A DNA stretch of 45,360 nt from Seleniivibrio sp. (GTDB lineage Bacteria > Chrysiogenota > Deferribacteres > Deferribacterales > Geovibrionaceae). The stretch is from contig NZ_JAJOIL010000033.1 in the NCBI RefSeq assembly GCF_021209385.1, positions 1-45,360 of the forward strand, in the 5' to 3' direction. Positions 1 to 45,360 of the stretch are shown here, one piece after another. Every line of letters starts with the position of its first letter. Within the stretch, counting starts at the first letter, position 1. The notes beneath the pieces are model-generated. The model was given only the letters and a program-made list of their open reading frames with translations. It ran no database searches and was not told the origin of the DNA. A program made the position numbers and the translations under genes.

Positions 1-422
1 CCCTGAAAGGCATATGGGGATGTGCGGGGTTTGAAAGCTCCGCCGCGCAGTATTCTTGCTCCCGCCTTGCTTGTGCGCTCGGCGAGATACATGAGCATGT
101 CGCGGTTTTCAACAGAACAGGGACCAGCCATAACGACGACGTTTCCGCCGCCGATTTTAACGCCTTTTATGTCGATAACGGTTTCTGTCTTCTTGAAATC
201 AGAGCTTACCAGTTTATAAGGTTTTGAGATGGGAACCACCTTCTCAACACCCGGCATGGCAAAAAGCGGTTTTTCACGGAGGATACTCTCGTCGCCTATT
301 GCGCCGAGAATGTTTCTTCCGTTTGTTTCGGACATGCTTGTCTTAAAGCCGAACTGCTCCAGCTTTTTCTGCACATGTTCGATGTCGGTCTTTGCCGCAT
401 CTTTTTTAAATACGATTATCAT
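1..422 (-). CDS. aroF: DAHP synthase (3-deoxy-7-phosphoheptulonate synthase), partial
   Basis: First enzyme of the shikimate pathway; it condenses phosphoenolpyruvate and erythrose 4-phosphate. Only the N-terminal 140 codons are in the window; the gene runs off the left edge. Residues 1-70 form a small ferredoxin-like/ACT-like regulatory domain that starts MIIVFKKDA, as in the Thermotoga-type class. The catalytic barrel follows, with the hallmark AGPCSVE and GGAFKPRTSPYAFQG motifs. The start codon overlaps the hisC stop (ATGA at 419-422), so it is translationally coupled as the third gene of pheA-hisC-aroF. The family and class are clear from these motifs; what is missing is the C-terminal two thirds. 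Confidence 0.93.
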   Translation of the reverse strand, partial: MIIVFKKDAAKTDIEHVQKKLEQFGFKTSMSETNGRNILGAIGDESILREKPLFAMPGVEKVVPISKPYKLVSSDFKKTETVIDIKGVKIGGGNVVVMAGPCSVENRDMLMYLAERTSKAGARILRGGAFKPRTSPYAFQ

Positions 423-1516
423 TTGCCGAGAACCTTAACGAGCTGTTCGACGAACGCTTCGTTCTCTTCCATCGTACCCACGGAAACACGAATGTATTTG
501 CCAAGTGAGGGTCCGAGGAAGCGGACGATTATTCCTTTTTTCAGAAGGTCGTTGAATACTTTTTCGCCTTCACCGACTTCAACAAGTATGAAGTTGGACT
601 GTGATTTGATGAATGGCAGTCCGAGTCTTTTGAACTCTTTCTGGAGATAGTTCCTGCCTTTCTTATTCTTTTTGATAATCTTGTCCAGATATGCGGAATC
701 TTCCAGAGCCGCTTCCGCCGCAACCTGTGCCGCCATGTTGGTGTTAAATGGCTGGCGTACGCGGTTCATCATGTCGATTGCCATTGCGTCTGCTATAACG
801 TATCCGCAGCGAAGAGCCGCAAGGCCGTATGCCTTTGAAAAGGTGCGCATGATGAATATGTTGTGGAACTTGTCCAGATATTTCATCGTGTCGGGGAAGT
901 CTTTTGCGTCTGCGAACTCAACGTATGCCTCGTCGAATACCACAATAACATCTGACGGTACTTTTTCCATGAAGGCGCGCATTTCTTTGTCTGCAGTGTA
1001 TGCGCCTGTGGGGTTGTTGGGGTTCGCTATGAAAATCATGCGTGTCTTGTCGTTGATGGCGGCAAGAAGCGCGTCGAAATCGAAAGAAAAATCTTTCTTA
1101 CAGGGGATCCAGTTGCAAGTTTTGCCCGCCGCCTGAGCTATTGAAGAATACACGGAGAAGCTGGGCGCGGGGCTTATGACATGTTCGCCGTCTTTCAGGA
1201 ACGTGCGGATTGCGAGTTCGATGATCTCGTTCGAGCCTGTTCCGAAAAGGAGCATGTCTGCAGGTACTTCAAGTTTAGAGGCGAGCTTTGTGCGGAGGTA
1301 GTGCGCATCGCCGTAGGGATATCGTGATATTTCCGGAAAGAAGTTTTTAAGAGCTGTTTTAACTTTGGGAGAGGGACCAAAAGGGTTCTCGTTGGATGCG
1401 AGTTTGATCGCTTCCTTGATTCCAAGCTCTCTTTCAAGTTCTTTAACGGGTTTGCCGGGTTTGTAGGGAGCTATTTCTGCAATTGCTTTTCCGGCGAGTT
1501 TTTTGAAATCTGTCAT
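419..1516 (-). CDS. hisC: Histidinol-phosphate / aromatic amino acid aminotransferase
   Basis: PLP-dependent fold type I aminotransferase, 365 aa, the usual HisC length. Visible motifs are SNENPFGPSP near residue 41, ANPNNPTGAY near 164, DEAYVEF near 195, and the PLP lysine in RTFSKAYGLA (K228). By sequence it is a HisC-family enzyme converting imidazole-acetol phosphate plus glutamate to histidinol phosphate. Its position between pheA and aroF, with overlapping ends on both sides, suggests that it also or mainly transaminates phenylpyruvate, prephenate or hydroxyphenylpyruvate; HisC paralogues doing this are known in several phyla. The substrate cannot be decided from sequence alone. Confidence 0.9.
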   Translation of the reverse strand: MTDFKKLAGKAIAEIAPYKPGKPVKELERELGIKEAIKLASNENPFGPSPKVKTALKNFFPEISRYPYGDAHYLRTKLASKLEVPADMLLFGTGSNEIIELAIRTFLKDGEHVISPAPSFSVYSSIAQAAGKTCNWIPCKKDFSFDFDALLAAINDKTRMIFIANPNNPTGAYTADKEMRAFMEKVPSDVIVVFDEAYVEFADAKDFPDTMKYLDKFHNIFIMRTFSKAYGLAALRCGYVIADAMAIDMMNRVRQPFNTNMAAQVAAEAALEDSAYLDKIIKKNKKGRNYLQKEFKRLGLPFIKSQSNFILVEVGEGEKVFNDLLKKGIIVRFLGPSLGKYIRVSVGTMEENEAFVEQLVKVLGK

Positions 1517-2583
1517 TTTTCCCCCTTAGGATATGAACCGAGCACTTTGAAAAATGCCGTGTGTTCACAGAGACCGTCGAGTGCGGTTTTTAATCTTTTA
1601 TCCGCTATATGCCCTTCCACGTCAACAAAAAAGACGTATTCCCATGCCTTTTGGCGGGACGGGCGGGATTCTATTTTTGTCATGTTTATATCCGCCTTCG
1701 CAAGAACAGACAGCGCTTCGTAAAGGGAACCCGCCTTGTGAGTCACGGAAAACACTATGGACGTCTTGTCGTTACCTGTGGGCAAAGGCTCATAGTTTCC
1801 TATGAGCAGGAATCTTGTGAAGTTGTTGGGGTTGTCTTCAATGGACTTTTCAACAACCCGCAGACTGTATTTAAGCTGTGCCATCTCGCTTGAGATGGCG
1901 GCAACTGTGGGGTCTTTTGATGCCAGCTCCGCCGCCTTCGCAGTGGAATCTATCTCGTGTACGGGAATGTCGGGGCAGTTCGCAGCCAGCCATTTGCGGC
2001 ACTGACCGATAGCCTGATAATGGCTGTATATGACCTGTATGTCCTCGAAATTGCCCGTTTTGTTCATAAGGTTATGGCTTATTTCAAGGTATATCTCACC
2101 GCATATTTTTAAGTTGCTGGTGGTGAAGGTGTCAAGCGTGTGGTTGACTATGCCTTCCAGCGAATTTTCCACAGGCACTATGCCGAACGCCATCCGTCCG
2201 CGCTCTACGCTGTCGAAAACCTCGGGGATGTTCCTTATGGGTATCAGTGTTGCGGAAAGTCCGAACTGTTTTATCGCCGCCATGTTTGTAAAGGTGCCTT
2301 CGGGACCCAGATAACCGACCTTCTGCACCTCTTCCAGAGAGAGAGAGGCGGAGATTATCTCGCGGTAAACCGAGCGCAGTGCGTCGTTGGGGAAAGGTCC
2401 CGTGTTAAGTCCGGTGAGACGCTCGAATATTTTTTTCTCGCGCGAAGGAACGTAAAGGGGTTGCCCTGCGGCTTTTTTTATCTCGCCTATGTGCATAGCC
2501 TCTTTCGCCCTGTTGTTCAGAAGTTCAAGTATCTTCTGGTCTATGTCGTCAATGTTTTGTCTGTGTTTGTCAAGTTCTTCCAT
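1513..2583 (-). CDS. pheA: Bifunctional chorismate mutase / prephenate dehydratase (P-protein)
   Basis: Converts chorismate to prephenate and then to phenylpyruvate, the committed steps to phenylalanine. The order is chorismate mutase (about residues 1-85, ELDKHRQNIDDIDQKILELL), prephenate dehydratase (about 95-270, with GPEGTFTNMAA, NSLEGIVNHTLD and NFTRFLLIG), and a C-terminal ACT domain with the ESRPSR phenylalanine-binding motif. I start at the ATG at 2583 because the chorismate mutase helix begins there; an in-frame TTG at 2619 would add 12 residues with no family match. No strong ribosome binding site precedes either start. First gene of pheA-hisC-aroF; its stop overlaps hisC. Confidence 0.92.
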   Translation of the reverse strand: MEELDKHRQNIDDIDQKILELLNNRAKEAMHIGEIKKAAGQPLYVPSREKKIFERLTGLNTGPFPNDALRSVYREIISASLSLEEVQKVGYLGPEGTFTNMAAIKQFGLSATLIPIRNIPEVFDSVERGRMAFGIVPVENSLEGIVNHTLDTFTTSNLKICGEIYLEISHNLMNKTGNFEDIQVIYSHYQAIGQCRKWLAANCPDIPVHEIDSTAKAAELASKDPTVAAISSEMAQLKYSLRVVEKSIEDNPNNFTRFLLIGNYEPLPTGNDKTSIVFSVTHKAGSLYEALSVLAKADINMTKIESRPSRQKAWEYVFFVDVEGHIADKRLKTALDGLCEHTAFFKVLGSYPKGEK

Positions 2584-2718
2584 GTCAGAGAAGATAACAG
2601 ACAAAAGCCTGTTTCGCAAGAGTTTGAAGCATGTTTTGATGGAAAAAAATTAAAACGCTATATTATCTGTATAAAATATGTCATTTTAGTTTGCTATTTA
2701 ACTACTTTCCGAAACAGA

Positions 2719-2747
2719 TTGATTTCGTTCCGTGCTGTCTGTATATT
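2719..2747 (+). promoter_or_regulatory. Sigma-70-like promoter for the heptosyltransferase pair
   Basis: TTGATT (2719-2724), a 17-bp spacer and TATATT (2742-2747), reading toward the TTG start at 2905. The predicted leader of about 150 nt contains the double-hairpin repeat at 2801-2886. The rest of the 320-bp gap between pheA and this operon is AT-rich and must also hold the pheA promoter on the other strand, for which I see no convincing match. Confidence 0.5.
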
Positions 2748-2800
2748 TTCATGAGCAGGCATAAGAGAGCCGTTAAGATGCTTTGTTTTGTGCTTTTGTC

Positions 2801-2886
2801 TCCCCCTTTGACAAAGGGGGATTAAGGGGGATTTACATTCAATGTCAGTCAAATCCACCCCGACCCTCCTTTTTTAAAGGAGGGAG
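2801..2886. repeat. Double-hairpin intergenic palindromic element, copy 1
   Basis: A terminal hairpin CCCCCTTTGACAAAGGGGG, an arm GGGGGATTT, a spacer near ACATTCAATGTCAGTC, the complementary arm AAATCCACCCC, and a second hairpin CCCTCC...GGAGGG. The whole is an imperfect palindrome, so the RNA could fold as two hairpins on a common stem. It is closely matched by 6477-6562, and its right half by the reverse complement of 44634-44671. It ends 8 bp before the GAGG ribosome binding site of the downstream gene. It looks like a non-coding, MITE-like dispersed repeat. Confidence 0.85.
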
Positions 2887-2904
2887 AAAATACGAGGAAA
2901 TAAC

Positions 2905-3942
2905 TTGAAAATATTAATATTCAATCCGTCCTTTCTGGGCGACAGCGTGCTTACAACGCCGCTGATACAGGCTGTTAAAGCAAAATACCCCGAAGCGCAG
3001 ATATCTTTTTGCGTGCGTCCCGAATATGTGCCGCTTTTTGACGGGCTTGCAGAAATATCGGAAGTTATCCCTTTTGACAAACGCAGAAGCTATTCGGGGC
3101 TTTCAGGCATCTTCCGCTTTGCGAAGTATCTTGAACAGCGCGGGTTTGATATAGTGCTTACCCCTCATAAATCGTTCCGCACAAACCTTACACTGTGGCT
3201 TGCGAAAATTCCCGTTCGCGTCGGATTTGTCGAAAGTGCTTTTTCTGCCCTTCTGACCTCGTCCTGCGCAAGATATATGGATCTGCACGAGGTTCAGCGA
3301 AATCTGACCCTTTATGAGGCGGCTTTCGGAGAATATCCGGCGAAATATCCGCTTAAGGTTGTTATTGACCAAGAGAAGAAGGCGGAGTTTGCTAAACTCG
3401 GTGAAAACCTCATAGGTATTGCCCCCGGAAGCGTATGGGCGACAAAAATGTGGCCTGCGGAGCGCTTTGCGGAGGTTGCGGACAGGCTTAAAGAGGACGG
3501 TTACACGCCTGTTATAATAGGCGCGCCGGAAGACGTTCCCGCCGCGGAAAAACTCATGAAGGCTGCAAAATACGAACATATCAATATGTGCGGGAAAACT
3601 TCTCTTAAAGAGCTTCCCGCGCTGATAGCAAATTTCGGGTTTATGGTGACCAACGATTCAGGACCCATGCATATAGCCGTTGCGGCGGGTGTGCGGTGCA
3701 TTGCCATCTTCGGTCCCACTGTGAAGGAGCTGGGCTTCACTCCATATGACGAGGTGAGCCGCGTTGCTGAGGTGGCAGGTCTTAACTGCCGTCCCTGCGG
3801 ACTGCACGGAAGCAGAAAATGCCCGAAAAAACATTTCCGCTGCATGCTTGAGATAAGCACGCAGGACGTTCTGGCTCTTCTTGAGAAAGAACAGGTTGCG
3901 GAACCTATCAAACCGAAATACGAAACTGTGAAGGCGGACTGA
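2905..3942 (+). CDS. waaF: Lipopolysaccharide heptosyltransferase (GT9 family)
   Basis: Glycosyltransferase family 9 protein, 345 aa, usual length, cytoplasmic face of the inner membrane. It is expected to transfer ADP-heptose to the LPS inner core. It opens with the NPSFLGDSVLTTPLIQA motif and carries GIAPGSVWATKMWP near residue 170 and the nucleotide-sugar motif NDSGPMHIAVAAGV near 250, then the cysteine-rich CRPCGLHG...CPKKHFRCM tail typical of heptosyltransferase II. The start is a TTG at 2905 preceded by GAGGAAATAAC. Its stop overlaps the start of the next GT9 gene (TGATG at 3940-3944). The exact acceptor sugar is inferred from the family. Confidence 0.85.
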   Translation: MKILIFNPSFLGDSVLTTPLIQAVKAKYPEAQISFCVRPEYVPLFDGLAEISEVIPFDKRRSYSGLSGIFRFAKYLEQRGFDIVLTPHKSFRTNLTLWLAKIPVRVGFVESAFSALLTSSCARYMDLHEVQRNLTLYEAAFGEYPAKYPLKVVIDQEKKAEFAKLGENLIGIAPGSVWATKMWPAERFAEVADRLKEDGYTPVIIGAPEDVPAAEKLMKAAKYEHINMCGKTSLKELPALIANFGFMVTNDSGPMHIAVAAGVRCIAIFGPTVKELGFTPYDEVSRVAEVAGLNCRPCGLHGSRKCPKKHFRCMLEISTQDVLALLEKEQVAEPIKPKYETVKAD

Positions 3943-4879
3943 TGAAGGTTCTGTTCGTCCGTTTCAGTTCACTGGGGGATATAATCCTCACCACCGGGGT
4001 TATAAGGAAATTCAAAGAGCTTTTTCCCGATGCAGAGGCGGACGTGCTGACATATGCACCCTTCGGAGACGTTTTCAAGGGGCTGCCCTTTGTAAACCGC
4101 GTGGTGGAATACGGAAAAAAAGACGGCATAATGGCATATTTCAGCCTTATTCAGAAGGAAACAGAGGATTACGACCATATATTCGACCTGCACGGCAAAC
4201 TTTTATCGATGTTTTTAAAGTTTCACGCACAGGCGGATTATCACAAATACATAAAAGATTCCGCCGCAAGGCGCAGGTTTGTGAAGACCCGTAAGCCTGA
4301 CCCGCGGCTCGGTCTGCATGTGGTGCAGAAGTATTTTGAGCCCATCTCAGAAACATTTGGCACTCCCATGCCGGAGCTTGAAGAGTTGCGCCCTGTGCTG
4401 TTTTCGGATGCGAAACCTGTTGAAAAGCATATTCTTGTGCATCCGTTCGCCAGCAGATATACGAAAACCTACCCTTATGCCGCAGAGCTTGCGGAGCTTC
4501 TGGTCGCCGACGGTTATACTCCTGTTTTTGCGGGAGAGGGCAAGGCTCCTGATGTTAAAGGTATTGTGGACAAAACCGGAAAATCGAAGATAAAAGATTT
4601 TTTGATACTATAGTATCCTGCGAAGCGGTGATCTCTTCCGATTCAGGTCCTCTGCACGCCGCTGTAGCTCTTAAAAAGCCCACAGTAGGCATATTCGGGT
4701 CAACCACAAGGGAATTCGGATTCTTTCCGCTGTTTTCAGGCGTCAGGGTTGTCGAAGATAATTCAGTTGAATGCCGTCCGTGCGACGTTCACGGGCTTGA
4801 AGCCTGCCCGAAGGGACACTTTGACTGTATGAAAAGGCTTACGCCGGATAAGGTTGTTGAGGCTCTTAAAAACCTTTAA
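3942..4879 (+). pseudogene. GT9 heptosyltransferase, split by a frameshift in a T run
   Basis: Two reading frames together make one about 312-aa GT9 enzyme. The first (3942-4613) covers residues 1-223, starting MKVLFVRFSSLGDIILTTG, and ends at a TAG straight after a T6 run at 4598-4603. The second frame continues from GAT at 4604 with the essential SSDSGPLHAAVALKKP and GIFGSTTREFG motifs and the CRPCDVHG...CPKGHFDCM tail, ending at 4879. One extra T, or a -1 ribosomal shift on T TTT TTG, restores a perfect family protein. Without it the nucleotide-sugar-binding half is lost. It is coupled to the gene upstream and would add a second inner-core heptose or related sugar. It could be a true mutation, a slippage site or a base-calling error. 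Confidence 0.8.
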
Positions 4880-5450
4880 CACCGTTCATGAAAAGTTTTA
4901 CGCAGGTCTCCGCATGTTTTTCTATTTCGTCGGCGTCGGGTACGTCTCTGGTATTCATAAGTATCGGCGAGCGCATGGAGAGCAGCATGGATATGAGCAT
5001 ATTTGCCATTTTATCCGCTTCTCTGACATTGAGTCTGTCTGTAAGAAAGCCTGTCAGCGGTTTTCTCCGCGCATCCTGAACCATGCTTTTGAACATTCCG
5101 CCTATCTCGCTTCCGTCCCTGCTTTCTGATATCATCATACGGAAAAGCTCCAGTCTGTGCCTTGCCATGTGCATGGTGATGAACTGTATCCCGAATTTTA
5201 TAAGTTCTTTTTCGGGCGACATATTGCCGAAGGTATAGATATCGTTCTCTTTGCTCATCTGGGAAATGACTTCAGCGAACAGGTCGGATTTTGATACAAA
5301 ATAGCGGTATACCGTCTGTTTTGTGACGCAGGCGGTCTTTGCCACTTCGTCCATGCTGGTTCTGGAATATCCGTGGTTCAGAAAAAGCTCTCTGCCTGCT
5401 TTTATTATTGATTCGCGTTTCGTTTTATAGTTTTCAAGCGCTTTTGACAT
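4866..5450 (-). CDS. TetR/AcrR family transcriptional regulator
   Basis: One-component repressor of 194 aa. The N-terminal helix-turn-helix (about residues 12-58) has the signature GRELFLNHGYSRTSMDEVAK...VTKQTVYRYF; the C-terminal ligand-binding part is variable and its ligand is unknown. It is divergent from the EamA exporter at 5533, with two palindromes in the 82-bp gap, so it most likely controls that exporter and itself. Its 3' end overlaps the end of the convergent GT9 gene by 14 bp. The ATG at 5450 has no ribosome binding site; a TTGACA-N17-TATTCT match places the transcript start at or near the ATG, so the mRNA may be leaderless. Confidence 0.9.
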   Translation of the reverse strand: MSKALENYKTKRESIIKAGRELFLNHGYSRTSMDEVAKTACVTKQTVYRYFVSKSDLFAEVISQMSKENDIYTFGNMSPEKELIKFGIQFITMHMARHRLELFRMMISESRDGSEIGGMFKSMVQDARRKPLTGFLTDRLNVREADKMANMLISMLLSMRSPILMNTRDVPDADEIEKHAETCVKLFMNGVKGF

Positions 5451-5466
5451 GCTTAAAGAATACCTG

Positions 5467-5515
5467 TTGACAACAATACTGTCAAGTATTAGCTTATCAT
5501 ACTATACGGTATGAT
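5467..5515. promoter_or_regulatory. Divergent promoter/operator region with two palindromes
   Basis: Two perfect inverted repeats lie between tetR and the EamA gene: TTGACA-N7-TGTCAA (5467-5485) and ATCATAC-N6-GTATGAT (5496-5515). On the minus strand the TGTCAA arm is also a consensus -35 (TTGACA) with TATTCT 17 bp on, reading into tetR. On the plus strand TATACG at 5503-5508, inside the second palindrome, can serve as the -10 for the exporter. Either palindrome is the right size for a TetR-family dimer site. Confidence 0.6.
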
Positions 5516-5532
5516 TTTATGCGGAGGTTATA

Positions 5533-6390
5533 ATGTCAGAGCAGTTTAAAGGCACATTATATGCATTTTCAGGTATTTTCCTTATGGGGTTCGATGCGAT
5601 ATTTATCAGATATTCAGGACTTAACGGTTTCGGGGCATCCTTTCTTTTCGGTATATTTTCAATGCTTTCGATGCTTCTCGTGACACAGATGTGGGGCAAA
5701 GGGGTTGCGGACGCTGTTAAAAAAGGCGGACTGATACTTATTTTTTCCGGTGCTGTTATGGGCGGCAGCGGGACGACTTTTGTTCTGGCTGTTCAGGAAA
5801 CAACAATAGCCAATGTCGTGCTTATCATGACGACATCCGCGGTGTTTTCATCTATTTACAGCCGTTTCCTGCTTGGTGAGAAGACCTCGTTAAGTACATG
5901 GGCGGCAGTGATTGTATCAATTTTAGGTGTATATATAATTGTAAGAGGTTCGCTTGGAGGACACGGACTTCTGGGCGATATGTACGCATTGGCGGCGGCT
6001 ATGTTCTCCTCACTCAATTATGTGATATGGCGCAAATATCCGCAGATAAGCCGCACCATGGCTATATCTTTCGGCGGATTTTTTATTATGCTTTTCAGTT
6101 CGTTCGGAACTGATTTTAGCAGTTTCAGCGTTGTTTCTGTGCTTGTAATGGCGGCGATGGGACTACTCAGCGCTCCCATAGGCAGGGCTTTCATCTCCAC
6201 AGCGGCAAGACACATAACCGCAATGGAAATAAGCCTTTATACGCTTACCCGCACGGTTCTCGTGCCTTTTCTGGCGTGGCTGTTCTTCACAGAGATACCG
6301 CCAGCCCAGACCTTTGCCGGCGGTGCGGTGATAATCTGCGCCATAACCGCCCACTCGCTTTTCATGATGCGCCGCGCAGGTGCCAAATAA
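5533..6390 (+). CDS. EamA / drug-metabolite transporter family permease
   Basis: Inner-membrane protein of 285 aa with about ten hydrophobic helices in two EamA halves (about residues 5-135 and 145-282), the standard DMT layout. The first helix begins LYAFSGIFLMGFDAIFIRYSG, and the second half carries LGDMYALAAAMFSSLNYVIWRK. The family exports or imports amino acids, nucleosides and other small metabolites; the substrate here cannot be told. The start has a good ribosome binding site (GGAGG, 7 nt spacing). The divergent TetR gene and shared operators suggest substrate-induced expression. Confidence 0.88.
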   Translation: MSEQFKGTLYAFSGIFLMGFDAIFIRYSGLNGFGASFLFGIFSMLSMLLVTQMWGKGVADAVKKGGLILIFSGAVMGGSGTTFVLAVQETTIANVVLIMTTSAVFSSIYSRFLLGEKTSLSTWAAVIVSILGVYIIVRGSLGGHGLLGDMYALAAAMFSSLNYVIWRKYPQISRTMAISFGGFFIMLFSSFGTDFSSFSVVSVLVMAAMGLLSAPIGRAFISTAARHITAMEISLYTLTRTVLVPFLAWLFFTEIPPAQTFAGGAVIICAITAHSLFMMRRAGAK

Positions 6391-6391
6391 A

Positions 6392-6420
6392 TTGACACAT
6401 CCCTGCATACGTTATATAAA
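6392..6420 (+). promoter_or_regulatory. Near-consensus sigma-70 promoter for tkt-rlmB
   Basis: TTGACA (6392-6397), a 17-bp spacer and TATAAA (6415-6420), starting two bases after the stop codon of the exporter gene. It reads toward transketolase and gives a leader of about 165 nt that includes the second copy of the double-hairpin element. Confidence 0.8.
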
Positions 6421-6476
6421 GCCAAAGCCTGATACAGGTTACAGACTTGTAGCAAAGTTTGTTTCGTGTTCTTGCT

Positions 6477-6562
6477 TCCCCCTTTAGCAAAGGGGGAATG
6501 AGGGGGATTTACATTAGATATCAATCAAATCCACCCCAACCCTCCTTTTGCAAAGGAGGGAG
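6477..6562. repeat. Double-hairpin intergenic palindromic element, copy 2
   Basis: Same architecture and orientation as 2801-2886: hairpin CCCCCTTTAGCAAAGGGGG, arms GGGGGATTT and AAATCCACCCC, and hairpin CCCTCCTTTTGCAAAGGAGGG. It sits between the promoter at 6392-6420 and the transketolase ribosome binding site (TGAGGT, 6578-6583). An open frame crosses it but is an artefact of the repeat. Confidence 0.85.
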
Positions 6563-6590
6563 CAAGAGAAAATTAACTGAGGTATTATAT

Positions 6591-8501
6591 ATGAGAAACC
6601 GTGGCTTTGACGTAGATTTCACCGCAGAGGATGCATCAGCGCTGGCAGAGACCGCAAGGCTTTGCCGCGGCGATATACTTAAAATGACAACACTTGCCGC
6701 AAGCGGACACCCCGGCGGTTCCATGTCTTCCATAGACATGTATCTGACCGTTTACAGGTTTGCGAACATCACACCCGAAAACGTGAAATCACCTTCGCGT
6801 GACAGAGTTTTCGTTTCCCACGGACATACAAGCCCCGGTGTATACTCCGCACTGGCGAGAAACGGTTTTTTCGATATCGACAAGGCTGTTTCAGAATTCC
6901 GCCTTGCCGGAAGCATCTATGAAGGTCACATCGAAAGGATGGTGAACGGTGTGGAGTGGACGACAGGAAACCTCGGACAGGGACTTTCCGCGGCTTGCGG
7001 CGCTGCAATGGCAGGCGAGATATCGGGCGAAGAGTTCAACGTTTTCTGCTTCATGGGTGACGGCGAACAGCAGAAAGGTCAGCAGTCCGAAGCGAGACGC
7101 TTTGCCGCTATGCACGGACTTACTAACATCACCGCGTTCATTGACTATAACAAACTCCAGATAAGCGGCGACATTGAACACGTCATGTATCAGAACATAA
7201 AAGACGATTATACCGCTGACGGATGGTTCGTTATCACTGTTGACGGACATGACTATGAAAAACTTTTCACAGCTATTAAATACGGACAGAAGATAGAACA
7301 GCCAGTGCTTATCCTTGCTGAAACAGTGATGAGCAAAGGCGTTTCCTTCATGGAAAACATCCATGGATATCACGGCAAACCCCTTACCGAGGAACAGCTT
7401 GAAAAAGCACTCGGCGAGCTTGGGCTTGAAAACGACATTGCCGTATACAAAGAGGCGAGAAAAAGCTTCGTGTTCGATCCTTCACACCACGAGCTTGAAA
7501 TCCCCGAAGTTAAAGTTTCATACGATATCAACAAAGAGTACGGGCTTGATGTTAAGACCGACTGCCGCTCGGCTTTCGGTGACGCGATATACGACCTTGT
7601 GAAAGGTTCTCAGGCGGAGGGCATGACACCTGTTGCAGTTTTCGACTGTGACCTTGCCAGCTCCGTTAAGACCGACAAAGTTGAAAAGGAATTCCCCGAC
7701 AATTTTGTTCAGACAGGTATTCAGGAACACCACGCATGTTCTGCGGCTGGTGCGGCGAGCGTCAACGGCGTTCTCCCCTTCTTTGCGGATTTCGGCGTGT
7801 TCGGTGTTGACGAAGTTTACAACCAGCAGAGGCTGAACGATATAAACGCGGCAAGTCTTAAAACCGTCACAACCCACATCGGTATCGACGTGGGCGAAGA
7901 CGGAAAAACCCACCAGTGTATCGACTATCTCGGCACACTGCGCAACCTTTTCGGTTTCCGCGTGATAATCCCTGCTGACCCAAACCAGACATACAAGGCA
8001 GTATGTTTTGCCGCTGAAAACCCCGGCAACTTCCTTGTGGGTATGGGACGTTCAAAACTTGCGGTAATAGCAAACGGTGACAAACCCTTCTATGGAAAAG
8101 ACTATACTTTCAAATACGGACAGGTGGACGTTCTTCGCGACGGCGATTTTGCTATTGCTACCTACGGCAGTATGACAGGCAGAGCGCTTAAGGTTGCTGA
8201 AATCCTTGAAAAACAGGGTATCAAGGCAGCGGTTCTTAACTGCTCATGCCCTCTTCACCCCGATATGGAAGTTTTTGAGAAATACACAGACAAACCCGTT
8301 TTCGTTTATGAAGACCATAACGAATTCACAGGTCTTGCGGCAACTCTTGCCAACAGATTTTCAGAGGACGGAGAACCCGTTCGGCTGGTGCGTTTCGGTG
8401 TGAGAGGCTATGCATTCTCCGGTACACCCGACGATATATTCAAACTGCTGGGTCTCGACCCTGAAACAGTTGCAGAAAGCATTAAAGCGGAGCTTGCATG
8501 A
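6591..8501 (+). CDS. tkt: Transketolase
   Basis: Thiamine-diphosphate enzyme of the pentose phosphate pathway; it moves two-carbon units between ketose and aldose phosphates. 636 aa, a full-length single chain. The N-terminal TPP domain has SGHPGGSMSSID near residue 38, SHGHTSPGVYSAL, and the TPP motif MGDGEQQKGQQSEA near 153 closing with DYNKLQISG. The pyrimidine domain has TGIQEHHACSAAGAA (catalytic Glu) and GEDGKTHQCIDYLG, followed by the C-terminal domain. I start at the ATG at 6591, which has TGAGGT 7 nt upstream; the longer frame from 6459 only translates the repeat. Its stop overlaps rlmB (ATGA). It supplies erythrose 4-phosphate, which the DAHP synthase in this window consumes. Confidence 0.93.
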   Translation: MRNRGFDVDFTAEDASALAETARLCRGDILKMTTLAASGHPGGSMSSIDMYLTVYRFANITPENVKSPSRDRVFVSHGHTSPGVYSALARNGFFDIDKAVSEFRLAGSIYEGHIERMVNGVEWTTGNLGQGLSAACGAAMAGEISGEEFNVFCFMGDGEQQKGQQSEARRFAAMHGLTNITAFIDYNKLQISGDIEHVMYQNIKDDYTADGWFVITVDGHDYEKLFTAIKYGQKIEQPVLILAETVMSKGVSFMENIHGYHGKPLTEEQLEKALGELGLENDIAVYKEARKSFVFDPSHHELEIPEVKVSYDINKEYGLDVKTDCRSAFGDAIYDLVKGSQAEGMTPVAVFDCDLASSVKTDKVEKEFPDNFVQTGIQEHHACSAAGAASVNGVLPFFADFGVFGVDEVYNQQRLNDINAASLKTVTTHIGIDVGEDGKTHQCIDYLGTLRNLFGFRVIIPADPNQTYKAVCFAAENPGNFLVGMGRSKLAVIANGDKPFYGKDYTFKYGQVDVLRDGDFAIATYGSMTGRALKVAEILEKQGIKAAVLNCSCPLHPDMEVFEKYTDKPVFVYEDHNEFTGLAATLANRFSEDGEPVRLVRFGVRGYAFSGTPDDIFKLLGLDPETVAESIKAELA

Positions 8502-9181
8502 TAATCCACGGACGCAACACTGTTGAGGAAGCGCTTAAACTTGATATGGTAAAACTCCTTCATGTGAAGGTGAACTCCACTTTCGACCCGAAAAGGTACA
8601 CTGTGGAATACAGAACTTACGGCTCGAAAGAATTTGAACACTTTTTCGGTCAGGAGGCGCAGGGCGTCGCCGCCGATATAAAAGACATAGAACCGAAAAA
8701 CTTTGACAAGGCGTTCGATAAGATAATTGAGAACGGACCTGTGGTTATTCTGGACAGGATATTCGACCCCCATAATTACGGCGCGATAATCCGTGCGGCA
8801 AACTGTTTCGGCGTAAAGACCGTTATGGTCGGGTTTGACAAACAGTCTCCGGTTACGGCTGCTGTCTGCAAAGCGTCCAGCGGCACAATCTTTCACACGC
8901 TTGTGGTCGGTGCGGTGAACACCGCGACTGCTCTTAAAAAGCTGAAAGATGCAGGGTACAAAGTGTATGCGGCGGATGTTAACGGTCAGACAGCTCTTAA
9001 AGACGCTGCGTTTGACCCGAAATCAATTCTTATCATGGGTTCGGAAGGCAAGGGAATAAGACCCGCTCTTCTGGAGCTTGCAGATACCCATGTGAAAATC
9101 CCCATGCGCGGGGATATTGACTCTCTGAACGTTGCTCAGAGCGCGGCTGTTATACTGTACGAATTTACGAGGAATCTGTAA
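8498..9181 (+). CDS. rlmB: 23S rRNA (guanosine-2'-O)-methyltransferase, TrmH/SpoU family
   Basis: SPOUT-class methyltransferase of 227 aa with the three SpoU motifs: LDRIFDPHNYGAIIRAA near residue 84, IMGSEGKGIRP near 177, and IPMRGDIDSLNVAQSAAVILYE near 197. These form the trefoil knot that binds S-adenosylmethionine. The short N-terminal part (MIIHGRNTVEEAL...) is the substrate-binding domain typical of RlmB, which methylates G2251 of 23S rRNA. Translationally coupled to transketolase. A TrmH-type tRNA target is possible, but the MIIHGRNTVEEAL opening favours RlmB. Confidence 0.85.
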   Translation: MIIHGRNTVEEALKLDMVKLLHVKVNSTFDPKRYTVEYRTYGSKEFEHFFGQEAQGVAADIKDIEPKNFDKAFDKIIENGPVVILDRIFDPHNYGAIIRAANCFGVKTVMVGFDKQSPVTAAVCKASSGTIFHTLVVGAVNTATALKKLKDAGYKVYAADVNGQTALKDAAFDPKSILIMGSEGKGIRPALLELADTHVKIPMRGDIDSLNVAQSAAVILYEFTRNL

Positions 9182-9207
9182 AAAGTATTCTTTCACTCCG
9201 AAAAGAG

Positions 9208-9236
9208 TTGACAGAGTAAAACTCATTCTATATTTT
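9208..9236 (+). promoter_or_regulatory. Promoter for rlmH-dksA
   Basis: TTGACA (9208-9213), 17 bp, TATTTT (9231-9236). The start would be near 9243, leaving a leader of only a few bases before the ATG at 9250, which has only a weak GAG as ribosome binding site. Confidence 0.5.
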
Positions 9237-9249
9237 ACGAGCAATTCCG

Positions 9250-9657
9250 ATGCTGATAAAAATAGTTATGGCATCCAAAATTAAAGAACCGGAAATAAAG
9301 AGTTTAGTTGACAGATACATAAAAATGTCTGGCGGCTTTATGCCTGTTACGGTCGAGGTTGATAAGAACGGTCACGGCGGTAACCATAAAGGACTTCTGG
9401 TTGGAATGGATCCCGCAGGAACGAAGTTTTCAAGCGAAAAATTCGCCGAATGGCTGAACAAACGCATTGAAACCTACGGGGACGTGACCTTTTACATCGG
9501 CGAGGCAGAGGGTCTGCCGGCTGATGTTAGGGCTTCGGCTAAAGAATTTATTTCGCTGTCCGAAATGACAATGGCACACAGGGTCAGTCTTTTGGTTCTG
9601 GCGGAACAGATTTACAGGGCGCTGACCATAATGAACGGTCATCCGTATCATAAATAG
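9250..9657 (+). CDS. rlmH: 23S rRNA (pseudouridine-1915-N3)-methyltransferase RlmH
   Basis: Small SPOUT methyltransferase (YbeA/COG1576), 135 aa, that methylates pseudouridine 1915 in helix 69 of 23S rRNA using S-adenosylmethionine. The C-terminal knot is recognisable: TFYIGEAEGLP near residue 80, then LSEMTMAHRVSLLVLAEQIY and the invariant end ALTIMNGHPYHK. The usual IGGA is IGEA here, a minor deviation. It follows rlmB by 68 bp, so two ribosome-modification genes are adjacent, but it probably has its own promoter at 9208-9236. Confidence 0.9.
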   Translation: MLIKIVMASKIKEPEIKSLVDRYIKMSGGFMPVTVEVDKNGHGGNHKGLLVGMDPAGTKFSSEKFAEWLNKRIETYGDVTFYIGEAEGLPADVRASAKEFISLSEMTMAHRVSLLVLAEQIYRALTIMNGHPYHK

Positions 9658-9665
9658 AAACTGCG

Positions 9666-9690
9666 TGTAAAAGGCTTTTCTGCTTTTACA
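9666..9690 (+). other. Stem-loop between rlmH and dksA-like gene
   Basis: TGTAAAAG (9666-9673), a 9-nt loop and CTTTTACA (9683-9690) form a perfect 8-bp stem. It is not followed by a T run, so it is not a standard terminator; it may only slow degradation or reduce read-through. The AAGGAGGG ribosome binding site of the next gene follows at 9700. Confidence 0.35.
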
Positions 9691-9713
9691 TCTGGCTTTT
9701 AAGGAGGGCTGGT

Positions 9714-10076
9714 ATGGACAGGGAAAGACTGAACTACCACAGGGACAAACTGCTTAAGATGAGGAGAGAACTCATCGACAAGCTCAACGAGAGATATCAC
9801 GATGCAATGAGCCTCGGCGAAGACGGTACACAGGACGCCGCGGATGAAGCATATAATCTCTATAACAAAAACCTCATGCTCGGACGCGTTGAGACGGACG
9901 CTCTTAAGCTTCGCCTCATTGAGCAGGCTTTGGTGCGCATCGGAAATGGCACCTATGGCGTATGTATAGAGTGCGAAGAGGACATTGAGGAGAAACGCCT
10001 CGAGTATGTGCCATTCGCCAGATACTGCACCGACTGCAAGACCGAACTGGAAAAGAAAGGTCTTATCAAGATGTAA
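9714..10076 (+). CDS. DksA/TraR family zinc-finger regulator
   Basis: 120-aa RNA-polymerase-binding regulator of the DksA/TraR/YocK group. Residues 1-70 are a predicted coiled coil (RDKLLKMRRELIDKLNERY) with the acidic stretch DGTQDAADEA that corresponds to the coiled-coil tip. The C-terminal zinc finger is C-x2-C-x17-C-x2-C (CIEC...CTDC). Such proteins enter the secondary channel of RNA polymerase and, with ppGpp, tune rRNA and amino acid promoters. It has a very strong ribosome binding site and a factor-independent terminator straight after it. It is shorter than E. coli DksA (151 aa), so it may be a paralogue rather than the main one. Confidence 0.88.
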   Translation: MDRERLNYHRDKLLKMRRELIDKLNERYHDAMSLGEDGTQDAADEAYNLYNKNLMLGRVETDALKLRLIEQALVRIGNGTYGVCIECEEDIEEKRLEYVPFARYCTDCKTELEKKGLIKM

Positions 10077-10081
10077 CTGAC

Positions 10082-10113
10082 ACCCCGTCTCTTATGGCGG
10101 GGTTTTCTTTTTT
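10082..10113 (+). terminator. Factor-independent terminator after the dksA-like gene
   Basis: ACCCCG (10082-10087), a 10-nt loop, CGGGGT (10098-10103), then a T-rich tail to 10113 interrupted by one C. It separates this operon from gpmI. Confidence 0.85.
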
Positions 10114-10155
10114 GTGCTACACTCACGTTCACTACCAATCTTTTTGGAGCATGTC

Positions 10156-11673
10156 ATGTCGAATCAGAAAACTGTACTGCTCATCCTCGACGGCTGGGGT
10201 CTCAGGGATGAAGAAGAATACAATTCTATCAGAATAAGCAAAGCACCGAATTTTTTTAAGCTGATGGCGGAATGTCCCCATACGAAGCTTAATGCCAGCG
10301 AAGAGCATGTCGGTCTTCCCGAAGGACAGATGGGCAACTCCGAAGTGGGTCACACAAACATCGGAGCTGGACGCATTGTTTATCAGGAACTTCTTCGCGT
10401 GAGCCTCGCCATAAAAGACGGAAGCATGGCGAAGAATCCTGAGTTTGCAGCTTTTCTGAACACGGTCAAAGCTGATACGGGCAGGCTGCATCTTTTCGGA
10501 CTTCTGTCCGACGGCGGTGTGCATAGCCATATCGAGCATCTTAAGGGCATCATAGCCATAGCGAAACAGTTCGGCATACCGGAAGTTTACGTTCATGCTT
10601 TCATGGACGGACGTGATACTCCGCCTAAAAGCGGTCTGGGCTATATGCAGGAACTGACCGCATACATGAATGAACTGGACTACGGCAAAATTGCCACAGT
10701 CGCAGGGCGCTACTACCCAATGGACAGGGACAAACGCTGGGACAGAACAAAACTCGGATATGAAGCTCTGCGCGAAGGCATAGGGCTTGAAGCTGACGAC
10801 CCTTGCGCGGCTGTTCAGGCAGGGTACGACAGAGGTGAAACGGACGAATTCATAAAACCCACCGTGATAAAAGGGTTCGACGGAAAAGTGAACGACGGCG
10901 ACGGCGTTTTCTTCTTTAACTTCCGTGCGGACAGAGCGAGACAGCTTACAACTGTTTTCACAGACAAAACGTTCACGGAGTTTCCCCGCGTCACTCCCGA
11001 AGTGCATTTCATGACGCTCACTCAGTATGACAGCAAATTTCAGTGTCCTTATGCTTTCGGACCGGAAACTCTTAAGAATATATTCGGCGAGGTTATCAGC
11101 AAGCATGGACTGAAACAGCTCCGTATTGCTGAAACCGAAAAATATGCCCATGTTACATACTTTTTCAACGGCGGTGCGGAAACAGTTTTTGAGGGTGAGA
11201 AACGCGCCCTTCTGGAATCTCCCAGAGATGTCGCCACATACGATCTTAAACCGCAGATGAGTGTTTATCAGGTGCTTGACAGGTTCAAACAGGAGATAGA
11301 TTCCGTTGACGTTGTCATCATGAACTTTGCGAACCCCGACATGGTCGGACATTCCGGCATACTTGAAGCGGCGGTCAAGGCGTGTATTGCGGTTGACGAG
11401 TGCCTCGGCGAGGTTATGAAGATTGTCAAAGAGAAGAACGCGGTTCTCGCCGTTACGGCAGATCACGGCAATTGCGAACTTATGTGGGATTACGAGAACA
11501 ATCAGCCCCATACGGCACATACACTGAACCCCGTTCCGTTCATTATATATAACTATGACTGTAAGCTGACGAATGAAACGGGCAAGCTGGCTGACATCGC
11601 CCCTACTCTGCTTGATATCATGGGCATAGAAAAACCGGCTGAAATGACGGGAGAAAGCCTCCTCAGAAGATAA
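10156..11673 (+). CDS. gpmI: 2,3-bisphosphoglycerate-independent phosphoglycerate mutase
   Basis: Interconverts 3- and 2-phosphoglycerate. 505 aa, an alkaline-phosphatase-fold enzyme with two metal ions. Metal and catalytic motifs are present: LLILDGWGL at the N-terminus, GNSEVGHTNIGAGR (nucleophilic serine) near residue 58, DGRDTPPKSG, GRYYPMDRDKRWDR, NFRADRARQ near 255, ADHGNCELMWD near 436, and HTAHTLNPVPFI. I start at the ATG at 10156 (GGAG 6 nt upstream) rather than an in-frame ATG 42 bp earlier. The stop overlaps comF (TAATG). It clusters with gap and pgk, so three consecutive lower-glycolysis reactions lie within 5.6 kb. Confidence 0.95.
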   Translation: MSNQKTVLLILDGWGLRDEEEYNSIRISKAPNFFKLMAECPHTKLNASEEHVGLPEGQMGNSEVGHTNIGAGRIVYQELLRVSLAIKDGSMAKNPEFAAFLNTVKADTGRLHLFGLLSDGGVHSHIEHLKGIIAIAKQFGIPEVYVHAFMDGRDTPPKSGLGYMQELTAYMNELDYGKIATVAGRYYPMDRDKRWDRTKLGYEALREGIGLEADDPCAAVQAGYDRGETDEFIKPTVIKGFDGKVNDGDGVFFFNFRADRARQLTTVFTDKTFTEFPRVTPEVHFMTLTQYDSKFQCPYAFGPETLKNIFGEVISKHGLKQLRIAETEKYAHVTYFFNGGAETVFEGEKRALLESPRDVATYDLKPQMSVYQVLDRFKQEIDSVDVVIMNFANPDMVGHSGILEAAVKACIAVDECLGEVMKIVKEKNAVLAVTADHGNCELMWDYENNQPHTAHTLNPVPFIIYNYDCKLTNETGKLADIAPTLLDIMGIEKPAEMTGESLLRR

Positions 11674-12332
11674 TGCTCAGCGAAATATTCGCGCCTGAGT
11701 GCGCAGGATGCAAAGGCAGATGTGAAACCGGACTGCCTCTGTGCGACAAGTGCAGAAGTCTGCTAGCTGGCTATAAGCATTTCTGTCAAAACTGCGGGCA
11801 TCCACTAGGTGCGGACGCAAAAGTCTGCGGACACTGCCTCGGCGGTGCGCCCTGGGACAGGATATATATAGACTACAGATACACCGGAGCTTTGAAAAAA
11901 CTTCTGCTGCAGATAAAGTTCGGATACCGCGTAACGGGTATGAGCAGTCTGGGTTTGCTGGTTCATGCCACATTCTTACAAAAATATGATATTATTACTG
12001 ATGTTCCGTCACATTTCACAAGAAAACTTAGAAGGATAGCGCATCCGGCGCGCAGCCTGGCAAAACACATTGCTGTACATACAGGAACACATTATGAGCA
12101 GTTGCTTGTAAGAAATAGGAAAACCGAATACCAGTATAAGCTTAAAAGCCGGATGAGACATATTAACGTAAAGGGTGCTTTTTTCTGCGGCAAGGACTTA
12201 AGTAATTTGAAAATTCTGCTCGTTGATGATATTATAACCACAGGCGCCACTGTTAAAGAGTGCTGCAAAATTCTGAAACAGGCGGGTGCGGTCAAAACTG
12301 ACGTCTATGTTCTTTCGGGGGGGCGTTACTAG
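11673..12332 (+). CDS. comF: ComF family protein (phosphoribosyltransferase fold)
   Basis: 219 aa. The N-terminus is a zinc-ribbon with cysteine pairs CAGCKGRC, CDKC, CQNCG and CGHC (residues 8-55). The C-terminal part is a type I phosphoribosyltransferase domain ending in the PRPP loop LLVDDIITTGAT near residue 183. ComF proteins are needed for inward DNA transport in naturally competent bacteria, but they are widespread and their biochemical role is not settled. The family typically has a proline where this protein reads DVPSHFTRKLRRIAHPARSLAK in the middle. Coupled to gpmI by a 1-base overlap. Confidence 0.85.
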   Translation: MLSEIFAPECAGCKGRCETGLPLCDKCRSLLAGYKHFCQNCGHPLGADAKVCGHCLGGAPWDRIYIDYRYTGALKKLLLQIKFGYRVTGMSSLGLLVHATFLQKYDIITDVPSHFTRKLRRIAHPARSLAKHIAVHTGTHYEQLLVRNRKTEYQYKLKSRMRHINVKGAFFCGKDLSNLKILLVDDIITTGATVKECCKILKQAGAVKTDVYVLSGGRY

Positions 12333-12368
12333 GACATCGGTTTTTTCCCGCGCATCCAAGAGGTACGA

Positions 12369-13550
12369 ATGAACACACTTATATCAAGAGTCGCTATTCT
12401 GTTCAGGGACTGCTCCTTCCCTGTATATATTTATTTTCCCGACAATGGAGCTTTTTATCAGGTTGTTTCAGGACAGCACGAAAAGGTGCCTGTGCCTTCC
12501 ACCATGAAGTCTTATCTCGACAGCGAAGAAACATTTTTCCAGTCGTTTAAAAAAGGCGAAAACATGATGTCCTTTTATTTCCTGCGCTACGAGCAGGAGG
12601 GTGAAAGGGTCGTCGTTATGATAAACTCTGACAAAAACCGCAAACACCTCAACACTATTGCGCGGTCTGTCAACGGCGTTATGATGGAAGCGCAGGAATC
12701 TGTCAGAGTGCTTCGACACAGCCGTATGAAGATGATGAAACTGCTGGACGGTCTGAAAATGCCGCTGTTCAGTGTTTCCGGCGAGTATCTGATAATAAAC
12801 GTGAACAAGGCTCTTGCCGATTTTCTGGGACAGACAAACATCCCGCAGATGATAGGCAAAAAGTGCTATGAAGTTATACACGGGCGAACGGAACCCTGTA
12901 CTTTCTGCCGGATGGCTGAAATTATGGCAGGGGAAAACGTCGGCTCGCAGAACATACGCATAGAAAAAGAGAGCGAAACTCTCCATTTCGAGCATCACAT
13001 GTTTCCGGTTTATGACCAGACCGGTGAACTGAACGAGTTCGGCGAGTTTATGTTCGACATTACAGAACACTTCCACCTCGTCCAGTCCATCGAAAAATAT
13101 AAGGAACGCGTCAAAACCTTCCAGAAAGCCGAAGTCGACAAGATGAACGAGATCGGTGATCTGAAAAAGGCGTACAAAGACCTTGAAAAGAACTATGACG
13201 AAGTGTTTCTGAAAAACCGCAAGATGAGCAAAGCGCTGGAAAAACTTTTTGCGGATGATAACATAAACGAACTCCTTAAACTCCGGCAGGAGAACAAGGA
13301 CATAAAGAATAAGCTGGTGCGCTCCGCAACCGCCCTTAAGAACTTCCAGAGCACTCTGGAGCTTCAGCAGGAGAAGTATAACGATCTCAGCAAAAGGACG
13401 GTCTATCAGCTTGAAAGGCTTATCAACACTGTTAATAAGAAATCCGTTGTTACGGACAAAGAACTCGGAACGCTCCTTAAAATGGTGACAGACGAGATAA
13501 AATCAATCCGCCGTCACCTTAAGCTTGAAGCGCCGCCCGAGAGCGATTAA
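12369..13550 (+). CDS. PAS-domain protein with C-terminal coiled coil
   Basis: 393 aa, cytoplasmic, no output domain that I recognise. Residues 1-105 are an unassigned N-terminal domain. Residues about 125-240 form a PAS domain with the pattern KKCYEVIHGRTEPCTFCRM, i.e. a C-x2-C pair that could hold a cofactor or a disulfide. Residues about 245-370 are a long charged coiled coil. PAS3 of the GGDEF-EAL protein at 25476-28376 has the related pattern CYELLHGKGKAC, so the two may sense similar signals. It lies between comF and gap, same strand, with AGAGG before the start. It may bind a partner through the coiled coil; function unknown. Confidence 0.75.
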   Translation: MNTLISRVAILFRDCSFPVYIYFPDNGAFYQVVSGQHEKVPVPSTMKSYLDSEETFFQSFKKGENMMSFYFLRYEQEGERVVVMINSDKNRKHLNTIARSVNGVMMEAQESVRVLRHSRMKMMKLLDGLKMPLFSVSGEYLIINVNKALADFLGQTNIPQMIGKKCYEVIHGRTEPCTFCRMAEIMAGENVGSQNIRIEKESETLHFEHHMFPVYDQTGELNEFGEFMFDITEHFHLVQSIEKYKERVKTFQKAEVDKMNEIGDLKKAYKDLEKNYDEVFLKNRKMSKALEKLFADDNINELLKLRQENKDIKNKLVRSATALKNFQSTLELQQEKYNDLSKRTVYQLERLINTVNKKSVVTDKELGTLLKMVTDEIKSIRRHLKLEAPPESD

Positions 13551-13597
13551 TATAACATCTTTAAATATCAGAACTAGGGATTATACCGGAGGTTAAA

Positions 13598-14596
13598 ATG
13601 GGTGTAAAACTTGGAATCAACGGTTTCGGACGTATCGGACGCTGTACTCTCAGAGCGATCGTCCAGCGCGGACTTGATGTTGATATCGTGGCTATCAACG
13701 ACCTCACAGATACCAAAACACTGGCGCATCTGCTCAAATATGACTCTGTTCACGGACCCGCTAAGTTTGATGTGGAGGCCGCTGAAGACGGTATCATCAT
13801 CAACGGAAAAAAAGTGAAGATATGTGCGGAAAAAGACCCCGCCCTTCTCCCATGGAAAGAGCTTGGCGTTGACGTTGTTCTTGAATCCACAGGCAGATTT
13901 ACAAAAGGTTCCCTTGCTCAGAAGCATATAGATGCCGGCGCTAAAAAAGTCATTATCTCCGCACCCGGCGAAGAGGTTGACCTTACACTTGTCATAGGTG
14001 TTAACGACAGCCAGTATGACAAGACAAAGCATCATATCATCTCTAACGCTTCCTGTACTACAAACTGCCTCGCTCCCGTGGCAAAAGTTCTCAATGACAC
14101 ATTCGGACTGAATAAAGGCATCATGACCACAGTCCACTCATATACAAACGACCAGAACGTACTTGACCTGCCCCACAAAGACCTGCGCCGCGCAAGAGCG
14201 TGTGCCGTCAGCATGATCCCCACCTCCACAGGTGCGGCAAAAGCTGTGGGTCTGGTTCTGCCGGAGCTGAAAGGCAAGCTGACAGGATATGCAGTGCGTG
14301 TCCCCACACCCAACGTTTCGCTGGTGGATCTTACTGTTGAACTTGCAAAAGAGGCAACAAAGGAATCCGTTAACGAAGCTATGAAAAAAGCCGCCGAAGG
14401 CGCTATGAAAGGTGTTCTGCGTTATACCGACGAACCCCTTGTTTCTATCGACCTTAACGGCGAACCTGCATCATCAACATTCGATTCTCTGCTCACTATG
14501 GTGCTTGAAGGCAACATGGTGAAGATAGTAAGCTGGTACGACAATGAATGGGGCTATTCCAACCGTTGCGCCGAGCTGCTGACTAAAGTGCTTTAA
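13598..14596 (+). CDS. gap: Glyceraldehyde-3-phosphate dehydrogenase
   Basis: NAD-dependent oxidation and phosphorylation of glyceraldehyde 3-phosphate, 332 aa, tetrameric cytosolic enzyme. The Rossmann motif INGFGRIGR is at residues 7-15. The catalytic cysteine is C153 in SNASCTTNCLAP, with a histidine downstream in TTVHSYTNDQ. The end SWYDNEWGYSNR is canonical for type I GAPDH. It has a strong ribosome binding site (CCGGAGG). Nine bases separate it from pgk, so the two are co-transcribed up to the terminator at 15782. Confidence 0.96.
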   Translation: MGVKLGINGFGRIGRCTLRAIVQRGLDVDIVAINDLTDTKTLAHLLKYDSVHGPAKFDVEAAEDGIIINGKKVKICAEKDPALLPWKELGVDVVLESTGRFTKGSLAQKHIDAGAKKVIISAPGEEVDLTLVIGVNDSQYDKTKHHIISNASCTTNCLAPVAKVLNDTFGLNKGIMTTVHSYTNDQNVLDLPHKDLRRARACAVSMIPTSTGAAKAVGLVLPELKGKLTGYAVRVPTPNVSLVDLTVELAKEATKESVNEAMKKAAEGAMKGVLRYTDEPLVSIDLNGEPASSTFDSLLTMVLEGNMVKIVSWYDNEWGYSNRCAELLTKVL

Positions 14597-14605
14597 GGGT
14601 TATTT

Positions 14606-15778
14606 ATGGCTAAGTGCATCAAAGATCTGAACCTTAAAGGAAAAAGAGTATTTATCCGCGTGGATTTCAACGTTCCCGTTAAAAGCGGCGTCGTTAAAGA
14701 CGACACCCGCATAGTGGAGGCGATGAAGACCATCCGCTATGCACAGGGGCAGGGCGCAAAGGTTATCCTTGCTTCTCACCTCGGCAGACCCAAAGGCGAG
14801 AAGAACCCAGATTATACGCTGGCTCCCGTTGCAAAATATATAACGGACAAATTCATGCCCGTTACGTTTGTTGAAGACTGCATAGGCGCGCCGGTAGCAG
14901 ACGCAGTGGCAAAGATGAATGACGGAGACGTTATCCTTCTTGAAAACCTGCGTTACTACAAAGGTGAAGAGAAGAACGACCCGGAATTTGTGAAAGCTCT
15001 TGCCGCAAACGCAGGCGTTTATATAAACGATGCTTTCGGCACATGCCACCGCAAACACGCGTCAACATACGGCATGGCAGAACTTATCCATGACAAGGCG
15101 GCAGGCTTCCTTGTTGAAAAAGAGATACAGTATTTCAGCCAGCTTATAAAAAATCCCGCAAGACCCTTCGGCGCCATTGTAGGCGGTGCGAAGGTTTCCG
15201 ACAAGATAGGCGTCATTAAGTCCCTTCTGGAACTTGCAGACGATATTTTTGTGGGCGGCGCAATGGCCTATACGTTCCTGAAATATCAGGGACACACTGT
15301 CGGTACGTCTATGGTTGAGGACGACCAGCTCAACGTTGTCGAGGAGATATTTGCCATAGCCAAGAAGAAGCAGGTCAAAATCATGCTTCCTATGGATCAT
15401 GTGATATCCAAAGAATTCTGCGGTGAGCCTTGTGCCTGTGACTGTGCGGACATTCCGGACGGATGCATGGGACTTGATATAGGCCCGAAAACTGCGGATA
15501 TGTATATCCATGAGCTGAACAGATGCAAAACAATACTCTGGAACGGCCCTATGGGCGTTTTCGAGAACCCGCAATATGCAAACGGCACATTTTCAATAGC
15601 CCGCGCACTTGGCGGAGCGGAAGGAACTGTAGTTGTGGGGGGCGGCGATTCTGTTGCCGCTGTTAACCTTGCTGGCGTCAGCGATACGATTGATCATATC
15701 TCAACGGGCGGCGGGGCTTCACTTGAGTTTATTGAGTTCGGTTCTCTCCCGGGGATAGATATTCTGGATAGAAATTAA
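14606..15778 (+). CDS. pgk: Phosphoglycerate kinase
   Basis: Makes ATP from 1,3-bisphosphoglycerate and ADP. 390 aa, monomeric, two-domain, standard length. The signature RVDFNVPVKSG near residue 18, HLGRPKGEKN near 56, ENLRYYKGEEKNDPEF near 110, the hinge GGAKVSDKIGV near 193, WNGPMGVFE near 313 and GGGDSVAA near 347 are all intact. Odd: the insert CGEPCACDCADIPDGC (about residues 271-286) is cysteine-rich, with five cysteines in 16 residues; normally this stretch of PGK reads as a plain loop. Last gene before a strong terminator. Confidence 0.96.
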   Translation: MAKCIKDLNLKGKRVFIRVDFNVPVKSGVVKDDTRIVEAMKTIRYAQGQGAKVILASHLGRPKGEKNPDYTLAPVAKYITDKFMPVTFVEDCIGAPVADAVAKMNDGDVILLENLRYYKGEEKNDPEFVKALAANAGVYINDAFGTCHRKHASTYGMAELIHDKAAGFLVEKEIQYFSQLIKNPARPFGAIVGGAKVSDKIGVIKSLLELADDIFVGGAMAYTFLKYQGHTVGTSMVEDDQLNVVEEIFAIAKKKQVKIMLPMDHVISKEFCGEPCACDCADIPDGCMGLDIGPKTADMYIHELNRCKTILWNGPMGVFENPQYANGTFSIARALGGAEGTVVVGGGDSVAAVNLAGVSDTIDHISTGGGASLEFIEFGSLPGIDILDRN

Positions 15779-15781
15779 AGT

Positions 15782-15806
15782 GCGGGGCTTTTGCCCCGCT
15801 TTTTTT
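15782..15806 (+). terminator. Factor-independent terminator after pgk
   Basis: GCGGGGC (15782-15788), TTTT loop, GCCCCGC (15793-15799), then seven T. Perfect 7-bp GC-rich stem. Confidence 0.95.
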
Positions 15807-15816
15807 GATGTATTTT

Positions 15817-15935
15817 TGGCGTTTATATACTGCGCATTACTTCGTCAGACTTTTTTCGGAACTGCTCACATACTGCTTTGTATGCTCGCAGCCCGCTCAA
15901 AAAGACTTCCTTGTACTGCTTGTATCTAAACACCA
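15817..15935. repeat. Long imperfect palindrome (119 bp)
   Basis: The left arm begins TGGCGTTTATATACTGC and the right arm ends GTATCTAAACACCA, its near reverse complement. The pairing continues through GACTTTTTTCGG / CTCAAAAAGAC and CTCACATAC / GTATGCTCGCAG to a short centre near 15876. Nearly the whole 119 bp pairs with itself with scattered mismatches. It lies between the pgk terminator and the Nudix gene. It looks like a MITE-type remnant, not a gene; I see no second copy in the window. Confidence 0.75.
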
Positions 15936-15973
15936 ATTATGATGTAGCCGACAGTTACGCTACCTGAGGTCTT

Positions 15974-16351
15974 ATGAAAGAAATTGATGTTGTTGCGGCA
16001 GTTCTCAACAAAGACGGTAAGTATTTCATAGCGCGTCGTCCGCTGGACAGACAGCTTGGAGGTCTTTGGGAGTTTCCGGGCGGGAAGGTTGAATCGGGCG
16101 AGACACACGAAGAGGCGCTTGTCCGCGAGATGCTGGAAGAATTCGATGCAGACGTAAAAGTGTGCAGGTTTATTCAAACAATTCAAAAAGTTGCACATGA
16201 GAGAAAAATAATTTTGCACTTCTACCATTCAGAGCTTATTTCGACAAGATTTGAAATGAAAGAGCATATTGACATGTTTTGGGGAACCGTGGACGAGCTC
16301 AAAACGAAAGAACTCGCCCCAGGTGACTATGAAATTCTCGATTATCTGTAA
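15974..16351 (+). CDS. Nudix hydrolase, MutT-like
   Basis: 125 aa, the MutT length. The Nudix box starts WEFPGGKVESGET near residue 35 and continues EEALVREMLEEFDA. Compared with the consensus GX5EX7REUXEEXGU, the terminal glycine is aspartate, while all metal-binding glutamates remain. The WEFPGGK context is that of 8-oxo-dGTP diphosphatases such as MutT, which clean oxidised nucleotides from the pool; other (d)NTP substrates are possible. It ends 10 bp inside the convergent DUF815 gene. I see no clear ribosome binding site. Confidence 0.82.
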   Translation: MKEIDVVAAVLNKDGKYFIARRPLDRQLGGLWEFPGGKVESGETHEEALVREMLEEFDADVKVCRFIQTIQKVAHERKIILHFYHSELISTRFEMKEHIDMFWGTVDELKTKELAPGDYEILDYL

Positions 16352-17076
16352 ATATTTTTGTAAATAGCGAACTGTTTGGCTATTCTGCCGCTTCTTCCGC
16401 CTCTGTCCATGGCATAGGCTTCTGCTTCAGTTTCCCAATTTTCATAAGCACCTATGTCAAATAATTCAAGATATGATTTAACAATTCGTTTGTAATCTTT
16501 TGGATTCAATGGATAAAAGCCGATAGCAAGTCCGAAGCGTGCGAAAAGAGAGGCTTTTTCGTTGACCTCGTCCCTGTCATACACATCGCCGAAGGTTTCA
16601 GCTTTTTCAGTTATCATGTGGCGCTTGTTTGATGTAGCCACAAAGATGCAGTTTTTAGGTTTTTCTTCCAGTCCGCCTTCAAGGATAGACTTGAAAAGAC
16701 GGTACATGGAATCGCCCGCATCAAAGGAGATGTCATCCATGTATATCATTACATAGCGATCGGGCATTTTGCGGATTTCTCCATACAGACCATAGAGATC
16801 CGTGATATCTGTATGACGGAATTCAACCGCAGTGAGACCCTCTTCCGCGTATTCGGTAAGGAGCATTTTTATCATAGTTGACTTGCCCAGACCCTTCTCT
16901 CCCCAGAGGAGCATATTGAGTGCGGGTATGCCTTTCACGAACGCTTCTATATTCTTAACAGCCAGATTAACCTGCCTGTCTATGGCGACAAGGTCGCCCT
17001 TTTTAACCTGTTCTATGTGGTCTATCTGGACGAGTTCGCCTTCAATCCACCTGTAAGCATTTGTTTTATTTCCCAA
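16342..17076 (-). CDS. DUF815 family AAA-like ATPase
   Basis: 244 aa, DUF815 (PF05673) P-loop ATPase of unknown biological role. The Walker A is [10 protein letters not shown] near residue 58, the Walker B is IYMDDISFD near 110, and a sensor-1-like ATSNKRH near 147 follows. The C-terminal [13 protein letters not shown] is the helical lid with the conserved SGR pattern of this family. Its start lies 11 bp inside the end of hemB, so it is the last gene of the heme operon here. Whether it acts on a heme enzyme or is only carried along is not known. Confidence 0.85.
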
Positions 17077-18037
17077 GAGTTTTCGCCGCTTCCTTCGCGT
17101 AATAGGTTATGATTATATCGGCTCCCGCGCGTTTGATTGATGTGAGTGCTTCCATCATGGCTCTGTGTCCGTCCATCCAGCCGAGCTGGTCAGCCGCCAT
17201 TATCATGGCATATTCACCGCTGACTTGGTATGCCGCAACAGGCCTGTCGAAGTTCTGTTTCAGGTCGCTTATCAGATCCAGATAGGGCAGCGCGGGCTTG
17301 ACCATAATAATGTCAGCGCCTTCTGCAATGTCCAGAGCCGCTTCTTTCAGTCCCTCTGTGCGGTTTGCGGGATCCATCTGATATGTTTTCCTGTCGCCGA
17401 ATTTCGGTGTTGATTCTGCCGCCTCGCGGAAAGGACCGTAGAAGGCGGAGCAGTATTTAACAGAATAGCTCATTATCGGTATGTTGGAATAGCCGTTGTC
17501 GTCAAGGATGTTTCGCATCTCTTCAACGCGTCCGTCCATCATATCGCTGGGTGCCACCATGTCTGCGCCTGCTTTGACATGTGTAAGGGTTTCAAGCGCG
17601 AGATAGTGGAGTGTTTCGTCGTTGTCCACTTCGCCGTTCTTGATGATACCGCAGTGACCGTGGTCTGTATATTCGCACATGCATACGTCAGTGATGACAA
17701 GCAGGTCTTTGACGTGTGCTTTAATGGCGCGGATAGCTTTCTGTATGATTCCGTGTTCGTTGTATGCTTCGGAACCCATTTCGTCTTTATATGCGGGGAT
17801 CCCGAAAAGGATAACACCGGGGATTCCGAGGGCTTTAACCTCTTCACATTCTTTAACGACGTTGTCTATGGACATCTGATATACGCCGGGCATTGAGGAC
17901 ACGGGATTTTTAATGTTCTCGCCTTCGCAGACGAACAGAGGGTAGATGAAGTCATTCGCGCTTAGTGTGGTTTCGCGCACCATCCGTCTCATTGTTTCGC
18001 TGGTTCTCAGTCTTCTGGGTCTGTCAATGGGGAACAT
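17066..18037 (-). CDS. hemB: Delta-aminolevulinic acid dehydratase (porphobilinogen synthase)
   Basis: Joins two 5-aminolevulinate molecules into porphobilinogen. 323 aa, TIM barrel, octameric. The two active-site lysines are visible: K194 in [16 protein letters not shown] and K247 in [13 protein letters not shown]. The cysteines C119, C121 and C129 in [13 protein letters not shown] form the zinc site, so this is the zinc-dependent rather than the magnesium-only type. Fifth gene of hemX-hemA-hemC-hemD-hemB. Confidence 0.96.
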
Positions 18038-18047
18038 ATGTCACCTC

Positions 18048-18725
18048 TTAAAGTGTGTTTATTATCTCTGTCATAGCCTCAAGGGTGAAATCCTTTGGGG
18101 TCAGGCAATCTTTGTTATATTTCTTTACCGCATCTGCGGTGGTCTTTCCTATCACAACAATGGTTTTGTCGGTATCAGTTATGTCAAAAAAAGCTCGGAC
18201 TGCGGACGGCGATGCGAAAGTCACCACGTCTATTCTGTTTTCCGCCATAAAAGCGTCGATATCTTCTTTTGTCCGTGGGGCAGGAACCGTTCTGTATATA
18301 GTGACAATTTCAGCGGTGCATTGGTTCTGTTTCAGCCACTCATGGAAATTTCCTGCGCGTGTTTCAGCGCCCGCCATGAGAAAAGTCTTCCCAGTCAGGT
18401 TACATCCGGAAAATAGTGCAATGAGTCCTTCTGCGGAGAATTCATCCGGCATGAGGTCTACGGTGTATCCTGCTTTTTCCATTGCCGCTTTCGTTGCTGA
18501 ACCGACGGCAGCTATCTGACCGAAACGGACAGAATCTTTATATTTGTCAAAGTATTTCACAGCGTTGAGGCTGGTGAAAACTCCGAAATCGTAATAACCG
18601 CCTATTTCTGCGTCAACGGGAACGCACTCTATCATCGGCAGGGAAAACGGTGTATGACCCGCCTGCGACAGAAGTTTCGCAAACTTTGCGTATTTGTCGG
18701 CTTCCCGTGTTACAAGGACGTTCAT
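18048..18725 (-). CDS. hemD: Uroporphyrinogen-III synthase
   Basis: Cyclises hydroxymethylbilane with inversion of ring D. 225 aa, slightly short for the family (about 240-260). HemD sequences diverge strongly. Here the support is VLVTREADKYAKFAKLL at the N-terminus, the inter-domain pattern YDFGVFTSLNAVKYF, IAAVGSATKAAMEKAG near residue 72, and FASPSAVRAFF...VVIGKTTADA in the second domain, together with its place between hemC and hemB. Its start overlaps the hemC stop by one base. Confidence 0.88.
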   Translation of the reverse strand: MNVLVTREADKYAKFAKLLSQAGHTPFSLPMIECVPVDAEIGGYYDFGVFTSLNAVKYFDKYKDSVRFGQIAAVGSATKAAMEKAGYTVDLMPDEFSAEGLIALFSGCNLTGKTFLMAGAETRAGNFHEWLKQNQCTAEIVTIYRTVPAPRTKEDIDAFMAENRIDVVTFASPSAVRAFFDITDTDKTIVVIGKTTADAVKKYNKDCLTPKDFTLEAMTEIINTL

Positions 18726-19648
18726 CAGGCGTTTTTGTAGATTTCGTCCAGTATCTCTTTTCCGCCTGCACCGAGTATTCTGTCGGCGAGGGCTGTTCCG
18801 AGAGCTTCTGCATCTTTGATATCGCCGTTGATGTTCTCTTCGATGAAGGTGTTTCCGTCTATATCGGAAACGAGACCGCGCATGGAGATGATATTGTCTT
18901 TAACAACGGAGTGTCCGGCGATGGGTGCCTGACATCCGCCTTCCAGACGGCGCAGGAATGAGCGTTCGCATTTAACGCGTGTTTCGGTCTCTTCGTGGCG
19001 AAGGAAGTTCAGCAGGTTCATCATCTCTGCATCGTTCTCGCGTATCTCTATGCCGAGGATTCCCTGACAGCAAGCGGGGAGCATCATTTCGGTGTTGAAT
19101 GTCTCGCGTACGCGCTCTTCAAAACCGAGGCGTACAAGTCCTGCTTTTGCAAGGATGATACAGTCGTATTCGCCCTTTTCAAGCTTGGCAAGGCGGGTGT
19201 TCACGTTGCCGCGCAGGTCTTTGATCACGAGGTCGGGACGGTATTTTTTGAGCTGTACCTTTCTGCGCAGGCTGCTTGTGCCTACGATTGCGCCCTGAGG
19301 CAGTTCGTCCAGCTTGTTGTATTTAACGGAAACGAAGCAGTCATAGGGTGTTTCGCCTATGGGGCTTGCGTAGAGTGTCAGTCCTTCGGGCAGTTCCATG
19401 GGAACGTCCTTCATGCTGTGTACGGCTATGTCGGCAGTGCCATCCAGAAGCGCCTGTTCGATCTCTTTAACAAACAGACCTTTGCCGCCTATCTTTGCCA
19501 GCGGTACGTCGAGGATGATGTCCCCTTTTGTTTTTATGACGTTAAGCTCAACCTCAACTCCGTGTTTTTCCATAAGCAGAGCCTTGATATGTTCCGCCTG
19601 CCAGAGTGCGAGGTTGCTGCCTCTTGTTGCTATTACGACTTTTTTCAT
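18725..19648 (-). CDS. hemC: Hydroxymethylbilane synthase (porphobilinogen deaminase)
   Basis: Polymerises four porphobilinogens on a covalently bound dipyrromethane cofactor. 307 aa. Key features: IATRGSNLALWQAE at the N-terminus, HSMKDVPMELPEGL near residue 77 with the catalytic aspartate, GTSSLRRKVQL near 123, RGNVNTRLAKL near 146, and the cofactor-attachment cysteine C239 in LEGGCQAPIAGHS. The start overlaps the hemA stop (ATGA). Confidence 0.96.
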   Translation of the reverse strand: MKKVVIATRGSNLALWQAEHIKALLMEKHGVEVELNVIKTKGDIILDVPLAKIGGKGLFVKEIEQALLDGTADIAVHSMKDVPMELPEGLTLYASPIGETPYDCFVSVKYNKLDELPQGAIVGTSSLRRKVQLKKYRPDLVIKDLRGNVNTRLAKLEKGEYDCIILAKAGLVRLGFEERVRETFNTEMMLPACCQGILGIEIRENDAEMMNLLNFLRHEETETRVKCERSFLRRLEGGCQAPIAGHSVVKDNIISMRGLVSDIDGNTFIEENINGDIKDAEALGTALADRILGAGGKEILDEIYKNA

Positions 19649-20916
19649 TTCATATCCTCAAGTTCAAATAAGATTTTAAGCGCCTCGTCCAGCGAGTACT
19701 TACCTTTGACAGCCGAAGCGTTCTTAAGGTTCTTCAGCGGCGTGTGCAGTACCTTGTTCATGTATGCGGTTACGAGGTATTCTATTTTTGCAAGTTCGTT
19801 CTTGTCTTCGATTTTGAATTTGGATGAAAAGCGTTTAAGCTCCTCTTCCTTTTTATCCTCAAACTGCTGACGCAGAGATTTGATAACGGGGATTATCTTC
19901 ATGGATTCCAGCCATTCGTAGAACATGGCAAGACCCGCGTCGATGTATTCCATGGCTTTCACAGCCTCTTTTTCGCGCTGTTTGCGGTTTGCGTCAACCA
20001 CAGCTTTAAGGTCGTCTATGCTGTAAACGTATACGTTTTCAAGTTCGTTTATAAGGGGGTCAATGTCTCTGGGAACTGCTATGTCTATGAAGAACATAGG
20101 ACGGCGCTTTCTCAGCGCCATAGCATCTTTAACATCAGCCGCGGTAACGAGAAGCTCTGTCGCTCCCGTCGAGCTTATTATTATGTCTGAATCAGGAAGG
20201 CAGGTTTTGAAGCTGTCAAACTCAACAGCCGAACCGTTTACCTCGCCTGCGAGACGCTGTGCTTTTTCAAATGTTCTGTTGGTGACTGTGATGCCGCCTA
20301 TCCCTGCCGTGACAAGGTGTTTGGACGCCAGCTCACACATTTCGCCCGCGCCTATGATGAGTGCGTGTTTGTCGGAAAGACTTCCGAATATCTTTGTTGC
20401 AAGTTCCACAGCGGCGTAGCTGACGGAGACGGGGTTTTCACCGATGCCAGTATAGGTGCGCACTTTTTTGGTGGTCTTGATAGTGTATTCCTCAAGTTTT
20501 TTGAGGAAGGTACCCGCGCCGCCGTAGAGACGGCAGTTCTCGAACGAATCCTTGACCTGACCGAATATCTGCGGTTCGCCCATGACAAGTGAGTCAAGAC
20601 CGCTTGCCACACGGAAGATATGGCGCACGGAATCCTCTCCGCAGTGGATGTAGGTGTATTTGCGAAGTTCCGATCTGTCCATTTTGCAGTGTTCGGAAAC
20701 AATTTCAAGAACGCTTTCGATGTTGCACAGGAAATCGTCGGTCACAATGTAGTATTCCACTCTGTTGCAGGTGGAGATTATCATCGCCTCATAGATCCTG
20801 TCGTTGCTCATTATTTCAGAATAAATCTCAGCAAGTTCCGAACCGTCAACAGCAAGGGTTTCCCTTACGCCGACAGGCGCGGTGTTGTGGTTTAAGCCTA
20901 AGACTGCAAGTTGCAT
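19645..20916 (-). CDS. hemA: Glutamyl-tRNA reductase
   Basis: Reduces glutamyl-tRNA to glutamate-1-semialdehyde, the first step of the C5 heme pathway. 423 aa. The catalytic cysteine C50 lies in IISTCNRVEYY, the substrate-binding site in the AVASG-like FRVASGLDSLVMGEPQI stretch near residue 107, and the NADPH site in IIGAGEMCELASK near 190. The C-terminal helical dimerisation domain is complete. hemL, which makes the next step, is not in the window. An 8-bp gap separates it from the membrane protein gene upstream. Confidence 0.96.
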   Translation of the reverse strand: MQLAVLGLNHNTAPVGVRETLAVDGSELAEIYSEIMSNDRIYEAMIISTCNRVEYYIVTDDFLCNIESVLEIVSEHCKMDRSELRKYTYIHCGEDSVRHIFRVASGLDSLVMGEPQIFGQVKDSFENCRLYGGAGTFLKKLEEYTIKTTKKVRTYTGIGENPVSVSYAAVELATKIFGSLSDKHALIIGAGEMCELASKHLVTAGIGGITVTNRTFEKAQRLAGEVNGSAVEFDSFKTCLPDSDIIISSTGATELLVTAADVKDAMALRKRRPMFFIDIAVPRDIDPLINELENVYVYSIDDLKAVVDANRKQREKEAVKAMEYIDAGLAMFYEWLESMKIIPVIKSLRQQFEDKKEEELKRFSSKFKIEDKNELAKIEYLVTAYMNKVLHTPLKNLKNASAVKGKYSLDEALKILFELEDMK

Positions 20917-20923
20917 ATTAATT

Positions 20924-21715
20924 TCATCCCATTACAAAAAAAGCCACACCGACGTATGTAATCAGTACGGAAATAAAACCTACTATGGTAGACAAAGCCG
21001 TGTCCTTTGGGGACATCCCTTTGATCTGTTTGTAAAAAGTTATGCCGCTGTAAATTATCCATGTGATTATGGCAAAAACAAGCTTGGGGCTGTAGATGTT
21101 TATTACCCCATTGGCATACATCATCCATATAAGCCCCGAAAGAAGACCTATGGTGAAGGTATAGAAACCGATGTAAAGAGTTGTGTTGATAAGCTTGTCT
21201 ATTGTGTCAAGGGGCGGAAAGGTGCGGAAGATTATCCCGAAGTTTTTGTTCTTAAGCTGGCGCTCCTGAACAAAATACATTATGCCGCCGATTGTTGAGA
21301 CCATGAAAAAAGCGGTGCCGATTATTGTGAATGGCAGGTGGATATAGAGCCAGAAACCTGCCGCATGGGGATTTATGTTAGCGGGGATACCTCCTGCGAA
21401 ACGGGCTATCATAATGAAAAGCACCGTAAGCGGGAAGATGAAAAGACCCAGCGTAAGTCTGCGGTATTTTATGTACATCATGATGTAAACAAGCATCAGC
21501 GCCTGCGAAAGGAAAAGGAAAAGTCCGCTGACAGACCCGAAAGGGAGCATGTGTTTTGTCTGCCAAAGTGTGATGAACTGCGCCGATGAGAACACAAGAC
21601 CAAGAACGGCGAAGATGTTTGTTATTGACGCAAGCCTCTGATAGCCCATGAATATGAACAGGGTGACATGCAGAAGCGCAAGCACTGCGCACAGAATGGA
21701 AAGATCAAAAAACAT
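20924..21715 (-). CDS. HemX / CcsA-like membrane protein
   Basis: 263-aa integral membrane protein with about eight hydrophobic helices, of the cytochrome c assembly (CcsA/HemX/YpjD) superfamily. The histidine-containing stretch HAAGFWLYIHLPFTIIG near residue 120 fits the conserved histidines, but I do not see the tryptophan-rich WWD motif of true CcsA, so HemX is the better name. HemX-like proteins are first in many hemA operons and affect glutamyl-tRNA reductase levels. I start at the ATG at 21715; a TTG at 21769 would add 18 non-hydrophobic residues. It begins the heme operon. Confidence 0.75.
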   Translation of the reverse strand: MFFDLSILCAVLALLHVTLFIFMGYQRLASITNIFAVLGLVFSSAQFITLWQTKHMLPFGSVSGLFLFLSQALMLVYIMMYIKYRRLTLGLFIFPLTVLFIMIARFAGGIPANINPHAAGFWLYIHLPFTIIGTAFFMVSTIGGIMYFVQERQLKNKNFGIIFRTFPPLDTIDKLINTTLYIGFYTFTIGLLSGLIWMMYANGVINIYSPKLVFAIITWIIYSGITFYKQIKGMSPKDTALSTIVGFISVLITYVGVAFFVMG

Positions 21716-21782
21716 GTTTAGTCCGCTCCGTTCAGGCACAAAAAAAGTGCCGTAATGGCTTATAATCAAAACCTGAAACTAA

Positions 21783-21788
21783 ATTATA
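21783..21788 (-). promoter_or_regulatory. Likely -10 box of the heme operon
   Basis: A perfect TATAAT on the minus strand, about 68 bp before the ATG at 21715; the hexamer 17 bp upstream (CTTTCA) is a weak -35. The remaining 160 bp up to the divergent gene at 21949 is AT-rich and includes a weak palindrome ACAAAAA-CAA-TTTTTGT at 21895-21911. Confidence 0.4.
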
Positions 21789-21948
21789 TATAACACAGGT
21801 ATTTTTGAAAGGGAAAATTTATTAAGATGAAATGCAAAATTATTTCATAAATGAGATTTTATATTGCGTCATACGCTATTTAGGGCGTACAACAACAAAA
21901 ACAATTTTTGTACTTGCATTTAATTGATTTAGGACGAAATTGATGTAG

Positions 21949-22824
21949 ATGGTAAACTTTATGACAGAAATGATCGGCACTCCCATATCGCTTGAACACA
22001 AGCCAACGCTTTCTCCAATGCTGAAATCAGTTAATATCCCTGTATCCGAATACAGCTTTCAGAACCTTTATCTTTTTCGGGGCAACCATGATTATCATGT
22101 TTTTAAAAAGGACGGGTTCACTTTCCTTCAGGGTACCACCTATGACGGCAAAACGCACATCATGCCTGCTGCCGACCTGCGGGATGTTCCCGTTGAAACC
22201 CTGCGGGAGTTGCAGAAAAACTGCGATTTTTTCTTTCCGGTTTTTGAGGACTGGGCGGAGTATTTCAAACAGTACGGCGTAAACCTGACATATCAGGACG
22301 GCGACACGGATTATATCTATACCAGTGTTAAGATGTCCACCTATGCAGGACGCAAGCTCCACAAGAAACGCAACCTTCTTAAACAGTTTACACAGCTCTA
22401 TTCCGCTACGGCGTTCCTGATAACACAGGACAACATAGCCGATGCGTTCTATATACTTGATGAATGGCAGTCACAGGCTGACCTGCCGCAAGACCAGACA
22501 GACTACAATGCCTGCCATGAGGCGCTCACTCTTTACAAAGAGCTTGGCATCTGCGGCGGGATTTACTACGCGGACAAGAAGCCAGCGGCTTTTATTCTCG
22601 GCGAGGAGCTGACGGAGAATACATACGTCATGCACTTTGCGAAGGGTCTGACAACATACAAAGGTATTTATCAGTTCATCTATAACGATTTTGCGTCAAT
22701 TCTGCCGAAAAGGTACGAATTCATAAACTTTGAGCAGGATCTGGGCAGTGTTGCCCTGCGCGTGGCGAAAACCAGCTACGTTCCCGATATGCTTGTCAGA
22801 AAGTACAGAATGACCTTTATTTAG
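21949..22824 (+). CDS. DUF2156 (GNAT-fold, LPG-synthase C-terminal-like) protein
   Basis: 291-aa soluble protein matching the DUF2156 / phosphatidylglycerol lysyltransferase C-terminal family, built from two GNAT-like acetyltransferase folds. Recognisable parts are YSFQNLYLFRG near residue 35, YTSVKMSTYAGRKLHKKRN near 124 and the final YEFINFEQDLGS and YVPDMLVRKYRM blocks. True lysyltransferases carry an N-terminal membrane flippase, which is absent here, so the protein may be a stand-alone aminoacyl or acyl transferase. The ATG at 21949 lacks a ribosome binding site; the ATG at 21961 is an alternative. The end overlaps the convergent permease gene by 8 bp. Confidence 0.8.
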   Translation: MVNFMTEMIGTPISLEHKPTLSPMLKSVNIPVSEYSFQNLYLFRGNHDYHVFKKDGFTFLQGTTYDGKTHIMPAADLRDVPVETLRELQKNCDFFFPVFEDWAEYFKQYGVNLTYQDGDTDYIYTSVKMSTYAGRKLHKKRNLLKQFTQLYSATAFLITQDNIADAFYILDEWQSQADLPQDQTDYNACHEALTLYKELGICGGIYYADKKPAAFILGEELTENTYVMHFAKGLTTYKGIYQFIYNDFASILPKRYEFINFEQDLGSVALRVAKTSYVPDMLVRKYRMTFI

Positions 22825-23572
22825 TGACAAGAAGAAGGATTGCAAAAAGTATAACTGCGGCTGAAACGAATCTTTTGATGAACACGTTTCCTGCCCTGAC
22901 AGAGAATTTCGCAGCGATAACGGCACCTGCCGCCATACCCAGCCCAAGTAATATCCCCTGAAGCCAGACAACCTTACCGTTGTAAATGAATACCACCATT
23001 GAAAGTGTTGCCGTAGACAGGTTCATGAACATCTTTATAGCATTGCCGCGTATGTAATCCATGCCGCTCATTACACAGTAAGCAAGCACGAGGAATCCTA
23101 CACCCGCCTGAATGAATCCGCTGTATATACCCATGACAAAGAAAACCAGAGAGCAGATGACGGTGTTTTTCAGGTCTTTTTCGAGGTCTTCGGTGACCTT
23201 TGAAGATTTCGGTTTGAAAAAGGTGACAAGTGTCATAATGACCATGAAAAACGCGAGATATTTGCGGAAAGCATCCTCTGCGACGATTGTCGCAAGGTAT
23301 GAACCCAGAAGCGCTCCCGTAACTGAGGGCAGGATGGATACTTTGCCCATGCGGACAGGGAAATAACCCATAGTGCGGAATTTGTTGAAGCCGAAAACGG
23401 ATTGAATCCAGATGCCGAGCCTGTTGGTGGCGTTTGCCACTGTGGGGTCGAGACCTGTAAATATGAGCAGTGGCGTCGTCAGGAACGAACCTCCGCCTGC
23501 CATAGTGTTTATGAATCCGGCGAAGAAGCCGAATGTCGGAAGTATCAGATATTTAAGCAGTTCAAAATCCAT
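22817..23572 (-). CDS. TauE/SafE family sulfite/anion permease
   Basis: Inner-membrane protein of about 251 aa with roughly eight hydrophobic helices (DUF81). The family motif FFAGFINTMAGGGSFLTTP lies near residue 15 and the second-half counterpart GIYSGFIQAGVGFLVL near 145. Members export sulfite, sulfonates or organic anions; the substrate is not predictable. I start at the ATG at 23572; a TTG at 23578 with AGG 7 nt upstream is equally possible. The longer frame to 23725 is a by-product of the repeat at 23653-23721 and is not used. Confidence 0.85.
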   Translation of the reverse strand: MDFELLKYLILPTFGFFAGFINTMAGGGSFLTTPLLIFTGLDPTVANATNRLGIWIQSVFGFNKFRTMGYFPVRMGKVSILPSVTGALLGSYLATIVAEDAFRKYLAFFMVIMTLVTFFKPKSSKVTEDLEKDLKNTVICSLVFFVMGIYSGFIQAGVGFLVLAYCVMSGMDYIRGNAIKMFMNLSTATLSMVVFIYNGKVVWLQGILLGLGMAAGAVIAAKFSVRAGNVFIKRFVSAAVILFAILLLVTK

Positions 23573-23652
23573 CGGCAATACTATACCTAAAAACTGCATA
23601 TGGGCAAACGGAAAAAAATAAATTATAAATAAAATGTATTGAGTAAAGACGG

Positions 23653-23721
23653 GATCGCGTCGTAGCCGCGCTCCTCGCGAAGACGGGTATCGTTTGTCTT
23701 TGCAAGTGCAGCGAAGCAATC
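23653..23721. repeat. REP-like paired inverted element
   Basis: Two inverted, related units: GATCGCGTCGTAGCC...CTCGCGAAGAC (23653-23684) and GTCTTTGCAAG...GCGAAGCAATC (23696-23721), separated by 11 bp. The consensus resembles the widespread intergenic repeat GTCATTGCGAGGA...ACGAAGCAATC, which recurs at 44679-44713. Such pairs form long hairpins. It lies between the TauE/SafE gene and nth. Confidence 0.6.
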
Positions 23722-23739
23722 TCATTCGATCGGATAAAT

Positions 23740-24372
23740 ATGGATAAAAAAGAACTCTCGAAGATTTTTGAAAATTTTTTAGCTGAAAATTGGGCGGATG
23801 CGAAATGCTCGCTGGACTATGAAAATCCGTTTCAACTCATTTGCGCTACCGCTCTTTCAGCGCAATGTACCGATAAACGGGTGAACGAGCTCACCCCTTC
23901 CCTGTTTAAAAAATACCCTGACGCTTTTGCTCTTGCCTCTGCAAAGTATGAAGACGTGGCGGAACTGATAAAGAGCGCAGGGATGTATAAGGTTAAGGCA
24001 AAAAATCTCATCAGCATGGCGAACAGTCTGGTGCAGTACCACGGCGGCGAAGTGCCTGATGATATGGATGCTCTTACGGCGCTGGCGGGCGTTGGACGAA
24101 AGACCGCAAACGTTGTGCGGGGCAACATCTGGCACAGAGCGGGGGTCGTTGTGGACACGCATGTAAAAAGGATAACGAACAGGCTGGGTCTGGTTGATAC
24201 CGAAGATCCTGTTAAAATAGAGCATGAGCTTGAGAAGCTAATAGACGGCGAAAATCACTGCATTTGGGGACACAGGTGCATCCGCTTCGGGCGGGAGATA
24301 TGCACGGCTAAAAGCCCGAAATGCGGCATATGCGGGGTAAATAATGTCTGCAGATACTACGCTTCACTTTGA
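23740..24372 (+). CDS. nth: Endonuclease III
   Basis: Bifunctional DNA glycosylase/AP lyase that removes oxidised pyrimidines. 210 aa. The helix-hairpin-helix LAGVGRKTANVV contains the catalytic lysine K121; the catalytic aspartate is D139 in VVDTHVKRI. The C-terminal 4Fe-4S site is C188-x6-C195-x2-C198-x5-C204. All catalytic features are intact. The last 29 bases overlap the start of larC in another frame, an unusually long overlap that suggests coupled translation. No clear ribosome binding site precedes the ATG at 23740. Confidence 0.95.
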   Translation: MDKKELSKIFENFLAENWADAKCSLDYENPFQLICATALSAQCTDKRVNELTPSLFKKYPDAFALASAKYEDVAELIKSAGMYKVKAKNLISMANSLVQYHGGEVPDDMDALTALAGVGRKTANVVRGNIWHRAGVVVDTHVKRITNRLGLVDTEDPVKIEHELEKLIDGENHCIWGHRCIRFGREICTAKSPKCGICGVNNVCRYYASL

Positions 24373-25501
24373 TATAGTTTCAGGTATATCGGGCGATATG
24401 TCCGTTGGGGTCCTCTGCGGGCTTGGGCTTGATATTGCAGAGGCGGCAAAGCTCGTTTCGGATATGGTCGGAGTTGAGATAAAGGCATCCGTGGAGAGCG
24501 CCGACGTTTCCGGTGTCGTCTGCGGTCGGCTCAGACTTGACCTGCCCCATGAGCACGCCCACAGAACAATGAAGGATATCCGCGCCATGCTGGAGCGCTC
24601 CGCTTTTTCCGAACAGGTGAAAAGGGATGCCGTCGGCATATTCCAGATAATTGCCGATGCGGAAGGTGCGGTTCACGGCAAATCGCCTGATGATGTGCAT
24701 TTTCATGAAGTGGGCGCACTGGATTCTATATTCGATATAGCGGTATTTGCCTACGGTGTTGAAAAACTCGGCATAAAAGAGATAACGTCCTCTCTGCCTG
24801 TTCTCGGCAGCGGAATGGTTAAGATGGCGCACGGCATAATGCCTGTGCCTGCTCCTGCGGTGCTGAAAATACTTGAGGGAGTTGAGATCGCCCCCTCTTA
24901 CGAACAGACTGAAATGACCACGCCTACGGGCGCTGCTATATTGAAATATTATGTGAAAAGATACGGCGGACTGTCCGGCAAAATTATAAAAACCGCGTTT
25001 TCCACAGGCACAAAGACCTTTAAAACCGTGCCGAACATGCTTCGCGGCATACTCATTGAGGGCGCTGTGCAGAGGGGACTTGTGATGGCTGAGACCTCCA
25101 TCGACGACTGTACCGGCGAGATGATGGGGCATCTCTTTGCAAGGCTGAAATCCATTGCTACTGATATCACTATTACCCAGTCCATCGGAAAAAAGAACAG
25201 ACCTGTTTTCCTGGTGAACGTACTTTGCGAGCAGGATAATCTTGAAGCTGTTGCGCGTGTGCTTTTTGCGGACACGTCCACAGCCGGACTAAGGTATTAC
25301 TCTGTTGACCGAATCATAATGGACAGGCGGATGGAGAGCGTCGATGTCCGCGGTGAAACGGTGCATGTTAAAGTGCTTGAATATAAAGAAATAATAAAAT
25401 ACAGCCCTGAATGGGATGATTGCGTAGCGGCTGGCGAAAAGCTGAATATGCCTGCGGCAGAGGTTTATTCCGCGGCTAAAGCAGTTTTTTACCGCTTTTG
25501 A
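24344..25501 (+). CDS. larC: Nickel-pincer cofactor biosynthesis protein LarC
   Basis: CTP-dependent cyclometallase (DUF111) that inserts nickel into the pincer cofactor of lactate racemase and related LarA-type enzymes. 385 aa in a single frame. The N-terminal part has FDIVSGISGDMSVGVL and the histidine-rich DDVHFHEVGALDSIFD near residue 120; the central part has TPTGAAILKYY near 190; the C-terminal domain begins near 260 with ETSIDDCTGEMMG. In Lactobacillus plantarum larC is read through a programmed frameshift; here no shift is needed. LarA, LarB and LarE are not in the window. The last 26 bp overlap the convergent GGDEF-EAL gene. Confidence 0.88.
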   Translation: MSADTTLHFDIVSGISGDMSVGVLCGLGLDIAEAAKLVSDMVGVEIKASVESADVSGVVCGRLRLDLPHEHAHRTMKDIRAMLERSAFSEQVKRDAVGIFQIIADAEGAVHGKSPDDVHFHEVGALDSIFDIAVFAYGVEKLGIKEITSSLPVLGSGMVKMAHGIMPVPAPAVLKILEGVEIAPSYEQTEMTTPTGAAILKYYVKRYGGLSGKIIKTAFSTGTKTFKTVPNMLRGILIEGAVQRGLVMAETSIDDCTGEMMGHLFARLKSIATDITITQSIGKKNRPVFLVNVLCEQDNLEAVARVLFADTSTAGLRYYSVDRIIMDRRMESVDVRGETVHVKVLEYKEIIKYSPEWDDCVAAGEKLNMPAAEVYSAAKAVFYRF

Positions 25502-28376
25502 GCAGCTCGATGAATTCGTCGTATGAAAGGGGTCTGCTGAAAAAATAGCCTTGTATTTCGTCACATCCGCGTTCCCGGCAGAAATCGAGCTGTGCCTGAG
25601 TTTCCACACCTTCTGCGATAACCTGTAGGTTGAGACCTTTTGCCAGATTGATTATCGCCGTTGAGATGGCTATGTCGTCCGGGTCGTCGGGGATGTCTTT
25701 TATGAACTGTCTGTCTACCTTGAGAATATTTATTGGGAACAGTTTCAGGTAGCTGAGGGATGAATATCCCGTTCCGAAATCGTCGATAGATATCTTTATT
25801 CCCTGCTGAACCAGATGCGCGAGGGCGATTATCGTTGTCTGGATATCCTCCATCATTGTGTTCTCGGTTATCTCAAGCCCCAGAAGATCCGGTTTTATCC
25901 CTGTGGACTTAACAATTGAACATACTGTGTCTATAAGGTTTTCGTCTCGGAACTGTCTTGCGGACAGGTTCACTGCAACATCTATGTCGGTAAATCCCAT
26001 TTTTTGCCATTTTACGGCGTCTTCGCAGGCCTTTATCAGTACGGTTCTGCCTATTGAGATTATGTGTCCGGTCTCTTCCGCAACAGGTATAAACTCCGAG
26101 GGAGGAATAAGCTCACCGTCTCTGTTCCAGCGGATAAGAGCTTCCGCACCGGTTATATCTCCCGTCAGAAGGCTCACCTTCGGCTGATATACCACGCCGA
26201 AATCGCCTGCTGCCACAGCCTTGCGCAGTTCTTTTTCCATGTTAACGCGGGAAAGTACCTTTTCGTTCATATTTTTAGTGAAAAGCTGATAGCCGTTCTT
26301 TCCCGTCTCTTTTACACGGTACATTGCAAGATCCGCGTTCTTCACCATGGTAAGAACATCTTCACCATCGTCGGGATAGATGGTTATGCCCAGACTGGCG
26401 TTTATAAAGAATTCGTTTCCGGTGATGTTGATCGGTTTTGCGAACTCCGACAGTATGCGTCTTGAGGTGTCAACTGCGTTGGATTCCGACAGGATGTCCT
26501 GAAGGATGAGCATAAACTCGTCGCCGCCCAGACGAGCAACCGTATCTTCCGTTCGGACACAGCTCTTAAGTATCTCTGCAACTTTTTGCAGGAGAATATC
26601 ACCGACATAGTGTCCAAGTGTATCGTTAACGTTTTTGAAGTTATCGAGGTCGATAAAGATGACCGCGATCTTTTGGTTGTGCCGTTTTGCGTATGCTATC
26701 GCCATTTCAAGGCGGTCGTTGAAAAGCTGCCTGTTCGGAAGTCCGGTCAGTGTGTCGTGGTTTGCCTGATATTTCAGCTTCTCTTCGCCCTGCTTAACTT
26801 CCGATATGTCGTGGAACACTGCAACAAAGTGGGTTATGTTGTTCAGTTCGTCGCGTATGGCGTTGATGGAGAGCCATTCCGGATATGCGTCGCCGTTTTT
26901 GCGCCTGTTCCATATCTCCCCCGACCAGTTGCCTTTTTTTATAAGGCTGTCCCACATGCGGTGGTAGAACTGTTCGTCATGCTTTTCGGATTTCAGTATG
27001 CGCGGCGTTTTGCCGATAACCTCGTCCGGTGTGTAGCCTGTTATCTCAGTGAAGGCCGGGTTCACCTGCATTATAGTGCCGAAGCAGTCGGTTATGGTGA
27101 TGCCCTCAATGGTATTTTCTATAACGTTTGCGGCAAGAACAAGCTGACGCTCTTTTTCGATCCGCTCGTCAATCTCTTCCATCAGCTGCCGGTTCGCCTT
27201 GTTCAGCTCATCCGTGCGCTTTTTTACCAGCGTTTCAAGATGGTTTCTGTATTTCTCAAGCTCGCTTTCCGTTTTTTTTCTATCCGTTATGTCCAGAGCA
27301 TATTCTATCATCTGAACAACCTGCCCCTTTTCGTTGAAAACGGGTTGTCCGTGTATCTCGTAATATGTCTTTGAACCGTCGTCCTGCGTATGAATCTGCT
27401 CGCGTACGCAGGGTTGACGGGTAGTTTTAACAGTTTCAAGAGGACATTCGAGCGAATCCAGAAAGCAGGCTTTGCCCTTCCCGTGTAACAGTTCATAGCA
27501 TTTAACGTTTGTTGCGCCGCCAGCCGCACTGTTTGAAATGACGACATCCATTGTTTCCGTGTCCACAACAAAGAAGGGATTTGATATTGATTCCAGTATA
27601 TGATGAAGGAATTTGAGCTGTTTCACCATAGCGTCGTGGGAAAGTTTCTTATCGGTGACGTCGGTTATTGAGCACATAAATCCTTTTATGCTGTGTTTGC
27701 TGCCCCTGACATAGTCCCATGCCAGCTCGACATAAACGACCTCTCCGTTCTTTTTCAGATGTTTATGTGTGAAACGGGTCGGCAGAGCCTCGTTAATTGC
27801 CGCCCTTCTGAAATTGTCTACAACGTAGCTCCCGCTGTGTTCGTCCATGAGTATTGACAGGCTTTTGCCTTTAAGCTCTTCGGAGCTGTAACCGTATATT
27901 TCGTGTATGGCTTTGTTTGCAGAGATTATCCGGCACTCCGTGTCCATCTCTATCATGCCGCCGGGCATAGTTGAAAGAATGGTCTCAAGACGTGTTGAAA
28001 TTTCGGAACTGCCGGACGTGTCCGACATATAGCCGCTTACGCAGGTTTCGCCATTATTATTTCTTATACTGAAAAATGCGCGGACGTTAATAGTCTTTCC
28101 TGAACCGCATATCGTTCTGAAACCGGATTCAAAGCTGGAATCCTGCCCTCTCTGCACACTGTCTTCAATAGCAGAAAGTACCTTGAAACGGTCTTCGCGG
28201 AATACGATATCCGTGAATGCCAGTCCCTTTTCAACATCAGCACCGTCGTATCCTATGACCTTTGAAGAATTATGAGATATCCAGACAAAGGGGTATCCTG
28301 GTTCAGGTTTCAGCCTGAAAAAAACTATACTCCCATTGTTTAAGAGGTCTCCGATGCATATGTCCGTATTTATCAT
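25476..28376 (-). CDS. Multi-PAS diguanylate cyclase/phosphodiesterase (GGDEF-EAL)
   Basis: 966-aa cytoplasmic c-di-GMP enzyme with four PAS domains at about residues 16-120, 126-240, 257-365 and 414-525, with a coiled coil near 370-410, then GGDEF (545-700) and EAL (715-960). The cyclase site RLGGDEF (residues 617-621) is intact. So are the phosphodiesterase motifs: EALIRW at 745, EITENTMMED near 835, DDFGTGYSSLSYLK near 865 and the DRQFIKDI and EGVETQAQ blocks. Hence it could make or break c-di-GMP, with PAS input deciding. PAS3 carries CYELLHGKGKACF with further cysteines. No membrane segments. AGGTAAATACC precedes the ATG. It lies 50 bp after the REC-HPt gene, last in the chemosensory operon. 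Confidence 0.92.
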   Translation of the reverse strand: MINTDICIGDLLNNGSIVFFRLKPEPGYPFVWISHNSSKVIGYDGADVEKGLAFTDIVFREDRFKVLSAIEDSVQRGQDSSFESGFRTICGSGKTINVRAFFSIRNNNGETCVSGYMSDTSGSSEISTRLETILSTMPGGMIEMDTECRIISANKAIHEIYGYSSEELKGKSLSILMDEHSGSYVVDNFRRAAINEALPTRFTHKHLKKNGEVVYVELAWDYVRGSKHSIKGFMCSITDVTDKKLSHDAMVKQLKFLHHILESISNPFFVVDTETMDVVISNSAAGGATNVKCYELLHGKGKACFLDSLECPLETVKTTRQPCVREQIHTQDDGSKTYYEIHGQPVFNEKGQVVQMIEYALDITDRKKTESELEKYRNHLETLVKKRTDELNKANRQLMEEIDERIEKERQLVLAANVIENTIEGITITDCFGTIMQVNPAFTEITGYTPDEVIGKTPRILKSEKHDEQFYHRMWDSLIKKGNWSGEIWNRRKNGDAYPEWLSINAIRDELNNITHFVAVFHDISEVKQGEEKLKYQANHDTLTGLPNRQLFNDRLEMAIAYAKRHNQKIAVIFIDLDNFKNVNDTLGHYVGDILLQKVAEILKSCVRTEDTVARLGGDEFMLILQDILSESNAVDTSRRILSEFAKPINITGNEFFINASLGITIYPDDGEDVLTMVKNADLAMYRVKETGKNGYQLFTKNMNEKVLSRVNMEKELRKAVAAGDFGVVYQPKVSLLTGDITGAEALIRWNRDGELIPPSEFIPVAEETGHIISIGRTVLIKACEDAVKWQKMGFTDIDVAVNLSARQFRDENLIDTVCSIVKSTGIKPDLLGLEITENTMMEDIQTTIIALAHLVQQGIKISIDDFGTGYSSLSYLKLFPINILKVDRQFIKDIPDDPDDIAISTAIINLAKGLNLQVIAEGVETQAQLDFCRERGCDEIQGYFFSRPLSYDEFIELLKSGKKLL

Positions 28377-28426
28377 GGTATTTACCTAATATAATTTAAC
28401 AGAAAGGTAAGGCGGGTGCAAGTCTG

Positions 28427-29110
28427 TCAGCGTGTGAATAATGCCCGAAATTTATTGTAACAGCAGTGAATTCTGATAAGGGACAGTTTAACATTGTCTC
28501 TATCTGATTTATCAGCATTCTGCATTTCGGCACAAAGCTCCTGAAGTCCGGTTACCATCATGCCAGCCGCTGCACCCTTCATCTTGTGGGCGGTGTGAGT
28601 GGTCATTTCTTTATCGTTGGCGTAAACGGCATTTCTGAGGTTAAGATACTCTTCATCCATGACAGATATGAATTCGTCCATAAGCATCAGCATGGTTTCG
28701 TTATCCAGTCCGATTTTTTCTGATACGTCATCAAAGTCATAAAGCATCTCTTTTTTACATTCGGACAATGCGTTCAGAAAATTCAGTATATTTTCACTCA
28801 TAAAAGGTTTAAAGAGGGCAAAATCGAAAAGCGGATCGTCAGAATATTCATCGTCGGCAGAGATACACACCAGAACGGGAAGTTTGCGGTTATTCTCCTT
28901 TGCATTTTTCCTGATCTTCTCTGCACATTCAGGACCCTGCATCAGGGGCATGTTTATGTCCAGAAAAATCGCGTCGAAATCTTCCGCCAGTGCTATGTCA
29001 AGCGCCTGTTGTCCGTCTTCCGCAGGAATACATTCAACGCCCATCTTCTGCATAAGCTTTGAAAGGAGTGTTCTGTTGAGTTTGTCGTCGTCGGCTATCA
29101 GCAGTTTCAT
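28427..29110 (-). CDS. Response regulator receiver-HPt protein
   Basis: 227 aa. The receiver domain (1-115) has acidic pocket DDD (residues 7-9), phospho-acceptor D51 in FLDINMP, and the lysine in LFKPF near 101. A histidine phosphotransfer domain follows at 125-225, with H175 in THTAHKMKGAAAG. A receiver linked to HPt without a DNA-binding domain suggests a phosphorelay or phosphate sink tied to the CheA in this operon. Eight bases separate it from the gene upstream. Confidence 0.9.
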   Translation of the reverse strand: MKLLIADDDKLNRTLLSKLMQKMGVECIPAEDGQQALDIALAEDFDAIFLDINMPLMQGPECAEKIRKNAKENNRKLPVLVCISADDEYSDDPLFDFALFKPFMSENILNFLNALSECKKEMLYDFDDVSEKIGLDNETMLMLMDEFISVMDEEYLNLRNAVYANDKEMTTHTAHKMKGAAAGMMVTGLQELCAEMQNADKSDRDNVKLSLIRIHCCYNKFRALFTR

Positions 29111-29118
29111 AGTTATGC

Positions 29119-30591
29119 CTAAAAGAACTCTATGCTGGACTGCTCGTCTTCTGATGCGAGTATGTCTTTCAGTTCAGATTCGTTTCTGCCTCTGGTGAAG
29201 TCTTCGTCGGAAAGTATTTCATTGGTGAGCCTATTGTTGAATTTTTCAAACTCTTCCTGAACGTTGTCAATGAATTCGCTGAACAGATCAATGAGTTTTT
29301 CAGTGTTGGTGTCAAAGAAACTCATATATTTATCGCCTGTGAAGATATTGCGGAAATTAGTGAGCTGGTTTTCAAGGTCGTATGTGTTCTTGAGCATGTA
29401 GTCTCTTTCCGTGGACGTGTTGGAACTGCAAATATATTTCAGATGTGTTCCCGCCTCTTTAAAGGTTGAACTGAAATCCGTCTGCAGATCCTGCCATAGA
29501 GTAATATTTGCGTGTAGTTTTGCTATAAGCCTCTGAAGTTCCTGTTCAGTGCTCAACATGGATGAGACCACGCTTTTCAGGTCTTCGTCGTTTATTCTGG
29601 CAACTTCTATAGCTGTCACAACCACAAGGTTTTTGAATGTTTTGGATTGTTTTCCAAGTCCGTTTACACGCATCGACGCCTGATTTATAACCGTCTGGGA
29701 ACGGGTTGTTTTCAGCTGAAGGTCGTTTATTGTGCTGCATATTGTGCTTGAAACCTCATGCACACGCATAAGTTCTTCGCGCAGGATATTGGTTTTGCCG
29801 ACGATATTCTGCAGGTCGGTGTTGAAGGAGTACAGGAAGTCCTTCATGATCTCTTTTATGTTGTAGAGCTTGCTTTGCAGTTCACTTTTCACAAAATCCA
29901 GTTTTGCCAGCGCCTTTTCGTATATGCCGAATACAGTTCCGGCTTCGTAAGCCCCGCTGAAACTGTTTTTGCCCATGGCGTCTTTGATTATTTCAAGTTC
30001 CTGCGAAAAGATGTCGTGAAACTGGGAGTTTTCAATAAGCTCCGATACATCCGACGTGATGACTATAGTGTCTGTGTCGTCCAGTTTAAGAAATTCCGCA
30101 CTGCTGTTTATATCGCTGTTGATTATGTTCTCTGCTATATACCTGAACTGTTCGTAAACGGCGGCAAATTCTTTGGTTATTTCATCCAGAAGGGTTTTAA
30201 CGGTTGTTGAGTATTTTTTTATCTCTTTGCTGATGTGGGTAATGGTTGAACCTTTATCGCCCAGCGCCATTGTCCTGCAAATGGTATTGTATGACAGAAG
30301 CTCAAGCTCTTCCGTTATGGAGAGAAAAGTATCTGTGGCATCGTTCAGCTCTCCACGCATCTTCTCCATGTTCAGATTTTCTATTTTCTTGTTGATGTTG
30401 TCCGAAATGTGGCGGACTATCTCATCCGTGTTGCCGACAAAGCTGTTCGAGTCGCTCTGAATCTTCTCTCCAACGCTCAGCATTGCGCCGAAACTTTCAC
30501 TGCGGTGTTCGATTATTTCGTTTATTATCCCTACGATCTGTAAAAAACACCCGTCGATTTCTTTTTTAAGTCTGTCGTATGCGCTATTCAT
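29119..30591 (-). CDS. Receptor-like helical protein with degenerate MCP tips and CheZ-like motif
   Basis: 490 aa, almost wholly helical, no membrane segment, no Pfam-level name I can give. Residues about 96-127 (LELLSYNTICRTMALGDKG...) resemble the chemoreceptor tip pattern in spacing but lack the [10 protein letters not shown] core. A second stretch near 320-350 (VVVTAIEVARINDED) looks the same way. Residues 189-199, SQFHDIFSQEL, match the D-x3-Q phosphatase signature of CheZ (FQDLTGQ), with D193 and Q197. The operon has no CheZ, CheC or CheX, so a CheY-P phosphatase or a receptor-like scaffold is a fair hypothesis. It overlaps the REC gene by 8 bp. Confidence 0.6.
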   Translation of the reverse strand: MNSAYDRLKKEIDGCFLQIVGIINEIIEHRSESFGAMLSVGEKIQSDSNSFVGNTDEIVRHISDNINKKIENLNMEKMRGELNDATDTFLSITEELELLSYNTICRTMALGDKGSTITHISKEIKKYSTTVKTLLDEITKEFAAVYEQFRYIAENIINSDINSSAEFLKLDDTDTIVITSDVSELIENSQFHDIFSQELEIIKDAMGKNSFSGAYEAGTVFGIYEKALAKLDFVKSELQSKLYNIKEIMKDFLYSFNTDLQNIVGKTNILREELMRVHEVSSTICSTINDLQLKTTRSQTVINQASMRVNGLGKQSKTFKNLVVVTAIEVARINDEDLKSVVSSMLSTEQELQRLIAKLHANITLWQDLQTDFSSTFKEAGTHLKYICSSNTSTERDYMLKNTYDLENQLTNFRNIFTGDKYMSFFDTNTEKLIDLFSEFIDNVQEEFEKFNNRLTNEILSDEDFTRGRNESELKDILASEDEQSSIEFF

Positions 30592-30940
30592 ATGCTCTTA
30601 GTGTCTCTGCGAGAAGAGTCTCTGTAACGGGTTTAAATATAATGCCGTCAAATCCTGCTCCGCCGAGATTGCTCTTTTCGGCAACGTCTGCCGTAAGAGC
30701 GATGTATTTTGTTTTTGTCCAATTGTGCTCAATTTTAAGCATATTCAGGATATCGACACCTGTTATGCCCGGTTCCAGCCTGAAATCCACAAGAGCAACG
30801 TCCGGCTGCTGCATGGATGGGAGCAGTTTTCTCAGCACGTTCGCGGATTCCGCAGTATCAACTTTATGTTTCAGTTTCTCCAATAGTATCTTACACATCT
30901 TCAGGTGAAGAGAGTTGTCGTCCACAATAAGTACATTCAT
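30584..30940 (-). CDS. Single-domain response regulator
   Basis: 118-aa stand-alone receiver. Acidic pocket DDN (residues 7-9), phospho-acceptor D52 in ALVDFRLEPG, threonine in IALTADV and lysine in GIIFKPV. It is more distant from CheY than the other receivers in the operon: the usual N-M-P after the aspartate is replaced by R-L-E. It is therefore probably a phosphate acceptor with a different partner, perhaps the REC-HPt protein or the helical protein encoded next to it. Confidence 0.88.
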   Translation of the reverse strand: MNVLIVDDNSLHLKMCKILLEKLKHKVDTAESANVLRKLLPSMQQPDVALVDFRLEPGITGVDILNMLKIEHNWTKTKYIALTADVAEKSNLGGAGFDGIIFKPVTETLLAETLRAYE

Positions 30941-30951
30941 AATTCCCGCCG

Positions 30952-33894
30952 CTATAATAATTTGTTAACATTCAAAACCAGAACAGCCTGTCCGTCGCCA
31001 AGTATGGTAACACCGCCTATGTAATTGAGATGAGCGAAGTATTCCGGCACGGGTTTGATGGCAATGTCCATTCTGTTCAGCAGTTCATCCACAATTATAC
31101 CCGTTTTTCCCTCATCTGTAACCGTTATAACGATATTAACCTCATCGGCGAGTTCTTTTTCCTCGTCGCCGAGCAGTTTTGAAAGCTGTATCAGAGGCAG
31201 TACGTTGCCTCTGTAGTATATCCCGTTGCCGAAATGGAGGTCCTTGACCTGTTCTTTGGCAACCTTTATGGTTTCCGCCACGTTCTCAATGGGGAAAGCG
31301 TAGTGTTCATCAGGTTTCATGCGCACAAGAAGCGATGTTGACATGCCTATTGTTACGGGTATTTTCATTACCATTCTTGAACCGTCGCCCAGAGACGACT
31401 GAACGTCTATTGTGCCGCCTACGCTGGTTATGGAGCTTTTAACGACATCCATGCCTACGCCGCGTCCGGAGATGTCCGTCACCTGTTCCGCGGTTGAGAA
31501 GCCGGGCGCAAGGATGAACTGTATTATCTCGTTGTCGGAAAGCACTGCATCATCGGGAGCGAGTCCTTTCTGTATGGCCTTTGCCAGAATCTTTTTAGGA
31601 TCCATTCCGCGTCCGTCGTCGATAACCTCGATATAGACGAAACTGCCCTCGTTGTATGCCTTCAGAATGAGCTGCCCCTCTTCCGGTTTGGAAGCTTTCG
31701 ATCTTTCTTCAGGTGATTCGATACCGTGGTCACAGGAGTTTCGCACAAGGTGAACCAGCGGGTCGGAGAGGATATCCGCTATCTTTTTGTCAATCTCTGT
31801 GTCTTCGCCTATTATGCGCAGGTCTATCTGTTTGTTCTGCTTGCGTGCGATGTCTCTGACAACGCGTGGGAATTTGTTGAATATCTGCTTAATGGGCACC
31901 ATGCGCAGAGACATTATGTCGCGCTGGAGATCCTGAGAAATGCGGGATATCAGGTTTGAATTGTCCTTGAAGTCTTTTATCAGACTTGTGGGGAGATCAA
32001 ACTCGCGTATGAGCCTCTGCATCATATATTCGTATGCGTTCTTCGCCACCACAAGTTCGCCTATGGTGTTTGTGAATTTGTCTATTTTCTCCTGATCCAC
32101 CTTCATGGACTGGGAATATTTCTCTTTGGAGGTATCGCCCTTCTCCTCCTGTTCTTCTTTTGTGAGGGCGGAGGCGAGGGATATGCTGCTGCTGTCGGAT
32201 TCGGGAACGCTCGTGGTGGCTTTCATGATAACCTGTTTTTTAAGGGCTATCTCAAGGTCTTTGGGCTCAAGTTTGCCTTGATTCACAAGTATCTCGCCTA
32301 TCTTCTTCTGCTGAGCCTTAGCTTCCTCGATTTCTTTTGCAGTGACCTTGCCGGACTCAATCAGCAGTTCGCCGAGTTTCTTTGCCGGAGATTTCAGGTC
32401 TTTGATATAATGCTCTATCTGTGTCAGCTCGGATGAGAAGTCTGCTCCCGCTCCTGCTTTATCTGCGAATTTATGTGCTATTTCCATCAGGTCGGTAAAA
32501 CCTATGAACTTGGCGGCATTGGAAAATCCCATGGCGGCACGTTTAAGCATGCCGGCATTGTTTCCATCCGCTTTTGCCAGTGAAATTATCTCGAAGAACT
32601 GATCCACCTGTGCAAGGAATATCTTTACGTCGCCTGTTACGGCAGGAACTTTCTCTTCCAGTGTCAGCATAGACTCCTGGAGGTTTTGCAACTGCCTGTA
32701 AGTTTTCGGCAGCTCGGGTGTTGTGTTGTTCAGAAGCGATTTCACCAGCGCTTTAACGTCTGATATGACGTTGAGAATGAATTCAGCCGCTTTTCTGTCG
32801 AAAACAATTGAGCCTGAACGCACTTTGTCCAGCATGTTTTCGACAAGGTGGGCGTATTTCTCAAGGAAGGTGAAACCGACGTATCCGCAGTCACCCTTTA
32901 TGTTGTGAAAAACACGGAAGATGTTGTCCACCGCATCTTTTTTGCCTTCGCCTGTTTTTTCTATGTCTATCAGGAAATTCTCTATTGACTCAAAATAGTC
33001 TTCGATACCGCTGGCAAGCTCCGCCAGCATTTCGTACTGGATGCCGGACGTGTTCACAGTATCGACGTCAGGCTCCGCTTCGGAGAATTCTTCAGCCTGT
33101 ACCTGTGCTTCGGGTTCTTCCTGAACAGGCGCCGCCTGTTCTTTAAGAGATATCTCTGTGATGGTTATGAGGTCAGGGTCGAATGCCAGATCGGCTATCT
33201 CTTCTGTTGCCGCGTCGCTTATTATGTATATTTCGGGACGCAGGCAAAGCTTATAAGGTTCCAGAGCCGACAGTTCGGATATCTTTGAGGTGTCTGTGAC
33301 TGCCAGGTAGTATTCGGATATCTCCTTAAGGTTGGCAAGGAGTGTCTGCGGGTCGTAGCCGTTTTCAAGCATGTCGTCGGTGAAGTTCACCTGAATTTTG
33401 TATGCTTTACCGAATCCAGGGTCGTTCAGACGCAGATGTTCAGTGATATCTGCCGCCGCGCTCGGAAGGTTTTTTACAACGGTTTCGGTTTTCTGCACTT
33501 CTTCATGTTCTTCGCCGTTTGTGGCCTCATACATGGCTATTATGTCAGAAAGATTGCGGTCGTATGGTCTTTTATCGCGTGCGTACTGTATCATTTCAAA
33601 GAGGATGTCCACTCCTTTCAGAAGCAGGTCTGTTATATCCCCGTCAATTTTGATCTCACCGTTTCTCAGCTTGTCCAGCAGTGATTCAAGGTGGTGTGCG
33701 AACTCCGACATATTATCGAACCCGAACCCTCCTGCACTGCCCTTTATGGTGTGGATATTGCGGAAAACCGCGTTGAACAGTTCCGCATCTCCCTCCGATT
33801 CGGCTTTAAGGATGCTTTCGTTGGCGTTTTCAAGGAGGTCTGCTGCCTCCTCAAGAAACTCCATCCTGAATTTTTCCATGTCGATCTGAGTCAT
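30952..33894 (-). CDS. cheA: Chemotaxis histidine kinase CheA, multi-HPt form
   Basis: 980 aa, far longer than classical CheA (about 650). Order: HPt1 (about 1-110, H48 in RNIHTIKGSAGG); a P2-like region (about 160-250); HPt2 (about 285-390, H330 in FHNIKGDCGYVG); a third HPt-like bundle (about 430-485) in which the histidine is replaced; two short GEILV/GELLI repeats (about 506-555) like those of MshEN domains; dimerisation P3 (about 600-665); ATPase P4 with VHLVRNSCDHGIES, DDGRGM and GRGVGMDVV; and CheW-like P5 to the end. I start at the ATG at 33894 (GGAG 7 nt upstream), not the TTG at 33924. It phosphorylates CheY and CheB in response to the receptors. Confidence 0.94.
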   Translation of the reverse strand: MTQIDMEKFRMEFLEEAADLLENANESILKAESEGDAELFNAVFRNIHTIKGSAGGFGFDNMSEFAHHLESLLDKLRNGEIKIDGDITDLLLKGVDILFEMIQYARDKRPYDRNLSDIIAMYEATNGEEHEEVQKTETVVKNLPSAAADITEHLRLNDPGFGKAYKIQVNFTDDMLENGYDPQTLLANLKEISEYYLAVTDTSKISELSALEPYKLCLRPEIYIISDAATEEIADLAFDPDLITITEISLKEQAAPVQEEPEAQVQAEEFSEAEPDVDTVNTSGIQYEMLAELASGIEDYFESIENFLIDIEKTGEGKKDAVDNIFRVFHNIKGDCGYVGFTFLEKYAHLVENMLDKVRSGSIVFDRKAAEFILNVISDVKALVKSLLNNTTPELPKTYRQLQNLQESMLTLEEKVPAVTGDVKIFLAQVDQFFEIISLAKADGNNAGMLKRAAMGFSNAAKFIGFTDLMEIAHKFADKAGAGADFSSELTQIEHYIKDLKSPAKKLGELLIESGKVTAKEIEEAKAQQKKIGEILVNQGKLEPKDLEIALKKQVIMKATTSVPESDSSSISLASALTKEEQEEKGDTSKEKYSQSMKVDQEKIDKFTNTIGELVVAKNAYEYMMQRLIREFDLPTSLIKDFKDNSNLISRISQDLQRDIMSLRMVPIKQIFNKFPRVVRDIARKQNKQIDLRIIGEDTEIDKKIADILSDPLVHLVRNSCDHGIESPEERSKASKPEEGQLILKAYNEGSFVYIEVIDDGRGMDPKKILAKAIQKGLAPDDAVLSDNEIIQFILAPGFSTAEQVTDISGRGVGMDVVKSSITSVGGTIDVQSSLGDGSRMVMKIPVTIGMSTSLLVRMKPDEHYAFPIENVAETIKVAKEQVKDLHFGNGIYYRGNVLPLIQLSKLLGDEEKELADEVNIVITVTDEGKTGIIVDELLNRMDIAIKPVPEYFAHLNYIGGVTILGDGQAVLVLNVNKLL

Positions 33895-33910
33895 ATTTCC
33901 ACTCCGGTAA

Positions 33911-34276
33911 TCAAATGATGCCAAGAAGCATCTTTATATTCAGTATCAGGTCGTCGGGTTTAACGGGTTTTGTTATGTACAGGTTTGCACCTGATTCATA
34001 ACCTTTCTTACGGTTTTCCAATTCTTCCTGCGTAGTTATTATGATTATCGGGGTCTCTTTGCCCGTTTTTCTGTATTCTTTTATGAATGTGATACCGTCC
34101 ATTCGGGGCATGTTCAGGTCACACAGCATCAGGGCATAGTTGGTCTGCATGGCTTTTTCAAGAGCGTCCATGCCGTCGATAGCTCCGTCTGCCTCAAATC
34201 CTGAAGACTTAAGGATATTGCTGTGGAAATGCCTGACCATATCCGAGTCGTCTATAACCAATACCTTAATAGCCAT
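33911..34276 (-). CDS. cheY: CheY-type response regulator
   Basis: 121 aa. Acidic pocket DD at residues 9-10, phospho-acceptor D53 in MLCDLNMPRMDG, threonines in IIITTQ and lysine in YITKPVKPDD. A classic CheY, able to act as the output to the flagellar motor or another target. It lies 2 bp from cheR and 16 bp from cheA. It is intact, unlike the frameshifted cheY at 36197-36560, so the operon keeps one good CheY. Confidence 0.93.
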   Translation of the reverse strand: MAIKVLVIDDSDMVRHFHSNILKSSGFEADGAIDGMDALEKAMQTNYALMLCDLNMPRMDGITFIKEYRKTGKETPIIIITTQEELENRKKGYESGANLYITKPVKPDDLILNIKMLLGII

Positions 34277-34278
34277 AA

Positions 34279-35106
34279 TTACCCCTTGTAGTATACAACG
34301 CCTGAGCCCATGCGTTTCATACTGAATGCGGTGGTTATCCTGCCCACCGATTCGCTGTGTCCCAGAAAAATGTAACCGCCTCTGTTCATGGATATGTAAT
34401 AGTGGTCCACCACCTGCTTTCTGGACAGTTCGTCAAAATATATCAGCACATTTCTGCAAAAGATGAAATCAAATCCGCGCTTTTTCCTCATGGCGTCCCT
34501 GTCCATCAGATTGAGATGTTCAAAGGTGACCATGTTCCGCACCTCTCTCACAGGGGTATGAAAACCGCCGGAGGAGGTGAAGTATTTTCTGAAGTATTCG
34601 TCCGGAACGTCTTTCAGACTCCGGTCGTCGTATTTTGCTTCGTCTGCTTTTGCCAGAACGTTTTCGTCTATATCGCTGGCGGTTATGCGCACATCCCAGT
34701 TTGCAAGGTTGTCCATCATCTCTCTTATGATGATGGCGAGGGTATATGGTTCTTCGCCTGTGGAGCATCCCGCGGACCATATGCGCAGATTTCTGTCGTT
34801 TGCGGCTTCTTTCCTTTCGATGATCTCCTGAAGACAATGCTCTGCAAATGTCTCAAGGGTGGAGAACTCGCGAAAGAAATAGGTTTCATTAACCGTAAGC
34901 AGGTTCATGAGAGCCTGAAACTCATCGCCGGTGTCCTTGAATTTGAGATAACGCAGGTATTCCCTTACGCCCTCTATACCCATCTCAAGCAGCCTTTTTT
35001 CGACCCTTTTGTTGATGAAGTACCGTTTCTTTTCTTCAAATTTAATACCCGACTTTTTATAAATAAACGCAGTCAGGTCAGTGTAGTCATCGTTGTTGAT
35101 GAACAT
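34279..35106 (-). CDS. cheR: Chemotaxis protein methyltransferase CheR
   Basis: Adds methyl groups from S-adenosylmethionine to receptor glutamates. 275 aa, usual length. N-terminal helical domain (about 1-80) with TVNETYFFRE, then the SAM fold with WSAGCSTGEEPYTLA near residue 110, TASDIDENVLAKA near 142 and DFIFCRNVLIYFD near 215. The C-terminal pentapeptide-binding extension is absent, as in most CheR. Its presence with CheB implies adaptation by methylation of the soluble receptor of this operon. The 18-bp gap to the HEAT gene upstream holds CAAGCTGAT-type sequence and no terminator. Confidence 0.95.
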   Translation of the reverse strand: MFINNDDYTDLTAFIYKKSGIKFEEKKRYFINKRVEKRLLEMGIEGVREYLRYLKFKDTGDEFQALMNLLTVNETYFFREFSTLETFAEHCLQEIIERKEAANDRNLRIWSAGCSTGEEPYTLAIIIREMMDNLANWDVRITASDIDENVLAKADEAKYDDRSLKDVPDEYFRKYFTSSGGFHTPVREVRNMVTFEHLNLMDRDAMRKKRGFDFIFCRNVLIYFDELSRKQVVDHYYISMNRGGYIFLGHSESVGRITTAFSMKRMGSGVVYYKG

Positions 35107-35124
35107 AATCAGCTTGTGCCGCTC

Positions 35125-36180
35125 CTATAAGGTTTCCAAAAGGCTTTGAAGCATCCTTCGGAACTCGCCGTTTGCTCCTGCGAGTTTCATTTCGGTTATC
35201 CTGATAGCTTTGTCCCTGCTTGTCACAGCCAGATGTTCGAGAGCGGTCATGCATATGTTCTCGTTTGAATCTGACGCCAGTTCCTCGTAAAGAGCGGCCT
35301 TGTCCGGGATATCAAGGTGCGACACAATATAAAGAAAAGTAAGTCTCTCCTCCGGATACCCGTTAAGGTTGCGGAGGTTAGTCAGCATAAATTTTGTATG
35401 TTCCTCGTCCAGCTTATGTATGTCGTGTCTGGAAACGATTTTGAGTACGGCATTTGCTATCTCTTTGAAATACATCGTATTTTTGTTGTTCAAAAAAGAC
35501 AGCAGGAAATCCAGATGGCGTGTTGCTCCTTTTTCTCCGACGAGTCTTAGTACCGTGGGTTTGAAAATACTGTCCATCATTCTTCCGCCCACAACGGCAA
35601 GAACCCTGTCAACAGTGGCGGGTTTGCCCATTATCGTGAGTGTTTCGAGACAGGACATGCGAACCATTGGCTCCTGTGTCTGCTCAAAAATATTCATAAT
35701 GTCTTCCAGAGAGTCCTCGTCGTATATCTTTCCGAGGTATTCCACAGCGGTCATCATAACGTTTGGCGCCTTGTCGTTCAGCGCCGCCCGCAATGCTGGA
35801 ATTGAGTATTTGGAGCTGGTCGCCACAAGACTGTCCAGCACCAGCTTGCGAACTTCGCGGTTCTGGTGATCCATTATGGAGGTGAGAAACGCCACCGCGT
35901 CCTCGCCCTTTGAACCGAATATTTCGATGGCACAGTTTCTTATGTATGCATCGGCAGACTCAAAATATTTCGCGATATCTGAAAAGAAAGGAGAGATGTC
36001 GAGAACTTTGAAAGCTTCGACAATCAGTTCGCGGACAAGACGGCTGTTTTCCGAATACATATGGCAGATGAGTACCGGATAGAGGTCTTCGTTCTTTTCG
36101 GAAAGAACGTCCTCGACGGTATAAATCCTTTCCGCCTCGTCGGGATTTTTCAGCTTTTCAATGAGCGTCTGTCTGTCCAC
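35125..36180 (-). CDS. HEAT-repeat protein in the chemosensory operon
   Basis: 351 aa of alpha-helical repeats, about 35-40 residues each, spanning nearly the whole protein (for example AYIRNCAIEIFGSKGEDAVAF, NREVRKLVLDSLV, PNVMMTAVEYLGK, PMVRMSCLETL). No enzyme motif and no signal peptide. HEAT repeats are protein-binding scaffolds; embedded between the cheY and cheR genes, it probably holds components of the array together or modulates CheR or CheY. The exact role is unknown. Confidence 0.85.
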   Translation of the reverse strand: MDRQTLIEKLKNPDEAERIYTVEDVLSEKNEDLYPVLICHMYSENSRLVRELIVEAFKVLDISPFFSDIAKYFESADAYIRNCAIEIFGSKGEDAVAFLTSIMDHQNREVRKLVLDSLVATSSKYSIPALRAALNDKAPNVMMTAVEYLGKIYDEDSLEDIMNIFEQTQEPMVRMSCLETLTIMGKPATVDRVLAVVGGRMMDSIFKPTVLRLVGEKGATRHLDFLLSFLNNKNTMYFKEIANAVLKIVSRHDIHKLDEEHTKFMLTNLRNLNGYPEERLTFLYIVSHLDIPDKAALYEELASDSNENICMTALEHLAVTSRDKAIRITEMKLAGANGEFRRMLQSLLETL

Positions 36181-36196
36181 TTGTCTGCTCCTGCCG

Positions 36197-36560
36197 TCAG
36201 CCGATTATCTTTTTTATTACAGCAAGAAGGTCGTTCGGTTTGAAAGGCTTTACTATCCACGCTTTCGCGCCCGCCTGTCTGCCCTCTTCCTTGATGCCAG
36301 CCTGAGATTCTGTCGTCAGCATTATTACAGGCGTAAATCTATGGGTAGGGTTTTTCTTCATCTCTTTAAGAAAGGTGATGCCGTCCATGTTTGGCATGTT
36401 GACATCGGAAACGACAAGATTGAAGCGCCCCGTTTCAAGTTTTTTTAAGCGCGTCCACCCCGTCCCTCGCGTCCACAACTTCGTAGCCGGCAGACTTCAG
36501 AGTTGCCGCAACAAGCTGACGCATGGTTATGGCATCGTCAACAATAAGGATACGTTTCAT
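36197..36560 (-). pseudogene. CheY-type response regulator, frameshifted in an A7 run
   Basis: Translation starts at the ATG at 36560 with an excellent GGAGG site and reads MKRILIVDDAITMRQLV... to DGVDALKK, then meets a TGA just after an A7 run (T7 at 36440-36446 on the plus strand). The other frame continues with LETGRFNLVVSDVNMPNMDG, TTESQAG and WIVKPFKPNDL to 36197. Removing one A gives a perfect CheY of about 120 aa with phospho-acceptor D52. A +1 shift is needed, so the -1 heptamer A AAA AAC does not help. Mutation, base-calling error, or transcript slippage are all possible. Confidence 0.8.
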
Positions 36561-36856
36561 TAATTTCCTCCGATCGCATCTTGTATCTGCAATCCGTACA
36601 AACAGATTAATTTATCAAATGATTCACATGATTTGAGAGTTATTTTTGAGCCTGCGTCCTTCGCAGTCTTAAACAGTGAAAGAGCTATCTGCAAAAACAC
36701 TGTGTCCATGGATGAAACCTTTGTCATATCGGCTTCAAGCTCTTTCCCGCCGAAAGATGTTTCGCCGAAAAGCGACAGGAATTCTTCCGCCATGAAGATT
36801 TCGGATTCGTCGGGGAAAGTGACTTTGATTTTGGTTTTAAGCTCTTTAACTTCCAT
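36560..36856 (-). CDS. STAS-domain protein
   Basis: 98 aa. The fold suggested is STAS (SpoIIAA/sulfate-transporter antagonist): a beta-strand KIKVTFPDESEIF, a mixed central part with ADMTKVSSMDTVFLQIALSL containing the conserved D-x-S-type segment near residue 45, and the closing strand ITLKSCES. It starts at the ATG at 36856 (AAGG 8 nt upstream); a longer start would add 14 residues from the cheB tail. Stop and cheY start overlap by one base (TAATG). STAS partners usually act in switch or scaffold complexes; one in a che operon is a plausible CheW- or kinase-associated adaptor. Confidence 0.75.
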   Translation of the reverse strand: MEVKELKTKIKVTFPDESEIFMAEEFLSLFGETSFGGKELEADMTKVSSMDTVFLQIALSLFKTAKDAGSKITLKSCESFDKLICLYGLQIQDAIGGN

Positions 36857-36857
36857 A

Positions 36858-37931
36858 TCACCAACCTTTTTCCACTTTTCTGCATATCTCCGCGGCAATC
36901 TTATAGCTGGGGAGTACTATGTCCGTGCAGCCTTTAAGCACCGCCTCTTTCGGCATGCCGTAAACAACGGCTGTTTCTTCGGATTCTGCTATGGTGTACC
37001 CGCCGGCCTGTTTAATTTTACACATTGACGCGGCGCCGTCATTGCCCATACCTGTCATGAGGACGCCCAATGTCTTATCGCCGAAAACACCGGAAACAGA
37101 TTCCATCATTATGTCAACACTGGGGATGAACGCATGTTCAGGGGTTTTCCCCAGCCTGATGGTTATTTCGCCGTTCATCTTTTTGTAAAGCGTCATGTGG
37201 TTTCCCGCTTTGCCAACATAGCATACCCCGGGGGTCACTATGTCTCCGGGTGTAACTTCTTTGACGGTTACGCGGCAGGAATCGTTAAGCCTTCTCGCAT
37301 AAGCCTCCGTAAAGCCCACAGGCATATGCTGAACCATGAATATCGCCGCGTTCAGGTTCTGCGGGATATGGGGCAGAACGTCGAAAATAGTCTTGGGTCC
37401 GCCTGTGGATATGCCTATGCAGACCGCTTTGAAGTCTCCGCCCGCCGCCCGCTCTGCCGGATATTCGGGTTCTTCCGCTTCGTGTTTTTCAAATCTGGGG
37501 ACGGATATTTTTCTTGTGAGTTTCGACAGACCTAGACCTGCCGCCGCCTTAACTTTTGCGGAAAGCTCCCTTTTGACCATATCAATGTCGCGGGAAACGG
37601 TTCCGCTGGGTTTCGCAACAAAGTCGAAAGCGCCAAGTTCCAGCGCCTGAAAGGTTGTCGTCGCGCCCTCCTGCGTCAGCGAGCTGAGCATTATTACAGG
37701 GCATATATTATTATCGGTGATGATCTTAAGGGCTGTCAGCCCGTCCATCACCGGCATGTTCACGTCAAGGGTTATGACATCCGGCTTAAGCGCCATTGCC
37801 TTTGCAACCCCGTCCTCTCCGTTTCTTGCCGTGTCAACGACCTCTATACCGAACGAATCATCCAGCATCTCTTTAATTTTCTTCCGCATTAATGCGGAAT
37901 CGTCGACAACCAGAACTCTTACTTTTTTCAT
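36858..37931 (-). CDS. cheB: Protein-glutamate methylesterase CheB
   Basis: Removes receptor methyl groups and deamidates glutamines; its receiver is activated by CheA. 357 aa. The receiver (1-120) has D56 in ITLDVNMPVMDG and K108 in FVAKPSG. The esterase (about 165-357) has the triad S175 (GISTGGP), H202 (VQHMP) and D298 (TGMGNDGA), all present. It overlaps the triple-CheW gene by ATGA and leads into the STAS gene after one base. Confidence 0.96.
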   Translation of the reverse strand: MKKVRVLVVDDSALMRKKIKEMLDDSFGIEVVDTARNGEDGVAKAMALKPDVITLDVNMPVMDGLTALKIITDNNICPVIMLSSLTQEGATTTFQALELGAFDFVAKPSGTVSRDIDMVKRELSAKVKAAAGLGLSKLTRKISVPRFEKHEAEEPEYPAERAAGGDFKAVCIGISTGGPKTIFDVLPHIPQNLNAAIFMVQHMPVGFTEAYARRLNDSCRVTVKEVTPGDIVTPGVCYVGKAGNHMTLYKKMNGEITIRLGKTPEHAFIPSVDIMMESVSGVFGDKTLGVLMTGMGNDGAASMCKIKQAGGYTIAESEETAVVYGMPKEAVLKGCTDIVLPSYKIAAEICRKVEKGW

Positions 37932-39439
37932 TCCTGTTTCATTTTCTCCAGTTTGCTCATTTCGGATTGCGAGAACAGGTCTTCAATGTTGAGCAGAAGT
38001 ATCATCTTCTGCTTGCTGTTCAAGCTAACGACCCCTCCGATGAATTCCGAGCTTACGGTTGCGGAAAGAACAGGCGGAACTGCGTCGATCTCTTCGTTTT
38101 TGATCCGCAGAACCTCGTCAACCCCGTCAACGACGAAGCCGACCTTCATTTTTTTCAGATTAACGATGATAATGCGGGTAAATTCATCCCGTTCCTTAGC
38201 CTTCAGGTCGAAACGGGTGCGCAGGTCTATAAGCGGGATAACCTCGCCTCTGAGATTGATGATGCCTTCCACGAATTTGGGTGTTTTAGGCACCTTCGTA
38301 ACGTTGGTGTAGCGGTTTATCTCCTGAACCTTTTCAATAAGGATACCGTATTGTTCGTTCTCTATTTCAAAGGTGACTATCTGCTTTTCATCGTCTTTTG
38401 AATGGGAGTTAAGGTCACTCATAGTCAGATCCCCTGCGGACTGATCGGCAACCTTTGAAAGCGCCTCCAGTTCCGATTTGTTCATGATATTCTTCGGCTC
38501 GAGAGCCATAACCAGTCTTTCGCCCTTTTCCAGCTTAAGCACGGCGGCTATCTCGCTGTTTTCTTCTGCAAAAGCTTTCGGAGGTTCCTCAATGAGATTC
38601 TCTTCAACGCTCAGCACGGCGTTCACTTTGTCCGCGGCAAAAGCCACCAGCACGTTGTTTATGTCAACGATGATCACTCTGCTGTTTTCATTGATAACGC
38701 TGTTTTTCCTTCCGAACTTGTCGTGGAGCGAGATGAGCGGTATCACCTTCCCGCGCAGGGAGAAGATACCGAGAACATAGGCGGGAAGTCCGGGGATTGC
38801 CGTAACTTCCGGCATCCAGATTATCTCGTTTATACGGTGGATCTCCACAGCATATTCCTGTTTTCCTATGTTAAAGCTGATGAAGCGTTTTTCGTGCAGG
38901 TTCGCCGCCGCCGCCTCTTCCGCTTTTGCTGCTGCCGTTTTGCGGAATCCCTGCTTCTCTATCTGCGCTTTCAGCATCGCAATGTCGATTACTTCGTTGG
39001 TGTTGAGTATCTGGACGAGCATAACGCTGCCGCCCTGATTCACCTTCATTATTCCGCTGATATATCTTTTATCCACGTCCGCGTTGAGCATTTCGGGGAA
39101 AGCGTCAAGCTGGTGTACCTCTGTGGATTTCACTTCGCTTACGGATTCAACAACGAAGCCGTTGAGCGTACCCTCTTTTTCCACCACTATTACTCGGGTA
39201 TCGTCCGTGTTTTCGCATGGTTTCGTGTAGCCAAGGCGAAGCGAAAGATCTGTGAGGGGCATGACCTCACCTCTGAGGTTTGTCATACCCAGAACATGGG
39301 GGGGCATCTTCGGCACACGGGTGATGTGCGGCAGACGGATAATCTGTTTAACATCGTCTATGCCTATGCCGTATGTTTCCTGTCCGATGCGGAACGACAC
39401 ATATATGCTGTCCTGCCGGCTTTCAACTGATGATGACAT
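37928..39439 (-). CDS. Chemotaxis adaptor with three CheW domains
   Basis: 503 aa with three CheW folds in tandem: about residues 10-158, 187-335 and 352-495. The conserved turn NLRGE/SLRGK appears in each: 54-58, 227-231 and 395-399. The linkers (about 160-185 and 315-350) are charged and probably flexible. CheW couples receptor tips to CheA; three copies in one chain could bridge several receptors or form rings of CheW without CheA. It is the only CheW in the operon. The start has GAGGAGAG upstream. Confidence 0.93.
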   Translation of the reverse strand: MSSSVESRQDSIYVSFRIGQETYGIGIDDVKQIIRLPHITRVPKMPPHVLGMTNLRGEVMPLTDLSLRLGYTKPCENTDDTRVIVVEKEGTLNGFVVESVSEVKSTEVHQLDAFPEMLNADVDKRYISGIMKVNQGGSVMLVQILNTNEVIDIAMLKAQIEKQGFRKTAAAKAEEAAAANLHEKRFISFNIGKQEYAVEIHRINEIIWMPEVTAIPGLPAYVLGIFSLRGKVIPLISLHDKFGRKNSVINENSRVIIVDINNVLVAFAADKVNAVLSVEENLIEEPPKAFAEENSEIAAVLKLEKGERLVMALEPKNIMNKSELEALSKVADQSAGDLTMSDLNSHSKDDEKQIVTFEIENEQYGILIEKVQEINRYTNVTKVPKTPKFVEGIINLRGEVIPLIDLRTRFDLKAKERDEFTRIIIVNLKKMKVGFVVDGVDEVLRIKNEEIDAVPPVLSATVSSEFIGGVVSLNSKQKMILLLNIEDLFSQSEMSKLEKMKQE

Positions 39440-39477
39440 TTAATCTCTCCTCTGTCAGTATGCTGCAAGGAGCATTA

Positions 39478-41718
39478 TCAGAATGTCTGCATTTCGTCTG
39501 CGAGGGATGCAACCTCTTCTGCTGCTGCCGCTATTTCACGCAGACCTTTTACCTGCTCGTCTGCGGCATTTTTCGCCTCTTCGGAGAGAGCCTTAAGGTT
39601 TTCTGCCGCCTCTCTGCCCTCTTCACATGCTCCGTTGACCTGTTCGACTCTGGATTCAGCCGCGTCAACGTGTCCTGAACATGTTTTATAAAGCTCGATG
39701 AGGTGCTTGCGGATCATTCCCACTTCCGTAAGGTTGTCCACTGCGTACTGGGATTTTGTTATCTGCACGCGGATGAGAGAGGTGATCTCCGCCAGTTCAT
39801 TTTGAAAGTTGATGACCTGCTCATACATTTCGTCGAGGATGTCTTTCATTTTGTCCGCGTTGTCTGCGGATTCGTTTGCAAGTGCGCGGATGTCTGCGGC
39901 AACAACAGAAAAACCTCTTCCGTATTCGCCTGAGCGTGCCGCTTCAATATTGCCGTTTACTGCAAGCATATTGGTCTGGATAGCGACGTTGTTGATGGTG
40001 TCCACGATCTTTTTGATATTGCCGAACGATTTATTCAGTACGGTCACTTCATCGTGAACGTCTTTCAGGTTGTTGATGGAAGCAACGAAACCTTTGATGA
40101 TGAGTTCTATGCCGTGTTTAAAGTCTTTGAACTGAGTTTTGAATTCACCGACAGCAGGTCTCACCTTTTCGTCAAAAATGCGTCTTGCTTCCTGAATTTT
40201 GCCGTCTTTCATGAGGTTTACTATTTCGCCTGCACCAAGGTGGACATGGTTGTGAGGTTCGCGGATACACTCGTATGCCTTTTCTTCTTTTCCGTTGTCG
40301 GGTTTATATGAGAGATACCATGAACCGAACGCGCACTTTGTGGGGTCGAGCTGTCCGTGGAATTCGTGATTGTTGTTCATCGCGTCTTCAAGCTGATCTA
40401 TGAACACGAGGTGATCCAGAGCTTTTATCTCGTCCAGTGCATTATCAACCAGCTTTCCGTGATCAGCCATGACGTGCCAGCTGTTTTTAACGTTGTTTAT
40501 GTGAGTGCTTATTTTGTCGAATTCTTTGGTGATACCGGTTATTTCTGTGAATATCTCGGTTGTTCCGGTATCCATCTGGTCGATGGCTTTGAGAACCTCG
40601 TCTGCCGATGCGTCAAGCTCTTCGATTGTGGAAGAAAGCTCTTCCGCTGCCGCCGCAACCTCTTCGGAGGATTTAGCTATGTCGGTCGACTGTTTGAGGT
40701 CGTCCGCCATTTCAGCGAGTTCCTGAGATGCAACGGTCAGTTCGCTGAACGCTTTTGTCTGTTCTTCGGTGAACTTTCCCACCTCTTCCGCCGCTGCCGC
40801 GTTCTGTTCCGCAGAGGATGCCAGCCTGTTCACAAGATCCATAGCGCGTGTGGATTCCTGACTGATTGCCACTGCACCGCTTTTGATCTTTCCGACTTCA
40901 ATGCCTATTTCATCCGTATGACTGCCGACATAGCCGCAATGTTTGGAGATGAAATCTGCTTTATAAAGGTTTGTTCTGGAAAGAATAAGGAAGCTGTCAA
41001 CCTTGCTGACAACGTGCTGAACCTGGGTGAGCGACTGATCTATAACGTTTTTAATGTTTTTTGCTGATTTTTCGGAAACTTCCGCCAGTGTGCGGACTTC
41101 GTCCGCGACAACGGCAAATCCTTTTCCGTGTTCTCCGGCTCTTGCCGCTTCAATGGCGGCGTTGAGCGCCAGAAGGTTCGTCTGGTCGGCAATTTTTGTA
41201 ACAACCTGAACTATCTGTCCGATGGAGTCCGCTTTTTCCTTAAGCTGGTCAACAAGCTGAGTTGATTCCTCAACTTTTTCCGTTGCGTCCTTAACGGAAT
41301 CTTTCAGTTCGTTTGCGGCAGTCACAGTGGATTTAACTTTTTTAATAAGTTCTGCCGTGGAGGTTTCATATTCTATGGTTGTGGAGAGTACGTTTTTTGC
41401 GTCTGTTTCAAGAGCGGTTGTGTCGTTTTTGATGCCTTCCGCGCTTCGGCTTGCCTGTGCGGAGGCTATTGTTACCTGTTCCATGGAGGCGTTAAGCTGG
41501 TTTGCCGCGCTTGAAGCCTGTTCAATAGCGGATGCCATCTCTTCGGATGCGGTGGCGAGTCTTTCCGCGTTTGACTGCTGTTTTGCCAGAGTTCTTGCTC
41601 TTGCTTTTTCAACAGCCATTTTTTTGGATTCCTCCCGTGAAGCTGCCGCTGAATCTGCATCCTTTTTTAAAATACCCGTCCTTCCGGCTAGGCTGGTGGG
41701 TTTCGCCAGCTTTTTCAT
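39478..41718 (-). CDS. Soluble chemoreceptor with two signalling hairpins and a CZB domain
   Basis: 746 aa, no membrane segment. Residues 1-40 are a basic, low-complexity lead. Tip 1 is at about 182-211 ([20 protein letters not shown]), a long coiled coil continues to about 430, a CZB-type zinc-binding domain lies at about 435-525 with H436, the [12 protein letters not shown] stretch with C462, and EPHNHVHLG near 488; tip 2 is at about 583-615 ([20 protein letters not shown]). Both tips are canonical. Two tips in one chain resemble the Vibrio DosM receptor. CZB domains sense zinc or hypochlorous acid in known receptors. I start at the ATG at 41718 with GGAGG 8 nt upstream. Confidence 0.92.
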
Positions 41719-41739
41719 AATCGATACCTCCAAATGAAC

Positions 41740-43239
41740 CTAATATATTTTTATATCACTAATCTTATCAGAATCGAAAGACGCTTTCAGCGTGAAATCG
41801 GTTTCCCTACCAGAATTAACATCTTTTGCGGTGATGGTTACGATGCCGCTGTCGTCTATGATGAAACAGATATCAATCAATTTCTCTTCTTCGCTATTTT
41901 CCACTGTAAAATCGAATTTTGCAAGGCTAATGAAGTATTCCGGATCGTCTTCCGGACTGTCGGAAACGTTAAGACTTGAGTGTGCGGTATCCTGCAGAAC
42001 ATGAACCGTTATATCGTTTATGTCGTCACTTGCCGTTGTGAACGTCTGTGTGAAAGATACGGGGTAGGGTTCGTTTTTCCGCATAATGACTTCAAACATT
42101 CCGTTGTCGTCTTCAAGCCCCATGTTGTGGCTTGTGACATCGAAAAAAGTTCTGTCGCCCAGAAGCCCCAGACGCATTGCGGCGTTTGTTGCCGCGCCGC
42201 AGACCACAGCCTCTTCGGGGTTCAGGTCTTTGCTGACTGATGCTCCGAACATTTCTTCTATGAATGCGCGCACGTTGCATATCCTGCTTGCGCCGCCCAC
42301 AGGAAGCACACGGCTTATGTCTTCAGGTTTTATGTTGTTCTCTTTAAGAAGTCCCTCGGTAATATCGCGGATGCCCTGAATGATGGGTTCGGTTATCTTA
42401 CCGAAGAGCTGTTTGTTCAGCTCCATCTTGAAATGCAGAGGACCTTTGGGGGTTATGGTTATGTATGGAATAACAAGATTTGTTTCGTTAAGGCTGGAAA
42501 GCTCCATTTTTGCTTTTTCCGCCTGAAAAAGTAACTGCTGATAGGCTATCGGGTCGGTTTTCAGGTCTATGCCGTGGAGTTTACGGAATTCTTCGTTGAG
42601 ATAGTCCGCAACTGCAACGTCAAAATCTACGCCGCCTATCTGTGTTGAGCCGCCTGTGGCTTTGACTTTCAAGCAGTCCTTGTTCAGCTCTATGAGGCTT
42701 ATGTCGAGCGTCCCGCCGCCAAGGTCGAAAACAAGGCATAGTTCGTTCTCTTTTTTGCCTATGTTGTTGTAGTATATCGCTGCGGCAGTGGGTTCGTTGA
42801 GCAGCGCAATAACCTCAAAACCCGCAGTCTGCGCCGCCGCACGGACAGCTTCCCGCTGGAGGTGGTCAAAATATGCAGGAACGGTTATGACGGCTTCCGC
42901 CGTGTCGTCACCTGTATAGTCTTTGTGCAGGTTTTTGAGCTTTTTAAAGAACAGAGCAGCCAGTTCCACCGCTGTGAAGTTTTTGCCGTATATCGAGAAT
43001 TCTTTATCGGATCCCATATATCTTTTGACGTTGGATATGGTGTTTTCCGATTCAAGCATCTGCATACTGCGGGCATTGTCGCCCGTAACAGCTTCCTTAC
43101 CGTTTTTGAAATATATCACAGACGGCAGGAATCGTTTTCCGCTGTCGGATGAAATGACCTCGATGGTTCCCTTCTCCTTAAATATTGCTATCATGGAGTT
43201 TGTAGTGCCGAAATCTATTCCGACGGGATATCTGCTCAT
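41740..43239 (-). CDS. Hsp70/DnaK-family ATPase, short form
   Basis: 499 aa versus about 640 for DnaK. The actin-like ATPase half (about 1-365) has all phosphate and adenosine motifs: VGIDFGTTNSMIA, FDLGGGTLDIS near residue 172, and LPVGGASRICNVRAF near 322. The beta-sandwich substrate-binding part (about 370-495) is recognisable (GIVTITAKDVNSGRETD), but the helical lid and the acidic C-terminal tail are missing. No dnaJ or grpE lies nearby. Located between parA-like and the receptor gene and overlapping parA by ATGA, it is presumably dedicated to array assembly or receptor folding. Confidence 0.9.
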   Translation of the reverse strand: MSRYPVGIDFGTTNSMIAIFKEKGTIEVISSDSGKRFLPSVIYFKNGKEAVTGDNARSMQMLESENTISNVKRYMGSDKEFSIYGKNFTAVELAALFFKKLKNLHKDYTGDDTAEAVITVPAYFDHLQREAVRAAAQTAGFEVIALLNEPTAAAIYYNNIGKKENELCLVFDLGGGTLDISLIELNKDCLKVKATGGSTQIGGVDFDVAVADYLNEEFRKLHGIDLKTDPIAYQQLLFQAEKAKMELSSLNETNLVIPYITITPKGPLHFKMELNKQLFGKITEPIIQGIRDITEGLLKENNIKPEDISRVLPVGGASRICNVRAFIEEMFGASVSKDLNPEEAVVCGAATNAAMRLGLLGDRTFFDVTSHNMGLEDDNGMFEVIMRKNEPYPVSFTQTFTTASDDINDITVHVLQDTAHSSLNVSDSPEDDPEYFISLAKFDFTVENSEEEKLIDICFIIDDSGIVTITAKDVNSGRETDFTLKASFDSDKISDIKIY

Positions 43240-44024
43240 TTGGACGCTCCTTTAGCGATTGTTACTTTTTCAAGTATAAAATCGGCTAAAAGATTGAAAT
43301 CCATACACCCTCTGCTGTTAGGAGCGAATAAATTTATAGGAATTCTGTATTCCGGTGCCTCGGCTATCCTGATATCGTTGCGGATTCGGGGTGATATCAT
43401 CTGTTCACCGAAGTTTTCGTTTATCTCTTTCATAACGCGTTTGGAGTGGTTGCTGCGGATGTCGTACTGGTTGGGGATGATGCCGCACATGCGCAGATCA
43501 GGATTAAACGCAGCGTTGATGCGGTAGATGGTCTGGGTGAGCTGTGCCAGCCCCTCTATGGCGAGGAAATTGAGCAATATCGGGATGAAAACCGATTCCG
43601 CAGCCGACAGTGCGTTCAGCGTGAGTGCCGCTACAGTGGGCGGTGTGTCTATAAGTATGCAGTCGTAATCGTTTCTGAAATCAAGTAAAACTTTCTTGAG
43701 CTGACCTTCGGGATTTTGACCGTCAAGAAGCTGTTTGATGAATGATGATGAGAAAGATGTGGATGCAGGCAGAACGTCGTAAAGCCCGTGTTCCGTGCGG
43801 AACAGAGTGTCTTTTCCGCTGCATTTGCCAAGCAGTGCGTCATAAATGCTGAGGTATGTGTCATATGTGTTGACGCCCGACCAGAAAGATAAGTGTGCCT
43901 GCGGGTCGAGGTCTACGGTCAGCACCCGATACCCGCGGCTTCCAAGTACCCCCGCCGTGTTGACCACTGTGGAGGTTTTCCCGCTGCCGCCTTTTTTGTT
44001 TGCAAATGTGATTACTGCTGACAT
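43236..44024 (-). CDS. ParA/Soj-type partition ATPase of the chemosensory operon
   Basis: 262 aa. The deviant Walker A KKGGSGKTSTVVNTAG is at residues 10-25, VDLDPQAHLS near 38 is motif II, and YDCILIDTPPTVAALTLNAL near 120 the Walker B. No helix-turn-helix N-terminus and no parB beside it, so it is not plasmid partition; ParA-like PpfA in Rhodobacter and ParC in Vibrio position chemoreceptor arrays, and this is the likely role here. I start at the ATG at 44024; the in-frame TTG at 44033 lies inside the -10 box. First gene of the operon that ends with the GGDEF-EAL protein. Confidence 0.9.
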   Translation of the reverse strand: MSAVITFANKKGGSGKTSTVVNTAGVLGSRGYRVLTVDLDPQAHLSFWSGVNTYDTYLSIYDALLGKCSGKDTLFRTEHGLYDVLPASTSFSSSFIKQLLDGQNPEGQLKKVLLDFRNDYDCILIDTPPTVAALTLNALSAAESVFIPILLNFLAIEGLAQLTQTIYRINAAFNPDLRMCGIIPNQYDIRSNHSKRVMKEINENFGEQMISPRIRNDIRIAEAPEYRIPINLFAPNSRGCMDFNLLADFILEKVTIAKGASK

Positions 44025-44032
44025 AGTAGACA

Positions 44033-44038
44033 ATTATA
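44033..44038 (-). promoter_or_regulatory. Consensus -10 box for the chemosensory operon
   Basis: TATAAT on the minus strand, ending 8 bp before the ATG at 44024, so the message would begin almost at the start codon. I see no recognisable -35 at 16-18 bp and no ribosome binding site. The 72-bp gap also has to serve the divergent gmhB-like gene. Confidence 0.5.
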
Positions 44039-44096
44039 GTGTACATTTAAAAATTATGCTACATTGATATTCATGAAAAAAACACGCGGAGATGGT

Positions 44097-44630
44097 ATGG
44101 AGAAGGCACTTTTTCTGGACAGAGACGGCATAATCAACGTCGATAAAGGGTACCTTTACAGGTCGGAGGATATCGAGTTCATAGACGGAATATTCGATCT
44201 GTGTCTTTTTGCGAATTTCAAAGGCTATAAGATAATTGTGGTGACAAATCAGGCAGGGGTGGACAGAGGTTTTTACACGGAAGAGGACGTTCAGACTTTG
44301 CATAAATGGATGAGGGTGCAGTTTGAGATGCGCGGTGTTGAGCTGACTGATTTCTTTTATTGCCCGCACCATCCGGATTTCACAGGCGAGTGCGGATGCC
44401 GCAAGCCTAACCCCGGTATGCTCCTGATGGCAATGACAATGTATGATATAGATGCTTCAAAATCCGTTATGGTGGGTGATAAGGTCTCTGATATGCAGGC
44501 GGGCAAATCCGCAGGCGTGGGGCTTAATATCATTGTCGCCAGCCAGTATGCCGACGCAAAACCGGATGAGGCGGACGAAATTTTTTCAAGTGTCAAAGAG
44601 GTCTACGAATTTCTGAAAGGGAGACTTTGA
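44097..44630 (+). CDS. gmhB: HAD-IIIA phosphatase, D-glycero-heptose-1,7-bisphosphate type
   Basis: 177 aa. HAD motif I LFLDRDGIINV at residues 5-15, motif II TNQAGV near 52, motif III region CRKPNPGML near 102, and motif IV MVGDKVSDMQAG near 125. Cysteines and histidines in CPHHPDFTGECGC form the zinc-binding loop typical of GmhB/HisB-N. It should dephosphorylate heptose 1,7-bisphosphate for LPS core synthesis, fitting the heptosyltransferases at 2905-4879; histidinol-phosphatase activity is the main alternative. I start at the ATG at 44097 with GGAG 5 nt upstream; earlier in-frame starts lack a site. Confidence 0.85.
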   Translation: MEKALFLDRDGIINVDKGYLYRSEDIEFIDGIFDLCLFANFKGYKIIVVTNQAGVDRGFYTEEDVQTLHKWMRVQFEMRGVELTDFFYCPHHPDFTGECGCRKPNPGMLLMAMTMYDIDASKSVMVGDKVSDMQAGKSAGVGLNIIVASQYADAKPDEADEIFSSVKEVYEFLKGRL

Positions 44631-44633
44631 TTT

Positions 44634-44671
44634 TCCTCCCTCCTTTGGCAAAGGAGGGTCGGGGTGGATTT
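44634..44671. repeat. Half copy of the double-hairpin element
   Basis: CCTCCCTCCTTTGGCAAAGG and the following AGGGTCGGGGTGGATTT are the reverse complement of the right half of the elements at 2801-2886 and 6477-6562. Only one hairpin and one arm are left. It lies 4 bp after gmhB and next to a REP-like element. Confidence 0.8.
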
Positions 44672-44678
44672 ATACTTT

Positions 44679-44705
44679 TCGTCATTGCGAGGAATTTAAT
44701 GACGA
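44679..44705. repeat. REP-like element, single unit
   Basis: TCGTCATT (44679-44686), an 11-nt loop and AATGACGA (44698-44705) form a perfect 8-bp hairpin; the following GCAGTC continues the REP-like consensus GTCATTGCGAGG...ACGAAGCAATC seen at 23653-23721. Confidence 0.6.
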
Positions 44706-44717
44706 AGCAGTCTATTT

Positions 44718-45215
44718 TTAAACGTCCTTCTTTTCTTCCTCAGCCTTCTTCTTATCTCTTTCCGCTATAGCTTTAAGGATTTTCTTTTGATGTTCAAGTA
44801 TTTCATTTTTGTAAGAAGAATTAGGTGAAAGCGTTACTACTGCTTTTCTAATGCACTTTTGAGCTTCATCTACATCTCCCATATCCATTAGAATTACCGC
44901 TTTTGTATCTAAGATATATGGGTCTTTGTCATTAAACTCTAGAGCTTTATTAACAGCTTTCAAAGCTTCTTCTTTTTTATTTAATTTATTGAGAACGAAA
45001 CCAATATTATTCCATACACCATGAGAGTCAGGTTTAATATGTTTCGCTTTTTCAAAGGCTTCCAGAGCTTCTTCGTAATTCATTATTTGCCCGAGTGAAA
45101 TTCCCATATTATTCCATGCTTGATAGTTATCCGGTTCAATATTAATTGCCTTTTCATAAGCATTTATGGCGTCACTAAATCTCCCGCCAGCACTTGCTTT
45201 ATCACCTATTGCCAT
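44718..45215 (-). CDS. TPR-repeat protein, 5' end probably lost to an IS insertion
   Basis: 165 aa from the first ATG, with four TPR units of 34 residues (for example FSDAINAYEKAINIEPDNYQAW, YEEALEAFEKAKHIKPDS, KEEALKAVNKALEFNDKD) and a lysine-rich tail. The frame stays open upstream of the ATG as ...TIRLEAIEW, and the W and G positions of a TPR helix are met only by including those residues, so the true protein began further right. It then meets an IS3-family end at 45242. The stretch is AT-richer than its neighbours. It could still be expressed from the internal ATG, but it lacks a ribosome binding site. No partner gene is visible. Confidence 0.7.
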   Translation of the reverse strand: MAIGDKASAGGRFSDAINAYEKAINIEPDNYQAWNNMGISLGQIMNYEEALEAFEKAKHIKPDSHGVWNNIGFVLNKLNKKEEALKAVNKALEFNDKDPYILDTKAVILMDMGDVDEAQKCIRKAVVTLSPNSSYKNEILEHQKKILKAIAERDKKKAEEEKKDV

Positions 45216-45241
45216 CCATTCAATGGCTTCTAGTCTTATAG

Positions 45242-45360
45242 TGGACCTATTGTCAAGACATCAGTTTACTATTTCTTAGTAAATATTATGCCGCCATCTT
45301 CATCTGATTCATGTGCACTTCCATAGGTCTCTTATATCCCAAAGCTGAATGCAGCCTTCT
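45242..45360 (-). mobile_element. End of an IS3-family insertion sequence, partial
   Basis: The boundary is a TG-starting terminal sequence TGGACCTATTGTCAAGACA at 45242-45260. Inside it is the C-terminus of an IS3-type transposase. The other end lies beyond the window, so the target duplication cannot be read. Confidence 0.7.
45286..45360 (-). CDS. IS3-family transposase OrfB, C-terminal fragment
   Basis: The last 24 codons and the stop of an integrase-core transposase: RRLHSALGYKRPMEVH followed by MNQMKMAA. The H-S-A-L-G-Y block is the standard end of IS3-group OrfB proteins. The rest of the gene continues past 45360. Confidence 0.8.
   Translation of the reverse strand, partial: RRLHSALGYKRPMEVHMNQMKMAA

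Follow-up and report, generated by a model that had tools for sequence, protein, structure and literature searches.

Genes for a ParA-like ATPase and a short, lidless Hsp70 form a recurrent and optional module of chemosensory gene clusters of class F9, and one of these clusters is the operon described here. It comprises 15 minus-strand genes at positions 25476-44024 of the window (the whole stretch of 45,360 nt that was analysed), with intergenic gaps from -8 to +50 bp and with overlaps of 4 bp both between parA and hsp70 and between cheW3 and cheB. The original prediction had described fifteen co-oriented genes linked by overlaps or short gaps, and all of them are found at their coordinates on the minus strand, the largest gap being 50 bp. 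Its list of products is backed by Pfam matches across the operon (ParA, Hsp70, two MCPsignal plus CZB, three CheW, CheB, CheR, CheY/REC, HEAT_2, CheA, GGDEF and EAL), but the first cheY is broken in this genome. The genes are, from parA onwards:

43236..44024 (-), parA-like ATPase, 262 aa, with the deviant Walker A motif KKGGSGKT (AAA_31, 1.5e-43)
41740..43239 (-), lidless Hsp70, 499 aa (Pfam HSP70, 6.5e-117, covering positions 2-501 of 599)
39478..41718 (-), DosM-type soluble receptor, 746 aa (two MCPsignal; CZB, 43.1 bits)
37928..39439 (-), concatenated triple CheW (CheW3), 503 aa (three CheW stretches, 1.3e-102)
36858..37931 (-), CheB methylesterase with receiver domain (CheB_methylest, 8.2e-57)
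36560..36856 (-), STAS-like protein, 98 aa (STAS_2, 20.4 bits, below the cut-off of 29)
36197..36560 (-), first CheY, frameshifted here (Response_reg matches the downstream part)
35125..36180 (-), HEAT-repeat protein, 351 aa, adjoining cheR (HEAT_2, 6.4e-26)
34279..35106 (-), CheR methyltransferase (CheR, 1.6e-58)
33911..34276 (-), second CheY (Response_reg, 8.6e-29)
30952..33894 (-), CheA, 980 aa, Hpt-Hpt-MshEN-like-P3-P4-P5 (Pfam)
30584..30940 (-), single-domain receiver (Response_reg, 5.7e-15)
29119..30591 (-), coiled-coil protein, 490 aa, with an invariant QFHDIxxQ and a C-terminal S[ST][IV][ED]FF; putative CheY phosphatase
28427..29110 (-), receiver-Hpt protein (Pfam), found at genus level, as two ORFs in genus g4
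25476..28376 (-), PAS-GGDEF-EAL enzyme with three PAS stretches (EAL, 1e-74; GGDEF, 5.2e-53)

The combination of genes had been called an unrecognised one; its core, a double-tip receptor plus CheW3, is in fact the named and already known class F9, and what is new is the addition of ParA and Hsp70. This class is recognised by a receptor with a double signalling domain (DosM) and by a concatenated triple CheW (PMC9321776), and imaging in Vibrio has shown its arrays to be cytoplasmic and two-layered (PMC7534058). In our operon, the receptor has two MCPsignal stretches with the core tip residues preserved at both tips, and a triple CheW is likewise present in three other clusters (G182, G373 and G077). 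The claim that the operon has no membrane receptor stands, as the receptor is soluble and hydropathy reveals no convincing transmembrane helix in any product. By its receptor, its CheW3 and this absence of transmembrane segments, the system is identified at the sequence level as an F9-class chemosensory system, and the proposal of a cytoplasmic array is well supported by the soluble receptor, the triple CheW and the F9 signatures. The F9 identity of the core had been overlooked, together with a zinc-binding domain in the receptor, an MshEN-like segment in CheA and the break in the first cheY.

The closest parallel is cluster I of Vibrio cholerae (DosM/CheW3), which also combines a double-tip soluble receptor and a triple CheW with a full CheA/B/R/Y set, and whose host is likewise flagellated and has another che system (PMC7534058, PMC9321776); compared with it, the operon adds parA, the lidless hsp70, STAS, HEAT and the CZB domain of its receptor. 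By analogy with the Vibrio array, the DosM homologue would form an elongated soluble rod that binds CheA and CheW through a tip at either end. It would thereby connect two base plates of CheA and triple CheW, giving a sandwich array that is free of membrane. The receptor would be adapted by CheR and CheB, and CheA would phosphorylate the CheYs and the other receivers.

The layout of the receptor (a basic arm at residues 1-20, tip 1 at E190, CZB at about 430-540 and tip 2 at E592) points to an inserted zinc-binding (CZB) domain in the Seleniivibrio family. Its CZB match scores 43.1 bits, against a cut-off of 29.4, and H436, C462, H489 and H493 are invariant in the aligned sequences. The zinc ligands of CZB domains are three histidines and one cysteine. 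With the insert, the two tips lie 402 aa apart, and the spacing is exactly 300 aa in all 11 CZB-less receptors with both tips matched, among them those of G025, G182, G373, G077 and G504. Since 98% of DosM homologues are reported to have no sensory domain (PMC9321776), we note that CZB would provide the rod with its own zinc/redox sensor in this family.

The order of the first 13 genes, from parA through hsp70, receptor, cheW3, cheB, STAS, cheY, HEAT, cheR, cheY, cheA and REC to the gene for the 490-aa protein, is kept in 11 of the 12 genomes of the family (Seleniivibrio, Denitrovibrio and kin, this genome included). Because it persists though single operon proteins are as low as 37% identical between family genomes, the operon is more than a chance association and its reality is confirmed; a chance neighbourhood is ruled out by this conserved order together with the recurrence in our survey of F9 clusters. 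The syntenic clusters were located through the HEAT gene, an orthologue of which occurs in 11 of the 12 genomes, and also in G025, a member of another family with a near-identical gene order in which the last two genes are inverted; a genome scan with narrow peptide patterns reached close relatives only. In the remaining family member (G009, 99% complete), no HEAT, Hsp70, CheA or receptor belonging to this system was found, and the whole operon has probably been lost. The second CheY is the most conserved protein (74-99% identical), and the receptor measures 745-746 aa across the family and 646 aa in G025. The STAS-like protein, which in the alignment apparently lacks the usual phospho-serine, was not detected by tblastn in two of the clusters (L042 and L043).

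The unit as originally drawn is thus conserved family-wide from parA to the 490-aa gene, but the receiver-Hpt and GGDEF-EAL genes at its end are variable. The GGDEF-EAL enzyme is limited to this genus and was not found in other genera; at its position, G005 carries a DUF3391/HD_5 gene that probably encodes an HD-GYP-type enzyme. Of the "three signal-transfer proteins" of the original prediction, the receiver and the receiver-Hpt protein stand, but the second one (29119-30591) is a coiled-coil protein with no family match. The first cheY, with its ATG at 36560, contains a run of seven A (36446-36440, minus strand) that leads to a TGA at 36437-36435. It is intact, with the frame read through, in all 11 relatives, and the run is private to this genome, which does not favour a programmed frameshift; either a recent private mutation or indel, or a sequencing or assembly error, would account for it.

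The ParA-like protein shares with positioning ATPases of the PpfA/ParC type both the deviant Walker A and the location in a che operon. Its closest solved structures are ParA/Soj, its Walker motif is invariant in six aligned sequences, and orthologues occur in 11 other clusters. The Hsp70 consists of a nucleotide-binding domain and SBD-beta, aligns to DnaK 2v7y through SBD-beta, and ends at 499 aa without the alpha-helical lid, scoring 400 bits against a DnaK cut-off of 648. It measures 498-502 aa in all 12 clusters, its ATPase motifs are invariant, and in the window its C-terminal tail reads ..IKIY. Across 385 sampled genomes, this type of Hsp70 was detected in no more than 12 (E up to 1e-130).

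Receptors of class F9 allowed us to extend the survey to a second phylum, where parA and an hsp70 of 472-512 aa accompany the array genes in G504, G501, G547, G450, G527, G490 and G488, which represent five families. Among 27 F9 clusters, 19 have both genes, four have parA alone, four have neither and none has hsp70 alone, an association (Fisher 0.004) that is uncorrected for kinship. Co-occurrence in other genomes, raised in the original prediction as a check on the unit, is therefore seen in F9 clusters of two phyla, but some clusters have only parA or neither gene, and the pattern that was named as counting against the unit is thus seen in part only. In the stretch read, neither gene was found in G373, G467 and G468 (second phylum) or in G182 (another phylum), and parA occurs without hsp70 in G077, G444, G446 and G485. 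The last of these has parA and a TPR gene (L149, near 10461), but only some 50 bp at the site before dosM where its relatives have hsp70, and its genome shows DnaK only; as its close relatives G488 and G490 have hsp70, this is a natural deletion. Given the F9 clusters with parA only or with neither gene, and the clean absence of hsp70 from G485, F9 signalling in general does not depend on either of them.

In a tree with long branches, built only from 15 short Hsp70s and 12 DnaKs, the short proteins form one clade apart from the DnaKs of their hosts (100/100), and the genomes with a short Hsp70 also carry a normal DnaK. At their C-termini, the short Hsp70s carry a hydrophobic tail (IKIY, IEVL, LQVL, YKII and similar). 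That ParA and Hsp70 are linked to the array is supported by the recurrence in two phyla and by this dedicated Hsp70 clade. Overall, the original interpretation is partly supported. F9 clusters are known to transfer horizontally (PMC9321776) and one or both genes are missing from some of them, so parA and hsp70 might be mere passengers of a mobile cluster with no role in the array; this we hold to be very unlikely in view of the family-wide order, the recurrence in a second phylum, the 4-bp overlap, the single Hsp70 clade and the fact that hsp70 never occurs without parA.

A small TPR protein with an LGRGL-like N-terminus is encoded between parA and hsp70 in most second-phylum clusters that have both genes; such proteins follow directly on parA in L140, L141, L143, L147, L148 and L149. 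This start resembles the N-termini of ParB proteins, and these TPR proteins are possible ParB-like partners; the operon in the window has no separate partner of this kind. A TPR protein gene does lie upstream of parA near the contig end (44718-45215, minus strand), and the LGRGL motif was not seen at its start. F9 clusters of a third phylum (L116, L123 and L125) have parA followed by an ORF of 154-164 aa (with TPR repeats in L116), cheD and two cheR, and no hsp70. Near the distant CheA matches of G280, G341, G285, G191 and G299, no match to parA or hsp70 was found.

The reading that we favour, with moderate confidence, is that the operon encodes a two-layer cytoplasmic array of class F9, which ParA places and an Hsp70 of its own remodels. 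We infer both of these activities, as well as the geometry of the array and its zinc and c-di-GMP inputs. ParA on the nucleoid would place or partition the array, as PpfA does with TlpT, and the Hsp70, co-translated with ParA, would act on array components to control assembly, size or disassembly, which is the weakest step of the scheme. Two known systems offer precedents for placement. The PpfA/TlpT cluster of Rhodobacter sphaeroides also combines a ParA homologue in a che operon with a soluble receptor (PMC10924463), but TlpT is not described as double-tipped, nor are an Hsp70 or a triple CheW described in the cited texts. ParC of Vibrio and Halothiobacillus is likewise a ParA/MinD-family ATPase that places chemotaxis arrays, in Halothiobacillus from within the chemotaxis operon (PMC10241942), but it acts on flagellar chemotaxis clusters and its partner is CheW or ParP.

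For the Hsp70, the nearest parallel is StkA of Myxococcus xanthus, an Hsp70-like protein genetically tied to a chemosensory pathway (PMC4319316), which differs in its length of 540 aa and in being encoded with stkB and stkC, ParA not being described. StkA is not heat-induced and acts between the pili and Dif (PMC4319316), and it has been proposed as an ATP-driven signalling protein upstream of Dif. Our Hsp70, lidless and diverged from DnaK, could be such a pathway component instead of an array chaperone; its conserved nucleotide-binding motifs and SBD-beta, and the fact that StkA is not described within a che operon, make this rather unlikely in our estimate. In our search of the literature, which covered papers but not their supplements, no publication turned up that connects Hsp70 and ParA with a chemosensory operon.

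If the Hsp70 is a chaperone of the array, its most likely target would be the disordered basic arm of the receptor, MKKLAKP..GRTGI[VL]KK. Hydrophobic peptides with basic flanks suit DnaK-type sites. Residues 1-20 are predicted to be disordered (AF2 pLDDT below 50), the arm has 12-17 K/R in 55 residues, and its sequences in the window and in G025 are 50% identical despite the differing receptor bodies. A motif picked by eye, [TP]G[IL]..[KR], is present in 19 of 19 receptors from clusters with parA and hsp70 and in none of four where both are absent; among the parA-only clusters it is present in G485 and absent in G077 and G444, and the start of the G446 receptor is cut by the contig end. The arm as a whole had been considered a ParA-specific trait, a view that was narrowed when MKKLARP also appeared in the parA-less G182.

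ParA partners act through positively charged disordered N-termini (PMC10241942), and FrzCD binds DNA by a positively charged tail (PMC5716589); by analogy, the receptor motif could bind ParA, or Hsp70, or DNA. Direct binding of the arm to nucleoid DNA as in FrzCD, with ParA serving another partner, would be in line with the basic composition of the arm, but the arms of parA-less clusters are basic too and still have no [TP]G[IL] motif, and we regard this option as improbable. Returning to the array placed by ParA and remodelled by Hsp70, a bolder and so far tentative version, which we would not yet bet on, is that the recurrent ParA-Hsp70 module makes the F9 array an actively built and partitioned organelle, in which Hsp70 recognises the receptor arm and, with ParA, sets the number, size and inheritance of arrays. 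If that is true, we know of no earlier case of a chaperone devoted to a chemoreceptor array. As the same additions accompany an F9 array in a second phylum, arrays of this type may have machinery of their own for placement and remodelling. The lidless Hsp70s, as a monophyletic subfamily that probably serves a single client, would offer a clean system for chaperone-driven assembly, and the CZB zinc/redox sensor, the MshEN-like segment of CheA and the ParA-Hsp70 pair would serve as handles on the sensing, building and inheritance of the array.

In CheA, both phosphorylatable Hpt histidines are invariant. Its MshEN-like segment resembles the MshEN domain in its tandem 24-residue motifs (PMC5013675), which are relaxed here and differ in a spacer of 1 instead of 5 residues and a K at motif position 11; the match to NF053729 (an MshE-related motif) reaches 37.8 bits, 0.2 under the NCBIfam cut-off of 38, and that to PilF GSPII reaches 9.4e-11. 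CheA-MshEN fusions have been reported earlier (PMC5013675). Another CheA, of 942 aa (L086, G280:C184, 692-3520), has two MshEN-type motifs whose spacer is close to normal, and its cluster lacks both parA and hsp70. The segment in our CheA, together with the c-di-GMP enzymes that vary at the 3' end of the operon, suggests a link with c-di-GMP, and the output would then be a motile/sessile switch rather than plain control of swimming.

Flagellar chemotaxis, with the array as a second input to the motor through the CheYs, is the obvious competitor: the operon has two CheYs, the genome has fliM and cheZ, and 97% of species with F9 carry a complete flagellar gene set (PMC9321776). We consider it fairly unlikely, as the host encodes another CheA, CheY and CheZ in a separate flagellar che locus, and the operon is equipped with receivers of its own, with a putative phosphatase and (in this genus) with a c-di-GMP enzyme. 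Two further CheAs are encoded on contigs C12 and C16 of the host genome. The flagellar locus also has its own HEAT-CheR pair (L093, G000:C18:32001-52000), and the idea that the HEAT gene is specific to the operon was rejected on that ground; the pairing may be general in the phylum. As a HEAT-repeat protein of a che region, the operon protein recalls the haloarchaeal OE2401F, an archaeal HEAT_PBS protein needed for Che-motor coupling (PMC2666748).

The assignment of the 490-aa protein as a putative CheY phosphatase is a guess based on its QFHDIxxQ motif, present in 12 of 12 orthologues. The host CheZ has EFQDITKQ, and the CheZ catalytic pattern DxxxQ lies within F[QH]D[IL]xxQ. A long coiled coil and an all-helical AF2 model characterise this protein, for which no Pfam, PDB-profile or Foldseek match was obtained (no PDB match below 1e-3). 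A degenerate double-tip receptor was ruled out (hhalign, 1%).

Outside the operon, a gene for a HAD-type hydrolase (44064-44630, plus strand) lies just upstream of parA in divergent orientation, and an ordinary group of tetrapyrrole biosynthesis genes (GlutR, porphobilinogen deaminase and ALAD) is found beside a cytochrome c assembly gene at 17066-20916.

Follow-up and report, generated by a model that had tools for sequence, protein, structure and literature searches.

A DosM-like double-tip chemoreceptor of Seleniivibrio with a CZB domain inserted in the descending arm of its second hairpin

Can a receptor that is regarded as the scaffold of a two-layered chemoreceptor array possess a sensor of its own? 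This question is raised by a gene of Seleniivibrio sp. located in the window, that is, the whole stretch of DNA that was analysed (45,360 nucleotides; assembly GCF_021209385.1, contig NZ_JAJOIL010000033.1). Its product combines two chemoreceptor tips with a CZB domain and is termed CZB-DosM herein. Tandem signalling domains in the receptor and a triple CheW adaptor are features that, among chemotaxis systems, have been ascribed to the F9 class alone, with a CheW3 gene beside that of DosM as its signature (PMC9321776). In Vibrio cholerae, the tandem receptor is DosM (VC1403) and the triple CheW protein is VC1402; DosM is rod-shaped, bears a signalling domain at either end, and joins two CheA/CheW layers (PMC7534058). 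According to the survey of the F9 class, 98% of the DosM homologues are devoid of sensory domains, those of the other 2% going unnamed in its text, and DosM is viewed as a scaffold that depends on further receptors for its input (PMC9321776). When the F9 CheA of V. cholerae is deleted, no detectable phenotype is reported under standard conditions (PMC7534058).

The reading frame of CZB-DosM starts with an ATG at position 41718, a few bases 3' of a ggagg sequence, and ends with a stop codon at 39478–39480. In the protein of 746 residues, Pfam finds two stretches of MCPsignal (206 bits in all) and, at residues 436–500, a CZB domain (PF13682; E 5.4e-11, 43.1 bits against a cut-off of 29.4). The tip patterns, 18 residues each, start at residue 179 for tip 1 and at residue 581 for tip 2. 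The maximal 19-residue Kyte–Doolittle mean over the chain is 0.82 and no transmembrane segment is found; judged by its sequence, the protein is soluble. Two chemoreceptor tips and a CZB domain in one soluble protein were what the sequence-only reading of this DNA had proposed, and this part of it is borne out. The layout is not that of TlpD-like receptors, in which a single MCP domain is followed by a C-terminal CZB. Among the 38 MCPsignal and five CZB matches of the host genome, the CZB-DosM frame is the only one with a CZB and two MCP matches. Stretches that we take to follow the methylation consensus are located at residues 55–71, 300–309, and 355–371, so that both hairpins have them; with respect to the CZB domain, they lie towards the mid-rod. 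The N-terminal tail (residues 1–55; within 39481–41718, minus strand) is basic, with a net charge of +7 to +9 in 11 family members and of +11 in the CZB-less, that is plain, DosM of locus L047; it is perhaps DNA- or ParA-binding. All features of the gene and its surroundings are collected in Table 1.

Table 1. Coordinates of the CZB-DosM gene, its predicted domains and zinc ligands, and the neighbouring genes in the window
Feature	Position	Strand	Basis
ParA-like ATPase	43236..44033	-	Pfam
Short Hsp70-like ATPase, 499 aa	41740..43239	-	Pfam; profile matched to position 501 of 599
CZB-DosM, double-tip soluble chemoreceptor, 746 aa	39478..41718	-	ORF, Pfam, tip rulers, relatives
Hairpin 1, residues 51–340, tip 1 within 41029–41256	40699..41568	-	Tip pattern at 179, mid-rod motif at 341; bounds approximate
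Mid-rod motif, residues 341–352, 162 residues past tip 1	40663..40698	-	Ruler; AF2 helix break 344–346
Hairpin 2, residues 341–746, interrupted by CZB	39481..40698	-	Rulers, AF2 model, structure match
Inserted CZB domain, residues 431–535	40114..40428	-	Pfam; VIA-align to 3t9o_B
Predicted Zn ligand H436	40411..40413	-	Ligand alignment
Predicted Zn ligand C462	40333..40335	-	Ligand alignment
Predicted Zn ligand H489	40252..40254	-	Ligand alignment
Predicted Zn ligand H493	40240..40242	-	Ligand alignment
Tip 2 hairpin, residues 547–648	39775..40080	-	6s1k_E match
CheW3, three CheW domains in one protein, 503 aa	37928..39439	-	Pfam, 3 stretches, E 1.3e-102
CheB	36858..37931	-	Pfam
STAS-like protein	36560..36898	-	Pfam, below cut-off
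CheY-like gene, frame broken in this assembly	36197..36478	-	Comparison with relatives
HEAT-repeat protein	35125..36180	-	Pfam
CheR	34279..35106	-	Pfam
Second CheY-like response regulator, intact	33911..34276	-	
CheA, 990 aa, two Hpt stretches	30952..33924	-	Pfam, NCBIfam

From upstream to downstream, genes for ParA-like, short Hsp70-like, CZB-DosM, CheW3, CheB, STAS-like, CheY-like, HEAT-repeat, CheR, CheY, and CheA proteins follow each other on the same strand. The features by which F9 systems are described are found here: two tandem MCP signalling domains in one chain that is devoid of a transmembrane segment, a CheW3 gene in the cluster, and cheA, cheB, cheR, and cheY in one cluster, with one of the two CheY frames broken. 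Matches to the CheW3 gene also adjoin most of the DosM relatives (80 loci). CZB-DosM is thus a member of the DosM-like family in an F9-type che cluster, a label given by architecture and gene content, and the comparison with DosM that had been drawn from the letters holds, with the CheW3 gene directly adjacent.

Several neighbours deserve mention in their own right. The first CheY-like gene is broken near a run of A when compared with the intact copies of close relatives; an error of the assembly may be behind this, or else a true loss or switch. The CheA, one of four CheA-type kinases in the genome, contains at residues 516–564 a motif resembling the c-di-GMP–binding motif of the MshE type; it reaches 37.8 bits in two stretches with the NCBIfam model NF053729, whose cut-off is 38. 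Hence, the F9 kinase may also read c-di-GMP. Downstream of CheA and of a 490-residue protein, a receiver-Hpt protein and a PAS-GGDEF-EAL protein are encoded (25476–29110, minus strand), and an output branch to c-di-GMP is possible. The gene of the 490-residue protein itself (29119–30591, minus strand) adjoins CheA, shows no Pfam match above the cut-off, and has a match in the Deferribacterota loci L066–L070. At the upstream end, the trio of ParA-like, Hsp70-like, and DosM genes recurs at L081 and L144, and Hsp70 is found without ParA at L072, L086, and L128. The ParA-like and Hsp70-like proteins (41740–44033, minus strand) may position or remodel the array.

The position of the CZB domain within the rod was determined by rulers, that is, distances between fixed points of full-length frames. 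A total of 102 loci, the window, and four rows from earlier loci gave 89 frames with the tip 2 pattern. Eight of these were dropped as truncated, leaving 81 frames (70 plain and 11 with CZB), of which 78 are different: three plain sequences had each been reached twice as identical copies. Of the 27 loci lacking a row, 12 gave 14 extra frames and 15 gave no measurement. Tip 1 and tip 2 are exactly 300 residues apart in 69 of the 70 plain full-length relatives, as opposed to 402 or 403 residues in all 11 CZB versions; in the 14 extra frames, which lie outside the first pattern, the distance is 300 (11 frames) or 301 (three frames). This distance is divided by a mid-rod motif, LK.ST[DN]..KS[SA]E, for which a relaxed pattern was used in the search. 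The motif lies 162 residues past tip 1 in each of the 78 frames having it. The remaining way to tip 2 measures 138 residues in all but one of the 67 plain rows, as opposed to 240 or 241 residues in the 11 CZB rows. From tip 2 to the C terminus, 166 residues are counted in all 11 CZB rows and 165–169 in all 70 plain rows. Since every other ruler is unchanged, the CZB domain is a clean insert of 102–103 residues between the mid-rod motif and tip 2. The sole plain outlier, at L110 near a contig end, has its tips 272 residues apart, 28 residues (four heptads) below 300. In four other plain DosMs (L127, L128, L142, and L144), tip 2 is devoid of its usual Arg (EAATAGE versus EAARAGE), which may mean that docking by tip 2 is being lost in these proteins.

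The insert departs the descending arm about 90 residues after the start of the mid-rod motif, near residue 329 of the E. coli receptor by 6s1k numbering. By Tsr numbering, we take this residue to lie between the methylation helices and the glycine hinge. Hairpin 2 thus hosts the CZB domain in its descending arm, with about 60 residues between the insert and the apex of tip 2. The sequence-only reading had placed the domain in the middle of the molecule, between the two tips, and this placement has to be corrected. A CZB between two complete hairpins is rejected because of the rulers and a 303-residue structural match within hairpin 2.

The match in question was obtained with a model of hairpin 2 alone (AlphaFold2, residues 341–746; pLDDT 80.1, pTM 0.39). 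VIA-align superimposes 303 of its 406 residues on chain 222–524 of the Thermotoga maritima receptor 2ch7_B (Z 16.0, rmsd 4.5); the match spans model positions 2–406 and leaves 103 residues unaligned. The model of the full chain, calculated from a 39-row alignment (mean pLDDT 86.4, pTM 0.60), consists of long helices with a break at 344–346 and short helices at 434–530. The four-helix fold of CZB domains is found in the model, where residues 431–535 align to the CZB of DgcZ, 3t9o_B (Z 10.4, rmsd 2.6, 102 aligned of 120), and the full-length model matches the same structure over residues 427–535 (Z 10.3). At the sequence level, phmmer gave no match in the PDB for a stretch of 110 residues around the CZB, whereas the fold comparison gave one. 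The otherwise top structural matches of the full-length model are unrelated helical bundles with no bearing on kinship. The E. coli receptor tip 6s1k_E is matched by residues 547–648 with all of its 102 residues aligned (rmsd 1.1), and tip 2 is predicted to be a true hairpin. The case by which the sequence-only reading would have been refuted, a predicted second tip that is no hairpin, did not occur. DSSP assigns no helix break at either tip in the two AlphaFold2 models, although the 6s1k match indicates a hairpin.

The predicted zinc site consists of three His and one Cys residue with a spacing of 26/27/4, H489 and H493 forming an HxxxH motif. In TlpD, the ligands are H315, C340, H368, and H372 (PMC12871147), with a spacing of 25/28/4 by these residue numbers. 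All four predicted ligands are invariant in the 8-row alignment and kept in 18 of 18 sequences from 13 genomes, five of which were reached twice. From the letters, a pattern of H, C, and HxH had been described. The His and Cys ligands stand, but the HxH part does not: the real motif is HxxxH, and H491, which creates the HxH appearance, is not kept in the Desulfobacterota members. In the 39-row alignment, Pfam finds CZB in eight rows, which equals its number of CZB-DosM rows. At loci L071 and L072, the Cys motif contains a Tyr, and the CZB is present by alignment, Pfam count, and ligand check. Hence, CZB-DosM possesses a genuine CZB domain, and we infer that it binds zinc. Among the 11 family orthologues, mean identity is 0.72 in the CZB and in the N terminus, 0.67–0.69 in the long arms, and 0.93 and 0.90 in the tips. 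Directly after the Cys, at position 2 of its motif, CZB-DosM sequences have Ala, Ser, Pro, or Gln, whereas soluble CZB chemoreceptors are reported to be enriched in Arg at this place (PMC8262984); zinc affinity and oxidant response may therefore differ from those of TlpD.

How widespread is this architecture? The closest relatives are found in Seleniivibrio woodruffii and in Deferribacteraceae MAGs. Full-length orthologues with 62–100% identity occur in 11 of the 12 Geovibrionaceae (Deferribacterota) genomes searched, the own genome included, and no full-length orthologue was found in the twelfth (G009). Further searches were performed with an 8-row profile of the second half of CZB-DosM in draws of genomes, which are samples. 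In the own phylum, 12 of 50 genomes match: 11 full-length CZB-type proteins, all in the own family, and one plain protein. In the phylum of L072, 18 of 395 genomes match at E <= 1e-30, one being CZB-type (24 of 395 match at 1e-25), and a draw around L071, most of whose matching genomes are common with the former, gave 15 of 297, again one being CZB-type. No CZB-type protein was seen among the matches of the phyla of L093 (7 of 398 genomes) and L087 (43 of 398). Plain matches begin at profile position 163 or further on and thus leave out most of the CZB part, so a very diverged insert could be missed. In the family of L072, CZB-DosM is present in two of three genomes. Among the sampled genomes, CZB-DosM is hence found only in one Deferribacterota family (11 of 12) and one Desulfobacterota family (two of three), and plain, CZB-less full-length relatives are spread over several phyla. 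This agrees with the earlier suspicion that a CZB in a DosM is unusual. A scan of viral_contigs gave no relative of CZB-DosM. The seven architecture groups distinguished in the text of a CZB census do not include a CZB flanked by two MCP domains (PMC8262984), and no description of a CZB-carrying DosM was found in the titles, parts of abstracts, and passages covered.

In a tree of the 78 different sequences (644 columns, most CZB columns removed), calculated by a quick method without bootstrap, all 11 CZB rows lie on one side of a branch with an SH-aLRT of 100, corresponding to one change, be it a gain or a loss. Herein, the CZB-DosMs of Deferribacterota and Desulfobacterota are sister groups; L047 and L158 have long branches, and nine CZB rows have an odd composition. 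CZB-DosM had also been considered as the local ancestor of the plain DosMs of the same order (G025, L047), a relation rejected since the tree sets L047 among the plain rows.

Taken together, CZB-DosM probably serves in an F9-type cytoplasmic array as a DosM-type receptor that carries an inserted CZB zinc sensor; our confidence in this is moderate. Its dimer would be a rod whose two ends each bear a tip docked in a separate CheA/CheW3 baseplate, an opposite orientation that is taken over from DosM of V. cholerae. The unchanged rulers suggest the same rod, with the CZB mounted on its side. What speaks against this reading is that a straight helix of 300 residues measures about 45 nm, whereas the baseplates of V. 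cholerae are spaced at 35 nm (PMC3964821). The ascending arm would pass the CZB, and the two CZBs of the dimer would straddle the coiled coil, as they do without touching in crystals of TlpD (PMC12871147). Gain or loss of zinc would follow from the level of free zinc, and hence the redox state, or from oxidation of C462; that CZBs read the redox state via the soluble zinc pool is argued in a recent preprint (PMC13370339). Depending on zinc occupancy, the CZB would be ordered or loosened, and with it the flexible part of hairpin 2 that lies just above tip 2, by which CheA activity would shift, mainly in the layer held by tip 2. In TlpD, alterations of the zinc site are described to extend as far as the kinase interface, and CheA is believed to stay on while zinc is bound (PMC12871147). 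The receptor would thereby give the array scaffold its own intracellular zinc/redox input. We infer sensing, bridging of two layers, and asymmetry between the layers. The zinc site lies about 60 residues (about 9 nm along the helix) above tip 2 and about 235 residues along the chain from tip 1. As a tentative extension, to which we give limited credence, zinc loss would therefore soften or release the tip 2 baseplate only, with tip 1 still holding its own, and CZB-DosM might act as an asymmetric two-layer device in which the zinc/redox state opens, closes, or silences one array face while bypassing the methylation region, meaning that the sensor would control architecture and not the kinase alone.

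The same zinc site could instead be a structural staple that braces the rod or the contacts of adjacent dimers within the array, without any sensing, so that CZB-DosM would remain a scaffold like other DosMs. Invariant ligands would be expected of a staple too, and a scaffold role in the absence of sensory domains is what has been described for most DosM homologues (PMC9321776). However, the CZBs studied so far are reported to be regulatory with a metastable zinc site (PMC12871147), and the insertion sits beside a tip, where a change would reach the kinase; a mere staple is thus considered unlikely. A different doubt concerns the bridge itself, for both hairpins could fold back side by side and place the two tips in the same baseplate as an intramolecular pseudo-dimer. 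Structural matches of the full-length monomer model (pTM 0.60) span residues 116–674, and the two hairpins may perhaps be packed side by side in this model. Yet folding back is an artefact to be expected when a monomer is predicted without a packing partner, and the related DosM appears as an end-to-end rod in tomograms (PMC7534058), which makes this arrangement quite improbable for CZB-DosM.

A third possibility is that a second MCP gene was recently fused to an ordinary receptor of the TlpD-like MCP-CZB type and that the product has no relation to DosM. Such an event could give the order MCP-CZB-MCP, and each of the genome's four other CZB proteins has one MCP match. We give this origin hardly any credence: CZB-DosM can be aligned from end to end with double-tip proteins that are devoid of a CZB and whose spacing is identical except for the insert, tip 2 has the NG[NS]IEAAR form common to plain DosMs, and the neighbouring gene encodes CheW3.

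With the insertion of a sensor into a DosM-type receptor as the preferred reading, CZB-DosM represents a rare variant of a known double-ended receptor, in which a sensor is added to an array scaffold that normally has none. A DosM with its own sensor of known chemistry makes the question of F9 array input testable. Furthermore, it demonstrates that a sensory domain can be spliced into one hairpin arm while every other length is kept to the residue, and hence provides a natural experiment on the tolerance of the rod to insertions and on how near to a tip a sensor can act. The 300-residue ruler of the plain frames is a strict number for the geometry of two-layer arrays.

Several known systems share parts of this design. 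The basic N-terminal tail and the adjoining ParA gene recall FrzCD, whose tail is reportedly nucleoid-bound. A ParA-like gene also accompanies a soluble receptor in the cytoplasmic cluster of Rhodobacter sphaeroides, where the ParA-like protein PpfA is said to be linked to TlpT, a receptor that reportedly has one tip and no CZB. With DgcZ of E. coli (CZB-GGDEF), CZB-DosM shares the CZB fold, as opposed to the output domain, and the two CZBs of DgcZ are described to dimerise directly (PMC12871147). TlpD of Helicobacter pylori and McpA of Salmonella are soluble receptors as well, with the same CZB fold and ligand spacing, and their zinc is reported to be read out to CheA (PMC12871147, PMC13370339). 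However, they have a single tip, and their CZB is located where the ascending arm ends, whereas CZB-DosM has two tips and its CZB interrupts the descending arm. DosM (VC1403) and the F9 class are matched in the soluble chain with two signalling domains, the adjacent CheW3 gene, and cheA, cheB, cheR, and cheY in the cluster (PMC7534058, PMC9321776), and the CZB domain in the descending arm of hairpin 2 is what sets the Seleniivibrio protein apart.
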